From contig NZ_CP151726.1 in assembly GCF_038443385.1 (NCBI RefSeq), positions 2,790,001 through 2,854,000 on the forward strand: a DNA stretch of 64,000 bases, written 5' to 3'. Shown here piece by piece: positions 1 to 64,000 of the stretch. Below the pieces are notes generated by a model that was given only the letters and a program-made list of their open reading frames with translations, did no database searches and was not told where the DNA came from. Each line of letters starts with the position of its first letter. The first letter of the stretch is position 1. This DNA comes from Stieleria varia. GTDB lineage: Bacteria > Planctomycetota > Planctomycetia > Pirellulales > Pirellulaceae. Made by a program: the position numbers and the translations under genes.

Positions 1-3000
1 TGCAGACGGATACCACCGTAGGTGTGTAAGTTCGTATCGGTGATTGTTCCGCTCACCACGTGTACAATGTCGGTGTCGTCCCAAACGATTTCGGTTGCAG
101 CAAGTTCCGGACGAATTCGCAGACCGGCGATTCCGTTTGCCTCCAGCAAATTGCCGTGAATCAATGGACCGAAATTGCCTGCGGGAGAATCAACGATTCC
201 GATGTCGCCCGTCTGACGGCCCCCATCAACGACCGGCGTGGCATCCAACGCATTGAGATTGATCGAAATCGCCGCCGTGTTCAGTCCAACAGTGCCTTTG
301 ATTACATTGTCCAAAATGGTCGGTTGTGATCCGGACACATAAATTACCGCTGGCGCATTGGGGCCCCGCCCTGCTCTAAAGGGATCGATTCCAGCAACTC
401 CGCTCGCGTTGGACTCGAAAACAGTATTCGCAATCCGTGCATCCGACTGTCGTATTTCGATCGCATTGAAACCTGAACTGGTTCCGTTGATCGATGAAGT
501 TCCGCCGGCGAAACCTACCAATGTGTTGTCCAAGCTCAATCGGCTGAACGGCCTGGAATAAATGCCTGCCCAGTCGCCCGCCGTACCCGTGCTGTCGCCA
601 TTGTCTGTGGTGTCGAACGTTCCCCCGGCACCATAGCGATCGTCGCTGCGACTGGTGAAAATCACAGGTCGTCCCTCGACGCCTTCCGCAATCAGATCGG
701 CGCCAAATCCGAGTTCAATACGAACATTGGTGCTCTTGACCGTGAGTCCTGGATCTACGATCAATCGTGCATCCAGCCGAGTTCTATACTGCGAAAACGC
801 TTGCGCCGTCGTCGCCGTCGTCACATCGTCCAAATGAGTTGTGTCCGTTCGGTCCAGCTCAGCAACCAGTTGGAATCCACCACTTGCCGTATTGCGACGG
901 TACAAACGACGCGAAACGTAATCACCGTTTGCAATCGGTAAAGCCCCCAACTGTACCGCCTGACCTGCGGCAACGGTGACCGGCACGGTTGGATTTGATA
1001 ACAGTGATTCAAATCCGTAGTTGTCAACGAAACTAATCGCATACTCGTAGTTGCCTGCTGCCAATCCAGCGCCTGAGGCTGCCACGGGGGTTAGCGTCGT
1101 CAATTGTGGAGAGGTCGCTTGGGTCTGACTTTTGGCACCGGACGCATAGCCCTCAATCACCAAGTCGTCACCCAGAACGTGCACAACCTCGGTATCATCA
1201 AACCGGCCCGCCACACGCAACGATTCCTTGCCATTAGCAGTCGCGTCGATGCGCACCAACACCCCATTGATTGAATTGTCAACCAGATCATTTCCGTACA
1301 TCACCGGACCGATGCGGTCATAGTCAGGTACGAATGAGTGGTCTCGCTGATAAAGCAGGCCAGTGAATTTGGTTTCTTCAAAACTCGGCGGGTCGGCAGA
1401 GATCGCCGCGGAGCTGGAAAAGTAGATTTCGTTGCCGATCAATGTCGGACGGGCTGCGTCCAAACGGATCGGCTCCACGGTCGTTGGTTGACCATTGATT
1501 TGAACCAATCCACCGCCGTAGCGCATGTTGGCGTTGGCGATGTAGTTGATGAATAAGCCCTCCCGCTCAAAGTCAACGCGTCCTTCGGAGCGATCCACAC
1601 CGTTACGAATGTCGATACCGCCCCAGTCTCCAGGCGATGGTGGTAGACTGAGAGAACTCTGTTCCAATCCGACACCAGGGTCATTGAAACTGGTAAAGAA
1701 GACGGGCAAGTGCGGAACGCCCAAAACCTGCAGCGTGCCTTCACTGGCATCGATCCCGTCAACACCACTACCGATCGCAATGCGGCTGCCCAGCATCTTC
1801 ATGACGACGCCCGCATCGATCATCAGGTTCACACCAGCAGGCACCACCAAATTGCGGCCATCCTTCAACGTTTGCGACAACGAATTGATTCGTCCAATGT
1901 TAAAGGACAGGTTGTCGTCAGCCGCTTGGAATCCGTCTGACACGACACCGATCGACCCGTCCGCTCCAGTATTACCGACCAAACGCACGGTTTGTCCCGG
2001 CGCTGCGGCCGCCAAAGCGTCAGCGACCGAACGGAACGGAGTCGCTGCACTTCCGTCACCACCAATCGGTGCAGCGGCGTTCACGTACAGCGTGTCTGCC
2101 AGATCATCAGCGCGGAACCAGAAATCGAATTCACCGCCGGGGACACCATCGGCATCACCGTCTATCGGAGTCCCTGCCGCATCCAAAATTGACTGTCCGG
2201 TAGCCTCGGTAAACTTCACCCTTAACTGATAGGTCCCCGAACTATCTGCTCCTGCGCCGCTCCCAGCAATGTCGGGATCGTAGTTCTCATTGCCGTCCGC
2301 GGTGACTCCGATGAAATAATTGCCGGCCTCCAATTCCACACTCAACGCGGAGTCGCTACCGAACGAATCGTTGTTAGCAGCAATCAACTCGGGACCACTG
2401 GCGGTCTGACGGTATAGCGCAATTTGAGTGTCCAGCAAACTGCCAACTGCGGTGCGTTCGGCAAACGTTTCCACGTCCAAGAACCCACGTTTGCCCGCGG
2501 CGATATTGAAGGAATAAAAGTCCACATCGCGGTTGTCCGGCCGATATAAGGTTCGACCGTGAATCAAGTCGGCTGGTCCCGGAAAATTCCATTCGGAATC
2601 ACCGCCATACTGAGTCTCACTCCCCATCACCGTCGTCGGGTGCAGGTCATAGGTGTGCCCAAGTCCGATGGAGTGACCAAGCTCGTGAATGGCCGTTTCA
2701 AAGAACGAAAATTGCCCGGTGTTGGAACGTCCCGGTCCGTCATACCAATTCTCCGCAGCGTCCATTACCGCCAGAGCGGAATTCGCCGCACCGAGAGTCC
2801 CTCCAGGACCACTGGGAAAACCAATCAGCTCGCCCACTACGACTGTGGTACCGCTGCTTTCCGTTTCAACAAAATCAACGCCCAGCTGCTCTCCGAAGTA
2901 GTCATAAATCTCACGGATGCGATCCATTTGGTCTGGATTGATCGACGTAAACAGCTGACGACCGTCAGGCAGTGTCGCGTAGGGACGATTCAGAGCAAAG

Positions 3001-5393
3001 TTAAAACTCCTCTGTGTGATTCCGGCAGTCCCATCGGCGCCCCCGATGTGCTGTTGCTCGCCAACGTCCTGGGCACCCAACTGACCATCCACCCCCGGCA
3101 GATCGAATGGCAATCCAGGACCGACAATCGATCCATTGATCATCAACGTCGAGGTGCTACCGAAAGCGGTCAATGGCAAGGCGGTCCCAACGGTATCTCC
3201 CGGGTCAGCACCAGGAGTCACCGTCGTGATATCACTCGGATCGCCAGCGACCGTGACCGCCTCTTTGCTACCGATTTTCAACCGATAGGCTCCCGTTCCC
3301 ACTAGCGCTGCCAAGTCACTGCTGAATGTCAGTTCCACGCGGTTGACTCGAACGTCTATGTTGATCGTGGAACCTGGGTTCGACGGATCGGGAACCGCCT
3401 GAGGCTCCGTCACCGTGACGTTCACCGAATCGGGCAAGTAAGCAATGTCATCCGTGTTTTGAACCGTGTCGCCCGTACGAATCAACTGATAAAATGCCGG
3501 GTCTTTCAGCGAGTCCGTTCCCCCGCCGGCGAACAAATCGTTGTCATCAAAATAGACGTGAATCACGTCACGCTGCGGAGTCACCGATCCATCCGCATTG
3601 GCAACGACCGGCTGTGGCACGACAGCACTGACTCGTGCACCAAGCTCCAATGCGAAATCAATCGTGTCTCGGTCCGAACCGTTCTCCCGAGGCTGAAACG
3701 CGTCGCCATTGAGCTTGCGCAACGTGTCGGCATTCGTGTTGACGATCTCTTTGATGCCTTCGCCATAGACCTCTACACGGTAAAGCCCATCGGGCAGACG
3801 CTCACCGAAGCGGGCAATCACGACGCGATCGCTGTCGCCAAATCCGATCCATGCCGGCGTGACAACAATGTCATCGGCGGTTTGCAAGACTCCGTCGCGT
3901 CCAGCTTCCCGGAACCCAATGCCGCTGCTCAATGTCGCCGGATCAATCCCGGTGTCAGCACTGAACCTGAGTGTCAATTCGGTGGGCGAAGTCTCGAGCC
4001 TGTTTAAATCTGTTTGGCTGAAGATATCGTCGGCATTCGGATTCACCGAGACCAGTCGCAACGCTCCCGTATTAGCGGCCGTTCCCAGTGTTTGCCCGAC
4101 TCGCAGGTCCATCGAATACAACTGCGCTTCAATTCCCGAAACGCCAAAGACTTCTACAAAGTAGGTCCCGGCACTGGTCAAACCGAAGTCACTCGTGGAC
4201 TCACCCTGTCCTAATCCGGTGTCGTCCACACGCAACAACTCGGCACCGCTGCTGTCCAGCACTCGAAAACCAAGATTGACTTGTGCTCCGCGATTCACCG
4301 GAACCGGAGTCCCGTTCTGAGGTCCCGCAAGGTACTGAGTTCCCGTGGGTGAAATATCCACGGAGATGTTTGCCGGGGATGTGACAGCAAACTCGTAAAG
4401 GTCAACATCTGTTGAAAAATTATCGATCGAAGCCTGGTTGACCGTGCGAAGCTCATCGCTGAGCACGCCAAAGTCATTCGCGGTGGCCAACGAATCGTTT
4501 GGCTCTAAAGGATCGCCGTACAAGATATGAGCATTCCAGATGTCATCTTCTTGGGGGCCATAGAACGCCGTGGTGACAAAGGGCTCAAGCAACTTCGTTT
4601 GATTGATCGGCTCGACGTGCGCGATCCCCAGACCGTGCCCCACCTCGTGCGCCAACACGTTGGTCAACGCGGTGTTGGGACCCGTCGGTCCGTCCGCATT
4701 CAGACTATAAAAGTTGTCATTGGTATCGATGACCATGTCACCTGAAACACCAATCGCTCCGCCAGCAGCCGGAAAATAGTTGAACGCCAAGATGTTGCTG
4801 TTGCCGTCGATGTTCATCCCGCCGATACGCATGTCCGCGCGAACCCCCAACACACCGGTGGTCGCGGCGGTGGCTTCCGCGAGCGGCGCACCATCGTCAT
4901 TGGCCTCATAAACAAGCGTGATTCCGGTCTGCTCTGACCACATGTCATAGATCCGTTGAAACAACGGAAACCAAGGCTTGCTGGAAATGACGTTGATCCC
5001 AGACCCACCGTAGATGCCATCCATGAAGGCAACCACATTGCTGGTTCCCGCCACCGCTGCCGTGTTTGGCTCAATGATCTGGGTGCCGTCAGGTACGATT
5101 CCCCACGTCAAGGTCACAGGATCGCCAGTGTTCGGACTTGGTCCGCTCGCAGGGATTGACCATCGAGAACCAGCCAGAATCCCGTTGGTGGATCCACCAA
5201 CGTGCATGCGTGATTCGAGCTCCTGAATCACTTCATCCGAGGTTCCGGGGGCAAAGATCGGATGAGCCATCAGCTCAGCAGCCAAGAGCTCCCGCTTCTC
5301 AAGTGTCTCATGCTGCATTCGACGCGACATGACACTGGAACGGCGGGACGTCGCTGGGGATACGCGTCGGCGGGGGGAGAGGCGATTGATCAT
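1..5393 (-). CDS. Giant multidomain surface protein, 5' part (paralogue 1), with two intact metzincin zinc motifs
   Basis: The reading frame starts at an ATG at 5393 and stays open to the left edge, giving 1797 residues. A basic N-terminus is followed by LEKRELLAAE (the planctomycete LExRxLLA export-associated motif); no hydrophobic signal peptide is seen and no clear Shine-Dalgarno precedes the ATG. Next comes a matrixin-like zinc peptidase domain (about residues 75-290) with HEVGHGLGIAH at 249-259, in which the usual Met-turn Met appears to be Leu (KLLEPF). A PPC-like domain, a Big_5-type Ig domain and a second metzincin domain follow, the latter with HELGHSIGLGH at 903-913 and TTVMG as its Met-turn. 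Then come another PPC-like domain and beta-helix segments. From the Ig domain onward it matches the two giant proteins upstream; the first metzincin plus PPC block is an addition they lack. Likely an exported zinc endopeptidase with a large adhesive or scaffold portion; substrate unknown. Confidence 0.9.
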   Translation of the reverse strand, partial: MINRLSPRRRVSPATSRRSSVMSRRMQHETLEKRELLAAELMAHPIFAPGTSDEVIQELESRMHVGGSTNGILAGSRWSIPASGPSPNTGDPVTLTWGIVPDGTQIIEPNTAAVAGTSNVVAFMDGIYGGSGINVISSKPWFPLFQRIYDMWSEQTGITLVYEANDDGAPLAEATAATTGVLGVRADMRIGGMNIDGNSNILAFNYFPAAGGAIGVSGDMVIDTNDNFYSLNADGPTGPNTALTNVLAHEVGHGLGIAHVEPINQTKLLEPFVTTAFYGPQEDDIWNAHILYGDPLEPNDSLATANDFGVLSDELRTVNQASIDNFSTDVDLYEFAVTSPANISVDISPTGTQYLAGPQNGTPVPVNRGAQVNLGFRVLDSSGAELLRVDDTGLGQGESTSDFGLTSAGTYFVEVFGVSGIEAQLYSMDLRVGQTLGTAANTGALRLVSVNPNADDIFSQTDLNRLETSPTELTLRFSADTGIDPATLSSGIGFREAGRDGVLQTADDIVVTPAWIGFGDSDRVVIARFGERLPDGLYRVEVYGEGIKEIVNTNADTLRKLNGDAFQPRENGSDRDTIDFALELGARVSAVVPQPVVANADGSVTPQRDVIHVYFDDNDLFAGGGTDSLKDPAFYQLIRTGDTVQNTDDIAYLPDSVNVTVTEPQAVPDPSNPGSTINIDVRVNRVELTFSSDLAALVGTGAYRLKIGSKEAVTVAGDPSDITTVTPGADPGDTVGTALPLTAFGSTSTLMINGSIVGPGLPFDLPGVDGQLGAQDVGEQQHIGGADGTAGITQRSFNFALNRPYATLPDGRQLFTSINPDQMDRIREIYDYFGEQLGVDFVETESSGTTVVVGELIGFPSGPGGTLGAANSALAVMDAAENWYDGPGRSNTGQFSFFETAIHELGHSIGLGHTYDLHPTTVMGSETQYGGDSEWNFPGPADLIHGRTLYRPDNRDVDFYSFNIAAGKRGFLDVETFAERTAVGSLLDTQIALYRQTASGPELIAANNDSFGSDSALSVELEAGNYFIGVTADGNENYDPDIAGSGAGADSSGTYQLRVKFTEATGQSILDAAGTPIDGDADGVPGGEFDFWFRADDLADTLYVNAAAPIGGDGSAATPFRSVADALAAAAPGQTVRLVGNTGADGSIGVVSDGFQAADDNLSFNIGRINSLSQTLKDGRNLVVPAGVNLMIDAGVVMKMLGSRIAIGSGVDGIDASEGTLQVLGVPHLPVFFTSFNDPGVGLEQSSLSLPPSPGDWGGIDIRNGVDRSEGRVDFEREGLFINYIANANMRYGGGLVQINGQPTTVEPIRLDAARPTLIGNEIYFSSSAAISADPPSFEETKFTGLLYQRDHSFVPDYDRIGPVMYGNDLVDNSINGVLVRIDATANGKESLRVAGRFDDTEVVHVLGDDLVIEGYASGAKSQTQATSPQLTTLTPVAASGAGLAAGNYEYAISFVDNYGFESLLSNPTVPVTVAAGQAVQLGALPIANGDYVSRRLYRRNTASGGFQLVAELDRTDTTHLDDVTTATTAQAFSQYRTRLDARLIVDPGLTVKSTNVRIELGFGADLIAEGVEGRPVIFTSRSDDRYGAGGTFDTTDNGDSTGTAGDWAGIYSRPFSRLSLDNTLVGFAGGTSSINGTSSGFNAIEIRQSDARIANTVFESNASGVAGIDPFRAGRGPNAPAVIYVSGSQPTILDNVIKGTVGLNTAAISINLNALDATPVVDGGRQTGDIGIVDSPAGNFGPLIHGNLLEANGIAGLRIRPELAATEIVWDDTDIVHVVSGTITDTNLHTYGGIRL
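2655..2687 (-). other. Metzincin zinc-binding motif 2 (HELGHSIGLGH)
   Basis: A second complete HExxHxxGxxH, residues 903-913 of the same protein, followed by TTVMG as a plausible Met-turn. This domain sits at the scaffold position that is degenerate in the two neighbouring paralogues. Confidence 0.92.
4617..4649 (-). other. Metzincin zinc-binding motif 1 (HEVGHGLGIAH)
   Basis: HExxHxxGxxH at residues 249-259 of the 1-5393 protein. The preceding residues (ending in WSEQTG ... VYEANDDGA) and the following GPQEDDI ... YGD pattern fit matrixin-type peptidases. All three zinc His and the catalytic Glu are present. Confidence 0.93.
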
Positions 5394-5629
5394 GAATCGA
5401 CAGAACCGGGTAGGTAAATGAATGCCGTGCCAAACCTGACTATCAGTTGGCAGAACCACAAAATCATCAAAAACAAATTAACTGAGCATCAATTGACACC
5501 CATTGAACTGGACGGCTCGCATTCGCGAATGCCGACCAGTTCTGAATTACCGTGAAAAAATGTGCCCCAGTTTAAGCCAATTGGCTGTAACTAAGCCACC
5601 ATCAAATACTCCTTGCCGCGTCCAAAACC
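5394..5629 (-). promoter_or_regulatory. Intergenic region upstream of giant gene 1
   Basis: This is the 236-bp gap between the stop of the 7630-residue gene and the ATG at 5393. It holds a perfect 14-bp palindrome, GCATTCGCGAATGC, at 5519-5532, about 125 bp upstream of the ATG, which could be an operator or a chance palindrome. No convincing -35/-10 pair was identified. Confidence 0.3.
5555..5592 (-). terminator. Possible weak terminator after giant gene 2
   Basis: On the minus strand, about 40 nt past the stop at 5630, an interrupted hairpin (AGTT-AGCC / GGCT-AACT arms, 5569-5592) is followed after 8 nt by six T (5560-5555). The stem is short and imperfect and the spacing to the T run is long, so this is tentative. 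Confidence 0.3.
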
Positions 5630-8600
5630 CTAAATCAGGTCCATGAACGCTGCATCCAACGCTTCAATCCGCTCAGAGCGTTCCTCAGTCTCATCCTGAT
5701 CTGCGGCGAGCAAATCGATCACATCTGCATCCGATGATGCGGGATTGGAGACTTCCACCAATTTCGCGGCCGCCGGCTCAATCAAATCGACGGCAACATC
5801 CGACGAAATCGTCTCGATGCTTGTTTCTGACCCCTTCTGCAGGGGCGTGCCGAGTCCGGCTCCGACAATCAACTCTCCTTCGATGTTGTCAGCTCTTCGC
5901 CGCCCCAGCTCGTCGATCACCGCCAAGGCGTCACCAGATGTGATGAATTGGTTTCCATTGACGTCGAAATAGGGAGGTCCGAAATCCGTGTCCTCGACAG
6001 GGATCGACCGTACCGATTGCCCAGCCTCACGACTCGCAGCAGCCAGTCGGTTGATGATCAACAACGCGTCAATCGCCGTCACGTTTCCGTCGTCGTTGAC
6101 GTCGTAGATCAAGTCTGGATTCTGCAGCCGGCTCAACACCACTTGCACGTCGACCGTCGCAACATTTCCGAGTCGGCCTTCCAAGTCCGCGACGGCGTAC
6201 TGGAAGGAATCATTCCCCACAAAACCCGTTCCCGGGATGTAACGAATGGTGCCGTCTCCACGTGCGATGGCCTGACCATGCAATGGCTGGCTGATGATCT
6301 GGATGCCCTGAGGATCAAGTGCACCATCCGGGTCCGAGTCGTTGACCAAGACGGCAATGTCCGTCGGCTCATCGATGAACACGAGTGCTCGATCATCGAA
6401 CGAAATCGGAGCAGCATTCGCTGCGATCGTGACGATTGCTGTCTGACTGACGAGCCCCAGTTCGTCCCGAACCGTGTATCCGAACTGGTCGACTTCATCG
6501 AACGCTTGGAACGGTGTGAACGTGATCACACCCTGAGGTGAGATGTCCAGTGAACCAAAGGCCGGCTGGAATGATATTTGGATCGACGACGGATCAATGG
6601 CATTGTCGATGTCAAAGTCGTTATCCAACACGTTGATCACGGTAGGACCAGATAAGCTCAGCGTCGGGTTGTCTCCGCGAACCGTTGGAGCGTCGTTGAC
6701 GCCGGTAACGTTCAAGGTCACGCTCACCTCCGGACTCGCTGAACCGCTGGCGTCAACCACCGAGTAGCGGAACGTATCACTCAAGATCTGCGACGGTGAC
6801 AACGCTTGCGCGGTGCTCGAGACCGTTGGATCATAAGTGATCAGTCCGGTCACCGAATCAAATGTCACGCGGGCACCACTGACCGAGAAGCCTTCCGCCG
6901 GCATCACGACACGCAGCACATCCGTACCCGCCGGTGGCAAGTCGGGATCAATGTCATTGGCCAGCAAAGCCGACGATGGGATCACCAGGACGCTGTCCTC
7001 GGTCGTGGAGAATCCACTGGCCCCTGGTGACGGGTCGGCAACTGCTCTCGGAATATCGTTGACCGCGTTGATTACCAATCGCAGCACCGTACCGTTGGTT
7101 CGAGCGCCGCCCGAATCAATCGCGACGACCTGCAAGTCGACGGTTCCGTTTGCATTGGCTGCAGGAATGAATCGCAGCACCCCGGTATCACTGATTTCCG
7201 GCAACGTTTGGAAAAGTGGTTGAGCGTCGACAGGTGTGGTGACCTCGAATCGAACACTTTGTGTGGACTCATCCGCAGGACCTGGCGAGATGTTGCGAGC
7301 CCATATGTCCGCGTACGGTCCACTGTCCTCGTCGATCGTCACGATCGATCCAGGGGTGAAACTCGGTGCGTCGTTGACCGGATTCACCCGAATGGTAAAG
7401 GTTCGCAATTCGCTTTCGTTGTCGTCGCCCTGCGGCAGATTGGTCGGTCCATCATCCACCAACTTGACGGTCAGCACGGCGACACCGTTCGCATTGGGTG
7501 CTGCTTGATACGTCAACGTCGCGCTCGTTCCATTGATCACCGCTGTCGGCGGAGTCAGGAACAATTCTGGGTTGCTTGAGACCTGGACGATCTCAAATGA
7601 CAGGTTCTGGCCGACTTCGTCCAGAGCGCTGGTGGGTCCTGGCTGGACATTGGTCGCCCAACCACTCACGGTGACAACACCGGCATCTTCTTGCGAGACA
7701 ACGTTGGACGCTCCACTGAACTGCGGAGAATCATTGACGGCCACGACATCGAATGTCACGGTGTTGGACGCAATTCTCGGATCGTTCGAAGCAATCCCGC
7801 CAGCTCCGATCCCGACCGTCACCCCATCGTCGGTCACGGTATAGATGAAGGAATCCGGACCGGTGTAGTTGGGTCGAGGCCGGTAACGTAAACGCGTCAG
7901 TCCCGTCGCATCCGAGATCGCTTCCAAGGTTCCGCCCGCTGCCGTTGCAACCGGGATCGGCGTCGTCAATGACACGCTCTGGTTTCCGCCCGGATCAACA
8001 TTGGACGACTCGTTGGCAGGTCCTGGCAGGAACACATCCAACAAGCCCGGAGAGACGGAGTCACCATTGACCAGGATGTCAAACGTGCCGTCCTCCAACA
8101 GGCTGAAATGCAGCGGATCCGCTGTCGGATCGACCACCGGTGGATCGTTGACAGGACGAACATCGATCGTGATCGTCGCCGGTATCGACGAAATCAAATC
8201 GCCCCGAGTCGCGTTGCCCGGTCCATCGTCCGTCAAGACGACTTCGAAGGTGAATCGACCGAACACGTCCGGTGCAGGCTGATAGCTCAATTGTCCTTGA
8301 GGCGTGATCGTAGGGAACTTGGTGAAGTACTGGCTCGACTCGGAAATCGGGAAACCAAGCGACGTCACACTGAATCGAACCGTTTGGCCCGCCACAATGT
8401 CCACTTCATCAAACGCGGTCGCTGGAGGGCCAGGATTGATGTTGAAGGCATAGTTGCTGATCGAGACTTCTGCACCGTCTTCGGATACCTCCAATTGGTT
8501 AGTTGCCAAGTTGAACTGAGGACGATCATTGACCGGAGTCAAGTCGAGGAAGACCGTGTTGTCCGATGTCAATCGATCCGGCACCAAGGCACCCGCGTTG

Positions 8601-11600
8601 ATCGAGTAGGTCTCACCCGCAACGCTGCCGTCTCGCACCGTGTAGGTAAACGAGTCCACTCCACCAATCGTGCTGTTGTAGTTCAACGGTGGCACATAGT
8701 TCAGTGCGACCAACTGACCATTTTCGAACACGCTAAAGAGTTGACCGCCCAGCGTGGTTGTTGCGGGGAACGCAAACAACTCCAAGGACTGCATTCCGCC
8801 TGGCGTTGAATCCGCTTCGTTGGCCGGACCGACCGTAAAGACATCCAACAAACCGACGGGATTGAACCCTACCGCATTGGGGTCTCGGCTGAGCTCGATG
8901 CGATACGGCGCCGTCGCTCCCAACGGCTGCGTGTTGTCCTCACGTAGACGATAGGTGATCGATGCGTCGATCACGTTGTTGTTGACGTCACGAACATTCG
9001 CAACCGAGTAGCCGGCATCTGGGTTGGCTTGGACCGACGTCCCTGCAACCGTGGGATCGAATCTCGGTGCATCGTTGACCGGACGTACGTTGATCGTAAT
9101 CAATGCATCCGTTACTCCGGCGTTGTTCGGGTCATCGTCTGTTGCTCGCAAGATGTAGACCGCCGTGCCGACCTGATCAGCACTTGGGTACACGGTCAGT
9201 CCGAGTCCCGCCGTAATCACCGGATCTTGTGACATCAGTCCTGTGGGGACGCTGACCGGGACGACACTGAACGTCACAGTCTGTGACGCCAACTCGTCCA
9301 AGGCCGTTGCTGGTCCCGGCAAAGCATTGCTGACGATGTTCGGCACAGTCGTTCCAGCAGAATCCTCCAGGACATCGATCTCTGTCGGTGAAGTGAACGT
9401 GGGCGGATCGTTTGTCGCGGTCACCGTGATCGTTACGGTCGCCGGGATCAGTGAGCGTTCATCCGCCAAGTCCTCCACCACACCACCGACAGGTTGTGTC
9501 GTCCGTCCGTCATCGGCGATCGTGTAGGTGAATAAATCATTGGCCACGAACGGCAACTGCTCGTTGTAGTCCTGAGGCGGTGTGTAGAGTCCGTTGACAA
9601 ATAATCCGTTGTTGAACGTCAGCGTCAATGTTCCGCCGATCGACGTGCCCAGTGTGTGAACACCATTGCCCGCCAATGCGACATCAACCGTGCCCTCTGA
9701 CGTCGAGAAGGAAACCACTCGCAACGACTGCTCGGTTTCATTGAAGGGAACCGGCAAGTCGTCGTCAAAATCTCCCGCGACCGCTTGCAACTCGCTCACG
9801 GCAATGCTGGCGGGGTTTGAGAAAGTCACTACCGCGCCATTCGCTGCGACCGCGTATCCATCAACACGCAACGCGTTTTGAACCAAAGTCGCTAACGTGT
9901 CCGCTGTATCCAAAGCCGTGAACGGAATCACGTAGTCAGACCCGATCGACAGCACTCCACTGGTGTTGAACTCAATGACGCGAGTGCCCGCTGGCGTCAC
10001 CAAGTCGACGGTCTCGCCATCGACCATCTCATTGCCGTTGGGCAACACGATTGTCGTCGGTGTCGTGACGACCGCCGTTGTCGGTGCGGCAGCGACCGCA
10101 GCGGTGACGTCAGTCAATGTCACGGCATTGCCTGCTGCGATCAACCCATATCCTTGGGCACGCAAGAGCGCCTGCATCGAAGATGCGATTTGCGGTGCCA
10201 AGTCATTTTGTGTGTACACGACAACCAGATCACTGCCAGCAGACGGAGTGCCAGTCGTGTTGAATTCGACGACCACCTGGCCACCGAATCCGTTGTTGAG
10301 GGTGATGGTCTCGCCGTTGATGATGTTGCCGCCGTCGGGCAACGTCAATTGTGCACCGGACACGCCAATCATCGAACTGCCGTCGTTGATGCTTGCAACT
10401 GTCAACTGACCCAGTCGTACATCCCATCGGGTACCAACACCCGCTTGAGAGACAGCTCCGAATCCTTGAGCGACCAACGCATTGCGAAGCTGATCCGCGA
10501 TCGTCTGTGAGCTGTCGGCCACCGAGTAACCGATGACAACATCTGCCCCACCGCGTGAGACCCCCGTCGTGTTGAACTCAACGACGAGATTGACGTTGTT
10601 TGCATCTGTAAAGGTGATCGTTTCACCACTCACCAATGTTGCCCCGTCAGGAATCGAGACCAGATTGGAGTTTGCAGAGATCGTCGAGTTGAACGTGCTG
10701 GACGTGATGTTCGTCACGCCAATGAGTGAGACAATATTGCCATTGGCAACACCGCCTGCTCCATCAGCACGCAGAACATTTTCGAGCTGCGTGGCGATCG
10801 TATCGGCAGTGTCCGACAAAGTGTAGGAAACAAGCAGATCGGTACCGATCGACGCCATGCCTGACGTGTTGAACTCGATCACCCGACGCAAGCCAGTGGA
10901 ATCCGTCAAGATAATCGTCTCACCATCGATCATCGTCGCACCATCCGGCACCGTGATCTGGCTGCTGGTTACCACGATCGGTGAATTGGCGTTGATCCCG
11001 CGTCCTTGCAGCAGATCAGCGGCTGTGAAGGACAATACGGCAGGGCCCGCTGGCTCAACCGCCTCGACCACTGACAGCGAACGATCGTACGCAACGGGAG
11101 CATCATTGACCGGCTCCAAGATTACCGTCGTCGTGACGGTACTGGTCAGCGGACTGACCACTCTGGTTCCATCAACCGCTTCATTGACACCGGTGTCCTC
11201 TACCGTGTACGAGAACTCGATCGTCCCGTAAATATCGTCTGCGGGGGTCAGCAACAGGTCGCCTGTCGGCAACAATTGGATTTGACCCTGAGAGGGATCG
11301 ATCGTCGCCCCTACGATACGCAACGGCGCATCGTTGTTTCCGACAAACGTGTTCTCGTCATTGGCCAGCGGAGAGCCCGCGAAGTCATTCTGCAACAGGA
11401 ACGCCGCAGGGATCAACAATTGCTCGTCCTCAGTGGGGACGGGCAGGTTTTGGCCTGCAAAGAATGCCGTGTACGCCGGATCGTCAATCGACAGCACTTC
11501 CGTCACCGGAGTTGGCGGATTGTTCTGCGGCGTGACACGAATCTCAGCGTTTCCGATCGCAGTCAACGGAGTTCCCACCGTTGGCGATCCGGCTCCCACG

Positions 11601-14600
11601 GGAGCCAGCAACCCATTGTCTTGAATCGTGTAGGTGAACCCGTCCAACAGCGGGCTGCCATCTGGATTTTGCGGGTTGTCGCTGTTGAAATCGAGGTTCG
11701 GCGTGTAAATCACTTTCGTGATCGTGCCGTCGATCGCAAACTCAGCGGACAACACGCCGTTAGCGGTCGTTGCAACGTCGAACTCATTCGCTTTGCTGAT
11801 CGTCAGTCCGCCTGCCGTCACCGAGATGACTCGCAACAGGGGTGTTTGGTCTGACTCGTCCCACGGTGCGGACGGGATTGCCGGGTTCGCATGCCCCACC
11901 GATCCGACCAACAGATCGGCAGGATCAATTTCCAACGAATCGGGCTGCAGGACATTTCGTTCAAGTCCAACGAAACTTCTCGGCAACGAACCGGGAACAA
12001 ATCCCGGAGCATCATTGACCGGTTCAACGTTGATCGTCACGGTCGCAAAGGTCGCCAATGCGGCAGAGCTTCCGCTGTTGGCTTGTGTGCTGAGCCGATA
12101 GGTAAACGTGTCGACGCCGTAGAAATCGGTATTCGGAATGTAGGTAAAGTAGCCCTCGACCTCGTCCGTCACGATCAACGTACCATTGCTTGGCTGCTGC
12201 CCGACAAAGAATCGGGTGTCCAATAGCTGACCATTCACGTTGGCGTCGTTGAACAGTAAGTCGTTCTGCGCACTCACCGAATTGACCACCAACGTGGTGT
12301 CTTCGCGAGTTGTGTAGACATCTGGATTCGGAGTCGGCAGTGCCAGTGGAATCACCGAAACCAAGTAGTCTTCGACCTCACCGCCGACGGCCACGCCGCC
12401 CGGCAGGAGGTTGCCCGATGAACTCAAACGTACACGCATCCAAGTGTCGCCAGGGTCGGCTGTTGGATCCGAGATGACGGTCACATTGCGATCCCCATCA
12501 ACGACAGGGACATTGCGGGCGACCTGCTCGTCTTCATCAAAACGACCGTTCTGGTCAAAGTCGACCCAGATATCCAGCAATCCAGAGCCGGTTACGTGAA
12601 TCGGGATGGATGTTCCAGCGGGATCCAGCGGATTCAGGAAACCAACAACGTCCGACCTCGTGATGACCTGACCCTCAGGAGTTCCCGGTTGAACAAACAC
12701 GCGATAGCTGTTTGTTCCGTCGTTAAACACTCGTACAGGCACGCCGTCTTCGTCATCCACCGCAGTCAATGTCAAAATCGTGCCCGTCGCATCAAACGAC
12801 TGCAGAACCGCTTCGTCCACGACGTCAAAGTTGGCTCGAATGGCATCCGACAACTTCTTTGCGATGCTGCTCGATGGCTCACCGCTCGTGAACGTGACAG
12901 GGATGTTTCCAGACGTCGGGTTCGCCGTCGACTGAATCAATTGGAATGTTTTCGTCGTTCCGCCAATCGTTAACTGAACGGTCTCCCCACCAACCGGTGG
13001 AGCAGGCAGGACAGTGACACTGATCGCATTGCTCGCTACCGGGCGAACGTCGAAGACCACACCTGTGACGGTTGCTGAAAGACTCAGCGGCGTATCGTCT
13101 TGATTGATCGGCTGACCATCATTCTCGGTGTCTAGGTGCTCACCCAAACGCAGCGTGCTGGTTCCGGAATAGGTGTGCCGAGCACCGTTGTCAGCCAGCA
13201 CGGTTTGGTAGGACGGAGGCGCATCACCGTAGTCAAACACGACCTCAGGCATAATGATCGTGAATCGAGTTTCGTTGGTCACCCGTGTTTGCCGCACCGA
13301 ATTACCGGCCAAGTCGGCGATCGCAGGGACCACGTCCCCGATACTCGTCAACAATCCGCTGAAATCTCCCTGCACCAACGTTGCGTTGTTGATCAACAGC
13401 GTTCCACCACCAGGATTGAACGCTGCAATGGTCAGTCCCGATTGACGAATCGAGGTTTGCAAAGCCGAGGCAATCACGGCAGGTGAGACTTGTGGGCTCG
13501 GCAGGAACTCAACAGGAATTGCGCCGGGTGTCACTCCCGGTGCACCTGCCAATGTCAAACCGCTGCCATTGACGATCAGGGTGTCAACTTCCAGTCCGCC
13601 CAACACCACTCGGCCGCCACCAACGCCCTGTGCCTCGGTCAGTCCCAGGCTTTGCTGACCGACGGCAACCGCAATCGCTGCTGCGATTTGATCCGGGGTG
13701 TCAGCACGTGTGAAGGTGATCGGCAGGAAAGAAGGATCCGAAACGCCCAGGTCCGTCGTTAATTCAAAGGTTACCGATTCCGTACCAGAGGTGTACGTGA
13801 ATCCGTCACCATCGACAACTCCTCCGGCCTGTCCACTGAATGTGATGGCTGCCGCATTGGTTGTCACTGTATGACCGGCCAGCGTGCCCAGTTGAATCTC
13901 ATCGCCGCCAATGGCAACAGGAACCAAATCGAGAACAGCTTGCACTGTCGATGCCGAACCGGGATCGGTCGACGCCAACGCCGCCAGAATTGCATTGCGA
14001 ACACCTTGAATCGTGCCGGTGCTGGTCAGGTCAACACGGATATTGCCATTGGTCACGGATCCGTTCGTGTCGAACTCCAGGTTCCGCACCACACCTGTTG
14101 GCGAAGTGATGGTGAGCAAGTCTCCATCGTTGAACAATGCACTGGTTTCCGTCACTTTCAATTTCGTGGTTTGAGGCACCACGAGTGAAAATCCGCTATC
14201 GAACTCAAAGACGGATTGAACTCCCAGATCGTCTGTGATCACGACCTGGTTGCCATCGGCGATCTGATCACCACTGGGCAACGTGATCTCAATCCGCTCA
14301 TCATTGTTCAGCGTGATCTCGTAAACCGCATCCGGTCGCCAAATGCCCGTCAACGGCGTCAAACGAATCGTTCGGCTATTTCCGCTGTAGCCGAACACGT
14401 AATCCTGATCAGGGATCAATCGGATGCCGTCCTCGGTCAGAATCACCGTTTCGGTGTTCACCGTCAACGGATCAATTCCGGTGCCTGCGGGATCGTAGAG
14501 TTGGACTTCAAAAAACTCTACTGTTCCTTCGATCAAACGGACGAACGACTCATCGACGTCTCGATCGCCACCGTCGATTTGAAAACCAATCGAATCTTGT

Positions 14601-17600
14601 GGAGTCGTCAACGCTGCAGTTGGGACGGCAAAATCGGCGCGATCGATGGCCCCACGGTCGATGAAGACGTTGTCGCCGACACCGCCCGGCGTTTGCACTG
14701 CAGGATCATCCACACGTGGTTGACCATAGGCATCAAACTCGGGGGCGATGATCGGTGAACGTTCGATACCAGCGGGCTCTTTCACCGTATCAAAGTATTC
14801 TTCACGCTCATCTAATGAATCGAACGAGCTATCGATCACGTCAGAGCCAGCGGCCGGGATGTAAACTCCCAACGCTTGATTCTGGAACAACAGAACGGTA
14901 TCCGGGACAATGAACGACGAAGGCGAGATCCCGATGGTGGAGTCTGTGTTGTTGCGACGATACGCATTGCCACCCACCACAATTTCGCCGACCTGATTTC
15001 CGGCGACAGACAATCCCGTTTGAAATCCGGTGATGATGTTGTTCAACACCGTCGGGCTCGAGTTGCCACTGATGCGAATACCCTCACCAGAGCCTGTATT
15101 GACGACCGTGTTGTTGACAATACGCCCGAACGAAGCGGGTGACTCGATTTGCCCGTTCACGTTCACATCGCCACCGAAATCGATTCCGACCGAACCGGAT
15201 CCGCTGACCACGTTGTTGCTAATAACAACACCTGGAATCAAATCCTGCGTGTTCTGATTTCGTAGCAGCCGTGCTGATCCTGGCCGAGGCAATCCGTCAG
15301 GGGACAAATCTCCCGAGCCGGGCGTGAAGATCGCGCCGGACGGAACAAATGTATTGTTTGTCAACGTATCGCCGCGGCTACCGGGAACGGCAAGCACCCC
15401 AGCATTCGCTGAGTTCCGAATGAAGTTGCTCGAGATGATCAACTGCCCCTGGTCTTTGACTCGATTCACATCGGTGATTCCGAACTGATAGTCGACCATC
15501 AGCACATCGCGTGCGGGCACATTACCCGAGGCTGCCGTGGGTCGGACGGTCAACGCGTACTCACCGAAATCGATGTCGCGGTACCCCAAATTGTTGAATC
15601 CAAAGAAACCGGGGAACGTGATGAACGGCAAATCACCATTGTCCTGCAGGTTGATGAACCGTCCGTCCACCAATGGACGCAGGACATCGGACTGATTGGC
15701 CGCGATGGCATCAGCAGTCGCCTGCGCAATTTCGTCCGGACCATCGCCTGCATTCAACAGAATGACCGTATTGACCGTCACCAACGCAGGATTGGTGGTG
15801 TATTCATAGGTCACCTGTGACGGGCCAGCCTGCAAATTGAACGTCGTTCCGTCAAAGAACGCTGCGGATGCAAAACTGGGGATCTCCATGAACGAGTTGC
15901 CAAACAAACTCGCGCTGCTGACCACGACGTCGTAGTAGCCGTCTTGCGGAGCCATGAATTGCAAGAACGCACCATCCTCGTTTTCACCATTGGCTCGACT
16001 TGCTTCGAAGAGGCTCGACTGGCGTGCCCGATCCAATGTGAATCCAAACAGGTCTTCCGTCAGCACGTCGCCAGCGTCAAACACCGTGATGACCGGCAAG
16101 TCCAAAATCTCGCCGGCCTTGCTAAAGCCCTGCGTGTCGACATCGATGTCAACCGATTGACCGGCTTGCAAGTAAATGCGAACAGAATCGAAATCCTTTG
16201 ACGGATCCGACGCCAACACGACGGCACCATCCTGCAAATTGCTGATGCCCGTTCCCGTATTCACATAGTCACCGATCTTGCCGATACCGACCAAAGTGTC
16301 GACGCTACCATCAAAGTAGCCGGTCGGAGTCGAACGCGACAACTCATCGGCAAAGATGCCCGCAAACACAGCTTCTTCGTCTTGGAAAACGATCGGGATC
16401 TGACGCGATGTTTCTCGACCCTGAGAAGTCTCTGCATTGACCAAGTCCATCTTGATGAACCGGCCACCGGACGGGTTGATGACGATGTTGCTGCCGAACA
16501 GCTCCACACGATTGCCCGTGTTGGCCGCGCTTTCAAATCCATCGCTCGTTGCAGCAGTGATCTCCAGTACGTTCTGGGCTTGAGACGAATTGATCGCGTC
16601 ACGAACCGCACGGGCAACCAACGCCGGGTCAGGTGATGCCGGGTTGAATACAACCGGAACATTACCGGGTGCGTGATTGCCGTCCAGCGAACTGTCAAAC
16701 TCAAACGTTTTCGTCCTCCAGCCATCACTCAATACGAACGTGTCCCCGTCAAGCAGATCGGTGCCTGCGGGTGTGATCAATGTCACGGCGCCGTCAGCCA
16801 ATCGATCATTGGTATCAAACGATCGCCCCAACGCACTTTGCTCACCGAGTTCCAGATTGATGGGGAAGTAGTCTTGCTCGACACCGTACGAATCGCCGGT
16901 GCGGATCTCGAGGGAGTATGGCCCCAGCAGTGTTTCGTTCTGACGCTCGGGTTGAATGGCCGCCGGATGGGTATCCGGCAAAGTTTCCGGATTGAAAATG
17001 AACGACGTTTGGTCCGTCGTTGCGTTGATCACCATTTCTCCACGCTCGGCAAATCCAACAATGATGTCGTCGATGTAGACGCCCTGGACCTCATTGTTCA
17101 ACGCACCCTGCTGACGAATCTGACTGGTGCCAATGAACCCGGGCTGGTTCTCTCCGAACTCGTCACCGGGCAGCGGCGTGGTCGTCAATCCCGCACCACT
17201 GGCAATGTCGTAGCCCGAGATACCAAACGGTCCCTGATTACGTGGGGTCGCGTTGTAGAGTCGAATACGATCTCCGCCGTAGACCTTGTAAACATCGGAC
17301 TCCGTCAGATCGATGTCGGATACTTGGAATCGTCCAAAGCCTTCGACCAAGCCGATCTGCAGACGCTCAGCGACTTCTCGTGAACTCATCGAATTGTCGA
17401 TGATGATCGGCATCTCGGCAGCGTTGGTCGCTTGGTAGCTGACGATCAGCGAATTGGCACGGACAGAGAGCGATTGAGCGTTCAACAGCTGCAACTGATT
17501 TGGCCCGCTCAAGAACGCCTGGTAGGACTGAGGCAACTGGCTCAATACCGCCAGCGTCACTTCTGCAGCCGTGTCGGAGGCGTTGTAGACAATTTCGTTG

Positions 17601-20600
17601 CCAAGTCCGGTCGACGTCGCTGGCGTCACGAAACGGAATGTCGTCGCACCAGCGCCCGTGACGTCCTCTTTCGCAGTGATCGTCAATGTATCAAGCCCAT
17701 CACTGATCAGATTGCCACTGGGCAAGGTCAGAGGAATGGCCGATTCGTTGACCTCGCGTCCCGTTTCCAAAATTGCAGGTGGCGTTGCATCCAGGAAAGC
17801 GAACGCAGTCGGATTCAAAATATGAATTCCGTGGCCAAGCGGATCCAGGTAAGCATCCCACTGCGCAGACAAAGCGGTCAGGATCTGAGGAATCAAATCC
17901 AGCGCCGTGTCGGTGGTGTTGTAGAAGACCGGGATCGTCGGCGAGTTGGTCACCGTCTGCCCTTGACGAATGAACGTGATCGTTTCAAACGTCGGTCCAA
18001 AGAGTTGGATCGTCGAGCCGTTTCGAAGCTGGTTGCCGTCTGGAATATCCAGGTTCAGGATGAAGTTGTTGAGCAGCGACTGATTGGTCAGAGTCGATGC
18101 CGTGCTGGCCGTGTTGTCAACAACACTATTGGCGAGGAATCGTACGCCGGTCCCGAACACGGTATCCACGACCGCATCCTGCGCCGCAAGCTCTGCGGCC
18201 AGCCTGACAGCGACATCGTTGGCCGTGTCCGTATTGGTATAGAACACTTCGCCTGGGTTCGCCGCAGAGGCGGCGAACACGAATGTGATCGTTGTCGTGC
18301 CTGTACCAGTCACAACATCAATGGTCTGTCCATCGATCAACAAACTCGGATCAGGAACGATGACTTCTTGAGCCAGCTCAGAAACAGTTGCGATGTTAGA
18401 GAATGGAGATACTTCCGCACCCACGGCACCATAGATCAAGATGTCGGCACCATTGACAACCAAGTCGTAGTTTGGCCCCAGCACGCTGGCAACGCGCGAC
18501 GCGATCACATCCGCCGTTTCACTCTGCAGATAGTTGACGGTTCCCGGCGGACCAGGAATGGAGCTTTGGATGAACTCCAGTTCTACCAAGCCGTTGTCGT
18601 CTGAGATCGTCAGCGTCTCTGTGTTGAATAGCAAATTGCCGTCTGGAATGGTGATCCGTTTCGCGGGCGCGGGACCGACCCCAAGTTCTGTTCCTGGGAC
18701 ATTGCTTGTGACCGTCGCGGCAACGGAAATCGCATTTCCGCCAGCGTCATACGCGGATACTTCCAAAGGCAACACGGACAGCAATCGTTGCGCGATCGTC
18801 GCGACAGTATCGCCACCTTGGAATCGCACAATCCCTGGCACACTCGGCAACGGGCTGTCTTGGAATGTGACCGTCGTTGTCCCAAAGCGATGCTTGAAGG
18901 TTAACGTTTCGCCATTGACCAAATTGTCTCCGTCCGCAGGGACAATTCGCACACGAGATTCGTCAATCGCAAAGGGGTCGTTGACTCCAATCTGCGATGC
19001 TGCAGGGATCGTCGTGATGGTGACGTCAGAGTTGAGCAGCGTGATCAGGCCATTACCTTCATTCACCGCCTGGACTTGCGGAGAAATCAGCTTGACCAAA
19101 CGTTCAGCAATCACATCTGCCGATTCGCTCGCATCGAAAACGATCTCGCCAGGGGCTCCCGTTGAAACAATCACAAAGGTAAAGGTTTCATCGATCGCTC
19201 CGGCTCCGAATTGTGAGCGCAGCCTGATTTGATCGCCGGGCTGGATGGACGTTCCATCGGGAATGGACAACTGTCGGGCCCCGAGCGCGCTCTGACCGAA
19301 AACGAATCCCGAGTTGTCCGCCAGTCGCTGAACAAGCACTGGATTGGATCGTCCGATCGGAGCGGTTCCTGACACGGCCACGTCGCTCGCGGCCAGGAAA
19401 CTGACGCGTCCGCCGCCATTGTTCACCGCACCGGCGAACTGAGGCATTGCGGCAACCACTGCTGCGCCGACCTGAGCTTTCGTCATCGACGTGCTGAACT
19501 GAACGAAGCCTGGACCTGGCGGGGGAGTGTCGATGAATGTCAACGTGGCGACACCGTCGTCGGTCAAGACCGAGAATTGGTCGCCATTGCTCAGATGGAT
19601 ACCGGCAGGGAAAAGCAAGTCTTGGCCGACAATGTTCTCCAAGACGACCTGATTGTTGTCTTCGTCATCAAAGACAACTTGCTGATGATCCACCACCTCG
19701 TCGCCGTCCACTGCGACCAAGTCGATCGAACCAAAGTGCGACCGCATCGAACCGGACGTCGAGAAATCGAATCGAATTCGGGCTCGCTCACTGCCTGCGA
19801 GCGGAGACAGGTCGACACGCGCCTGACGCCAATTTCCACTGTCGTCGAACAACTCCTGCACAGGGACGTTGGTTTCATTGAAATAATCGTACTCGTCAGG
19901 AAACGCCAATTCACGGAAATCGTTGTTCGTCCCGAGCAGAATCCATTCGCCATCGTCGCCGGCACCGAAGACACGGAAACTGTCGTTCTGATTCCGAGCA
20001 TTTGCGCCGGTGGGGAAGTAATCGTCGTTGGCCTCAACTTCCATGAAGTAGCTGAAATACAAGGTCGGCTTATCAGCGGCGCTATACCCGTCCAGATTGA
20101 ATGGACGTGATACAACCGATCCGTGTGAACCACCCGGCGCCAACTCACTGAGCGGACTGTCATCAGCACGCGATAGCGTGTTCTGCGTTACCGTGTTGTT
20201 GATTTCAAAACCAAAGTACAGGCTGCTGCCACCGCCAATCGCCAAGTCCTCTCGACTGCGGTCAAACGTTTCCTGTATGCCGTGACCCGGATCGTTGAAT
20301 CGATCGCCCGTCTGGTGCCACGGATTTTCTTCCAATGGACTGAATGCGAGCCCGGTCGCTGGCAGGGAGTTGAATCCGAATGTATCTCCGGCGAACGTCA
20401 GCTCAACGGCATATCGACCCCCGTAAAACACATTGGCAGGCTGGATCTTACCATTGAGGTCGACCTCAGCCGCATACAACCATCCGTCGCTGGTGGTCAT
20501 GAACAATGTCTGACGAAGCTCACCATCCTCAATGGTCCTGGGGCCAAATGTCAGACCACTGAACTGCGGCACGCTCGAAAACGAAGACAACGCGTGCTCT

Positions 20601-23600
20601 GGATCAATGGGGACGACACCGTGAAACGTCGTTGGAATCACATTGGCGTAGCCGAATGCTGGTCCGGGTGGCGCCGCGATGTTGTCGGAGAAGCTAAAGG
20701 AGTGAATCCCACCTTGGTCCGTGGCGGCAAACAGAATGCCGAAGTTGTCCGGGTCGTAAGCGATGCCCTGAATGTCGCCACCGTCGCCACCTGTCGGAAA
20801 AATGAACCCCGTGTCGACGATACCCCATTCTCGGTCCACGGACGCAGGGCCATCACTCGTGTTGTACGGCACTGTTCCCGGAAACGTACGGTGAGCATTC
20901 GCGTTGGTGCTGCCGCGACTGGTCACTTGGCCGTTGCCGGTGTCGAACTCATACAGAATGTTTCGTGTCAACTCATCTGGAATCTCAAACCCGCGACCGT
21001 TATTGTCGCGGGTACCAATAATGAACCCTTGAGAGGTAGCCGCCAGCGGTTGTGTCTGGGTAACGTTCACGCCATCTGCAAGCGGGAATGCAACACCATT
21101 GATCAACAGCTGCGCATTGCCGTCGGCGGCCATGTCGTTGCCGTTCTGATTGGTGCTCTGGAAATCAACACCGTCATCGCCTTCATTCCTGGCGATACCA
21201 GTCGCTGTCGACAGGTTTAGCAAATTTCCTGTGTTTCCGTTGCTTGCGGCAACATTGGTCGGCGAAAGCCCGAACGAATACAGCTTGCCATCGATTCGTG
21301 TTGCCACGTCGTTGGTTGGCAAGGTCGACTGACCAATCAGTCGCTCCATCGTTCCTGTGAACGGGTTGAAACTCGTCAGCGTCGTATTGTTGTTACCGCT
21401 GATTCCGGTATCCAACGTTACGAACAGCCGCATATCATCCAACGTGTAGGGGACAATGGACTCCGAATCAAACGCAGGTTCGATGATGGGACGCTCCGCC
21501 GTGTAATTCAATACATCGTCCAGCGATACACTTTGACCCGGCAACAAAGAACCGATCGTATAATCATCCAGTGAATCATCGATGATTCGTCGAACCGAAT
21601 TGATCGGCATCAAACGGACGTTCGTATTCGCGGCGTTCGGATTAAAGAACTGTCCCAGGTCCGTAGGCACCGTTGCAGCGTTGCCGACGACGACAAAGTA
21701 CGTTCCCTCGGGCATCTCGACAGGACCGATGTAAGCGTCCAACGCACCGGCGGAGCCACCGGTCAAGTTCGCCGTGTCGACTCCCTGCAGCGGTCGGCCG
21801 TTGTCATCAGCAACGTTTGAATCCCGGCTATGCAGCACCAATCGCCCGCCAGAGTCGTAGACCGCGATCGACGTGTTGGGACGCCCCAGGCCGTCGGCGT
21901 AATCGATATCAAACGTTGTCGTAACGAATCGTCTTTCATTGTCAAAGACATCCGGTTCAATTTGCTGAGAAAACAAATCGATCTGGTAAACGTCGACATC
22001 CTCCAACCGTACATCTGCATCAATCGAATTGATGTTCCCGATGTTGCCCGTGACCACCAATGAGCCACGATCGGTTGTCATCAAGTTGCCCAACTGATCT
22101 GCGGTCGCGGGCGTCCAGTTCAGTCGATTGTTGGCTGCTTCCTGAACAAACTCATCACCACTCTGAGGATTGTTTGGTGTCGCATCGATCACCGTCGTGA
22201 AGTTCAAACTTTCGTTTGCATCTCCCACCAGCGGCGAGTGCAGTGGCGCGCTGTTGACTGTGATCGCATTGGTTGCAAAACGAATGTCTGCAAGCTGCAC
22301 CGTGGCTCCGGCTACCTCGTCGGCTTCACGCAATCGTACCGACAGTTGGTACTGTCCGGCACTCTTTCCGTTGGCAGTTCGGACGCGGATGTAGTACTGG
22401 TTCTCATCAACACTGGAACCATCCAAAATCACACGCATCCCCGCATCAAGCGGGTTGGGCGATTCGACGTTGCCCAAACCAAGTTGATACAGTGGTTGAA
22501 CGGTGCCGGGCGGCAAGGTACTGACCAAGAGCCCTGGATTTGTCGCTTCGTAGAACGAGTTATCGCTGCGGGCTTTGACCACGTCGTTGACATCGACCAA
22601 CTCAACCACGGTATCGAGCCCGACGCTGGTTTCATCGATGTCGATGTAGATCGCCGTGCCACCTCGCGCAGTGAAGCTATAGACGTCCTGGTCTTGAGGA
22701 GACGATAGTGTTCCGCGAACATTGAATCCGAGTCGCTGAGTTTCGTCGCCGGCGTACTCATGCTCGGCCAACGATCCGATCACCTGTGAATTGCGAGCCG
22801 TCGCGTTGGCAGCCCCCGCCGCCGGATTTGCCTGCTCACTCTCTAGTACATAGGCAACATTGCGATCATTGATATAGGTGTCCAGGACGATGCCTTCCCA
22901 GTCACCCGGCGACCCCGTTCCACCCTGTTGGCCGCCACCAGCTTGAGACACGATCGACGATATCAATACGTCGCCAAAGATGTCCGCAATCTGCGGGCTA
23001 CGTCCGATCTGCCGCAAGTCTCCCGTGACGCCGCCCGTCGCCTGAACCAACGGCAGATAGTCCGTCACGCTTCTACCGCCGGTCACTTGCCCACCAGGCT
23101 CCACCGTGAATCCTGGAGCATTGAGCAGATAAACGTCGTCATTATCGATCGCCAATCCGCCGGTGCCGGCATCATTGGAAACTTGAACGTCCAAGATACC
23201 TTGCAAGAAAATGCCTTCGGATTGCAACCGTGCGATGGTCGCACCTAAGGTCTGGTTTGCATCCACGACCGATCTGGGCTCATCCGTCGCCAGGATGATG
23301 AACTTGGCCGCGTCGGGGCGGAAGTTGTAGTTGTCCAGTGTGAAATTGATCCCGGCATAGCCGTCTTCCTGGAATCCGACGGTCACGAACTGGCTGGTCG
23401 CCGCAGCATAATCAGCCGCCGTTCCAAACAGACCGCCGCCGACCATGATCGATCGACCCAAGGTGTCCGCAGGCGTGAATGAACTGCTACCAAATCCAAC
23501 AGCTCCATATTGATTTCCACCAGCGGCTCCTACGCCAACTCCCGCCGCCAAGAGCCCCGCTTCGAGATCCAGAATGAACTGCGACGAGAACTGCTGAATC

Positions 23601-26600
23601 GATCCCATCGAGATTGATTCGTCCATCACCACGACAACGTCCACGTAGGGAACATCCGTCGGCACGACGTCGATCACGCCACACGCGCCGCTGTTCAGCG
23701 TGTCGTTCATCGGTCGGCCTTCGGGTGTAAACCCTGCGCCGACGGTACAGTCGTTGATCGATGTCAGAACGACCGGGTTGCCCGGTGTACCAATGACTTG
23801 CACCGTACCGCCGATTCGATCATTGATATCAAGCGGAGTTCCGGTGCCCAGTAGCTCCGCACCGCTACCGAACTTCACCACCAAGCTCTGATCTGGGGCA
23901 CTCTCTAATCGCAGCCCACCGCGATAGTGATGCGTCGCGCTGGCGATATCTCCGGCGACATAGTGGACGATATCGGTGTCGTCCCAAATGCTGTCCGTGG
24001 TCAAGACCTCACTGCGAACGCTGATCGCGTTGAAGGTGTTCCGATTCAAGCGGTTTCCGGAAATCAGAGGTCCCTGATTGTCCAAGTCAGTCTCCACGAT
24101 GCTGATCGCACCCGTGGAACGCCCGTGGTCAAGAATCGCGTCTGGAGTAAATGAGTCCGGATTGATGCTGATCGCAGCCCCGGCATTTCCTTCGATCGTA
24201 TTCTCGACAATGATCGGTTGGCTGCCACGCACAAAGATGGCAGCGGGCTCATTGAAGCCATGTCCACCGCGAATTCCAGGACCGCCAGAACCGTCGGCAT
24301 TGTCGCGGATCGTCGAATTCGCGATTCGAACGTCGGCTTGGATGATTTCAATTGCATTGAATTCATTGAATGCACCGTTGACGGCAGTGGAACCACCACC
24401 GAAACGAACTTCCGTGAAGTCCAAGCTGCCGCTGGAATCCTGTCCGAAGATCAAGCCGCCCCAGTCCCCCGGTGCAGCGTTATCACGGATGTTGTCGTTG
24501 TTCGTGTCAAAGGTGCCGCCCGCTCCATAGGTGTCATCACGACGGCTGGTGAAGATGATCTCGTTGCCGTCAGATCCCTCCGCAAACAAATCAGCGCCAA
24601 ATGTCGCATCGATTCGCGCCGACTGCATTTTGATGATCAACCCTGGATCGATCGACAATCTCGCGTCGTATCGCGGCATGAACAACGCACCGTTGTTCCC
24701 GTTATTGTCCAGAATGGGATCGTTGGAGAACTCGCTGCGTCCGTCGTCCAAGTAACTCGTCGTGGTTGCATCAAGCTCAACCACAAACTGATACTCTCCC
24801 GTACTGGGAACCAACCGGTACAACCTTCGTCCGGTGTATCCATCCGGCGCCACTGGTAAGTTGTCCAATTGAATGGCACCGCTATCAGGTGCAATGAACG
24901 TCGTGGTCGTTGCACTGGCTTGTGATTGCCCTCCCGCAGTGCCAACAAATGTCATTCGGTAATCATACGATTGTCCGCTTGCCAGCACTCCACCCAAGCC
25001 ATCCGTCAGAGAGACAGCAGTGACATCGGGCCTTTGCTCGGCACGTAACAAACCACCGCGAGTTGTCCCGTCATCCAAGTACGAGGTCGTGCGACGATCC
25101 AACTGCGTGACAAATTCATAATTACCGGTCGGGCTCGTGCTTCGATAAATGCGACGTCCCGCAAACTCATTGGGGGCCGTGGGCAGATTGTTCAACCTCA
25201 GCGCGCCTCCGGCCGAGGTCGTTCCACCAGACGTTGGCAAGCTTGCCAACGTCTCGACACCCAACTCTGTCACATAGGTGACTCGATAATAGAATGTCTG
25301 TGCGGCAGGTAATGTGCCGCCCGAAGTCGGAGTGGTGGTGACGCTGAGAACATCAGGACGATCCTCCAGCAGCACCGCGCCACCAGGTTGTCCCTGCAAC
25401 ACCAACACTTGGCTGAGCACGTGCACCACGTCGGTGTCGTCGAATCGCCCGCTGACCGTCATCGGCTCCAACTGTCCACCTGCCGGTGTCACCACCCGGA
25501 CGAACAAGCCGTTGATACTGTTGCCAGTCAAGCGGTTGCCGGCAATCTCCGGCCCGACGCGATCGTAGTCGCTGGTGAACCGAGATACCCGCTGGAACAG
25601 GGGGGCATGAAAATTGGTTTCACGAAAACTATTCGGATCGGCACTGATCGCGGCATCAGCACTGTTTCGAATCGTGTTGTAAATCAGCGTCGGTCGACTT
25701 TCCGCCATCTGCAGCGGAGTGACGACAGGCTCGTTTACTCCGATCGATCCACCGCCATACTGCATATTGGCGTGGGAGACGAAATCAAGGAAGATTCCTT
25801 CACGTTCCCATACCGGACGACCTTCGGCGTAATCGTAATCGTTGCGGAACTCAATTCCCGCCCACTGACCTGGCCCGGGCACCGTCGAGAGAGGATTGGT
25901 GTCAAATCCAATCGATTGGTCTTGATAGCTGGTGAAATAGACCTCGCCGCTGCCCGTTGATCCGTTGGTGTTCACGATGACGGGAGTACCCAGCACCTGC
26001 AGTGAAGCAAGGCTACGGTCCTCGTCGACGGATTCGCTCCCCACGCTGATCTTTGCCTTTTGCAACTTCAAGATGGCACCGGCATCGATCATCACAGCGA
26101 CACCCTGGGGCACCTCGAATTCGGCACCGTCAGCCAAAGGCCCATTGCTGGGACCGCCGATACCGATCTCATAGGCGATGTTGTCGGCATTGGTCGACAG
26201 CAAGCCGTCACTACCAGCGTTGGGCAGCAAGCGAACAATGTCGCCGGACTGTGCCAACGCCAGCGCAGCCTGTACCGTACGCTTGGGCGCACCCAACGAG
26301 CCATCGTTCAGGTCGTCCCCAAACTTGTCCACGAAAATCGTCTTGGGCTGGCCGACTTGCGCCGTCGAAAGATCTCGGGCTACTCGGAACCAGAAATTGA
26401 AATTACCGCCGGCCTCGCCATCGGCATCGCCGTCCAACGCAGTGCCATTGGAGTCCGTGATCGTCGAGCCGTCTGCCGCATTAAAGGTCATGCGCAGTTC
26501 ATACCGGCCCTCCGATACGCCACCCAAACCACTCTTGGATATCAGCCCGTTGTAATTGTCGTTGCCGCTCGCACTCACGCCGACGATGTAATTGCCCGCC

Positions 26601-28522
26601 GTGATTTCCAAACCGATGAAGGAGTCTTCGCTGTAAAAGTCGTCGTTCCGCGCAATCAGCTCGTACTGGTCAGCCGCAGCATCGATGACCCGATACAACT
26701 GCAAGTGGGTATCGAGCAAGCTGCTGCCGTCCAATCGTTCAGCGATCGTCTCGATCGATACCACACCGGCTTCGGTCGTGGTGAACGAATAGAAGTCAAC
26801 GTCGTTGCTCTCTGGACGATGAAGTCCCTGCCCGATGGTGATGTCACTCTGGCTTAGGAATTCTGGCTCAACCGGCAAATTGGGCAGGAACTGATCGCTG
26901 TACACTACGGAGTTGGCTTCGTCAGGCGATGAACCACCGGCGCCGACCCCAGCGGGCAGATGGAACAAGTCACCAATGCCCAGCAGATCCCCGATCCCAC
27001 GGATCGCTTCGACGAAGTAGCTCGGTCGACTATCGGGCGACAGACCGTACCCGTCAAAGAAATTCTCGCCCGCGTCCAAGACCAAGACGCCCTGCGTTTG
27101 ATCCCGCTCATTCACACGATAAATGCTCAGAGGAGTGTCAGCGCCCGCACCGGTGTCGGCCGAAATCACAATGCTGCGGACGTCCCCCGTTACGATCTGC
27201 AATCCCTTGTCTTGAGTCTCGATGAACTCGACGCCCAATCGCTCGCTGTACAGATCCAAGACTTCCCGAACGCGTTGCTTTTGCGCCTCGGTGATCGCAT
27301 TCTCGAGTCGATTTCCCTGCGGATCGCTTCCGTAGATGCGGGCAAAATTGTAGGGAAAGACATTGATGCCAACCGTGGTGTCGGCAAGTCCATTCTGCTC
27401 CGTGTCGCGAATGTTGTTCCGCAGACCCGTTGCGTCGTATGCACCCGGCCAAGGTGGAATGACCGCATCGGTCGACTGGATCAATCCTTCCGTCACCACC
27501 ACGCTCTGGGTGCCAGAGCCAAAGGTCACACCCAATGGCAGCGCTTGGGCAAAGGTGTCACCCGATCCGCCACCACTTGCTCTGAGCTGTGGCGGCGATG
27601 GCAATACATCCCCGCTACCAATCCGCAGCCGATAGGTTCCCGAATTGTTGTTCGCCGCCGCAGGGCCAAGCTCAGCAAGGTCGGCAGGAAACGTCAATCT
27701 CGCTCTGTTGAGAACAGGATCGTACTCGACGTTGATGGGAGTCAAAACACTATCGTCAGTGTTTTCGACCGTATCGTTCGTGTAGATCAGCTTGTAATAC
27801 TGCGGGCGAACGACGGGCAGGTTGCTGTTGGATGTCGAAATCGGAGGTGCAAGGGGATTCGACAACGGGTCATCATTAAAGAAAACGAAAACCTGATCTC
27901 GGCGTTGGACGCGATTACCGTTGACTACTTCGATCGGCTGGGGAACAACCGAAACAACTTTCGGCCCGACCTCGACTTCAAATCGAACGTCTTGTATCGG
28001 CGACATCGGGTCCGCCGGATTGAGCGGGTGGAATAGGTCACGATCGACGTTTCTCAAACCCACAATCTGGGAATTCGTGTCGTCATAACCGGCCAGTCGA
28101 ACCACGTACTGATCATCGGGCAGCGTTTCCGCAAATCGAGCCACGATGATGTTGGTCCCGTCGTTGTCCTCAAACCCCAAGAACCCAGGCTGGACGATGA
28201 TGTCGTCGCTCGCAGGGTCATCTGAGTCTTCAAAGATTCCGTTGTCGCCCGGTCGTCGGAACTCGATGCCGGCCAAGGTGGCCCCATCAATCAAGCTTCC
28301 GCCAAAGCGAAACTTCAACTCGGTCGGAGGCGTGGACAAGACATTGTTGTCCTCCAAGTCAAACACCTCACCCGAATTCGCGGACACCGAAATCAATCTC
28401 GGTGCATCGGAAAGGATACCGAGTTCCGCAGCCAGCAACTCGCGACGCTCAAGCGTCTGGTGTTGAGATCGGCGCGAAGATTGGCGGGTAGACTTGCGAG
28501 TTAGATTTCTACGAACGGTCAT
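5630..28522 (-). CDS. Giant multidomain surface protein (paralogue 2), 7630 residues, with vWA insert, GEVED, tandem Ig/cadherin-like domains and dockerin
   Basis: One unbroken frame of 22.9 kb with an ATG start at 28522. The order is: basic N-terminus with TLERRELLAAE (about 23-33), Big_5-type Ig domain, degenerate metzincin domain (zinc motif replaced by RGIGDLLGIGD at 508-518), PPC-like domain (about 570-690), beta-helix segments with two tandem RRLYR-type modules, and a von Willebrand A domain (1624-1858). A propeller-like block, a seven-copy module array, more beta-helix, further modules, a GEVED domain (about 5095-5390, ending GGEVEDYLV), roughly a dozen tandem-95/cadherin-like Ig domains with recurring VNDAP-type motifs, a dockerin (7468-7543) and an 87-residue acidic tail follow. 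Probably an exported, calcium-binding adhesion or scaffold protein; the peptidase-like domain should be catalytically dead. It lies 188 bp downstream of a paralogue on the same strand. Biological role is inferred from architecture only. Confidence 0.93.
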   Translation of the reverse strand: MTVRRNLTRKSTRQSSRRSQHQTLERRELLAAELGILSDAPRLISVSANSGEVFDLEDNNVLSTPPTELKFRFGGSLIDGATLAGIEFRRPGDNGIFEDSDDPASDDIIVQPGFLGFEDNDGTNIIVARFAETLPDDQYVVRLAGYDDTNSQIVGLRNVDRDLFHPLNPADPMSPIQDVRFEVEVGPKVVSVVPQPIEVVNGNRVQRRDQVFVFFNDDPLSNPLAPPISTSNSNLPVVRPQYYKLIYTNDTVENTDDSVLTPINVEYDPVLNRARLTFPADLAELGPAAANNNSGTYRLRIGSGDVLPSPPQLRASGGGSGDTFAQALPLGVTFGSGTQSVVVTEGLIQSTDAVIPPWPGAYDATGLRNNIRDTEQNGLADTTVGINVFPYNFARIYGSDPQGNRLENAITEAQKQRVREVLDLYSERLGVEFIETQDKGLQIVTGDVRSIVISADTGAGADTPLSIYRVNERDQTQGVLVLDAGENFFDGYGLSPDSRPSYFVEAIRGIGDLLGIGDLFHLPAGVGAGGSSPDEANSVVYSDQFLPNLPVEPEFLSQSDITIGQGLHRPESNDVDFYSFTTTEAGVVSIETIAERLDGSSLLDTHLQLYRVIDAAADQYELIARNDDFYSEDSFIGLEITAGNYIVGVSASGNDNYNGLISKSGLGGVSEGRYELRMTFNAADGSTITDSNGTALDGDADGEAGGNFNFWFRVARDLSTAQVGQPKTIFVDKFGDDLNDGSLGAPKRTVQAALALAQSGDIVRLLPNAGSDGLLSTNADNIAYEIGIGGPSNGPLADGAEFEVPQGVAVMIDAGAILKLQKAKISVGSESVDEDRSLASLQVLGTPVIVNTNGSTGSGEVYFTSYQDQSIGFDTNPLSTVPGPGQWAGIEFRNDYDYAEGRPVWEREGIFLDFVSHANMQYGGGSIGVNEPVVTPLQMAESRPTLIYNTIRNSADAAISADPNSFRETNFHAPLFQRVSRFTSDYDRVGPEIAGNRLTGNSINGLFVRVVTPAGGQLEPMTVSGRFDDTDVVHVLSQVLVLQGQPGGAVLLEDRPDVLSVTTTPTSGGTLPAAQTFYYRVTYVTELGVETLASLPTSGGTTSAGGALRLNNLPTAPNEFAGRRIYRSTSPTGNYEFVTQLDRRTTSYLDDGTTRGGLLRAEQRPDVTAVSLTDGLGGVLASGQSYDYRMTFVGTAGGQSQASATTTTFIAPDSGAIQLDNLPVAPDGYTGRRLYRLVPSTGEYQFVVELDATTTSYLDDGRSEFSNDPILDNNGNNGALFMPRYDARLSIDPGLIIKMQSARIDATFGADLFAEGSDGNEIIFTSRRDDTYGAGGTFDTNNDNIRDNAAPGDWGGLIFGQDSSGSLDFTEVRFGGGSTAVNGAFNEFNAIEIIQADVRIANSTIRDNADGSGGPGIRGGHGFNEPAAIFVRGSQPIIVENTIEGNAGAAISINPDSFTPDAILDHGRSTGAISIVETDLDNQGPLISGNRLNRNTFNAISVRSEVLTTDSIWDDTDIVHYVAGDIASATHHYRGGLRLESAPDQSLVVKFGSGAELLGTGTPLDINDRIGGTVQVIGTPGNPVVLTSINDCTVGAGFTPEGRPMNDTLNSGACGVIDVVPTDVPYVDVVVVMDESISMGSIQQFSSQFILDLEAGLLAAGVGVGAAGGNQYGAVGFGSSSFTPADTLGRSIMVGGGLFGTAADYAAATSQFVTVGFQEDGYAGINFTLDNYNFRPDAAKFIILATDEPRSVVDANQTLGATIARLQSEGIFLQGILDVQVSNDAGTGGLAIDNDDVYLLNAPGFTVEPGGQVTGGRSVTDYLPLVQATGGVTGDLRQIGRSPQIADIFGDVLISSIVSQAGGGQQGGTGSPGDWEGIVLDTYINDRNVAYVLESEQANPAAGAANATARNSQVIGSLAEHEYAGDETQRLGFNVRGTLSSPQDQDVYSFTARGGTAIYIDIDETSVGLDTVVELVDVNDVVKARSDNSFYEATNPGLLVSTLPPGTVQPLYQLGLGNVESPNPLDAGMRVILDGSSVDENQYYIRVRTANGKSAGQYQLSVRLREADEVAGATVQLADIRFATNAITVNSAPLHSPLVGDANESLNFTTVIDATPNNPQSGDEFVQEAANNRLNWTPATADQLGNLMTTDRGSLVVTGNIGNINSIDADVRLEDVDVYQIDLFSQQIEPDVFDNERRFVTTTFDIDYADGLGRPNTSIAVYDSGGRLVLHSRDSNVADDNGRPLQGVDTANLTGGSAGALDAYIGPVEMPEGTYFVVVGNAATVPTDLGQFFNPNAANTNVRLMPINSVRRIIDDSLDDYTIGSLLPGQSVSLDDVLNYTAERPIIEPAFDSESIVPYTLDDMRLFVTLDTGISGNNNTTLTSFNPFTGTMERLIGQSTLPTNDVATRIDGKLYSFGLSPTNVAASNGNTGNLLNLSTATGIARNEGDDGVDFQSTNQNGNDMAADGNAQLLINGVAFPLADGVNVTQTQPLAATSQGFIIGTRDNNGRGFEIPDELTRNILYEFDTGNGQVTSRGSTNANAHRTFPGTVPYNTSDGPASVDREWGIVDTGFIFPTGGDGGDIQGIAYDPDNFGILFAATDQGGIHSFSFSDNIAAPPGPAFGYANVIPTTFHGVVPIDPEHALSSFSSVPQFSGLTFGPRTIEDGELRQTLFMTTSDGWLYAAEVDLNGKIQPANVFYGGRYAVELTFAGDTFGFNSLPATGLAFSPLEENPWHQTGDRFNDPGHGIQETFDRSREDLAIGGGSSLYFGFEINNTVTQNTLSRADDSPLSELAPGGSHGSVVSRPFNLDGYSAADKPTLYFSYFMEVEANDDYFPTGANARNQNDSFRVFGAGDDGEWILLGTNNDFRELAFPDEYDYFNETNVPVQELFDDSGNWRQARVDLSPLAGSERARIRFDFSTSGSMRSHFGSIDLVAVDGDEVVDHQQVVFDDEDNNQVVLENIVGQDLLFPAGIHLSNGDQFSVLTDDGVATLTFIDTPPPGPGFVQFSTSMTKAQVGAAVVAAMPQFAGAVNNGGGRVSFLAASDVAVSGTAPIGRSNPVLVQRLADNSGFVFGQSALGARQLSIPDGTSIQPGDQIRLRSQFGAGAIDETFTFVIVSTGAPGEIVFDASESADVIAERLVKLISPQVQAVNEGNGLITLLNSDVTITTIPAASQIGVNDPFAIDESRVRIVPADGDNLVNGETLTFKHRFGTTTVTFQDSPLPSVPGIVRFQGGDTVATIAQRLLSVLPLEVSAYDAGGNAISVAATVTSNVPGTELGVGPAPAKRITIPDGNLLFNTETLTISDDNGLVELEFIQSSIPGPPGTVNYLQSETADVIASRVASVLGPNYDLVVNGADILIYGAVGAEVSPFSNIATVSELAQEVIVPDPSLLIDGQTIDVVTGTGTTTITFVFAASAANPGEVFYTNTDTANDVAVRLAAELAAQDAVVDTVFGTGVRFLANSVVDNTASTASTLTNQSLLNNFILNLDIPDGNQLRNGSTIQLFGPTFETITFIRQGQTVTNSPTIPVFYNTTDTALDLIPQILTALSAQWDAYLDPLGHGIHILNPTAFAFLDATPPAILETGREVNESAIPLTLPSGNLISDGLDTLTITAKEDVTGAGATTFRFVTPATSTGLGNEIVYNASDTAAEVTLAVLSQLPQSYQAFLSGPNQLQLLNAQSLSVRANSLIVSYQATNAAEMPIIIDNSMSSREVAERLQIGLVEGFGRFQVSDIDLTESDVYKVYGGDRIRLYNATPRNQGPFGISGYDIASGAGLTTTPLPGDEFGENQPGFIGTSQIRQQGALNNEVQGVYIDDIIVGFAERGEMVINATTDQTSFIFNPETLPDTHPAAIQPERQNETLLGPYSLEIRTGDSYGVEQDYFPINLELGEQSALGRSFDTNDRLADGAVTLITPAGTDLLDGDTFVLSDGWRTKTFEFDSSLDGNHAPGNVPVVFNPASPDPALVARAVRDAINSSQAQNVLEITAATSDGFESAANTGNRVELFGSNIVINPSGGRFIKMDLVNAETSQGRETSRQIPIVFQDEEAVFAGIFADELSRSTPTGYFDGSVDTLVGIGKIGDYVNTGTGISNLQDGAVVLASDPSKDFDSVRIYLQAGQSVDIDVDTQGFSKAGEILDLPVITVFDAGDVLTEDLFGFTLDRARQSSLFEASRANGENEDGAFLQFMAPQDGYYDVVVSSASLFGNSFMEIPSFASAAFFDGTTFNLQAGPSQVTYEYTTNPALVTVNTVILLNAGDGPDEIAQATADAIAANQSDVLRPLVDGRFINLQDNGDLPFITFPGFFGFNNLGYRDIDFGEYALTVRPTAASGNVPARDVLMVDYQFGITDVNRVKDQGQLIISSNFIRNSANAGVLAVPGSRGDTLTNNTFVPSGAIFTPGSGDLSPDGLPRPGSARLLRNQNTQDLIPGVVISNNVVSGSGSVGIDFGGDVNVNGQIESPASFGRIVNNTVVNTGSGEGIRISGNSSPTVLNNIITGFQTGLSVAGNQVGEIVVGGNAYRRNNTDSTIGISPSSFIVPDTVLLFQNQALGVYIPAAGSDVIDSSFDSLDEREEYFDTVKEPAGIERSPIIAPEFDAYGQPRVDDPAVQTPGGVGDNVFIDRGAIDRADFAVPTAALTTPQDSIGFQIDGGDRDVDESFVRLIEGTVEFFEVQLYDPAGTGIDPLTVNTETVILTEDGIRLIPDQDYVFGYSGNSRTIRLTPLTGIWRPDAVYEITLNNDERIEITLPSGDQIADGNQVVITDDLGVQSVFEFDSGFSLVVPQTTKLKVTETSALFNDGDLLTITSPTGVVRNLEFDTNGSVTNGNIRVDLTSTGTIQGVRNAILAALASTDPGSASTVQAVLDLVPVAIGGDEIQLGTLAGHTVTTNAAAITFSGQAGGVVDGDGFTYTSGTESVTFELTTDLGVSDPSFLPITFTRADTPDQIAAAIAVAVGQQSLGLTEAQGVGGGRVVLGGLEVDTLIVNGSGLTLAGAPGVTPGAIPVEFLPSPQVSPAVIASALQTSIRQSGLTIAAFNPGGGTLLINNATLVQGDFSGLLTSIGDVVPAIADLAGNSVRQTRVTNETRFTIIMPEVVFDYGDAPPSYQTVLADNGARHTYSGTSTLRLGEHLDTENDGQPINQDDTPLSLSATVTGVVFDVRPVASNAISVTVLPAPPVGGETVQLTIGGTTKTFQLIQSTANPTSGNIPVTFTSGEPSSSIAKKLSDAIRANFDVVDEAVLQSFDATGTILTLTAVDDEDGVPVRVFNDGTNSYRVFVQPGTPEGQVITRSDVVGFLNPLDPAGTSIPIHVTGSGLLDIWVDFDQNGRFDEDEQVARNVPVVDGDRNVTVISDPTADPGDTWMRVRLSSSGNLLPGGVAVGGEVEDYLVSVIPLALPTPNPDVYTTREDTTLVVNSVSAQNDLLFNDANVNGQLLDTRFFVGQQPSNGTLIVTDEVEGYFTYIPNTDFYGVDTFTYRLSTQANSGSSAALATFATVTINVEPVNDAPGFVPGSLPRSFVGLERNVLQPDSLEIDPADLLVGSVGHANPAIPSAPWDESDQTPLLRVISVTAGGLTISKANEFDVATTANGVLSAEFAIDGTITKVIYTPNLDFNSDNPQNPDGSPLLDGFTYTIQDNGLLAPVGAGSPTVGTPLTAIGNAEIRVTPQNNPPTPVTEVLSIDDPAYTAFFAGQNLPVPTEDEQLLIPAAFLLQNDFAGSPLANDENTFVGNNDAPLRIVGATIDPSQGQIQLLPTGDLLLTPADDIYGTIEFSYTVEDTGVNEAVDGTRVVSPLTSTVTTTVILEPVNDAPVAYDRSLSVVEAVEPAGPAVLSFTAADLLQGRGINANSPIVVTSSQITVPDGATMIDGETIILTDSTGLRRVIEFNTSGMASIGTDLLVSYTLSDTADTIATQLENVLRADGAGGVANGNIVSLIGVTNITSSTFNSTISANSNLVSIPDGATLVSGETITFTDANNVNLVVEFNTTGVSRGGADVVIGYSVADSSQTIADQLRNALVAQGFGAVSQAGVGTRWDVRLGQLTVASINDGSSMIGVSGAQLTLPDGGNIINGETITLNNGFGGQVVVEFNTTGTPSAGSDLVVVYTQNDLAPQIASSMQALLRAQGYGLIAAGNAVTLTDVTAAVAAAPTTAVVTTPTTIVLPNGNEMVDGETVDLVTPAGTRVIEFNTSGVLSIGSDYVIPFTALDTADTLATLVQNALRVDGYAVAANGAVVTFSNPASIAVSELQAVAGDFDDDLPVPFNETEQSLRVVSFSTSEGTVDVALAGNGVHTLGTSIGGTLTLTFNNGLFVNGLYTPPQDYNEQLPFVANDLFTYTIADDGRTTQPVGGVVEDLADERSLIPATVTITVTATNDPPTFTSPTEIDVLEDSAGTTVPNIVSNALPGPATALDELASQTVTFSVVPVSVPTGLMSQDPVITAGLGLTVYPSADQVGTAVYILRATDDDPNNAGVTDALITINVRPVNDAPRFDPTVAGTSVQANPDAGYSVANVRDVNNNVIDASITYRLREDNTQPLGATAPYRIELSRDPNAVGFNPVGLLDVFTVGPANEADSTPGGMQSLELFAFPATTTLGGQLFSVFENGQLVALNYVPPLNYNSTIGGVDSFTYTVRDGSVAGETYSINAGALVPDRLTSDNTVFLDLTPVNDRPQFNLATNQLEVSEDGAEVSISNYAFNINPGPPATAFDEVDIVAGQTVRFSVTSLGFPISESSQYFTKFPTITPQGQLSYQPAPDVFGRFTFEVVLTDDGPGNATRGDLISSIPATITIDVRPVNDPPVVDPTADPLHFSLLEDGTFDILVNGDSVSPGLLDVFLPGPANESSNVDPGGNQSVSLTTPIPVATAAGGTLEAISDATGLTRLRYRPRPNYTGPDSFIYTVTDDGVTVGIGAGGIASNDPRIASNTVTFDVVAVNDSPQFSGASNVVSQEDAGVVTVSGWATNVQPGPTSALDEVGQNLSFEIVQVSSNPELFLTPPTAVINGTSATLTYQAAPNANGVAVLTVKLVDDGPTNLPQGDDNESELRTFTIRVNPVNDAPSFTPGSIVTIDEDSGPYADIWARNISPGPADESTQSVRFEVTTPVDAQPLFQTLPEISDTGVLRFIPAANANGTVDLQVVAIDSGGARTNGTVLRLVINAVNDIPRAVADPSPGASGFSTTEDSVLVIPSSALLANDIDPDLPPAGTDVLRVVMPAEGFSVSGARVTFDSVTGLITYDPTVSSTAQALSPSQILSDTFRYSVVDASGSASPEVSVTLNVTGVNDAPTVRGDNPTLSLSGPTVINVLDNDFDIDNAIDPSSIQISFQPAFGSLDISPQGVITFTPFQAFDEVDQFGYTVRDELGLVSQTAIVTIAANAAPISFDDRALVFIDEPTDIAVLVNDSDPDGALDPQGIQIISQPLHGQAIARGDGTIRYIPGTGFVGNDSFQYAVADLEGRLGNVATVDVQVVLSRLQNPDLIYDVNDDGNVTAIDALLIINRLAAASREAGQSVRSIPVEDTDFGPPYFDVNGNQFITSGDALAVIDELGRRRADNIEGELIVGAGLGTPLQKGSETSIETISSDVAVDLIEPAAAKLVEVSNPASSDADVIDLLAADQDETEERSERIEALDAAFMDLI
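5894..6121 (-). other. Dockerin type I domain of giant protein 2
   Basis: Residues 7468-7543 contain two EF-hand-like calcium loops, DVNDDGNVTAIDAL and DVNGNQFITSGDAL, each followed by a short helix with II or VI and L. This is the duplicated dockerin I pattern. In cellulosomes dockerins bind cohesins; the partner in planctomycete giant proteins is not known to me. It sits 87 residues before the C-terminus. Confidence 0.88.
6200..12340 (-). repeat. Tandem Ig/cadherin-like (tandem-95 type) domains of giant protein 2
   Basis: About eleven VNDAP/VNDPP/VNDRP-type linkers mark successive domains of roughly 100-170 residues with the pattern EDxxxxxxVxxxxxP ... LxYxPxxNxxGxDxFxYTVxDxG. This is typical of Cadherin_5/Big_9-type calcium-stabilised rods in bacterial adhesins. 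The copies are diverged, so this is old protein-level duplication rather than a recent DNA repeat. Confidence 0.85.
9766..10966 (-). repeat. Four-copy array of the DG-T/FEF/DTA module (giant protein 2, array C)
   Basis: Four consecutive units of about 100 residues begin with VPDGATMIDGET, IPDGATLVSGET, LPDGGNIINGET and LPNGNEMVDGET. Each continues with VEFNTSG or a close variant, a D-x-V-x-x-Y/F strand, then DTADTIATQL or a variant. They sit inside one tandem-95 Ig-like domain, between SPIVVTSSQ and FDDDLPVPFNE. I know no family name for this unit. Confidence 0.75.
12360..13240 (-). other. GEVED domain of giant protein 2, with a nested module
   Basis: DYGDAPPSYQT ... DNGARHTY ... LG ... DTENDG opens the domain. 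DEDGV ... IDIW-type strands with DFDQNGRFDEDE follow, and GGEVEDYLV closes it, a typical GEVED domain. Between DD and DEDGV an extra unit (12740-13020) of the FEF/DTA module type is inserted. Confidence 0.75.
13340..14300 (-). repeat. Module array B of giant protein 2
   Basis: Three to four degenerate copies of the DG-T/FEF/DTA module follow the beta-helix region. Recognisable strands are SGDQIADGNQVVITDD, FNDGDLLTITSPTG with LEFDTNG, and TSGTESVTFELTTD followed by TPDQIAAAIAVAV. An equivalent array is present at the same scaffold position in giant protein 3 but is about twice as long there. Confidence 0.65.
17400..19610 (-). repeat. Seven-copy module array A of giant protein 2
   Basis: Seven units averaging about 105 residues. 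Unit openings include IPDGTSIQPGDQ, PADGDNLVNGET, IPDGNLLFNTET, VPDPSLLIDGQT, IPDGNQLRNGST and LPSGNLISDGLD. Each has a TxTF or LEF strand, a PGxVxF strand and a helix of the type TADVIASRVASVL. The array lies within a domain that is continuous in giant protein 3. Confidence 0.75.
20400..21530 (-). other. Propeller-like block unique to giant protein 2
   Basis: About 375 residues between the beta-helix/PPC part and the FAERGE region contain recurrent hydrophobic strands with motifs such as TSFNPFTGTMERLIGQ, ILYEFDTGNGQVTSRG and QGIAYDPDNFGILFAATDQGG. This pattern is reminiscent of beta-propeller or streptavidin-lyase-type repeats. Giant protein 3 has an unrelated sequence at the corresponding position. 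Fold assignment is tentative. Confidence 0.45.
22949..23653 (-). other. von Willebrand factor A domain inserted in giant protein 2
   Basis: Residues 1624-1858 read VDVVVVMDESISMGS, a MIDAS DxSxS motif with Asp at 1634 encoded at 23621-23623, after a hydrophobic first strand. Further on come FIILATDEP (fourth strand with the second metal-site Asp region) and a helix/strand alternation ending near IADIFGDVLISSIV. A metal-dependent ligand-binding role is expected. The paralogue at 28711-47526 has no counterpart here. Confidence 0.88.
24735..25350 (-). repeat. Two tandem RRLYR-type beta modules in giant protein 2
   Basis: Two consecutive units, about 322 bp apart, share the pattern YxYRVTYV ... 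LDNLPxAPxxxxGRRLYR ... GxYxFVxxLDxxTTSYLDDG. Giant proteins 1 and 3 carry a single copy at the homologous place (about 820-1100 and 42610-42900). The fold resembles a fibronectin-III-like sandwich, but I do not recognise a named family. Confidence 0.7.
26969..27001 (-). other. Degenerate metzincin motif (RGIGDLLGIGD) of giant protein 2
   Basis: Residues 508-518 align with HELGHSIGLGH of giant protein 1, in the shared context YFVEAI-RGIGDLLGIGD-LFHLP versus FFETAI-HELGHSIGLGH-TYDLH. The three zinc His are Arg, Asp and Asp, and the catalytic Glu is Gly, so catalysis is not expected. Confidence 0.8.
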
Positions 28523-28639
28523 TTTTGACCTGGCCTACAGAAAGGAAACGGAATGATTTTTTGGGGAAAAAGATCGCGAAACGGATCACGGAAATTGCAG
28601 CAGTGAATGCTGCCATTCTCGCATAGGATCACGACACGA

Positions 28640-28677
28640 CGAAACCGCCTCTCGGGGGAATCCGAGAGTCGGTTTCG
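28640..28677 (-). terminator. Strong two-step hairpin between giant genes 3 and 2
   Basis: An outer 8-bp stem (CGAAACCG/CGGTTTCG) and an inner 7-bp stem (CTCTCGG/CCGAGAG) are separated by a one-base mismatch, with a 6-nt loop. It lies 34 nt past the stop at 28711 and about 117 nt before the ATG at 28522. There is no T run after it, so it may be a factor-assisted terminator or an mRNA processing/stability element. Confidence 0.5.
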
Positions 28678-28710
28678 GCAACGGAAAATAATTCGTCGTC
28701 AGGTGGGGAA

Positions 28711-31700
28711 TCAAAACGGGTAGGGTCCTAACACGGACATTTCGTCCATCAAATCGGTCAAGGCTTCATCGACACTCTCGTCATCGACGGCACCTGTATC
28801 ATTTTGCAACGTTTCGGCAACCGAATTCGCCGGGGCGACGTTGATCTCCAGCCCTGCAGTCAGTAACGCATCACGACCATCGTTGAACACAATCAACTCG
28901 TCGTCCGGCGAGTCCTGCTCAAAAATACTCTCAACGTTGCGAGCGGGGACAAACGCGTTGGAGGGGCTGGCGATCGCGGTCGTCGTTGCCATCAATAGCG
29001 ACGCAGTGACTTGTTCGCCCTCACGTCCGCCCTGACCGTTTCGCTTCGCCAGTTCGTTGATGACATCCAACGCATCTTGAGCCGAAACAAATCCGTTGCC
29101 GTTGGTGTCATAGAAGTCCGGCGGCGGGGTCGTCAGCGTGCTGACCGGTACATTCCTGGATCCTTCGCGACCAAGCAGGTTGATGATTCGCAGAGCATCC
29201 AGAGCCGTGATGAAGCCGTCTGCGTTGACGTCCTGACGCAAGTTATCGATGGGGTTTTGATAACGCGACTGAGTCAACGTGAAGCTAACAACGACCTCAG
29301 AACCTACCAATCCGGTGCTGTCCACCGGTCGGTACCGGAATGTATCCACATCACCGACATCACCGTCCACATTGGTGTACACAAAGGTGCCGTCAGCTTG
29401 CAGATCCAGCGTACCAAGTGTCGGACCAGAGCCAGGGATCAGCTCGACCGTGATGGAATCGCCATCCGGGTCCACTTCATTCTGTAACAGGCCGTTCGCC
29501 GGGTTCAAAATCTGCAGTGTCGAACCGATCGGAATCGAATACGAGTCGCCCAACGCGACCGGTGCATCGGGCACGGGCGTGAATGTCACCGTGAAGGTGT
29601 GCGTCACGGTAAAGAGGCTGTCCGATGCCGCTATCTCGATTTCAACCGTGCCGAATTGGTTCGCCTTTGGAGTGACGAACAACGTGTTGCCGACCGTGGT
29701 CACCGACTGCAAAAGCGGATGCAACGCAATCTGAGCGTTGATCTGTTGAGTGCTGCCGCTCAAGACCGTGCTATCGATCCTCGCAACTCGGTAGTTCAGC
29801 TGAGTTCGGTCTGGATCAAAGAACACGGCTCCCAGATCCGTCGTGATCACCTGGTCTTCAGTCCCGGTCAAAACCGTGGGGGCACCAGGTCTGACCGATG
29901 GAGCATCCTCTTCGTTCTCCACCGTCACCGAAATGACTTGCTGCGTCATCAGACCTGTGCTGTCAGTTGCCGTGACGATCAAGTTGACGTCGCCGAAGGC
30001 AAAGGGCTGACGAGTCAGAGACAACGTTTCCTGAGCCAATGCGACCTGCAGGATGCTGGGGTCACTGGATGTAACAGTGAACGTCATCGCATCGTTTTCA
30101 GGATCGATGAACCAAGTTGTCAGGTCGTACTGTGTTTGCTCTGGGTCTTGCTTGCTTTCCTGGAATACCAGAGTGTCGACAGGATCATTCGGATTGCCGT
30201 TGACTTTCATTCCATTGACGCCATCGAATATCGGAGCGTCGTTGGTTCCACCCACGTTAAAGAACACTTGGCCCGTCGACGTTGCACCTTCGCTGTCCTG
30301 AACGACATAGGTAAAGCTATCCGGTCCGCTGTACAAGCCCGGTGGGCGGTAGACGAGCGCTCCGTTCTCCAGACTGACCGAACCACCTCGGAATGTTGTC
30401 GCGGGAAACTGGACTCCCGGTTGGAACAGGCTGATCGTCTGTCCCGCATTGACCTCATCCGGCGGCCCGGGCAAATCATTGCTCAGGATCGCTGACTGGA
30501 TGACGTTGCCTTGACCATCAGTGATGTCCGTCAAAATCGGGAACGTCAACGGCATGTTTTCAAACGCCGAATAGCTGTCACTCAATGTGATCGGAGGATC
30601 GTTGACCGCATTGACCGTGATCGAAACCGTTCCTCGCTTGTCAGCAACCTCCGAAATCTGACCCACAGGCGGTACGTCGGCCACGGTGTAGTTGAACACA
30701 TCGGGCTGATCGCCGTTGAAGTTCGCGGGCGGTGTGTACCGAATGAGTTCCAACTGAACATCAACCGGCTCGACGCCAAAGACCAGCCTGTCGCCCGCGC
30801 CAGCGATTTCAACGCGATAGCCAGCGTTGGTCAGTACGTTGTTGAGCGAAGCAGTGACTTCCGCCGCCGTATCGGCCGCCGTGAAAGGTACACGCAGGTT
30901 GAAATTGCTCGTCAAGGCAGCGTTGGAGTCGAACTCCACTCGAACTTCACCATCGGGCGTCGTCAGCAGGACGGTTTCACCATCCGCAACCGAGATCCCT
31001 GCCCCAACGGTGATTCCCAGAGGAGTGATCGCGACCGTTTGTACCGGTGAAACCACTTCCGCCGTAATGACATCGTAGAAGACAAGGCGATCAGCATCTC
31101 CAGCCACATTCAAATTATTCGGAACTCGTACACGGACTCCGCGGGCGTCCAACAGTGCTTTCGCGCTGGCTGCGATGGTTTCCGCAGTATCGGCAGTCGT
31201 AAAGGGAACTACGACATCCGAATCGCCTGCCGAGTTGCCATCGGAATCAAACTCCAACTTGATCACTCCCGTTGCCGTTCGCAGCAGTACCGATTCACCA
31301 TCCTGCAACGTGTTGCCGGCGGGAACACGCACCGTCAGACCAGCCACAACGGTTGGAGCAAGGCTCTCAGTTTCAAGACTGGTGATACCACGGAAAATGA
31401 TTTTGTCAGCAGCGACTACGCCACCTGCATCAAAGACTCCGAGTTCTTGACCCAATCTCGCCGCGATGGTTTCAGCCGTATCAGCGGTTGTGAATGGGAC
31501 GACGACGTCAGCGGCAGTGCTTGGATTCCCGGAGATCGAGAACTCCACCACCAGCTCTTCGCCGTCGATTCCCGTCACCACGATCACTTGACCATCCATC
31601 AAGGTCGCGCCACTGGGCACGGTTAGCGTTCGATCCGAATAAGAGAAATTGGAGGCCCGGACCAGCTCCAAGAAGCCGCCCTGATCGGTCCGGAAGGGAC

Positions 31701-34700
31701 CACGAATGTCGCTGCCGCCGGATTCGAAAATCAGCGGCTGGCCAACTTCGTTGCTCGGCCCCGGAACGTATCCTTGATCCAAGATCAATTCTTGCGCCGT
31801 AAAGATCTGCACGATGTCTTCGTCAATCGTGCGAGTCGTGATCACATCCTGTTGACTGGTCAGAGGCTTGTCGTTGGCAGGCGTGATATTGACCGTCACC
31901 GTAATAGGGCGTGAGTTGACCAACTCCGTCAACGGATTCGCCGGATTGGTATCCGTCACACGGATCGAGAATGTCACCGGGCCGTTCAAATCCTGAACAG
32001 AGTCAAACGTGAACGTTCCGTCGACGGCAACATTCAAATCCGCAAGGATGTTTCCTGCCGCGTCACGAATGAACTGTTGCCCAACATCGCCACTGAAGAC
32101 GCGAACAGATTGCCCGTCTGGATCGGTAACGCCAGCCAGCAAGCCGTCATCATTGGTGGTCAATGGGGTCAAGTTTCCTTGGACATCCAAAACGTTCAGT
32201 ACCCGGTCTTCCTCGACCGTGTATGACCGAATGGCGTTCCCGTCGTTCAACGTTGGCGGACGACCAGGCACGGTCAACAGGGCATAGTCTTCGACTTCAC
32301 CACTGAGCGCCAAACCGGTCGGAGCCAATCCGCCTGATTCCGAAATCCGGAATCGAGCATAGGTCGTGGTGGTCTGCAATGGCTCAGGGGTGGACTCTGG
32401 CACGAACGTGTAAAACGTCACCGGGTTGGAACTGTTGTTGCTCGTCAGAACAACTTCCGTGCTCGCCGATGCGCGATCGGCAACGCGGTCCGAACCTGAT
32501 GGATAGAACAATATGGCTTCACCTGGATCGTCCCAGTCACCGTCTGCGTTGTAGTCGATCCAGCCTTGCAAAACGCCGTTGCCTGTGACCGTGATCGGCA
32601 GGGTCAGTGCTTTGTTAAGCAGTCCGTTCGGATTGACATCGCTGACGAAGCTGACTCCGTCCTCGTCGTCACTCGAAATGATCACTGTATCGCCGAAGAT
32701 GGTGACATCTGCCGGAGCGAGCGGACTTTCATTGATCGCAGCAACAATCGCCGCGGCGACGGCATCGATCGTGATTGGATCGCTGGGGTTGGCCAAGAAA
32801 TCTTGGGGTCGGATCGCGAAATTGTCTTCGTCGAAACGGCCATTGAGGTCCAGCTCCAACGTCGCCTGCGTGGCACCAAGATCGACCGTGACCGTGTCAC
32901 CGTCGGTCAACAATGGCACGTTCAGATTTCGTGCGATTCGAATCGTGGCACGCCCATCGACGACGGGATCCAGTCGGGCATCGAACGATGCACCTGTTCC
33001 ACTGATATCGATGGTGACATCGTCACCCTTGGCGCCGACGGATGCCAATGCATTGGACTCACCGTCAATCGTGGCCCCAAGCCGTGCGGTGCCGCCCACC
33101 ACGTGCCGAGCACCATTGTCTTCCAATAGCGTCGGATAACGTCCCGGAACGCCACCTACCGGATCAGGTGCGTCACCATAATCCAAGCTGACGGTCGGCA
33201 TCAGAATCGTGAACTGAGTCGTCGCATCCTCACGGTTCGCTTCCAAGGCATTGCCCTGATCGTCGCGAATTGCCGGGAGGAAGAAGTTACTGACGGGACC
33301 GTTGAAGATGGCTCCGTTCTCAACAAACAGAGTCGATCCACCTCGATCACGAGCCGTTAAAGTGCTGACCGGGAAATCACTTCCCTCGTTGACTCGACCG
33401 ATCGCCGCAAGCAACGCTCGTTTCACTTCTGTGGTGGTGAACGAAGGTGAAATCCGAACCGGGATCGCACCGCCAGGCACTCCACTGACCAACAAGGTCG
33501 GCGCCTGAGTCACATTGACAGCCGTACCAGGCAAATCGTTCAGTGCAACAACACCTGTCGGCACCCCGAGATCATCCAGTTCCGCTACGGGACTCAAAAC
33601 CAAACCGTTGAGATTATTTCGGATGGCTGCCGCCAAACTGACCGCGACGTCGCCCGTCGTGCTGCCGGGTTGGAATGGAACTGGGACGTTCCCCTGATTC
33701 ACTCCACCGCCACCGGCAACGGAATCAAATTCAAAATTCACAACAACGTTGCCTTGGCGAATCGTCAAGATCTCCTGATCGAACACGATACCACGTTCCG
33801 TCGTCAGCAGCACGGATGTGCTGGTGACCCGGTCCGACGCAATTCGCCCGAGCGATAGATCGCCGTTTCCGAGATACGTTGCCGTGATTCCTAACGGAGC
33901 AGCGTTGATCGCGGTTTCAATTGCCGTGGACAAAGTGTCCACATCATCGAACTGGTTGAACGGGATTGCCGTCGCACCCGGAGTGAAAACGACGCCATTG
34001 CTGTCGAATTCAAATACAAAGGGGTTTCCACCGGCATCGGTGATGGTCAATTGCTCACCATCGTTCAGACCACCGCCACCCACCAACGGCACCTTCAGCA
34101 ACAACGGCCCAAACACTTCAACGGTCGTCGGTCCGGTGACATCGGGCGAACCGACCACATCGATCGAGCTGCCGATCACGGCCAATCCGAGTCCTTGTTG
34201 ACCCCCGACCGTCAAGATTCCGCCGGAGGCAGTTTGCACTTCGTTGGGATCAATGCCGGCAATCGACCGGCTGCGAATCGCACCCTGTGTCAACAACGCC
34301 AACTCGTCAGCGGTGGTCGCCCGGTTAAAGTTGATCGCAATGTTCGATGCGGCAACGCCGTCGTCCATGGTGCCGCCGTTGACGTCCGGCTCATCCGTTC
34401 GATTCAACTCAAAAATCACTTGAGCAGAACCATCTGCCGGAGTGAACTGAATCGCGTCACCGTCAGCCGGCGTGCGGCTCAAACCAACGATCGACAGCGG
34501 GCCTGGTGCAGCAGTCGCACTGCCGTTGACCGGCAACGCCAAGTAAACCGAAGTGCCTTCGATCGTCGGTGAGAGTCCGAGCGGCGATTGAGCAATTGCG
34601 GTTTGGATCGCCCTGGCGACTTCGTCCGCCGTCAGGAACTGTCCAGGAATCTGTTGAGCGATATCGATCCCGATGTTCCCGAGGGCGGGAAGATTGCGAT

Positions 34701-37700
34701 CTACGATTTCAAATGTCGCGGCCCGAGTACCGTTGTCCAGCACAAATGTCTGCCCGGCGACCACGCCACCGACTCCGGCACCTGCTGCTGGAACAGAGAT
34801 CGCTAGCGACTGGACATCTTGCAGCAATCCGCTGGTGACCGTGTCGACGGTTGCACCGCGCTCGCTGCCCAAGATCACCGTAGCACCATCGACTCGAACA
34901 TCCAGGTCCAGTCGTCCAGCTTGGACTTCGCCATCAATGGCGTCAGCAATGTTCTGGGCAATCTGATTCAGGAAAGGAGCCAAGTCGGCATCGTCGATCG
35001 GGGTGTTCCCGGCAGGCAATCGCACTTCAACGCTGTCGGGCAACTTGGCCGTATCACTGTTGAATTCAAAGACTACCGGTGAACCCGAACCGTCGTTGAC
35101 TTGGAAGATACCTCCGTCAATCAAACCACCCTGATTCGTTCCCACTTGAGGCACCGTCAGCGTCAACGGATCCGGGAACCGCAATTGGAACCCAGACTCG
35201 AATTCGAACACCACGCGGCCACCGGCCGAATCGGTGATCTCCAATTGATCCCCGTCGATCACTTCGCGGGCATCGGGAGCAATCAGCACGGTCCGGTCGG
35301 CGTTGTTGAGTTCAATGCGATATGCGCGATCGCTTTGCCAAATCCCCGCCAGCGGAGTCAATGTGATGATGTTCTTGGTTTCATCGTAGCTGAATGTGTA
35401 ATCGATTCCCTCAGTCAGCAGTTGGTCATCTTCAAACACGGTGACGTTGGCACCTGCGGCTCGCAACCCAGGGATCTCCGGCACCACGACCGTATTGTCG
35501 TTGATGGAGTTTCCGAGGAAGGGGTCCGACGCATCACCGTTGTCTCGAAGTTGAATTCGGAATTCGTCATAGACGCCACCGGACAGATTGATGACGCTGA
35601 CGGTCGGGTCCGAGTCAATGCCTTCCGCATCATTGTCACGAGGCACTTCCGCGACCGCCACCGGACCGACGAAGTCGGCAAGTTCTGTGGAGCCCCGGTC
35701 ACGGAACACGATGCCACCGATTCCCAAGTTGGGGAAGTCTGGATTGTCCGCACGTAACACGCCGTTGACGTCGCGAATGGGTGCCAAAATGTTGCTGACC
35801 GGAATCCCAACACTTTGCTTCAGGTTCGCAAACGCGTCCCGTTCGTTCAGCGAATTGACGGCGCTATCAATCACTCCCGAACCGGGTGCCGGTAAGAAGC
35901 TGTCGCCTTGTGGATTGACCAACACAACGGCGTTATTCAGTGCCGTTTGATTGAAGTCGTCGGCGCCACCATTGATGTTGCTCGGCTCGTTGTTCCCGGT
36001 CGTGATTCCTGCTCCCACTTGAACAGCGATTCGTGTCGGCAGCGGTTCATCGTGCTGGAACGTGTTACCCACGACCACCACTTCCATCGGTTTGACGTGG
36101 TTGTCAAAACCAGGTGCCCCGGCGTTAAACCCACCGTTGTAGGTTTCCTCGACGACCACGCTTTCGTGCAAATTCAAGAACACGTTGTTCAGCAGCGCTG
36201 GGCTGGCACCGCCAGCAACCATCACACCGGTCTCATTGATCAATTGATCGGTGTCTCGTCCCGCAACCGGGTCCAAAGTCAACGGACCGGCAAGGATCTC
36301 AATCTTCGCCGCATTCTCGACGAAGACATATTGCTCCGTGGTTCCATTTCCACCGGAGGTCAATCGGTCGTGACCAAAACCTCGCTGAAAGTCGGTTGGT
36401 CCGTTGGTGGCCGACGATGGTCGGTGAACCATCCGAATGGGCAGTCCGGTACGCGTCAGGTTGTTCAAGCCGGCGTTATCGCCGTCGATGCCGCCCAAAG
36501 CTTGTGCGCGGACGCGCGTGATCGGACCAGAGATTCCTCCAGGACCATTGAGACTCTCGTGATTCGCCAATGGTGTGTTGGTAACGCCTTGGACGACGGC
36601 CAAGTTGATGCCGCCAGAGATTTCCCGCATGATGTCGGGAAGGTGATCGTTATCGTTGAGAGTGATGAATAGATCTGCAATGTTATTTCCATTGGCGTCA
36701 ACCGTCGGAGCGGCATTGCCGGACAAGATTTCATACGTGATGTAGTTGAAACCGTTGTTCACCAACGCATTGGGGCCAAAATCTGGAATCTGAGTCACTC
36801 GGAAAATCGAACCCGAAACGTCAGTTCCTCTCGCCCCTGTTGCGTTCCCAGTCTCGACACCGATCACATGGGTTCGCGGCGCATAGGCCTCCATGGAGAT
36901 CGTGTAGTCACCCGTGCCCACTGTGACATCCGTTCGTCCCGACAAAGCGTTCGGATCGTAGTCCGAATTGCCGACCGAACTGACGGCAACGTAGTAGCTG
37001 CCCTTTGCCAGAGCGGTGAAGTCGATGAAGGGGTCACGCGTGTTGACCGCGTCCACAATCGTTTCATTGAATGCTGAGAACGCTGGATCCAAATAGTTCG
37101 GTGCGGTGGCTTGGTCACTGAGCGTGACCAACGTCCCATTGGCGTCGAGGAACTCCTGCAACACACCTTGTTCGTTGTAAATCCGCACCACCGTGTCGGC
37201 ACCTTCGACGATCCCGTTAGCTGGGTCCGCGTCCAAGGTATCAATGTCGACAATCAATCGATCCCCGAGCCCCAATTCAACGCGGTAGAAATCAACGTCG
37301 GCCCCCATGCCAAGCGGCCCAGCGTTGTCGCCGATCTGAGCGTTGGCAACGTAAGGTCCACGATGGCTTGGGCCAACATTCGTATCGATCGCCGTTGCGA
37401 TCAAATCATCTGAATCGGTTCCCGTCGCGGGTGGCAATTCTGGGAACAAGCTCTCACGTCCATCTGATCCATAGATCGTGTTGTTGACGATTCTCGCAAA
37501 TGGCTGCGGTGCTTCGTACACAGGGACCTGCGTGATTCGCGAGATACCTGACGACCTCAGCGGGGTGTAGTAAATTTGGCTCGCACCCTGGATGTAGACC
37601 GCCGTATCGGGCGAACCCATCCAGCCTTGCCCCAAGAACGCCAAGCCATTGTCCCGTTGATACATCGACGGACCGACGCTCACATCCACCAACTCAACCA

Positions 37701-40700
37701 GCCCGTTCGTGACGAGAATACTGCCCTGAATTGCTTGCGCGATTGCCGTGGACAGTTCGTGTGAACTCGATTCAAACGCCCGACCGTTGTAGACGGTTGC
37801 TGTGAACTCACGGTAGTAGATCGGAACATTGCCGTCAGCAACACCATTACCACCAGGCGTATTGGTACCGCCGAACGCAGGTCCGGCACCGTTGATTTCC
37901 TCAAACTCGAATACCACCCGAGTTCCACCGGCATCAATCGTCAGCAATGCTCCGTCGTCCATCAACGTATTGACAAGGTCTTCGGTATCGATCTCCCAAG
38001 GTGCTGTCTCGCCATCAACCTTGATTCCCGCGTAGCCAGCTTGATCGATCGTGTTGTTGGAAATCACGACTCCAGGAGTCAATCCACCCAGAACCGAGTC
38101 GTTCAGGGTCGGCAGATTTCGCACGCCGCCCGGGTACGTGTTGCCGACCGGAGGCAATTCCAAGAATGGGTTCGGCGTTCCAGAGTTCACATTGATCGGG
38201 TCAAAGAAACCCGTTTGCAAATATCGCTGATCTTCGGGATCCGTGTCTCGCACGCCGGGCTCGGACCAAATACCGATCCCACGAACGTCGCTGATCGTGT
38301 TGGCATCGATGAAAATTTGCCCCTGCGTTCGTTCATAGTTCAGGTCACCCATGCCGTTGTGCAAAACCGCTGGCATCAACAAATGACCGTCTGCATCGAC
38401 CGAGAGTGGCAAACTCGTGTCAGGTGCTCCACCCAATGAATCGATCGAGAGGAACGTGCCCCGAGCGCTGCCGCTGAGCGCCAAGCGTCCGTCGGTCAAC
38501 GTGCCCGTGTCATTTCCCGACGACGATGCGGCCTCAATCGCAATCGACGTCTGCTGGGTCAGTGCGGTACGAATTGCTTGAGCAATTTGAGCCGGCGTAT
38601 CTGTCGCACTGAACAAGACCGCTGTGTTGCCGAATCCGACTGATCCGGGGGTCGTTGTGAATTCGAACACTTGGTTCGACGCACCGTCACCCAACACGAA
38701 TGTGTCACCGTCGCTGAGCTGGCTGCCAGCAGGCGCATACAAGGTAACACTTTGGCTGTGGCGATCATTGGTGTCGTAATCGTCATTGAGCTGCAACCCG
38801 CCAAAAACAGATGGCGTCGCATACTCGGTTCCCGGACGCATTTCCAATTGGTACTCACCGGTGCCGCCCGACGCAAAACCGACAAACCGATCTTCATCAC
38901 CTCGCGTGTTGAATACCGTTTCACCACGCTCTGCAAAACCGACGATGAAATCGTCCAACATCAAACCAATTTCCGTACTGGCCAATTGAGCCGATGGATT
39001 GTACGTGAACTCAAATCGAATCCCCGTGTGACCGGCAAAGGCTGACAAGTCCGTGCGGATTTGGTTCCATATGTCGTTGGAAATCAGTTGACCCGACAGC
39101 GAAATGCCTGTCATGTCTTGGTCGCTAAAGATTCTCGCCGAGACGGTGTCTCCGATCACCGGGTCGTACCGATAATTGAAATACGAGGTCGGCAAATCAC
39201 TCGCTGCATAACCGACCAGGTCAAACGGCTGGCTGGTCAGCGTGCCAGTCGCAAAATTGTTGAGCCGATCAAATTGCAATACCGAATTCGCCGAGGCGCT
39301 CGGAGGCAACAATTGATTCTCGATCGACACGTGCAGGTCATAGTCGGCCGTCAGCATCGTGGTCGTCGGATTTCCAACCACCGGGAACCCGTTGTTCAAA
39401 TCAAACGTCGCGCTAGTGTGCAACACACCAACCGCGTAGGTCCCGGCGGCCAGTATCTGATCAAAGAATGGATCGTCGACGCTTGAGCTACCTAGACGAC
39501 CATCGCTGACATTGGAGTTGTTGAATCGGGAACTGCCGACACCTGCTCCCAAGAACTGCCATCCCAACCCACCTGGATCTTGACGAATCACCACGAGGTC
39601 AGTGTCCGCGGCATTGAAGTCGGGATTGAACGGCGTTGAGTCGTCATCGTTGTCCAGGCCCTGCAATCCATTTTGCGCTCCATCGACATCCAGGATCACT
39701 CGCGAACCGTCTTCGCTCACGACAATCTCATAGAAGTCGGCGCAGTCGATACACCCGGTTCCCGGCAAGTCACGCAGTGTTCCCTGAATGGTCACGTGCG
39801 GAATCGTGGTGGACGTGTTCTCAGAAATGAATGCACCCGAGAGTGGATCGAAAGCGAATCGCCCACCGATCGCGCTGTCATCGTTTACCGAATAGTCCAG
39901 CAAACTCAAATCAGCGTTCACCGTCAGGCCGAACGTCTCCGGGGCATCACCGAATGCAACGGCCGTTTCCGAAAATCTGCCGGTCGCGGCAAAGGCTACG
40001 GTGCTGGAACCGTCAAAGTGGATCGGTTGACCATGGCCTGGAAGTCCATCCAAAGCGGTTGTGAAACCCGCTGCAGCGATGTCAGCCGGTGCAAACAGGT
40101 CCGAAATCTGTGGTCCATTCGCAGTACCGAACGGAGCGTTATCAATACGGTCTTCAACGATTCGCCGCACCGAGTTGACCGGCTCGCGGCGTACCTCCGC
40201 ACGGCTTAGTTCAAGCGGTTCCAAGCCATCTGCCGTGACCGCAACATAGTACGTTCCCTCGGGCAATGTGACCGGCCCGATCAACGGGTCTCCGGTCGCA
40301 ATCGAACCACGCAGCAGTTTTTCCAACTCATTGTTTTCACCGTTGGGGCTGGTCTGGTCATCGAAGATATTGCTCGCGGAACCAAACAGCACCAATCGCG
40401 GTTGCAGCGTCTCGTTGAACTCTCCATCTGGATCGTAGAACACGCTGATGTTCGTATCCGGGCGGTTGAATCCGTCGGCATAGTCGATGTCAAAGACAGT
40501 CGATCGAGTCGCCCCGTTGATGCCGGCAAAATCAACCGTGAACTGATAGAAGTCGATGTCGCCGAATCCATCCAAGCTGCCTCCGACGCTGATCACATCA
40601 GCTCGGTTTCCTGTCAGATTGCCCAAGTTCTGCGGTCGCTGCCCAGGCGGTGTGGTGTCTGCCACACGTACGATCGGGCTGTCCAATCGGTCGTTGCTGG

Positions 40701-43700
40701 CGGCTTGTCCCGCCGTCGCTTCGTTCTCCTGAGCTTCACCCAAGAACGGTGAACTGCCCAACAACCCGCTGACGTGAACACCATGGTTGGCATAGCGAAT
40801 GTCGCTGTACCGAACCACACTGCCGGGGAACTCTTGATTTTCAGTCAGTCGAACTTGGAAACGATAGCCGCCGCGTGTCAGGCCACCTGCAGCGTCATCC
40901 GGATTGACCGATCCGCTGCGGACGCGAAAGAAGTACGTGCCTCGGGAATTGGGATCCGCATTGTTGCCGGTCAGAACAAAGTGAATGCCGGCATCGCGCA
41001 CGTTCGTCGTACCAAAGTCCTCGTACAAACCGCCGACGCCAAATTCACTGAACTCGGTTGCCCGCGCTTGCAGCGATGTCGTCACACCGTCAAGTCTCGG
41101 GTCAAAAACGTCAACGGTCGATCCGTTCGCTACTTCCACGCTGCTGTTGTCACTACGCGCGAGAACTTGGCCGTTCTCATCGAGCAGCTCAATCACAGTG
41201 TCCAATCCGAACGATGTCTGATCGATGTCCACCCAGACTTCCGTTCCCGGTTTACCGGTGAAGCTATAGGTATCGACATCGGTCGGTCCCGAAAGGAATC
41301 CTTCCACCTCGAATCCCAGACGCAAGACTTCGTCGCTGGCACTCAAATTACTTGCCAACGCACCCAAGAACTGTGCGTTCTCCACATCACCGTTGAGTCC
41401 CGGAGCGACTTCCGTGGACAACTCAAACTCTGGAATCACTGCAACGTTGCGATCAACGCTGTATTGATCCAAGTAAACACTTCGCCAATCGTTGGGCGAT
41501 GGACGCGAACTGATGCCGTCACCGTTGTTGTCGGTGAACTGGGAGCCATCGGGCTTCAAACCAGCGCCAACGGTGTCGTCCAAGAAACTCGTCAACACCA
41601 CCGGAGCACCCGGTTGGCCAAGAATCGAAATGGAACCTCCGATACGATCGATCGCATCGTCAGGCGTGCCCGTTGCGGTGAACCCGGTACCAATGGTCGA
41701 GCTGTTCGGTGTGCCTGACCCAATCAACTTGACAACCAAGCTCTCGTCGGGACGGCTTCGCAGTTTCAGCCCACCGGACGAATGGAAATTGCCGACTTCG
41801 ATCGTATCGAACAGCAAGTGAACGATGTCGGTGTCGTCCCATACACTTTCCGTTGTCAAAATACCGCCACGAACTTCCATCCCCGTGATCTGATTCAGAC
41901 CCGGCAAGTCGTTGTCTTCATAGCGGTTGAATCGGACCAACGGACCAAAGTTGTCGTCAAGTTCAGCGAATCGATCGATTGACCCGGTCTGACGCCCCGT
42001 GTCCACGCGGCGTTCTGCGGTCAACGAGTCGCTGTCGATATCGATGTTCGAACCGTCGTTGTCGACAAAGGTGTTGCCGACGATGATCGGCTGAGCGCCG
42101 CGAACAAAGATCGTTGATGGGGCAGCAGCCAATCGACCGAATCGACCCGACGGTCCGGCGCCGTCTTGCCCACTATCATTGAACTCAAAGCGGCTGTTGG
42201 TGATGCGTCCCAATGCTTGCTGCAACTGCAACGGAACGAATCCGTAGGTCTCTCCGCCTTCGATCAAACTGATTCCGCCGGCAAACGACACCACGGAATG
42301 ATCCAAACTGATTGTCGACGTGGGACCAGCGTAAATGCCCGCCCAATCACCTGCGGACCCTTCACGGGCCGCACCATCGACGAAGTTATTGTTGGTATCG
42401 AACGTGCCACCGGCACCGTAGTTGTCGTCCTGGATGCTGGTGAAGATGACCGGATTGCTGGTCAATCCCTCCGCCAGCATGACCGTTCCCGGTTCCAGCT
42501 CGATACGAGAACCGCTGAGCTTCATCACAAGCCCTGGGTCGACGATCAGCGACGCATCCAGACGACCGCGAGTCCCCTGACGCGTCAAATCCAAAACGCC
42601 GTCCGAAATCGTGCCGTCATCAATGAATCCTGCAGATGACGCATCCAGGTCAGCCACCAAACGGTACACCGGGTTGGGACCTGCGTCGGCGCGATAAAGA
42701 CGTCGTGAGACGTATTGGCCGCCAAGTTCCACCAATGGCAAACCGGTCATCTCGATCGTCGAATTGGCATTGGCGACCGTGAAGGAAAAACTCGTCGCAG
42801 GCTGGTTAGGAACGTTGTCCGGAGTCGCCAACGACTCGAAACCGTCTTTGTCGACAAATGTCAACTTGTACGTGTAGGTGCCTGGCTGGAACGTTCCCCC
42901 AGACAGTTCGCGGGCGGAAACCAGCCCCAGCGAGGGCGCGAACGAATCGGTGATGGTTCCCCCGGACTGGCCGGCGACCACGAGATTTTCGGGCAAGTAG
43001 TGAACGACTCCAATGTCGTCAAAACGCCCAGCGACGGTCAACTTCTTGGGGGTCTCGGTCGATGTGGTCGAGATCCGAATGAAAAGTCCGTTGACCGAGT
43101 TTTCCAGGAACAGGTTGTTGCTGATATCGGGTCCGACGCGGTCGTAATCCGCAGTGAAGGCGCCCGCCTGTTGGAAACGAGGTGACTGGTACGACGTTTC
43201 TTCGAAACTGTCCGGAGATGCACTGATGGCTGCGTCCGCACTTTGAGTGATCTCATTGAAAGTCAACGTGGGACGCATGTTGATGATTTGGATCGGGTTG
43301 ACCAACTGCTGGACCGAATCGATCAACACATTGCTGCTACCGCCATACCGAATTTCGGCATGATTGATGCGTTGCAAAAAGATCCCTTCGTCTTCCAGAT
43401 CGCGGCGTCCCTCGAACTGATCCAACTCTCGTCGATAAATGATGCCGCCCCAATCGCCGGCGGCAGCATTGTTGCCGGTGCCCGCAGCGGCAGTATCAGC
43501 AACTCGATCCCGGATGCTGGTGATGATCACACTGCCATCGTCGTAGCTTGCAATCGTATTGTCGGCGTTGCCGACCAGTGTCGTTTCGACCGGCTGATTT
43601 GAATGGCTCAGTCCGACCAACCGCGGCGTTCCCAAGATTTGCAACGCGCCGCCACTGCGGTCCACTTGCAACGTGCTGCTACCGACCATGATGTACGAGC

Positions 43701-46700
43701 CACGCAATTTGAGGATCGCGCCGGCGTCGATCATCGTGGTCACGCCCTTGGGCACTTCCATCACACGACCGTCTTCCAACGTCTGTCCGCCGACGTCGGC
43801 AAATCCGATCTTGTAGCTAAAGTTGTCTTCTTGAGTGGTGAGATCGCCGTCCAAACCACCGTTGCCGACGATGCGAACGATGTCGCCGTCCAACGTACTG
43901 TTGAACGCGCTGGCCACCGTCGTGCTGGCAATGTTGTTGAACGGTCTTGCCAAACTGCCGTCCGCATTCGGTCCGGCCGTTTTGTCGACAAAGATGTTAC
44001 GTCCGATGGCGGTTGCACCACGCCAATCGGCGGACAGTTCAATGCTCCGTTCGCCCGTGAAAATCAAACCCGTCAGCGAACGTGAAACGACAACGCCCGT
44101 CTCTCCGGACCGACTGTTGATCGCAGCCTGCAATGCGGCAGCAATATTGCCCGCCGGTGTCGGGAATCCGAGCGTCCCGTCGCTGTAGAAAACCGGTACG
44201 GTCCCTGCGGTCGGTGTCCCGCCGTCGGGCACCAATTCGTAGGTCCGAATGATCGGGTTTCCAGCAACATCTGTTCCCGCAACCACCTCCAACTTCTGGC
44301 CCGGCGTGATCGCTTCGCCATTGTCGGTGAAATTCAAGATTCGATTCAGAGGCCTGGTCTGGAACCAGAAATTGTGCTCCCCGCCGGGAACCCCATCTCC
44401 ATCGCCATCCAGTCGAGTCCCGGGCAAATCCTGACGCCCGCTATCCAAATCTCGAATCACATCGACTTCGTCGACCTGTGGTTCGAACTTGATTTGCAGT
44501 CCGTACTTTCCTTGCGTCCGGCCACCGAATCCGCTTTGCGTCAAGGTCGGGTCGTAGGTGTCGTTGCCACTGGCGGCAACGCCCACGTAATAGACACCTT
44601 CGCCAAGCGTCGCGACGATCCGAGAGTCTTCGCTGAAATAATCGTCATTGCGGCTGATCATTTCCAAGCCACCGCCTCGGAAAATGATCGGCTGAGGCTG
44701 GGTCGCTCCACTGATATTGGTCGCACCGTTGCCGAAGGTCACCGCGGCCCGCATGATCGAACTGGCAAACGGGTCGGCGTTGATTGCGTCCACAACATCT
44801 TGCGCGGGGACACTCGTGATCGTTCCTGAAATCCGCGGGATATCGATCAACAACGCATTGGCGATCGGATCGCCGTTGGCATCGAAGACACGATTGATAC
44901 GAATCGCGTTGTCACCGGCAACCCGATCGGACTGCAGGAAATCAATGCGAGTGTTGTTTCCAAGTGCTCCCTTCAGCAAAGAGGTGAACCGCAACGCCAA
45001 GTCGGGGCCGGTCTCAAAATCCGTCTCGGCAAAGGCAGACTTTTCCTGAAACAACGTCAACGTCGTGTCCAGCGAACTGGCGTCGGGCAAACGCTCGGCA
45101 AACGTTTCTGCCGTAAACGTCCCCACACGGTCGACGTCCTGCAGGTTGACCTCGAATCGATAAAGGTCGACATCCAAACTGTCGGGGCGATGCAAGTACT
45201 GGCCGTGCAGAACATCGTGATTGCCTGGGAAGACCGGCTCCAGGCCCGTCAACTGATCGATACCGGCATTCAAGAACCCGCCGTTCAACGCCATTACCGT
45301 CTGCGCAGGCAAATCCTGGGCTTGTTCCAACCCGAGCAAGAACCCGATCCCTGCAACCGCCTTGCGAGTGAAGTCCTCACCGTATGCAGTGCCGAAGTCG
45401 GTCTGATTGCTGAACACAATCGCAGACTCTGTGAATGTCGGGTCGATCCGCACCGTCGCATTGAGCTGCGGGATGCTGGCGCGTGTGGTGCCCGGCATGA
45501 ACTGCAGCGTCGCGGTATCCCCGACTGCGAACGTGATTCCCAGATCCTCCGTTTCGCGGAACTGAACGCCGATCTCGCTTGCCCACAAATCCAATGCTTC
45601 ACGAATTCTCAATCGCTGGCGTTGAGTGATTTGATTCAGGAAGGAATTCGGACCCGACGTGTCGAAAATGCTTTGGAAATTGTAGGGGATCTCCGTCACG
45701 CCGTTGACCGAATCGGCACCGAAATCGACGTTGACGTGCTGCAGCAAACCGCCGATGCCTTCGGGCAACTCTCGGTGTCCAGGGTCGTCGTTTCCACCAG
45801 GCAATTCGATCGCGAACGGCTGCGGATCGATCGACTCGGTCAAGATCAAACTCGTGATCGCTTCATCACGTCCAAAGATGCCGATGTCCAGCGATGTCGT
45901 CAGAGTGTCGCCGGCGGCTTGCAGCACCAAACCGGTCGAACCGATGACCGACTGCGGCAACGGCAGGTTTCCGCCTGCTCGGCGAACACCATTGAGTTCC
46001 CAATCGATTTCGATCAACGCATCGACAGCCGCGTTGGCAAGAATCGCAGACTCCAGATCGATGACTTCCGGTGCCGTGCCGCCGAAGTCAAACACGATCG
46101 CACCACTGATATCCACCCGCGCGGTGACGCCGCCTGCGGAGGAATCTTCAAATCGAATCACGCGCCCAGAGCTATTCTCGCCAATCTGTTTTTCGGCAAA
46201 GCGGACTTGTAAACCCGCTTGTTGGAAATCGGTGACCGCAGTGGCGCGTACCGCAAACGGTTCCGGCTCCAGAATGATCTCCATTTGATTGTTCTGGATC
46301 GGCGTGACTCCGTCGCCCACCGCCGTTCCGATGCGCAATCGCCACGTACCGCCTTCCAATGGGACGCCGGGCAAATTGTTGATGTCGTCGGCAAAGATCA
46401 ATCGTGCCGTGTGCGTCGCCGCATCGTAGACGACTTCCTCAGGATCAAACAGCAAGTCGTCCGTCGTCCGCACCGTCTCTTGGGTGAAAAAGAGCTGATA
46501 GAAACGAGGATTCTCAGCCGAACGAAGCGTCGGGTTTCCCTTGATCACAAAGGTGCTGTTCGCCCCCGGTGGGACGAAGACCGCATTGGAGTTGCCTGCA
46601 GTCACGGACGCTTGAAAATTCGTCAGCGAATTGATCGCCGTGGCGACTTGACCAATCGTCCCCGTCGCTGGACGCGTCACGGTAATCGCGTTGGCCGCCG

Positions 46701-47526
46701 CATCCAGTACCGCGACGGTGTTGGTGCCGGCTGCTCCGGTTTGGAATAAGACCTTGGTGTTTGTAAACGAAGGTGCTGTCAAACTCGCCGTCACCGTGAT
46801 CTGGCCATTGGGGACCGTCAGCACACCGCCCGCCGAATCGTCCTCGACAAACAGCGGATCCTCATTGAAATAAACCACCACCTCATTGCGGTTCTGGGAC
46901 AGCGAACCGTCCTCGTTTCGAATCACCGGTTGTGGAACGACCGATTCGACCAAAGCCCCCAACGCCAACTTGAAATTGATCACCTCGCTGCGACGCCCCG
47001 CTTGACGCGGCATCAACAACTCGCCGCCTGTGTTACGCAGTCCAACGATGCCCAGACCGGTGTCGTCAAATCCGAACACTTCCAGTCGGTAGTTGTCGTC
47101 AGGCAACGCGTCGGAGAATCGAATCTCGACCTCATTCTGCTTGACGTCATTGACCACGATCAGACCCGGCTCAATCACCACGTCGTCGTCGGCCGCCGAT
47201 CCGAATACTCCGTCCGGTCCGCTTCTGGTGATCCGAATCGCGTCCAACGATGCCTGCGAGATGATCTGGTCCTCGTCAAATCGCAACGTCAAAACACGCG
47301 GCGCGACATCGCGCACACTGCCGTCGATAATCAGATCGCCTTCGTTGGGCTGCACCCCAATCAATTGCGGACCGGCCAACAGTTGGCGACTTTCCAAAGA
47401 CTCCAGCAAATGCCGACGACGCTTCTTACGACTGGAATCACTCTTACGGGCGCGAGGGACGCTTGTGGGATGAGTCGGTTGCAGATTAGCCGATTGCGTC
47501 GTGCTCTTTCGCTTACGCGAGGTCAT
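28711..47526 (-). CDS. Giant multidomain surface protein (paralogue 3), 6271 residues, with GEVED, tandem Ig domains and dockerin
   Basis: An unbroken 18.8-kb frame. The start chosen is the ATG at 47526 because AAGG lies 8 nt upstream; a TTG five codons earlier is possible. A very basic N-terminus is followed by LLESLESRQLLAGP and no hydrophobic signal peptide is seen. The order is Big_5-type Ig domain, degenerate metzincin domain (AGIGFLLGLEQ at 725-735 in place of HExxHxxGxxH), PPC-like domain, beta-helix segments, a single RRLYR-type module, repeated PPC-like and jelly-roll-like stretches, and beta-helix again. A long module array, a GEVED domain (about 4775-5085), about five tandem-95 Ig-like domains with a three-module insert, a dockerin (6091-6163) and a 108-residue acidic tail complete it. 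It is first in a row of three paralogues on one strand. Likely an exported adhesive or scaffold protein; function not otherwise known. Confidence 0.93.
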   Translation of the reverse strand: MTSRKRKSTTQSANLQPTHPTSVPRARKSDSSRKKRRRHLLESLESRQLLAGPQLIGVQPNEGDLIIDGSVRDVAPRVLTLRFDEDQIISQASLDAIRITRSGPDGVFGSAADDDVVIEPGLIVVNDVKQNEVEIRFSDALPDDNYRLEVFGFDDTGLGIVGLRNTGGELLMPRQAGRRSEVINFKLALGALVESVVPQPVIRNEDGSLSQNRNEVVVYFNEDPLFVEDDSAGGVLTVPNGQITVTASLTAPSFTNTKVLFQTGAAGTNTVAVLDAAANAITVTRPATGTIGQVATAINSLTNFQASVTAGNSNAVFVPPGANSTFVIKGNPTLRSAENPRFYQLFFTQETVRTTDDLLFDPEEVVYDAATHTARLIFADDINNLPGVPLEGGTWRLRIGTAVGDGVTPIQNNQMEIILEPEPFAVRATAVTDFQQAGLQVRFAEKQIGENSSGRVIRFEDSSAGGVTARVDISGAIVFDFGGTAPEVIDLESAILANAAVDALIEIDWELNGVRRAGGNLPLPQSVIGSTGLVLQAAGDTLTTSLDIGIFGRDEAITSLILTESIDPQPFAIELPGGNDDPGHRELPEGIGGLLQHVNVDFGADSVNGVTEIPYNFQSIFDTSGPNSFLNQITQRQRLRIREALDLWASEIGVQFRETEDLGITFAVGDTATLQFMPGTTRASIPQLNATVRIDPTFTESAIVFSNQTDFGTAYGEDFTRKAVAGIGFLLGLEQAQDLPAQTVMALNGGFLNAGIDQLTGLEPVFPGNHDVLHGQYLHRPDSLDVDLYRFEVNLQDVDRVGTFTAETFAERLPDASSLDTTLTLFQEKSAFAETDFETGPDLALRFTSLLKGALGNNTRIDFLQSDRVAGDNAIRINRVFDANGDPIANALLIDIPRISGTITSVPAQDVVDAINADPFASSIMRAAVTFGNGATNISGATQPQPIIFRGGGLEMISRNDDYFSEDSRIVATLGEGVYYVGVAASGNDTYDPTLTQSGFGGRTQGKYGLQIKFEPQVDEVDVIRDLDSGRQDLPGTRLDGDGDGVPGGEHNFWFQTRPLNRILNFTDNGEAITPGQKLEVVAGTDVAGNPIIRTYELVPDGGTPTAGTVPVFYSDGTLGFPTPAGNIAAALQAAINSRSGETGVVVSRSLTGLIFTGERSIELSADWRGATAIGRNIFVDKTAGPNADGSLARPFNNIASTTVASAFNSTLDGDIVRIVGNGGLDGDLTTQEDNFSYKIGFADVGGQTLEDGRVMEVPKGVTTMIDAGAILKLRGSYIMVGSSTLQVDRSGGALQILGTPRLVGLSHSNQPVETTLVGNADNTIASYDDGSVIITSIRDRVADTAAAGTGNNAAAGDWGGIIYRRELDQFEGRRDLEDEGIFLQRINHAEIRYGGSSNVLIDSVQQLVNPIQIINMRPTLTFNEITQSADAAISASPDSFEETSYQSPRFQQAGAFTADYDRVGPDISNNLFLENSVNGLFIRISTTSTETPKKLTVAGRFDDIGVVHYLPENLVVAGQSGGTITDSFAPSLGLVSARELSGGTFQPGTYTYKLTFVDKDGFESLATPDNVPNQPATSFSFTVANANSTIEMTGLPLVELGGQYVSRRLYRADAGPNPVYRLVADLDASSAGFIDDGTISDGVLDLTRQGTRGRLDASLIVDPGLVMKLSGSRIELEPGTVMLAEGLTSNPVIFTSIQDDNYGAGGTFDTNNNFVDGAAREGSAGDWAGIYAGPTSTISLDHSVVSFAGGISLIEGGETYGFVPLQLQQALGRITNSRFEFNDSGQDGAGPSGRFGRLAAAPSTIFVRGAQPIIVGNTFVDNDGSNIDIDSDSLTAERRVDTGRQTGSIDRFAELDDNFGPLVRFNRYEDNDLPGLNQITGMEVRGGILTTESVWDDTDIVHLLFDTIEVGNFHSSGGLKLRSRPDESLVVKLIGSGTPNSSTIGTGFTATGTPDDAIDRIGGSISILGQPGAPVVLTSFLDDTVGAGLKPDGSQFTDNNGDGISSRPSPNDWRSVYLDQYSVDRNVAVIPEFELSTEVAPGLNGDVENAQFLGALASNLSASDEVLRLGFEVEGFLSGPTDVDTYSFTGKPGTEVWVDIDQTSFGLDTVIELLDENGQVLARSDNSSVEVANGSTVDVFDPRLDGVTTSLQARATEFSEFGVGGLYEDFGTTNVRDAGIHFVLTGNNADPNSRGTYFFRVRSGSVNPDDAAGGLTRGGYRFQVRLTENQEFPGSVVRYSDIRYANHGVHVSGLLGSSPFLGEAQENEATAGQAASNDRLDSPIVRVADTTPPGQRPQNLGNLTGNRADVISVGGSLDGFGDIDFYQFTVDFAGINGATRSTVFDIDYADGFNRPDTNISVFYDPDGEFNETLQPRLVLFGSASNIFDDQTSPNGENNELEKLLRGSIATGDPLIGPVTLPEGTYYVAVTADGLEPLELSRAEVRREPVNSVRRIVEDRIDNAPFGTANGPQISDLFAPADIAAAGFTTALDGLPGHGQPIHFDGSSTVAFAATGRFSETAVAFGDAPETFGLTVNADLSLLDYSVNDDSAIGGRFAFDPLSGAFISENTSTTIPHVTIQGTLRDLPGTGCIDCADFYEIVVSEDGSRVILDVDGAQNGLQGLDNDDDSTPFNPDFNAADTDLVVIRQDPGGLGWQFLGAGVGSSRFNNSNVSDGRLGSSSVDDPFFDQILAAGTYAVGVLHTSATFDLNNGFPVVGNPTTTMLTADYDLHVSIENQLLPPSASANSVLQFDRLNNFATGTLTSQPFDLVGYAASDLPTSYFNYRYDPVIGDTVSARIFSDQDMTGISLSGQLISNDIWNQIRTDLSAFAGHTGIRFEFTYNPSAQLASTEIGLMLDDFIVGFAERGETVFNTRGDEDRFVGFASGGTGEYQLEMRPGTEYATPSVFGGLQLNDDYDTNDRHSQSVTLYAPAGSQLSDGDTFVLGDGASNQVFEFTTTPGSVGFGNTAVLFSATDTPAQIAQAIRTALTQQTSIAIEAASSSGNDTGTLTDGRLALSGSARGTFLSIDSLGGAPDTSLPLSVDADGHLLMPAVLHNGMGDLNYERTQGQIFIDANTISDVRGIGIWSEPGVRDTDPEDQRYLQTGFFDPINVNSGTPNPFLELPPVGNTYPGGVRNLPTLNDSVLGGLTPGVVISNNTIDQAGYAGIKVDGETAPWEIDTEDLVNTLMDDGALLTIDAGGTRVVFEFEEINGAGPAFGGTNTPGGNGVADGNVPIYYREFTATVYNGRAFESSSHELSTAIAQAIQGSILVTNGLVELVDVSVGPSMYQRDNGLAFLGQGWMGSPDTAVYIQGASQIYYTPLRSSGISRITQVPVYEAPQPFARIVNNTIYGSDGRESLFPELPPATGTDSDDLIATAIDTNVGPSHRGPYVANAQIGDNAGPLGMGADVDFYRVELGLGDRLIVDIDTLDADPANGIVEGADTVVRIYNEQGVLQEFLDANGTLVTLSDQATAPNYLDPAFSAFNETIVDAVNTRDPFIDFTALAKGSYYVAVSSVGNSDYDPNALSGRTDVTVGTGDYTISMEAYAPRTHVIGVETGNATGARGTDVSGSIFRVTQIPDFGPNALVNNGFNYITYEILSGNAAPTVDANGNNIADLFITLNDNDHLPDIMREISGGINLAVVQGVTNTPLANHESLNGPGGISGPITRVRAQALGGIDGDNAGLNNLTRTGLPIRMVHRPSSATNGPTDFQRGFGHDRLTSGGNGTTEQYVFVENAAKIEILAGPLTLDPVAGRDTDQLINETGVMVAGGASPALLNNVFLNLHESVVVEETYNGGFNAGAPGFDNHVKPMEVVVVGNTFQHDEPLPTRIAVQVGAGITTGNNEPSNINGGADDFNQTALNNAVVLVNPQGDSFLPAPGSGVIDSAVNSLNERDAFANLKQSVGIPVSNILAPIRDVNGVLRADNPDFPNLGIGGIVFRDRGSTELADFVGPVAVAEVPRDNDAEGIDSDPTVSVINLSGGVYDEFRIQLRDNGDASDPFLGNSINDNTVVVPEIPGLRAAGANVTVFEDDQLLTEGIDYTFSYDETKNIITLTPLAGIWQSDRAYRIELNNADRTVLIAPDAREVIDGDQLEITDSAGGRVVFEFESGFQLRFPDPLTLTVPQVGTNQGGLIDGGIFQVNDGSGSPVVFEFNSDTAKLPDSVEVRLPAGNTPIDDADLAPFLNQIAQNIADAIDGEVQAGRLDLDVRVDGATVILGSERGATVDTVTSGLLQDVQSLAISVPAAGAGVGGVVAGQTFVLDNGTRAATFEIVDRNLPALGNIGIDIAQQIPGQFLTADEVARAIQTAIAQSPLGLSPTIEGTSVYLALPVNGSATAAPGPLSIVGLSRTPADGDAIQFTPADGSAQVIFELNRTDEPDVNGGTMDDGVAASNIAINFNRATTADELALLTQGAIRSRSIAGIDPNEVQTASGGILTVGGQQGLGLAVIGSSIDVVGSPDVTGPTTVEVFGPLLLKVPLVGGGGLNDGEQLTITDAGGNPFVFEFDSNGVVFTPGATAIPFNQFDDVDTLSTAIETAINAAPLGITATYLGNGDLSLGRIASDRVTSTSVLLTTERGIVFDQEILTIRQGNVVVNFEFDSVAGGGGVNQGNVPVPFQPGSTTGDVAVSLAAAIRNNLNGLVLSPVAELDDLGVPTGVVALNDLPGTAVNVTQAPTLLVSGVPGGAIPVRISPSFTTTEVKRALLAAIGRVNEGSDFPVSTLTARDRGGSTLFVENGAIFNGPVSNFFLPAIRDDQGNALEANREDATTQFTILMPTVSLDYGDAPDPVGGVPGRYPTLLEDNGARHVVGGTARLGATIDGESNALASVGAKGDDVTIDISGTGASFDARLDPVVDGRATIRIARNLNVPLLTDGDTVTVDLGATQATLELDLNGRFDEDNFAIRPQDFLANPSDPITIDAVAAAIVAAINESPLAPADVTIFGDTVIISSDDEDGVSFVSDVNPNGLLNKALTLPITVTGNGVLQGWIDYNADGDWDDPGEAILFYPSGSDRVADRASASTEVVLTSNNSSNPVTFYTFVPESTPEPLQTTTTYARFRISESGGLAPTGLALSGEVEDYALLTVPGRPPTLNDGNAIRSYTVEEDRVLNVLDVQGNLTPLTTNDDGLLAGVTDPDGQSVRVFSGDVGQQFIRDAAGNILADLNVAVDGTFTFDSVQDLNGPVTFSIRVTDTNPANPLTELVNSRPITVTVNITPANDKPLTSQQDVITTRTIDEDIVQIFTAQELILDQGYVPGPSNEVGQPLIFESGGSDIRGPFRTDQGGFLELVRASNFSYSDRTLTVPSGATLMDGQVIVVTGIDGEELVVEFSISGNPSTAADVVVPFTTADTAETIAARLGQELGVFDAGGVVAADKIIFRGITSLETESLAPTVVAGLTVRVPAGNTLQDGESVLLRTATGVIKLEFDSDGNSAGDSDVVVPFTTADTAETIAASAKALLDARGVRVRVPNNLNVAGDADRLVFYDVITAEVVSPVQTVAITPLGITVGAGISVADGETVLLTTPDGEVRVEFDSNAALTSNFNLRVPFTAADTAAEVTASLNNVLTNAGYRVEIAGAGDRLVFGVEPVDVQLELIRYTPPANFNGDQPDVFNYTVADVPPVGQISEVADKRGTVSITVNAVNDPPITLSDSYSAFENMPLTFPILTDITDGQGNVIQSAILSNDLPGPPDEVNAGQTISLFQPGVQFPATTFRGGSVSLENGALVYRPPGLYSGPDSFTYVVQDSEGATSTGQVFFNVGGTNDAPIFDGVNGMKVNGNPNDPVDTLVFQESKQDPEQTQYDLTTWFIDPENDAMTFTVTSSDPSILQVALAQETLSLTRQPFAFGDVNLIVTATDSTGLMTQQVISVTVENEEDAPSVRPGAPTVLTGTEDQVITTDLGAVFFDPDRTQLNYRVARIDSTVLSGSTQQINAQIALHPLLQSVTTVGNTLFVTPKANQFGTVEIEIAASDSLFTVTHTFTVTFTPVPDAPVALGDSYSIPIGSTLQILNPANGLLQNEVDPDGDSITVELIPGSGPTLGTLDLQADGTFVYTNVDGDVGDVDTFRYRPVDSTGLVGSEVVVSFTLTQSRYQNPIDNLRQDVNADGFITALDALRIINLLGREGSRNVPVSTLTTPPPDFYDTNGNGFVSAQDALDVINELAKRNGQGGREGEQVTASLLMATTTAIASPSNAFVPARNVESIFEQDSPDDELIVFNDGRDALLTAGLEINVAPANSVAETLQNDTGAVDDESVDEALTDLMDEMSVLGPYPF
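29038..29256 (-). other. Dockerin type I domain of giant protein 3
   Basis: Residues 6091-6163 contain two calcium loops, DVNADGFITALDAL and DTNGNGFVSAQDAL, each followed by a short helix (RIINLLG and DVINELAKR). It is closely similar to the dockerin of giant protein 2 and is likewise followed by a roughly 100-residue acidic tail. Confidence 0.88.
30770..31636 (-). repeat. Three-copy module array inside a tandem-95 domain of giant protein 3
   Basis: Three units begin VPSGATLMDGQ, VPAGNTLQDGES and VGAGISVADGET. Two of them share the identical segment DVVVPFTTADTAETIAA and the third has NLRVPFTAADTAAEV. They are placed between FLELVRASNFSYSD and VQLELIRYTPPANFNGDQ, that is, inside one Ig-like domain, as in giant protein 2. 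Confidence 0.75.
32270..33200 (-). other. GEVED domain of giant protein 3, with a nested module
   Basis: LDYGDAPDPVGG ... EDNGARHVV ... LGATIDGES opens it. DDEDGVSF, GWIDYNADGDWDDPGE and ALSGEVEDYALL follow in the canonical GEVED order. A unit with DGDTVTVDLG ... ATLELDLNG ... IDAVAAAIVAAI (about 32680-32920) is inserted before DEDGV, at the same place as in giant protein 2. Confidence 0.75.
33260..35300 (-). repeat. Long module array of giant protein 3
   Basis: About six to seven divergent units recur, with signatures such as EVIDGDQLEITDSAGG + VFEFESG, GLIDGGIFQVNDG + VFEFNSD, VVAGQTFVLDNG + ATFEIVD, and GLNDGEQLTITDAGG + FVFEFDSNG + DVDTLSTAIETAI. It corresponds in position to module array B of giant protein 2, but is longer. 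Confidence 0.7.
37520..38000 (-). other. Module inserted in a beta-helix segment of giant protein 3
   Basis: About 160 residues with MDDGALLTIDAGGTRVVFEFEE, NVPIYYREF and HELSTAIAQAIQG separate GVVISNNTIDQAGYAGIKVDG from ARIVNNTIYGS. Giant protein 2 reads GVVISNNVVSGSGSVGIDFGG with a short link to GRIVNNTVVNTG, so the module interrupts a continuous parallel-beta-helix run. Confidence 0.65.
45322..45354 (-). other. Degenerate metzincin motif (AGIGFLLGLEQ) of giant protein 3
   Basis: Residues 725-735 occupy the position of HELGHSIGLGH in giant protein 1. The three His are Ala, Phe and Glu, and the catalytic Glu is Gly, while the two Gly and the later TVM (Met-turn region) are kept. The fold is probably retained without zinc chemistry. 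Confidence 0.75.
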
Positions 47527-48077
47527 AGACCGAACCTTCAAGGCGGTGTCCGACCACTGACAATTCCTTGTCGACGTGATCGGACCGGTGAAATGGATGT
47601 GTTCTTAGGTCCAGCATTTGCATCCTGGGAAAAGATGCAGACTGGATAATTTAAGGAGGACCAAATGTGACGAGCTGTATTCCAGACGCCCGGTTGGGAC
47701 CCTGAACGTTCGGATACAGTCGACGAGTATAGTTAGGGGCAAAAAACCCGCAAACAACTTGATCTGCAGAGGACGCAATGCCCTTGCCAATCCGAGTTGC
47801 AAGCACCAGTTGTAACGGGCATGACGATGGTGGACAGATCGGCAGTCCTCCCTCACAGGAGAGGAGGACAGACCACCCCATCAGCCGGTACACCCTTTGA
47901 CGTGGTCGTTTGACGGCAATTTTCCCCGAAAGTTCCCTAGATTCCGCAAAGACGTACAGCAAGGGATTCGTTGGTAAATTCCCCCATTTGCCGCCCGCAA
48001 GCCCAATCTCAGCACTGACAGAACCCGACAACAAGCAAGTCACCCCTAAATCGGGCCGCCAAGCACTACGCGTCGCG
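47527..48077. other. Non-coding stretch upstream of giant gene 3
   Basis: No convincing gene is seen in these 551 bp between the oleA-like stop and the giant gene. It holds an imperfect GC-rich hairpin at 47845-47869 (GTCCTCC/GGAGGAC arms) and one ECF-type promoter candidate, listed separately. It would serve as a long leader for the giant gene if that promoter is used. Confidence 0.5.
47909..47936 (-). promoter_or_regulatory. Candidate ECF-sigma-type promoter upstream of giant gene 3
   Basis: The minus strand reads GGAACTT, 15 nt, GTCAAA, close to the sigma-E-like consensus GGAACTT-N15/16-GTCTAA. It is about 385 nt upstream of the ATG at 47526, so it would give a long 5' UTR. One such match could arise by chance; an ECF sigma gene is present at 55866-56750 but no link is shown. 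Confidence 0.3.
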
Positions 48078-49196
48078 TCAATCGCAAGCGTTTTCGACGT
48101 TGAGAGCGGAAGATGGAACGATTTCGTCGACATTGCCGACGACGAGGGTCCTCCCCCATGTAGCGGATAGCATCACGCTGTTGATCCCCGAACCGATCCC
48201 CAACATCGCCACTCGCTGGTCACACATCAGCTCGCCAGCGGCGGCCGCCCGTGCAACCGTCAGCGGCAGCGCTACCGAACCGGTGTTGCCCAATTGTGGG
48301 TACGAAACGCTGTCCCGATCCTCCGGCAAACCCATCGCAGCAAGCATTGCCGAGCGATGGCGTACCCCCACCTGGTGACAAATGGACCGGTCAATCTCCG
48401 GTCGCTGCCAGCCCGATTCCCGGATCAATTTTTCGAATCCCGCGACCCCGGTCGCGATCCCTTCGGCCATCAATTTCTCTGAATCCGTGTCCATCAAAGG
48501 CTGCATCCCGGCGCCCGCCGAGTCACTGTCACTGACGCACAAGTCATGAAAACGGGTGTTGGCTTCCGCGATCGCGGCATTCAGTGACGTCGCCGCGGGA
48601 GCGAGATCCCGATGGGTCAACAGCCACGCGCACGATCCCGAACCAATGGTCAGCGAGGCAAAGGCCCCTTTGACATTTCGGCGTGTGATCGACGGATCGG
48701 TATTGAGTGAGTGAATCGTTGACTCCAGCAGCGGACGGCTGTTCTCCGTGCCCACGACCACGCCCGCGCGAATCACACCGGCTTGGATCAAACTCGCAAT
48801 CTGCACCGCACCGTTGATCAACCCCAAACAAGCGTTGGAGACGTCGTACACCCAACAGTCCTGCGAAAGCCCCGCGCCGTGGTGCACACGAGAGGCCGTC
48901 GCAGGCTCCAAGAAATCCCGACACACGCTGGCGTGAATCAAGCATCCGATCTCACGACGTTGTATCCCCAACGCATCGATCGCGCGGTCGACACAACGAA
49001 TGCTCGGACCGCTGGGCACCGTCCCCGGTTGCCAAACGCGTCGCTCTGCAATCCCGCTCATCAATTCCAAACGCCCCTCGGGCAATTTCAATCGTTGATA
49101 CAGCGGCTGCAAGCGACGTTCGATCTCATCGCTAGACCAAGTCTCTGCGGGCAACTCCGCACCGATGGCGGCCAAGACTACGTTTTCAAATCTCAA
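48078..49196 (-). CDS. oleA: OleA-like thiolase (3-oxoacyl-ACP synthase III family)
   Basis: 372 residues with the OleA/KAS III layout. OleA enzymes condense two fatty acyl-CoA molecules head-to-head to a beta-keto acid, the first step of long-chain olefin synthesis. Visible here are IERRLQPLYQRL near residue 25, SVCRDFLEPATAS with Glu97, the nucleophile Cys123 in NACLGLINGA, His274 in CHQVGVRH, Asn304 in LGNTGSVALP and a C-terminal MLGIGSGINSVML, all matching OleA better than FabH. The start chosen is a TTG at 49196 because GAGGT lies 7 nt upstream and LRFENVV aligns with the OleA N-terminus; a TTG 18 codons earlier also opens the frame. No oleB, oleC or oleD lies next to it. A housekeeping or other acyl-condensing KAS III-like role remains possible. 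Confidence 0.8.
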   Translation of the reverse strand: MRFENVVLAAIGAELPAETWSSDEIERRLQPLYQRLKLPEGRLELMSGIAERRVWQPGTVPSGPSIRCVDRAIDALGIQRREIGCLIHASVCRDFLEPATASRVHHGAGLSQDCWVYDVSNACLGLINGAVQIASLIQAGVIRAGVVVGTENSRPLLESTIHSLNTDPSITRRNVKGAFASLTIGSGSCAWLLTHRDLAPAATSLNAAIAEANTRFHDLCVSDSDSAGAGMQPLMDTDSEKLMAEGIATGVAGFEKLIRESGWQRPEIDRSICHQVGVRHRSAMLAAMGLPEDRDSVSYPQLGNTGSVALPLTVARAAAAGELMCDQRVAMLGIGSGINSVMLSATWGRTLVVGNVDEIVPSSALNVENACD

Positions 49197-49903
49197 TGCA
49201 CTGACCTCGGTCGCAGAAATTCGAGACAGAATAAAACTGTCCCTGCTCAACGGACGGCATAAAATGGTGAACCAGCGGGTTGCGACGCCTGATTATCCTG
49301 ATTTTCAAGCGATTCGCGTTTGGTCGCCGCGTTTGGTCGCCGCGTTTGGTCGCCGGACGGCAAGTCGTCGTTATTTCGTACGCATCATATCCAACGCATC
49401 ACGCTTGCGTAACCGCGTTCTCGCGACTCATCTCGCGTGCTTGCTATCAAAAAAAGCTCCTTGCTATCACTGCCTGTCGTAGACATCGGGTCGATCATCA
49501 CAATCTGTAGAATTCATTTGGAATTCACGGGAGCGGTCGCTAATTTTCCCGCACCTCACGGGGATTCGCAGCGTCGCGTTTCTCCACCGACACCGTCATC
49601 AGGTCAGGGAACCAGCCTAGCGTTACAGCAACGGATGCTTTGACCTATGCACCAGCGGCAGCTTGCTCGCTCGTGTCCAGTGAGATGGCGGTGACGATCG
49701 GTCGCCCTCTCTGCGCCAAAGCTTCTCAGACTGTCCACTGCTCGGACTTGCTTTTTGGCCTCTTGGATTCATTACGTTTTCGCCAGCGGAACGGTTTCAC
49801 TGATCTCATGGGTTCAGCGTGACCATGGCGACGTTGTCGGCAGATGCAGTACGACTTTGCATCTGACAGAACTTGCCCAGTGACTTCGAATAGGACCTGT
49901 CGA
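49197..49903. other. Non-coding divergent intergenic region
   Basis: These 707 bp lie between the divergent oleA-like and peptidase C26 genes. Only short implausible reading frames are seen. It contains the triple 13-bp repeat at 49315-49353; the promoters of both flanking genes should lie here but none could be assigned. Confidence 0.5.
49315..49353. repeat. Three perfect tandem copies of CGCGTTTGGTCGC
   Basis: Three exact head-to-tail 13-bp units at 49315-49327, 49328-49340 and 49341-49353, about 120 bp upstream of the TTG of the oleA-like gene. It may be a slippage product or clustered binding sites. Confidence 0.85.
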
Positions 49904-50650
49904 ATGAGCAAACCGATCATCGGAATCAATTGCGATTACAAGCCCGTTGCACGCAACACTCCAGCATTTGCGTATCTGGCCGCCGGTTACTTTCAGTCCA
50001 TCTACAACGCAGGAGGCATTCCGTTGGTCGTCCCACCGATGGACGACCCTGAGTCGATCAAACAAGCGTTGGATCATGTCAACGGTTTCGTCATGATCGG
50101 CGGCGGTGACCTGGATCCACGAAACGACGGATTCATGCTGCACCCAAGTGTTCGTCCGATGGACCCCAAACGCGAAACAAGCGACCGCCTGCTGATCGCC
50201 GAGATCGCCGAGCGACGTATGCCGATCCTGGGAATCGGCTGCGGAATGCAATTGCTGAACATCCAAGAGGGCGGCAACCTTTTCTTGCACATCAAGGAAG
50301 ACCTGCCCAACGCCGTGCCACACATGGACCCCCATGACCCCAACCATCGCCACACCCTCGAAGTCGAAAGCGACTCGCTGGTCGGTCGCGTTTTCGGCGA
50401 TGGCGAAATCCGTGTCAGCAGTCGTCACCACATGGCGATCGACGAAGTCGCTCCGGGTTTCCGCGTTACCGCACGCTGCCCCGATGGTGTGATCGAAGCC
50501 ATCGAGAGCGAAATGATGGACTGGTTCGCGATCGGCACCCAATTCCATCCCGAATGCGCCGCCGCCTCGGCTCTCGACATGCGGATCTTTGAAGAATTCG
50601 TCGACGGTGTTCGGCTCCACGCCGAACAAGACCTGCGACTGGTCGCCTGA
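49904..50650 (+). CDS. Peptidase C26-type class I glutamine amidotransferase-like protein with displaced cysteine
   Basis: 248 residues, resembling the gamma-glutamyl-GABA hydrolase (PuuD) family, which cleaves gamma-glutamyl amides through a Cys-His-Glu triad. Seen are PIIGINCDY near the N-terminus, GGGDLDP at 66-72, LGIGCGMQLLN around 109-119, SSRHHM and GTQFHPE carrying the triad His and Glu. The family nucleophile elbow is G-I-C-x-G-x-Q. Here the codons are ATC GGC TGC GGA, giving I-G-C-G, so the normal Cys position (112) is Gly and a Cys is one residue later (113). Activity is therefore uncertain. The start ATG at 49904 is chosen because AGGA lies 8 nt upstream; the frame is open 20 codons further but without family similarity. 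It stands alone. Confidence 0.85.
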   Translation: MSKPIIGINCDYKPVARNTPAFAYLAAGYFQSIYNAGGIPLVVPPMDDPESIKQALDHVNGFVMIGGGDLDPRNDGFMLHPSVRPMDPKRETSDRLLIAEIAERRMPILGIGCGMQLLNIQEGGNLFLHIKEDLPNAVPHMDPHDPNHRHTLEVESDSLVGRVFGDGEIRVSSRHHMAIDEVAPGFRVTARCPDGVIEAIESEMMDWFAIGTQFHPECAAASALDMRIFEEFVDGVRLHAEQDLRLVA

Positions 50651-51328
50651 TTCAGCCGTTTCTTGATGTGTAAAACGTGCGTCGAGCCACGGATGGTCTC
50701 GATGCATGTTCTCTACGGAAGGATGATACGGAGTTTTGAACCCAACGGTACGGAAACCAACCTGACGACCCCGGCAGGGATTGCCGAACATGGCTCACGG
50801 ATTCGAGCCGGTCATCAGGTCCAAAGCAGGTCCAGAACATCGTCGGCCAGGTCACGGATCGACCTCCGGAACCCAAGGCGGGCCAAGGAATTGGCCCGCT
50901 TGATCGGCACTAGCCCGGTTTATTCAAGCTGGCTCACTACAGTCTGCGCAAATCAGCCGCCACGCGATAGCGTCCGGTTTTCACGCCTGCACTCGGCAAC
51001 CGGACGCTCTCTATCGCGCTGCGGCTGATGAATTATTCGGGATAGCGTGCCCAGCAAATCCAGTCCGTCAAATCCAGCTGGCCGAGCACGCCCTTGTTGC
51101 GATAAGCGACCGTCGCAACTCGTTCCATCGTTCCCCGCTTTGACTCCCCAGGCTTTGTCAATACAATACAGGGGTTCGACCACCTGACGTGCTCGAACTC
51201 TTCCCCCCTCGACACATCGGTCCTGGAGGTGGTTGCAGGCTCGTTCGCGCCCAACCGACCTTCCCGCTTTCGCCGGCAGTGAGCGTTTGGGTTCTCAATT
51301 TCTTGAGCCTCTATTTAGGAGCGAAGCA
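50651..51328. other. Non-coding stretch between the amidotransferase-like gene and tatA
   Basis: No supported gene in 678 bp; the reading frames present lack codon bias or recognisable domains. It carries the long imperfect inverted repeat at 50952-51029. The tat promoter should be near its right end but was not identified. Confidence 0.5.
50952..51029. repeat. Long imperfect inverted repeat (possible REP-like element)
   Basis: The left arm 50952-50979 and right arm 50998-51029 share ATCAGCCGC, GCGATAG and GCGTCCGGTT in mirrored order, with an 18-nt loop and a 4-nt length difference. It is not followed by a T run. It could be a dispersed palindromic element, a MITE remnant or a bidirectional terminator. 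Confidence 0.6.
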
Positions 51329-51532
51329 ATGACTCTGTCACACTACCCGTTCGCGATCGGTTTCCCGGGCATGCCCGAGATGTTGATCGTCTTGTTCTTA
51401 GCCCTCCTCTTGTTCGGCGGTGCCAAACTGCCCAGCCTGATGAGAAACCTCGGCAAAAGTGCCAATGAGTTCAAACGAGGCATGAACGAGTCGCTTGACG
51501 ACGACGACGAAAAGGACAACGAAAAGGGCTAG
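51329..51532 (+). CDS. tatA: Sec-independent protein translocase TatA
   Basis: 67 residues. TatA forms the protein-conducting element of the twin-arginine pathway, which exports folded proteins. A short N-terminus is followed by one transmembrane helix (about residues 14-30, ending LLLFGGAKLP). An amphipathic helix with LMRNLGKSANEFKRGM and an acidic D/E/K-rich tail come next, the usual TatA order and length. The ATG at 51329 has AGGAG about 7 nt upstream. The stop at 51530-51532 is separated by one base from the next tat gene, so they should be co-transcribed. No tatC lies in the window. Confidence 0.93.
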   Translation: MTLSHYPFAIGFPGMPEMLIVLFLALLLFGGAKLPSLMRNLGKSANEFKRGMNESLDDDDEKDNEKG

Positions 51533-51533
51533 C

Positions 51534-51806
51534 ATGCTTGGACTTTCACCGTTCGAAATGATGGTGATTGGTGTGATTGCGGTCGTCCTTTTTGGCGGAA
51601 ATCTGCCCGAAGTCGCCCGCAAGTTGGGAAGCAGCTACCGAGAGTTTCGCCGAGGTCTCAGCGACGTCCAGCAACAATTTCGTGCTGCGGAGTACGAAGC
51701 CAAGCGGGCTCTGACGATCGACGAGTCGCCGAAACCCAGCAAGGATGAAGACGACGATGAGCCGCCTGGTGAGCCGTCGGCCCCCAAGTTCACACCTCCC
51801 ACCTGA
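51534..51806 (+). CDS. Second TatA/TatB-type translocase subunit
   Basis: 90 residues. The protein starts directly with a transmembrane helix, MLGLSPFEMMVIGVIAVVLFGG, followed by NLPEVARKLGSSYREFRRGLSDVQQQF. Its amphipathic region is longer than in the preceding TatA, and the tail is acidic and proline-rich (EDDDEPPGEP). The longer helix and the FGGNLPEVAR hinge fit a TatB-like or second TatA role; sequence alone does not separate the two well. The ATG begins one base after the tatA stop, indicating translational coupling, and a strong terminator follows the pair. Confidence 0.85.
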   Translation: MLGLSPFEMMVIGVIAVVLFGGNLPEVARKLGSSYREFRRGLSDVQQQFRAAEYEAKRALTIDESPKPSKDEDDDEPPGEPSAPKFTPPT

Positions 51807-51848
51807 CCCTAACGTCCGAGCCCGCTCGGACAACCTCAACGATCCGAT

Positions 51849-51885
51849 ACGCCGCCGACACAAAAACGTCGGCGGCGTTTTTTTT
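51849..51885 (+). terminator. Rho-independent terminator after the tat pair
   Basis: A perfect 11-bp stem ACGCCGCCGAC/GTCGGCGGCGT with an 8-nt loop (ACAAAAAC) is followed by eight T. It begins 43 nt after the second tat stop and ends the tat transcript. Confidence 0.95.
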
Positions 51886-52038
51886 CCGCACCATCGTGAT
51901 GGCACGCACAATCCGCAAAACCGGATTTCCGACGATTGACCACCGCTACGAGCTAGGTTTAGACAGCAGGCGTTCACTCCCGCCGCACTGAACCAACTTG
52001 CTTTCTGGCATCGCCACTCGACACGGACATCCACTCGC

Positions 52039-53190
52039 ATGAGAAACTTCATTGCACTCGTCGTTTTCGCAATGTTCTTTGGGATCGCCTTCACCGCGAG
52101 AAACAAAGGCACAGACTCCGTCAGTCAACCACTGACGATCCCGCCGCATGTCGCGCCGGAGAATCCGCCGCGTCCCGCCGCAATGATGGTTTCAACAACC
52201 ATCTCCCGTTTCTCGGTCGAGCTGCCGGTGCCGGCAAGTGATATCGGGCACGAAAATGAAGTCTGGGTTTTCCTGCCGACAGGCGGCGCATCGAAGGCGA
52301 ATCAAGACAGCGAGTCATCAATTTCAAAATACCCCTGCCTCATTTACACCTCGGCCGGCGCACCGAACTTTGGCGGCATGCGGCTTTCGCCATCGGACCA
52401 GACGTTCATCCTGCCTTATGTGCAGATGGGTTTTGCCGTCGTGTGTTACGAGACCGACGGCGCGATCGACTTGACCGATAAAACAACGCCGGAGGAAATG
52501 GCACGCGCCGCCGACTTGTACATTCGATCCAGCGCAGGACTGGTCAACGCTCGCAACGCCATCCATTTCGCGTTGGAGCGTTTCCCAGAAATTGATTCCG
52601 ACCGACTCTTCACACTCGGCCACAGCTCCGGCGGCAAACAAGCGTTGCTGCTGGCTGCCAATGAGCCGCGGATCAAAGGCTGCGTGACGTTCGCTCCGTC
52701 GACCCAACTGGGGTTTGTGGAACGCATCGGGATCGGGCAAATCCCCAGCAAGACCCGCGATCTCGCCGGCGAAGTGGAGCGATTCATGCCGGCCTCCAAC
52801 GCCGATCGCCTGACGGCGTCGCTGCTGATCCTGTATACGCCCAAAGACGACGTGGTCAGACAAAGTGAACTCAAGAGCTTTGCAAGAAAGGTCGGCGACA
52901 ACGCGAATCTGGTCGAAGTCAATGCGCGAGGCCACTTTGACTTGCCCGACGAAGGATTCCGGCACGCCAGCCGCTGGCTAGCCAAGCAAGCCGACTTGCC
53001 CGCCCTACCCGACCAAGTCATCGCGAATCCACTCTCTGCAGAGAAAAAAAGCCCCACCGTCAACAAGCCCGCCCCCGCGCCGACGGCGGAACGGGTGAGG
53101 TCGTCACAGCCCTCGCAGCCGAAAATACAAAAGGTACGAACCAGTCCCCGCAAGTCTGGTCAACCACAGCAAAACCCCTACTTTCAGTAG
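52039..53190 (+). CDS. Exported alpha/beta-hydrolase (serine hydrolase)
   Basis: 383 residues. An N-terminal hydrophobic segment (residues 2-20) suggests a signal peptide or anchor. The alpha/beta-hydrolase core follows: VWVFLP and CLIYTSAGAPNFGG (oxyanion region, about 100-113), GFAVVCYETDG, and the nucleophile elbow GHSSGG with Ser196. ILYTPKDD gives Asp270 or Asp271 and NARGHFD gives His299, a complete Ser-Asp-His triad in normal spacing. The C-terminal 60 residues are proline-, serine- and lysine-rich and probably disordered. It resembles dienelactone-hydrolase or S9-like esterases, but the substrate cannot be told. No good Shine-Dalgarno is seen; the ATG is placed by the signal-like segment. 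It stands alone between the tat terminator and tRNA-Val. Confidence 0.82.
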   Translation: MRNFIALVVFAMFFGIAFTARNKGTDSVSQPLTIPPHVAPENPPRPAAMMVSTTISRFSVELPVPASDIGHENEVWVFLPTGGASKANQDSESSISKYPCLIYTSAGAPNFGGMRLSPSDQTFILPYVQMGFAVVCYETDGAIDLTDKTTPEEMARAADLYIRSSAGLVNARNAIHFALERFPEIDSDRLFTLGHSSGGKQALLLAANEPRIKGCVTFAPSTQLGFVERIGIGQIPSKTRDLAGEVERFMPASNADRLTASLLILYTPKDDVVRQSELKSFARKVGDNANLVEVNARGHFDLPDEGFRHASRWLAKQADLPALPDQVIANPLSAEKKSPTVNKPAPAPTAERVRSSQPSQPKIQKVRTSPRKSGQPQQNPYFQ

Positions 53191-53313
53191 CCGAAAAGGA
53201 TTTGCCACCAGTGGAGCGTAGCAACCGATGCTCAGACAGTTGCTCAGTCCGCCACCTGACGATATCCTGATGCACCGCGAGAGGAGAATGACTACAGTCA
53301 CCTCTCACAAAAC

Positions 53314-53387
53314 GGGCGATTGGCTCAGTTGGTTAGAGCGCTGCTTTCACACGGCAGAGGTCACTGGTTCGAATCCAGTATCGCCCA
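53314..53387 (+). tRNA. tRNA-Val (anticodon CAC)
   Basis: A 74-nt cloverleaf: acceptor GGGCGAT/ATCGCCC with discriminator A, D arm GGCTC/GAGC, anticodon stem CTGCT/GGCAG with loop TTCACAC (anticodon CAC, reads GUG), and T arm with GGTTCGAATCC. CCA is not encoded. An integrase remnant lies immediately downstream in opposite orientation, and its frame runs into the 3' half of this gene. Confidence 0.95.
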
Positions 53388-53964
53388 CTAGGTAGTGATT
53401 ACCAAAGCTATCCTGAATTATAAAATCCCCTGTTTCGCCGAGCGAAACGGGGGTTTCTTCGTTTCGGCAGGCAGCGTCAATAGCGCCAGCTACCCCCGGA
53501 ATGCAACCACCATCGTCCGTGGTTGCATCAATGCCCACACCGGAGGCCTTACGGAACGCTGCGTCCGTCCTCATCGCGTAGTGCTTCATCGCCACCGCTA
53601 CGGTGTGTCCCAACCATCCGGCCACGTCTTGGGCTGGATGCTCTGCCATCAGCTCCGTTTCACGGCTTGCCCGCAAATTCTGAAACAACCTGGGCCACGC
53701 AACGAAACCGGCTCGCTTGATGATCTTGGTGAATTGGGTTCGCAAGTTGGCGGCGGCGGATCGGTTGCCACACTTGGCCGTCAGTTTCATCCACTCCAAA
53801 TGTATCGGACCACGGATGAACCGTTCTCCCTCTCTGTGTCGTGGCAGCGGGACCGATTCCTGACGTTTGGAGGTCTTGTTTGCTTTGGAGGCCGCGGGAT
53901 CCGTGTGCGAGGCGTAGAGCGTGGTCACGTCCGACGTGCTAGCGGCAAATCGACTAACATTCAT
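53347..53964 (-). pseudogene. Tyrosine-recombinase (integrase) C-terminal remnant at tRNA-Val
   Basis: A 205-codon frame in which only about residues 60-140 look like a phage-type integrase: NLRTQFTKIIKRAGFVAWPRL, then FQNLRASRETELM with the catalytic Arg, AGWLGHTVAVAMKHY with the Tyr nucleophile (Tyr129), and a following TDAAFRKA. Intact relatives are about 350-450 residues, so the N-terminal core-binding region and the first catalytic Arg box are missing. The last 12 codons (GDTGFEPVTSAV) are simply the antisense of the tRNA 3' half, a hallmark of integrases abutting their attachment site. It is best read as the decayed integrase of an element once integrated in tRNA-Val. An in-frame ATG at 53964 exists, but residues 1-50 have no recognisable similarity. 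Confidence 0.75.
53364..53387. other. Putative attachment site (tRNA-Val 3' end)
   Basis: The T arm and acceptor 3' half of the tRNA overlaps the end of the integrase remnant frame, the usual arrangement for att sites of tRNA-targeting integrases. No second copy of this segment was found elsewhere in the window, so the far boundary of any element is lost or outside. Confidence 0.4.
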
Positions 53965-53990
53965 AGATCGGACCTCAGACGGGAGACGTT

Positions 53991-54257
53991 ATGAATCGTT
54001 CAGTGATCGTGGGAGTAATTGCAGGTTTACTCTTCATGGTGTTCATCGTTGTTTCTGGCCTAAGCCAGTTGGGAAACAATGCCAATATGCCAATTCTGCT
54101 TGTCGGAGCGGGGGGCATGGGTATTGCCGTCGGATTGGTGGCCGGATTCATCGACCACTCGCGTAGGTGGGAGCGGAAGGAGAAGAAACGCCAAGCCCAC
54201 CGAAATCGAGATATAAGAAGTCCAAAAATGGAGTGGTCATCAAAGGACAAAGATTGA
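53991..54257 (+). CDS. Small two-helix membrane protein, unknown function
   Basis: 88 residues. Two hydrophobic helices (about residues 4-24 and 34-54, the second Gly-rich with GAGGMGIAVGLVAGF) are followed by a strongly basic, Arg/Lys-rich cytoplasmic-type tail. GGGAG lies about 8 nt before the ATG at 53991, which supports translation. I recognise no family. Its neighbours are the integrase remnant upstream, divergent to it, and the TIGR03067-type gene converging from downstream. It may be cargo of the former element. Confidence 0.6.
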   Translation: MNRSVIVGVIAGLLFMVFIVVSGLSQLGNNANMPILLVGAGGMGIAVGLVAGFIDHSRRWERKEKKRQAHRNRDIRSPKMEWSSKDKD

Positions 54258-54503
54258 CGAATTGGTCGATCAAACACGGCAAGGCACAATCCTATAGATA
54301 ATATGAATCCATGAATCAGAAGGTACAGGTGGGACAGTCCGTTTTCGATTCTGATACTTCATTGCTGCTACATCCAACGTGCATTCACAACCAAGAACCG
54401 TGCATTCGGTAATCGTCCGTCTTTAATGCACGGTTTTGGACAAATCGAAGAGCGGCAGAGACTTCCGCGATGATCAACACACGTGCATTTTACTTGGAGT
54501 AGC

Positions 54504-54986
54504 CTATTTACCGGTCTGTGCCCGTCGAAGCTCGAGTACGACATCCGCTGCTGGAAGTTTGAACTCGGTTGGGCGGGGCTTTCCCGTCCACTGCTTCTCC
54601 TGCCAGGTCCCGACGACACAGCAGAACCTCAGTTTGTCGCCGTCGAGTTCGTAGACACCCAAAGCATCGCCACCGGTCTTTAGCGATTCGTACGAGCGAT
54701 GATCGAAGACTTTCGGCGTCTTCGTTGGATCGAGGTCGTAGGTTCCTGACCAAAGCTCATTGCTCGAAGCATCGAGCGCCGTGTATGAATGGTCTTTGCG
54801 AAAGACTAGTTGTTTAGCTTCTTTCGTACTGCCCGCTGGCTGCACAGCGACGATATCCCACGTTCCAGCCAGTGTTTCAACTGATTGTGCAATGGCTATC
54901 GACTTCGCATCTTTGGGCATGGAATCATCAGCCATGGCTCCGACGCCAAAGGCTAACACGACAAGTGTAGATAGAGTTGACTTCAT
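54504..54986 (-). CDS. Secreted TIGR03067-family protein
   Basis: 160 residues. A signal peptide ([19 protein letters not shown]) is followed by the pattern of the TIGR03067 family, abundant in planctomycetes: [15 protein letters not shown], a [12 protein letters not shown] strand, [33 protein letters not shown] and a C-terminal [11 protein letters not shown] ... VVLELRR. It is probably a small lipocalin-like beta barrel; the ligand and role of the family are not known to me. The start ATG at 54986 is chosen because GGAG lies 6-7 nt upstream; 13 further upstream codons are open but overlap the next gene. It is the third gene of a leftward cluster, 35 bp after the SDR gene. Confidence 0.85.
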
Positions 54987-55021
54987 GAATGTCTCCTTTT
55001 GATGTTTGTGAAAGAACAGGA

Positions 55022-55783
55022 TCAACGTAATCCGCCAGAAGCAATGATGACTTCGCCGGTCAACCAGCCAGCCTCGTCGGAGGTAAGAAAGGTTACAATC
55101 TTGGCGATGTCGGCAGGTGTGCCCACGCGACCCAGAGGCGTCATGGCAACGAGTTGCTTTTCGATATCACTATTGACTCCGTATAGGCCTGCCGCCTTCG
55201 TGCCCTCACTGAGAGTTGCGCCGGGGTTGACAGAATTTACCCGGATGTTTCGCTGCGCCAGTTCTTTAGCCAACACGCCGGTGATCGCATCCAGGGCCGC
55301 TTTGCTGGCAGAGTAAATTGAGTATCCAGCCGGATGCGAGCTCGATGCACCGGAGCCGATGTTGACAACGCTTCCGCCATTGGGGTCAAAGTGTTTGAGA
55401 GATTTCTGGACCACCATTAAGGGACCAAGAACATTGGTATTAAACTGCCAGTGGAAATCCTCCTCGGTGATGGAATCGATTGTCCCAGGCCGATAGACGC
55501 CGGCGTTGTTCACGACGATGTCCAATCGTCCGTAAGTCGCCGTGGCCTGCGAGAACAGGCGATCCACATCAGTTGAACGCGACACATCGCCGGCAACTGC
55601 GATGGCTTGGCCACCAGCCTGAATGATCTCGTTGACGACTGCCTCTGCACCGGACTGATCGGACGCGTAATTCACGACGACTGCCGTACCCGCCGCGGCG
55701 AGTTCCTTTGCGATTCCGGCACCGATTCCTTTTGATGCCCCCGTAACCACGGCAACTTTTTCTTTTCGTTTTGGCATCTTCAT
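55022..55783 (-). CDS. Short-chain dehydrogenase/reductase (SDR, classical, FabG-like)
   Basis: 253 residues, the normal length of a classical SDR. Seen are TGASKGIG (cofactor-binding, 14-21), NYASDQ after the second strand, which suggests NADP(H) preference is possible, [13 protein letters not shown] and [16 protein letters not shown] carries the catalytic Ser region, YSASK the Tyr and Lys, and [23 protein letters not shown] and [12 protein letters not shown] complete the pattern. It should reduce or oxidise a carbonyl/alcohol pair; the substrate is not predictable. The start ATG at 55783 has AAGGAG immediately upstream. It follows the sigma factor gene by 82 bp and precedes the TIGR03067 gene by 35 bp, all on one strand, suggesting co-transcription. 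Confidence 0.92.
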
Positions 55784-55865
55784 TGGACTCCTTCGTGAAT
55801 ATTTGGGCGACTCTACTTCAGAGACACTCCCAAAGAGCGACTGTGACAACTCGGCCTCAAATAAT

Positions 55866-56750
55866 TCAGTCCAATCGAAGCATTCCTCGCACGTCTTCCC
55901 GTTGAAACAGTTGCTGAAGCCATTGAATCTCGTCCGCTGGCCGCAGGAAAGGGTGTTCACGGTAGAGGTCAACGTGTTGTCGCTCGACTACGTCTTCGAT
56001 GTCTCGGATCGTTTCGCCGGCAACCTCTCGCACCCGGTCGACATGTTCCGTCACAAACATCAAATGGTGGGGATCAACATGCCCACCGTCGATGAAACCG
56101 CGAGTCTTCTTGGGGCAGCGGCACGGATTGTCCGTGTTGACAAGACCGCACTGGTTGTTCATGAAATGATGCAGATCACGGCGGGCACGCGCCAGCGATT
56201 GACGGAAGTTGACAGCTGTTATCTCCATCACCTCGCCACTGACGGTATCGGTAGCGCCGAGGATCTCACCAAGCGTGAAAATCAATCTCTGCTTGCGATC
56301 CAAGCAAAGTAGCATTCCCATCGTGCAGCTAGTCTTGGCTTCTTCCACGAGGATCGGTAGTGCCACAGGAACACTCATGGGATCAGGCAACTCGGCATCG
56401 AAAATGCTGTTGATCGCTGCTCCATAGTCGATGAACGACATTTCGTGGGCCTCCGCGCCGCGGCGTTTCATGTTCAGGACATGATTGGCGGCAATGCGGT
56501 ACAACCAAGTGCGGAACTTGCTTTCGCCCTTGAACGTACTCAGCTTGGTAATCACTTTGACGAGGACCTCTTGGGCCACTTCTTCCGCATCTTGTGGGTG
56601 GAAAACCATCCGCAATGCGATGTTGTAAACCCATGCCTGGTGTCGCAAGACCAGCTTCTCCAGGGCGGCGTGGTCACCATCATTGGCCTGATCGACGAGA
56701 GCGGTATCGGAGACATCGTCGTGTGCGGTCTCGCTAAATGGATTTGACAT
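55866..56750 (-). CDS. ECF-type RNA polymerase sigma factor with C-terminal extension
   Basis: 294 residues. Region 2 is clear: [41 protein letters not shown] and [20 protein letters not shown] linker follows, then a region 4-like segment [19 protein letters not shown] ... [16 protein letters not shown]. It is extended by about 110 residues beyond a standard ECF factor. The extension begins with a Cys cluster, [19 protein letters not shown], followed by HVDPHH, which could bind a metal or sense redox state. The start ATG at 56750 has GGAG about 7 nt upstream. A CRP-like palindrome lies about 75 bp upstream. It is first in the leftward cluster with the SDR and TIGR03067 genes; no anti-sigma gene is adjacent. 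Confidence 0.9.
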
Positions 56751-56823
56751 ACCCCAACTCCAGCATTCCAAAGATGACGAGATAGACAACGTTTCTCAAG
56801 CTTGGACACACCTACCGCGAAGG

Positions 56824-56839
56824 TGTGACAACTTTCACA
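56824..56839. promoter_or_regulatory. CRP/FNR-type palindrome upstream of the sigma factor gene
   Basis: TGTGA-N6-TCACA exactly, within the wider inverted repeat GTGTGA-CAACTT-TCACAC (56823-56840). It lies about 75 bp upstream of the ATG at 56750, a usual distance for a regulator of this promoter. The match is to the general Crp-family operator shape; the actual regulator is unknown. Confidence 0.5.
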
Positions 56840-57042
56840 CAAAAAATCGAGCCGAGTTTGTAACGGGGGCAAACGTCTATTGTGGCCGACACAGGGTGAT
56901 TGTCCGTCGCAGTGTAAGGGAGTTGGTCACTCTGCGCACACTGGTCCAACTCACCGACCGCGGCCGCTTATCGTCTCAAAACCTCTTGGAGCGTCAATGA
57001 CGCCTGATCGCCGATCGCCCTGACTAACATGACTAAAACCGT

Positions 57043-57189
57043 ATGATCGCTGAGCAAGTCACCGCCGAGTACTTCGTCCGCACCGAAAGCTAAGGCCGGA
57101 CCGTCGACGAATGGAAGGCCCGCCCCGAACAAGCCGACAACCACTGGCTCGACTGCTCAGTCGGTTGTGACACAGCCACCTCGTTTTAG
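57043..57189 (+). pseudogene. Remnant of a phage terminase large subunit (GpA-like) C-terminus
   Basis: Conceptual translation gives QVTAEYFVRTES, an in-frame TAA at 57091, then GRTVDEWKARPEQADNHWLDCSVGC. This matches the end of GpA-type terminase large subunits, where a TAEY-x-V-x-x-x-GR-x-V-x-EW-x-x-R-P ... DNHWLDC-x-VG pattern is typical. The stop sits between two conserved blocks, and only about 45 codons of a roughly 600-codon gene remain, so it is non-functional. With the integrase remnant at 53347-53964 it suggests former phage or island DNA here. The similarity is recalled, not computed. Confidence 0.6.
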
Positions 57190-57463
57190 AAAACCGGTTG
57201 TTTCAAAGCGAAGAACGCCGTGTACTTTTCCCAAAATGGCACCTGATCCGGGCTGCGAGTAAGGGGCAATTTCTAGACGCCCTGGCGAATTGCTGCTTGG
57301 TCGCCAATCGCTTGCTGAAAAGAATTTGCGTGGCTGTTTTCCCGTCTCGCTCAACGTTGCTTGGTCCCGTTTAACAGGTCATGAACTGTTCAAGACGCTA
57401 ACGCCTCTTCGTTTCGTTGCGGATGATACCGAAAAGAATGGTTCATCAGCAGGAGTCGAGCGT

Positions 57464-60400
57464 TCACGCCAGGTCGACTTGCAGCATGTAGTCACCGCTC
57501 GCGTCTCCATTCAGGTCGCGTACGACAAGTGTGTATAATCCGTCTGCCAAAAGCATCAGGTCCGCGAACGCGATCGTCGATTGGCCGTCCTCGCTTTGCA
57601 ACAGCGAGCCATCCGGGGCATACAGAAAGACGCCGGCATCCAGTCCAGAACTGATTTCTGCATAGCTCAACGTCAACTTGGAGCCAGCCGTAGCGTTGAT
57701 CGTGAACGTGTCGATATCACCCAGAGAAAGCGAGTCTGTTATCGACTGTCCGCTGGTCAAAACGACATTGTCGTCGTCGAAGACGTTGTCAATGACGACG
57801 GCGGTCAATCCGTAGTCGCCCGCCTCATTTCCATCAAAGTCCCTCACCAAAATCGTGTAGGTCCCGCTGATCGATAGAGGCAGATTGGTGAAGCTGACAG
57901 AATCGGTGTCTTCGAGACTGGTCAGCAGCGAGCCATCGGGCGCGAAAACGAACACGCCGCTTCGTAGTAGAGAATTGTTGTCGTCGTAGTTCAAAAACAG
58001 CGTGGTGCCGGCCATAGCGTCGATTGTGAAGGTGTCAATATCACCGAGGGAAAGTGATTCCAACACCGTTTGTCCGCTGGTCAACGCAACATTGTCGTCG
58101 TCGATGACGTTGTCAATGACGACGGCGGTCAATCCGTAGTCTCCGACTGCATCACCGCCAAGATCTCTTACCAAGATGGTATAGGTCCCGCTGACTGATA
58201 GAGGCAGATTGGTGAAGCTGACCGAATCGGTGTCCTCGAGACTGGTCAACAACGAACCATCGGGCGCAAAAACGAACACGCCGCTTCGTAGTAGAGAATT
58301 GTTGTCGTCGTAGTTCAAAAACAGCGTGGTGCCGGCCGTAGCGTCGATTGTGAAGGTGTCAATATCACCAAGGGAAAGTGATTCCAACACCGTTTGTCCG
58401 CTGATCAACGCAACATTGTCGTCGTCGATGACGTTGTCAATGACGACGGCGGTCAATCCGTAGTCTCCGACTGCATCACCGCCAAGATCTCTTACCAAGA
58501 TGGTATAGGTCCCGCTGACTGATAGAGGCAGATTGGTGAAGCTGACCGAATCGGTGTCCTCGAGACTGGTCAACAACGAACCATCGGGCGCGAAAACGAA
58601 CACACCGCTACGTAGTAGAGAATTGTTGTCGTCGTAGTTCAAAAAGAGCGTGTTGCCGGCCAAAGCGTCGATTGTGAAGGTGTCAATATCACCGAGGGAA
58701 AGTGATTCCAACACCGTTTGTCCGCTGGTCAACGCAACATTGTCGTCGTCGATGACGTTGTCAATGACCACGGCGGTCAATCTGTAGTCTCCGACTGCAT
58801 CACCGCCAAGATCTCTTACCAAGATCGTATAGGTCCCGCTGACTGATAGAGGCAGATTGGTGAAGCTGACCGAATCGGTGTCCTCGAGACTGGTCAACAA
58901 CGAACCATCGGGCGCGAAAACGAACACACCGCTTCGTAGTAAAGAATTATTGTCGTCGTAGTTCAAAAACAGCTTGGTGCCGGCCAAAGCGTCGATTGTG
59001 AAGGTGTCGATATCACCGAGCGAGAGCGAGTCTTCGCGTGTTTGCCCACTGATCAATGGAGTGTTGTTGGCATCGACGTTGCCATCAATGACGACGGCGG
59101 TCAATCCGTAACCGCCTGTTGCATTACCGCCAAGGTCTCTTACCAAGATCGTGTAGGTTCCGCTGATCGACAGAGGCAGATTGGTAAAGCTGACCGAATC
59201 AGTGTCCTCAAGGCTGGTCAACAATGAACCATCGGGTGCGAAAACAAACACACCGCCTCGTAGTAGAGAGCTGTTGTCGTCGTAGTTCAGGAACAGCGTG
59301 GCCCCGGCCACTGCGTCGAATTCCAGGAAATCGACCTCTCCTAACTCTGAGATCTCACCCACAATGGTTTCCCCACTCTGGATCACCACGGGCGGGACCT
59401 CCAGTTCACTCACTCGGTAATTGAGCGTGTATGCAGTTGCATCTTGGCTGGACGGTGTGTCAATCCAAATGAAGTATTCCCCGGGGAATACGCTTGTTGA
59501 TAGAGAGATATCCTCAGCGGCGTTTGACGACCTCGACATCTCGATGTCGGTCAAGTCGAACAAACCGTCGGCGTTCCGGTCTTGAGCAAGGTAGATTCGG
59601 GCAGCATCCGTTCGACCGTTGAGGCTCAGTTCCAAGTCTTGAAAACTCGTACTGGTAAAGCGGTACACGTCGACCGGATCGGGGTCACCGTTCTCGTCAT
59701 TGATACCAATCGTTTGATGGATGGAGTCAGAGCCGACCAATTCCCCGAGATCAAATGCGTCAACGAATGATTCTCCAGGATCGGTGTTGGGAATGATTGA
59801 GAATCCTGAAGTCACTGGGCTGATGAGTTCGTTTCCACTTAAGTCCTGGAAGACACGATCGACCACCAATTCATAATCGTCGATCTCCAGTGGCTCAAAG
59901 ATCGCAAGCACCTCACGTCCATTCAAGCGATTGTAGTATCTCTGTGGTGAAATGGTCCTGGAGTCCGATGCGGCCACCAATCGAATCGCGTCAGCAGGCA
60001 ACGCGTCAATCTGCACGGGCTCGGAGAAACCGATCACCAAAGTCGTGTATCCTTCCAGGCGGACCGAAGAATCCGGAGGCGTGACGAAGGTGACTGAGGG
60101 AGCGTCCGTGTCGGCGATCAGTTGAAACTCGAGTGGGCTCGTGAGGGTTTCATTCCCGCCGGTGTCAACCGCGCGAACTTGTAGGTTGATCAAACGATCT
60201 GTTTCTCCATCGGCCAATACCCCTGCTTGCGCTTGCAAATCAAACGGGACGGCGACGGATCGAGCAACAACCTCTCCGTCGAATAGCAATTCCACTTGTT
60301 GAACTTGAACGTCATCGACGACCTGAATATCAAAATCAACGTATGTTCCTTCTTGCAACTGGATTCCTGCGGTCCCCGCATCAACGTCATTGTTCTGCAG

Positions 60401-63400
60401 GTTCGCCGTGACGACCGGAGCGTTCCCATCAGAATCGAATGCCAAGTAATTGACCACCGTCAAACCCGCATCGCCATCGGCGACGTATGCAATCCCGCTG
60501 GCGATTGCGGTGGCGCGAGAGTCGCCTGGCGTTTCGAATCGCGTCTGAAACGCAGTCACATCCGCTGGGTCCCGTCCGTCGTAACGCGCCAATGCCAAGG
60601 TGTTCGCGCCGGAGAAACTCGTCACCGGCAAGACGAGACCCGATCCATTGGTTGCGATGTCGTGAACCGCTTCCTGTGTGCTGCCTGGACTGCCAAGGAT
60701 TGATAGGCTGGATGGATCACTTATATCCACGGTGCGGTAACCATCGAAAGCACCGACGTAGGCGATCCCGTCATCCACATGCAATCGGCGACCGATCTCC
60801 AAGGGCGATACTGACCCTGCCACAGCGATCCGCCCTATTTCGATCAAACCATCCGGGTTGGCAGAAAAGGCAATCAAGTCGGAAGACGACAGCACAAAAA
60901 TGGTGCCATCAAAGACAGCGATGTCATCAAGCTTTGTTTGTAAGTTCAGGCGAGACAATTGCGATCCATCCGTGAGGGCGTATTGGCCCAGTCGTTGATC
61001 GCCGATCGTATAAACGATGCCGTCGTCGATCGCCACTTGATCGGAACGCACCCCAACGGTGTTGATCAATTCGGGCTGATCAAGTTGTGATACGTCGACC
61101 AGGTGAAGTCCCCCTGATTGTGCCGCGACGGCAACAATCTGTTGACGGCGATCAAGAGCCAGATCAATGGAATTTCCTGGCAGGTCGATCTCGCCCAGCA
61201 GGATGGGATTGTCGAACTGCGAAACATCAGCGACCGCTAATCCATGACTGCCCGTCGCGACAAATGCCGCTTGACTGGCGACTCCTGCGACCGATTCGAC
61301 AACCACCTCCTCCGCTTCACCCTGCGCACTCAGGTTGGCGATGGGGCCGGATGGAAACAATAAGCCTCCCAGTGGATCGAGACCCTGGGTCCATTCCGCT
61401 GCATCACTCACCCCATCGGTATCGGTGTCCCGATTGTCGGGGTGTGTCCCGATCACCGTCTCCACTTCGTCGGGCAGACCGTCTCCATCAGAATCCGTGT
61501 CTGTGGACGTCGCGAGCAGGATGTCGCTTGGTAATGGAGTCCTGGAACCATTTGACCCACTGAAGAAATCAAACCTAGCAAACTGGGTTCCCGTACGGTC
61601 GGTCGCCGTAATGACCAGCGGCGTGTTTGGGGGAACCACCACGTCGTCCAGCGTGCCGGTGTTGAGCACCTGATCAAAATCGGGGCCGGAAATTCGAACC
61701 TTCACATCCTCGATCGGTTCGGAAAGGTCACGAAGGTCTCGCATCAAGTCCGAGACGCGGTTTTCGATCGAGTTGATCTCGCGTTCGATCTGCTCGTAGC
61801 CTCCTCGCAATTCAAGTGCACTGGATGCTTGGCGAAAGTCATAGGGTGAGAATCGAGAAATCAAATCGGAATAGAACTGGGTGTCGGATCGAGTCGTGGG
61901 CAACTGTCTGACGTCAATCGTGATCGGATCCCCGGTGACGGAATCCAATAGATACTGCCCCGTATCCACATTCCTCACACGGGACCGTCCATTGGCATCA
62001 AATTCGAAATCCAGCGGTGACGTGTTGTTCGGGAACCGCTGCCGAATTTCCGGTCCAATGATCGCTTCCACCGCGGCCGAATGCTGCCGCTCGATCGATT
62101 CAATCGCTGGTAGGGCCGATTGCAATTGATTGCTGCGGGTTTTTAGCTGTTCCGCTTTTCGACGAATCGCTTCTTGCCGCGTCGGACTGTATTCCGGAGG
62201 ATTTCCTTCCATCGCATTGATGGTTCCGTCGGCCACTCCGCGAGCACCTTCGACCACATTGCGAACTTTTAGCGCCGTCGAAGTCGCCAACGATCCTAAA
62301 CAGGCGAGCCCCGATGGTCCGACCGGAACGCGGCAGGTCGTGGCGGCAATCACGCCGGAGCCAATCTCACCGATGTCGAATAGGGTCTCGATCGCATCGT
62401 CACGACTGAAATGACCGTCTGAGGCTCGCAGTGATATGTTGTTGAGAAAACTGAGTGCCGAAAGGCTCCCCAGCGGATCCCACCTGATAAAGATCTCGTA
62501 TAGCGATTGGATGGCCCCGAGAAACCCATTGACCTTTTGTGCGAAATCAGAAAGTCGACGCAAGAAGCCGCTGAGCCGGCTTCCCGACCGCCAGCCGTGC
62601 CACCCTGGCGCTTCGATTCCAACGCCCGGATCACTGACCACGCTCAATCCGTCCTCACTGACGGTCATTGTGCCGTTGATTTCGAATCGCCCGGCATCGT
62701 GATTGAAACTGAACAGCAAGGCCTTTTCGCCCGGTGCCAAGCCTTCCAGATTCGGAAACTGCACGGGAACTGGGACGTCAAAGTTGGTTGTGCCGGGAGC
62801 TTGGATGCTGACGACCAACGCCGGTTCGAAACTTGGCGGCAACGGTGCCGGCAAATAGTCCGGGTCCACCGGAATCACAAACGCTTGTGTTGCCTGTTGT
62901 CCAGCATCATTGATTGCGGCGTCTGGAGGAATGATAACCTGCATCTGCTGGAACAACTGCGGGTCCACGTTGGGCATCATTTGAACAAGATCGTCTATCG
63001 AATCGTTGCCAAAACTCACCAACGTTTCTTGGCCGGGAACGACCGGGACCATTGCGTCACTGGGAATCGGAGGCAGGAAAATATCGAACGGCACTCCCGC
63101 CATATTGAGTTGCGTACGTTGTCCCGGCACACTCGCAAAAGGCTTTCCCAAATAGGCGTAGGAACTGCCATCCGGAGCCACCGCGGACGAACCGTCGATG
63201 AAGGCAAAGAAGTCGGGCGCCGGTAAACCGTCGGACACTCCGTCCCCGTCTGCGTCGTCGACTCCCAGCTCGAAGTATCCGTTCTCATCAGTCGTCGCAG
63301 AAATCGAGGAGTACGCATCCAACGAAATCACCACTCCCGACAACGGTTGTTGCGTCTGTGAATCCTTCACATAGCCGAAAAGCTCGGTTCCCGGGATCAG

Positions 63401-64000
63401 GGTTAACGGTAGGGTCCGAAAACTGGTATCGGAATCCCCGCCGGGTTCATTGTCCGCGTCGGCATCCAGTTCCAATCCATCGATTCCTCGAATCATCTGA
63501 CCGTTGATCACAACGCTGACAGCGGTGGAGGGTGGTAGCGGTGAGTCGTAGAAATAGGTCGCCCTCATCCCGGTGCGATTCACTCGGATATTTCCCGGAA
63601 TCTCCTCACCGGCTGCAATGACCTGGATCGCATCGGTCGTTACCGATGTTGGGTCCACCGGTTCGTCAAATTCAATGATCGTTTCCCGCTTCACATTGAC
63701 CTGTCGCTCTCCGTTGCGTGGAGATATCGATGCGATCCCCACGGGGTCCGCAACGGAAAACGATTGCGTCGACGGCGTCGCGATGTTTCCGACCAAATCC
63801 GTTGCGCCTCCGGAATACGTGAGCTGGAAACTCGCGTCCTGCAGCTTTTCGACCAACCCGAACCTGAAGCCATCGGTGAGAGTTTCAGTCGACGTGAAGT
63901 CGATGGCCGAGCCGCCGGTTTGCGTCAACGTGAACGTTCCGTTTGCCATATCGGTTGCGGCAATCGGCTCGCCAAAACTGACCTCCAACGCATCGGGTGC
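57464..64000 (-). CDS. Giant multidomain surface protein, 3' part (2178 codons in window), with LVIVD-like propeller and PPC repeats
   Basis: The frame is open through the right edge, so the true start is outside. From the N-terminal side: Big_5-type Ig domain (about 63400-63760), carboxypeptidase-regulatory-like domain (63210-63400, LSGVVISLDAYSS ... TDENGYFELGV), a region with two Cys and long helical stretches likely to form coiled coils (61700-62400), and TSP3-like calcium repeats (61370-61510, DSDGDGLPDEVET and DTDTDGVSDAAEW). A propeller of LVIVD-like repeats (60430-61350, HGLAVADVSQ and GGLHLVDVSQ), another Ig pair, a PPC-like domain (59440-59790) and six PPC repeats follow, ending at DLA. 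No dockerin is present. Probably secreted or surface-bound. It is not a close paralogue of the three giant genes on the left, sharing only common domain types. Confidence 0.9.
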   Translation of the reverse strand, partial: APDALEVSFGEPIAATDMANGTFTLTQTGGSAIDFTSTETLTDGFRFGLVEKLQDASFQLTYSGGATDLVGNIATPSTQSFSVADPVGIASISPRNGERQVNVKRETIIEFDEPVDPTSVTTDAIQVIAAGEEIPGNIRVNRTGMRATYFYDSPLPPSTAVSVVINGQMIRGIDGLELDADADNEPGGDSDTSFRTLPLTLIPGTELFGYVKDSQTQQPLSGVVISLDAYSSISATTDENGYFELGVDDADGDGVSDGLPAPDFFAFIDGSSAVAPDGSSYAYLGKPFASVPGQRTQLNMAGVPFDIFLPPIPSDAMVPVVPGQETLVSFGNDSIDDLVQMMPNVDPQLFQQMQVIIPPDAAINDAGQQATQAFVIPVDPDYLPAPLPPSFEPALVVSIQAPGTTNFDVPVPVQFPNLEGLAPGEKALLFSFNHDAGRFEINGTMTVSEDGLSVVSDPGVGIEAPGWHGWRSGSRLSGFLRRLSDFAQKVNGFLGAIQSLYEIFIRWDPLGSLSALSFLNNISLRASDGHFSRDDAIETLFDIGEIGSGVIAATTCRVPVGPSGLACLGSLATSTALKVRNVVEGARGVADGTINAMEGNPPEYSPTRQEAIRRKAEQLKTRSNQLQSALPAIESIERQHSAAVEAIIGPEIRQRFPNNTSPLDFEFDANGRSRVRNVDTGQYLLDSVTGDPITIDVRQLPTTRSDTQFYSDLISRFSPYDFRQASSALELRGGYEQIEREINSIENRVSDLMRDLRDLSEPIEDVKVRISGPDFDQVLNTGTLDDVVVPPNTPLVITATDRTGTQFARFDFFSGSNGSRTPLPSDILLATSTDTDSDGDGLPDEVETVIGTHPDNRDTDTDGVSDAAEWTQGLDPLGGLLFPSGPIANLSAQGEAEEVVVESVAGVASQAAFVATGSHGLAVADVSQFDNPILLGEIDLPGNSIDLALDRRQQIVAVAAQSGGLHLVDVSQLDQPELINTVGVRSDQVAIDDGIVYTIGDQRLGQYALTDGSQLSRLNLQTKLDDIAVFDGTIFVLSSSDLIAFSANPDGLIEIGRIAVAGSVSPLEIGRRLHVDDGIAYVGAFDGYRTVDISDPSSLSILGSPGSTQEAVHDIATNGSGLVLPVTSFSGANTLALARYDGRDPADVTAFQTRFETPGDSRATAIASGIAYVADGDAGLTVVNYLAFDSDGNAPVVTANLQNNDVDAGTAGIQLQEGTYVDFDIQVVDDVQVQQVELLFDGEVVARSVAVPFDLQAQAGVLADGETDRLINLQVRAVDTGGNETLTSPLEFQLIADTDAPSVTFVTPPDSSVRLEGYTTLVIGFSEPVQIDALPADAIRLVAASDSRTISPQRYYNRLNGREVLAIFEPLEIDDYELVVDRVFQDLSGNELISPVTSGFSIIPNTDPGESFVDAFDLGELVGSDSIHQTIGINDENGDPDPVDVYRFTSTSFQDLELSLNGRTDAARIYLAQDRNADGLFDLTDIEMSRSSNAAEDISLSTSVFPGEYFIWIDTPSSQDATAYTLNYRVSELEVPPVVIQSGETIVGEISELGEVDFLEFDAVAGATLFLNYDDNSSLLRGGVFVFAPDGSLLTSLEDTDSVSFTNLPLSISGTYTILVRDLGGNATGGYGLTAVVIDGNVDANNTPLISGQTREDSLSLGDIDTFTIDALAGTKLFLNYDDNNSLLRSGVFVFAPDGSLLTSLEDTDSVSFTNLPLSVSGTYTILVRDLGGDAVGDYRLTAVVIDNVIDDDNVALTSGQTVLESLSLGDIDTFTIDALAGNTLFLNYDDNNSLLRSGVFVFAPDGSLLTSLEDTDSVSFTNLPLSVSGTYTILVRDLGGDAVGDYGLTAVVIDNVIDDDNVALISGQTVLESLSLGDIDTFTIDATAGTTLFLNYDDNNSLLRSGVFVFAPDGSLLTSLEDTDSVSFTNLPLSVSGTYTILVRDLGGDAVGDYGLTAVVIDNVIDDDNVALTSGQTVLESLSLGDIDTFTIDAMAGTTLFLNYDDNNSLLRSGVFVFAPDGSLLTSLEDTDSVSFTNLPLSISGTYTILVRDFDGNEAGDYGLTAVVIDNVFDDDNVVLTSGQSITDSLSLGDIDTFTINATAGSKLTLSYAEISSGLDAGVFLYAPDGSLLQSEDGQSTIAFADLMLLADGLYTLVVRDLNGDASGDYMLQVDLA
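57470..59395 (-). repeat. Six tandem 324-bp (108-residue) PPC-type repeats
   Basis: The anchor GCGGTC recurs at 57801, 58125, 58449, 58773 and 59097, exactly 324 bp apart. Five units are almost identical (each with FVFAPDGSLLTSLEDTDSV and GTYTILVRD), and the sixth, C-terminal unit is diverged. The fold type is the pre-peptidase C-terminal (PPC) beta-sandwich, often found on secreted proteins. Such near-identity indicates recent duplication or gene conversion. Confidence 0.92.

What the first reader, a model, noticed from the sequence alone, without database searches (positions are those of the whole stretch)
5630..47526. An unnamed 75-110-residue module spreads through giant paralogues like an intragenic mobile domain
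I count more than twenty divergent copies in the two complete giant proteins. The pattern is P-(D/A/S)-G-x-x-(L/I)-x-(D/N)-G-(E/D/Q)-T, then a (V/L)EF or FEF strand, a G-x-(V/I)-x-V-x-(F/Y) strand, and a helix DTAxxIAxxLxxAL, often closed by a short beta hairpin. Copies occur singly and in arrays, and many interrupt other domains that are continuous in the sister protein. That looks like repeated insertion of a complete folding unit, not simple tandem growth. I know no family name for it.
Basis: partly seen in the sequence, partly recalled or inferred. Interest (0 to 1): 0.8.

Follow-up and report, generated by a model that had tools for sequence, protein, structure and literature searches.

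The report
Self-nesting module in giant bacterial proteins
Giant surface proteins of a planctomycete carry many copies of a small self-folding module, distantly related to parts of bacterial flagella, that was inserted into other domains and even into copies of itself, and related species show the empty and partly filled stages.

Summary
The two giant proteins carry 27 full-length copies of a ~95-residue module plus two split copies. One copy is predicted to fold alone (mean pLDDT 95). No Pfam, NCBIfam or PHROGs family fits. It looks like a divergent relative of flagellar Flagellin_IN: some copies in relatives pass Pfam's cut-off, and one sits in a FlgE hook protein.

An Ig-like domain before GEVED is uninterrupted in 61 of 138 homologues, holds one intact module in one, and in 76 holds a module split by 1 to 5+ others (classed mainly by length). 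The split mostly falls in one loop. A paralogue holds a module in a module in a module, partly by eye.

'Mobile' is not supported: two orthologues 55-57% identical differ by no copy, the closest window pair is 47% identical, and composition is native. Tandem duplication also contributed. Recursive same-family insertion is known for HABAS in RNA polymerase, so this is a new variant of a known kind.

The parts
5630..28522 (-). Giant gene P1, 7630 aa (same length as S. varia Pla52n_17490): 16 full modules, one split module, GEVED, Big_9/Cadherin, dockerin; Planc_extracel, PPC and beta-helix only below Pfam's cut-offs
   Evidence: length match
28711..47526 (-). Giant gene P2, 6271 aa from ATG (same length as Pla52n_17480): 11 full modules and one split module; Planc_extracel, GEVED, Cadherin, dockerin
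14294..14629 (-). P1 Ig-like host domain, part before the insertion
   Evidence: alignment A2; uninterrupted elsewhere; weak Ig-type Foldseek hits
14195..14290 (-). P1 split module, N-half (aa 4745-4776)
   Evidence: 22 bits; N decoy top 6.1
13850..14164 (-). P1 nested module 1, inside the split module
13556..13849 (-). P1 nested module 2, inside the split module
13370..13537 (-). P1 split module, C-half (aa 4996-5051)
   Evidence: 18 bits; no C decoy above 1
13241..13345 (-). P1 Ig-like host domain, part after the insertion, running up to GEVED
17450..19621 (-). P1 run of seven modules (aa 2968-3691). By eye it may also lie inside a split module; the half-profiles do not support that
16475..16783 (-). 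P1 single module (aa 3914-4016)
15626..15892 (-). P1 single module (aa 4211-4299)
12731..13027 (-). P1 single module interrupting GEVED (aa 5166-5264)
9785..10960 (-). P1 run of four modules interrupting a cadherin-like domain that is continuous in the third paralogue
   Evidence: among the most alike pairs
44032..44337 (-). P2 single module interrupting a stretch continuous in all three paralogues (aa 1069-1170)
38464..38745 (-). P2 single module (aa 2933-3026)
35194..35286 (-). P2 split module, N-half (aa 4086-4116)
   Evidence: 18.6 bits
33505..35163 (-). P2 five modules nested inside the split module
33310..33483 (-). P2 split module, C-half (about aa 4687-4744; the profile match covers only its first 28-30 residues)
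   Evidence: 6.5 bits
32641..32940 (-). P2 single module in GEVED (aa 4868-4967)
30748..31629 (-). P2 run of three modules in a cadherin-like domain

Best explanation
It is an insertion module: a ~95-residue alpha/beta unit (three strands, a helix, then about three strands) of a Flagellin_IN-like type. In the ancestors of Pirellulaceae giant surface proteins it was placed into Ig-like, GEVED and cadherin-like host domains. It was then placed again into its own beta3-beta4 loop (just after the F-E-F strand), giving N-half [whole modules] C-half brackets. Once a loop was occupied, the inserted units multiplied by tandem duplication. Since then the arrays have been inherited vertically with rare change. 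Inferred only: the modules act as rigid spacers and side branches that lengthen and roughen a secreted, dockerin-ended adhesin-like protein. The DNA-level mechanism of insertion is unknown; rare illegitimate or homologous recombination between copies is, I think, more likely than a dedicated mobile element.
For: Autonomy: lone copy predicted at mean pLDDT 95, pTM 0.85. Stepwise series at one host site: 0, 1 intact, N[1]C, N[2]C, N[3]C, N[4]C, N[5+]C in 61, 1, 3, 27, 24, 2 and 20 of 138 classified rows, own genome's four included; classes were set mainly from the distance to GEVED, 15 rows and the 59 outgroup-type rows by hand after reading. Polarity: of 60 sites read in genomes chosen for weak anchor matches, 46 from other families of the order, 59 are empty and one is unreadable. 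States cluster on a tree of the host domain alone: 11 changes against a shuffled mean of 68.9. Halves belong together: in the starred clade that holds L070's intact module, the C-half resembles L070's C part more than any inner module does in 8 of 9 loci, the N-half in 5 of 9. Same loop: of detected halves, 27 of 49 N-halves end at profile position 32 and 16 of 32 C-halves start at 36. All four paralogues of the genome carry the bracket, with 2, 5, 3 and 4 inner modules. Tandem growth: the first inner module of P0006 is tripled (47-55% between copies), while its last one matches its orthologues at 56-63%. Vertical inheritance: no module difference against two orthologues at 55% and 57% identity over about 6,200 residues.
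Against: Half-profiles detect both halves in only 27 of 72 locatable N[..]C loci, and the detected breaks spread over profile positions 28-49. Outside L070's clade the halves do not resemble L070 more than inner modules do (over all 71 loci used: N in 18, C in 10). The model of the whole nest (pLDDT 84.5, pTM 0.66) gave no coordinates, so pairing of the two halves across the insert was not seen. P0006's N-half at the host site is not found by the half-profile and rests on alignment A2. The tree has few columns and open deep forks, so the order of the middle states and possible losses are unsettled. No function was tested.
Confidence: 0.8

Rival explanations
1. Ordinary tandem array whose first and last copies are truncated, so that the halves are remnants and not one split module.
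For: Tandem duplication clearly occurred; some halves are weak or undetected; some C-like half matches in the paralogues have no N-half found by profile (P0005 2572-2608; P0006 3085-3126 and 3855-3883).
Against: An intact single module sits at the same host position in L070, and the site is empty in 61 of 138 rows. In L070's clade the halves tend to match its two parts. In P1 and P2 the strong halves come as one N before and one C after whole modules; the only other match above decoys is a 3.8-bit C-like one at P2 913-940, in a different kind of module. P0006 shows N N [whole] C C, with the inner N read by eye.
Confidence: 0.12
2. A currently or recently mobile protein-coding element, intein-like or transposon-like, jumping in frame within genes.
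For: Scattered positions in different host domains and nested insertion into its own kind.
Against: No gain or loss against two orthologues; best pair of full window copies 47% identical, median 28%; the tandem P0006 copies are about 65% identical at DNA level; GC close to that of the rest; all 40 own-genome hits lie in four giant ORFs.
Confidence: 0.04
3. The units are integral parts of the host domains, not insertions.
For: They are in frame and conserved between orthologues.
Against: The lone unit folds at pLDDT 95 in prediction; the host domain runs on without it in 61 of 138 rows.
Confidence: 0.04

Closest known systems
HABAS (hybrid-motif) insertions in bacterial RNA polymerase beta-prime, the Si3 region of cyanobacteria (PMC11515920 passages; PMC13114784 passages)
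   Same: Small domain inserted into a base domain, then repeatedly into members of its own family, giving recursive nesting; number at one location differs between lineages; mechanism of insertion described as unclear.
   Different: Different fold (four-stranded open sheet, as described there) in an ancient housekeeping enzyme. Here an unannotated flagellar-type module in giant surface proteins, with empty, intact and split states in living relatives and several host domain types. No sequence comparison with HABAS was run.
Flagellin_IN (PF07196) and other outer domains of flagellar axial proteins (FliC, FliD, FlgE)
   Same: Strand-helix-hairpin pattern with an 'AIN' helix end (consensus); weak profile kinship; one copy lies in a planctomycete FlgE. 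Flagellin_IN is the commonest domain found in the central region of flagellins (PMC5595980 passages).
   Different: No copy in the window reaches Pfam's cut-off; extra strand and longer loop; the setting is an extracellular dockerin-ended protein, not a flagellum; self-nesting.
Giant 'Tandem-95 repeat / uncharacterized / matrixin' proteins of Stieleria varia Pla52n (PMC7717043 Table 2, passages)
   Same: The same genes by length and order (6271, 7630 and 6858 aa); listed there as putative adhesion or polysaccharide-acting proteins.
   Different: The passages I saw do not describe the module or its nesting.

Membership tests
Flagellin_IN (PF07196) | Scores above Pfam's gathering cut-off (22.7 bits) | tested here: not met
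   Window: 2 of 27 copies match at E up to 10, best E 0.011, bits not shown; the whole-protein scans list no such match at E up to 0.1. In relatives, five matches inside giant ORFs of about 6,000-6,500 aa are marked as over the cut-off, 22.5-27.9 bits, one of them only with its neighbours counted.
Flagellin_IN (PF07196) | Profile-profile similarity to flagellar members | tested here: inconclusive
   hhalign score 24.6 against a maximum of 13.9 in 100 column shuffles, 17.0 for the reversed profile and 11.8 for the host Ig domain, but probability only 47%; 15% with the window copies alone.
Flagellin_IN (PF07196) | Fold of flagellar outer domains | tested here: inconclusive
   Best PDB hit is P. 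aeruginosa FliC, E 0.32, TM 0.54; the top ten viral models, some named baseplate J-like, have E 0.002-0.011, TM 0.55-0.75. None below E 0.001.
Flagellin_IN (PF07196) | Lies in a flagellar axial protein | tested here: not met
   Window proteins carry dockerin, cadherin and GEVED, no flagellar domains. A homologous copy does lie in a FlgE of another class of the phylum.
Recursive insertion domains (works like HABAS) | Module inserted into a base domain that also exists without it | tested here: met
Recursive insertion domains (works like HABAS) | Module inserted into a member of its own family | tested here: met
   N[..]C brackets in four paralogues and, classed mainly by length, in 76 of 138 rows; N N [F] C C in P0006, inner N by eye
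Recursive insertion domains (works like HABAS) | Halves of the interrupted domain pack together in three dimensions | not testable with these tools
   Model of the nest returned no coordinates
Mobile element | Recent near-identical copies or presence/absence between close relatives | tested here: not met
   two orthologues only

The most novel reading that the evidence does not exclude
The module carries a dedicated acceptor loop for its own kind (after the F-E-F strand), so that giant surface proteins grow by a recursive bracket rule: insert, nest, multiply, nest again. Living Pirellulales preserve nearly every step. If the halves re-fold around the insert, the result is a branched rather than linear protein stalk, and the same rule may have shaped the nested outer domains of flagellar proteins.
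Probability: 0.4. Interest if true: 0.75.

Novelty: new variant of a known kind. Interest (0 to 1): 0.56.

Why it matters
How a folded domain comes to be inserted inside another is usually reconstructed from distant end states; the RNA polymerase paper calls the mechanism unclear (PMC11515920 passages). Here one position in one protein family shows empty, single, once-nested and multiply nested states in living relatives. That allows dating, ordering and laboratory reconstruction of each step. It also gives a likely origin to an unannotated share of giant planctomycete proteins (full modules: 1511 of 7630 residues in P1, 1100 of 6276 in P2 counted from TTG) and predicts branched rather than linear stalks.

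Tried and rejected
Rejected: present-day mobility; pure tandem growth with truncated ends; integral host strands. Phage origin was not supported for these copies: tblastn of one four-module run finds no phage record at E 0.01, and PHROGs gives one member each for five families, best E 0.0035.

Led nowhere: Foldseek of the 463-residue nest mostly finds Ig-type domains at E 0.008 or worse, useful only as a hint about the host domain. hhalign probability alone is weak. MAFFT of whole paralogues misaligns some arrays, so flank tests were done instead; the first version of that test measured the junction gap wrongly and was redone. A regex reading of the outgroup loci mostly failed and was redone with a profile. 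By eye I suspected that P1's seven-module run and regions of P0005 and P0006 are further brackets; the half-profile finds C-halves in P0005 (2572-2608) and P0006 (3855-3883) but not their N-halves, and neither half for P1's run.

Selection to keep in mind: the 67 genomes were chosen because their anchor match was weak, so 59 of 60 empty is not a frequency. 60 of the 72 matches listed there were fetched and read. One search searched with one peptide pattern, kept the best 80 of 88 loci, and may leave out records near the window's genome. Six rows without a readable state were left out of the tree, and 15 labels were set by hand. In one search, 71 loci were used and 5 skipped. A4 and the nest model left out five short loci (L091, L068, L070, L104, L106) on purpose. 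In one search only the best 17 candidates per genome were scored.

Papers: passages of PMC7717043, PMC6461901, PMC13114784, PMC5595980, PMC11573180 and PMC11515920; the rest only as search listings. No title or abstract start in these listings, and no passage seen, describes this module.

Full report
What was checked. The window holds three neighbouring giant genes on the minus strand (the third runs off its low end) plus another long ORF near its high end. The two complete ones are P1 (7630 aa) and P2 (6271 aa from the ATG). A published table lists Stieleria varia Pla52n giant proteins of 6271, 7630 and 6858 aa with consecutive locus tags (PMC7717043, passages). The same lengths and order (the third gene is 6901 aa from its first start codon, and 6858 from the ATG at its residue 44, counted by hand) make this genome S. 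varia or very close to it, although the genome sizes differ: 9.72 Mb here, 9.59 Mb there. G011 and G012, called same genus, have contig lengths equal to the SV_7m_r and TBK1r chromosomes.

The module. Pfam sees GEVED, Big_9/Cadherin and dockerin in both proteins, plus Planc_extracel, PPC and beta-helix, some of these below cut-off, but not the module. A local profile finds 27 full-length copies, 16 in P1 and 11 in P2, far above decoys (same count). Copies are divergent: median pairwise identity 28%, highest 47%. One copy modelled with the other 26 as alignment gives mean pLDDT 95.1 and pTM 0.85, with strands 15-20, 23-30, 41-44, helix 51-63 and strands 69-72, 75-78, 83-86. So in prediction it is a folding unit of its own.

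Where else it occurs. In the window's genome all 40 hits lie in four giant ORFs: P1, P2, the third neighbour (P0003 plus P0005) and a gene at 8.53 Mb (P0006). Of 60 genomes searched as relatives, own included, 41 have it; of 294 drawn from the phylum, own included, 20 have it at the stricter E of 1e-6.

Nesting. In P1 an N-half and a C-half of one module flank two whole modules; in P2 they flank five; in P0005 three; in P0006 four (its N-half there rests on the alignment). In decoys the half-profiles give no N-half above 6.1 bits and no C-half above 1 bit; the N-halves found in P1, P2 and P0005 at this site score 18.6-22 and the C-halves 6.5-26.9. One other C-like match in P2 (913-940, 3.8 bits) lies in a different kind of module. 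Among the related loci where a half is detected, 27 of 49 N-halves end at profile position 32 and 16 of 32 C-halves start at 36, the rest spreading over 28-49; this is the loop after the F-E-F strand. P0006 also carries, in another region, N N [whole] C C, a module in a module in a module; the inner N-half is by eye, the rest is detected, the inner C-half at only 4.9 bits.

The natural series. The four brackets lie inside an Ig-like domain just before GEVED (alignment A2; weak Ig-type structure hits). A scan of a collection of 84,980 species genomes gave 80 related loci. L104 and L106 read straight through the domain with no module; L070 has one intact module; L068, L091 and L092 have one module inside a split one; most of the others have two, three or five. 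Sixty more loci, from genomes chosen for weak anchor matches (46 from other families of the order, 14 from other genera of the family), are empty in 59 cases and unreadable in one. On a tree of the host domain alone (138 rows, 148 columns, quick method) the seven states need 11 changes against a shuffled mean of 68.9; empty against filled needs 2. The tree is short on columns and its deep forks are open, so the order of middle states is not settled and losses are possible. Empty sites throughout the outgroup families make insertion, not loss, the natural reading. The L070 module is most like the halves in its own starred clade: the C-half resembles L070 more than any inner module in 8 of 9 loci, the N-half in 5 of 9; outside that clade this fails (over all 71 loci used, 10 for C and 18 for N).

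Other host domains. Of 12 module blocks in P1 and P2, four have a paralogue that is continuous at the matching place: cadherin-like (P1 5853-6249), the border before the beta-helix (P2 1066-1178), and GEVED (P1 5160-5272, P2 4866-4972). The two Ig-like blocks are shown by relatives. One cadherin block of P2 (5302-5598) matches only at non-matching places, and five blocks have no continuous counterpart.

How it grew. Two processes are visible. Insertion set up single copies and brackets. Tandem duplication then multiplied units inside a loop: P0006's first inner module is tripled (47-55% identity), while its last inner module is orthologous to that of relatives (56-63%), and the other 13 rows of its starred clade have two inner modules, not four. 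I found no sign of present mobility. P1 and two orthologues (55% and 57% identity over about 6,200 residues; the first ~1,000 residues lie outside the fetched loci and hold no module) do not differ by a single module. The only insert of 30 residues or more in that comparison is a von Willebrand A-like stretch in P1. Module GC and GC3 are close to those of the rest.

Kinship. No copy in the window shows a convincing Pfam match; Flagellin_IN is matched weakly by 2 of 27. In relatives five Flagellin_IN matches marked as over the cut-off lie inside giant ORFs. Three of these were seen to coincide with the module: G004 by translation, G009 and G010 by translation and by a profile hit at the same place; the other two were not checked. 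Profile comparison with 22 flagellar segments scores 24.6, above 100 column shuffles (up to 13.9) and the reversed profile (17.0), but its probability is only 47%. A copy scoring 45.5 bits lies at residues 434-512 of a FlgE hook protein, between Pfam's D1 and D2 domains, in another class of the phylum. I conclude distant kinship to flagellar outer domains, not membership of PF07196.

Comparison with the known. Recursive insertion of one small domain into its own kind is known: HABAS domains in RNA polymerase beta-prime, up to six levels of nesting (passages). What differs here is the module, the giant surface proteins, and the survival of the empty, single and nested states in relatives.

Limits. 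The nest model returned no coordinates, so re-folding of the halves was not seen. The adhesin-spacer function is inference from the company of dockerin, cadherin and GEVED domains and from the published guess.

Noticed in passing
window 22910-23695 (-), P1 aa 1610-1871: A von Willebrand A-like stretch (DVVVVMDESISMGS, named from memory) is present in P1 but absent from two orthologues that otherwise align throughout the compared part.
   Followed up: partly
window 46507-46836 and 44647-44994 (-), P2 aa 236-345 and 850-965; P0006 aa 160-400: By eye, a second, different type of inserted alpha/beta module (...VVDAINADP...) interrupts the N-terminal domains; where it matches the main profile at all it scores about 1 bit or less.
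   Followed up: no
window 57464-63988 (-), P0004 about aa 1520-2120: By eye, a run of nearly identical ~108-residue repeats (LFLNYDDNNSLLRSGVFVFAPDGSLLTSLEDTDSVSF...): fresh tandem growth, in contrast to the old divergent modules next door.
   Followed up: no
window 3-5459 (-), P0003, compared with P1 and P2: The third neighbour keeps matrixin-type zinc motifs (Pfam Peptidase_M10, two stretches), while by eye P1 and P2 have lost the motif at the matching place, so they look like dead-protease sisters.
   Followed up: no
L241 1156-4020 (+): A FlgE hook protein from another class of the phylum carries one clear copy of the module between D1 and D2.
   Followed up: yes
L240 2888-8281 (+): A 1797-aa ORF that looks kelch-like with a lipoprotein-like start (by eye) matches the module profile at 65.4 bits.
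   Followed up: no
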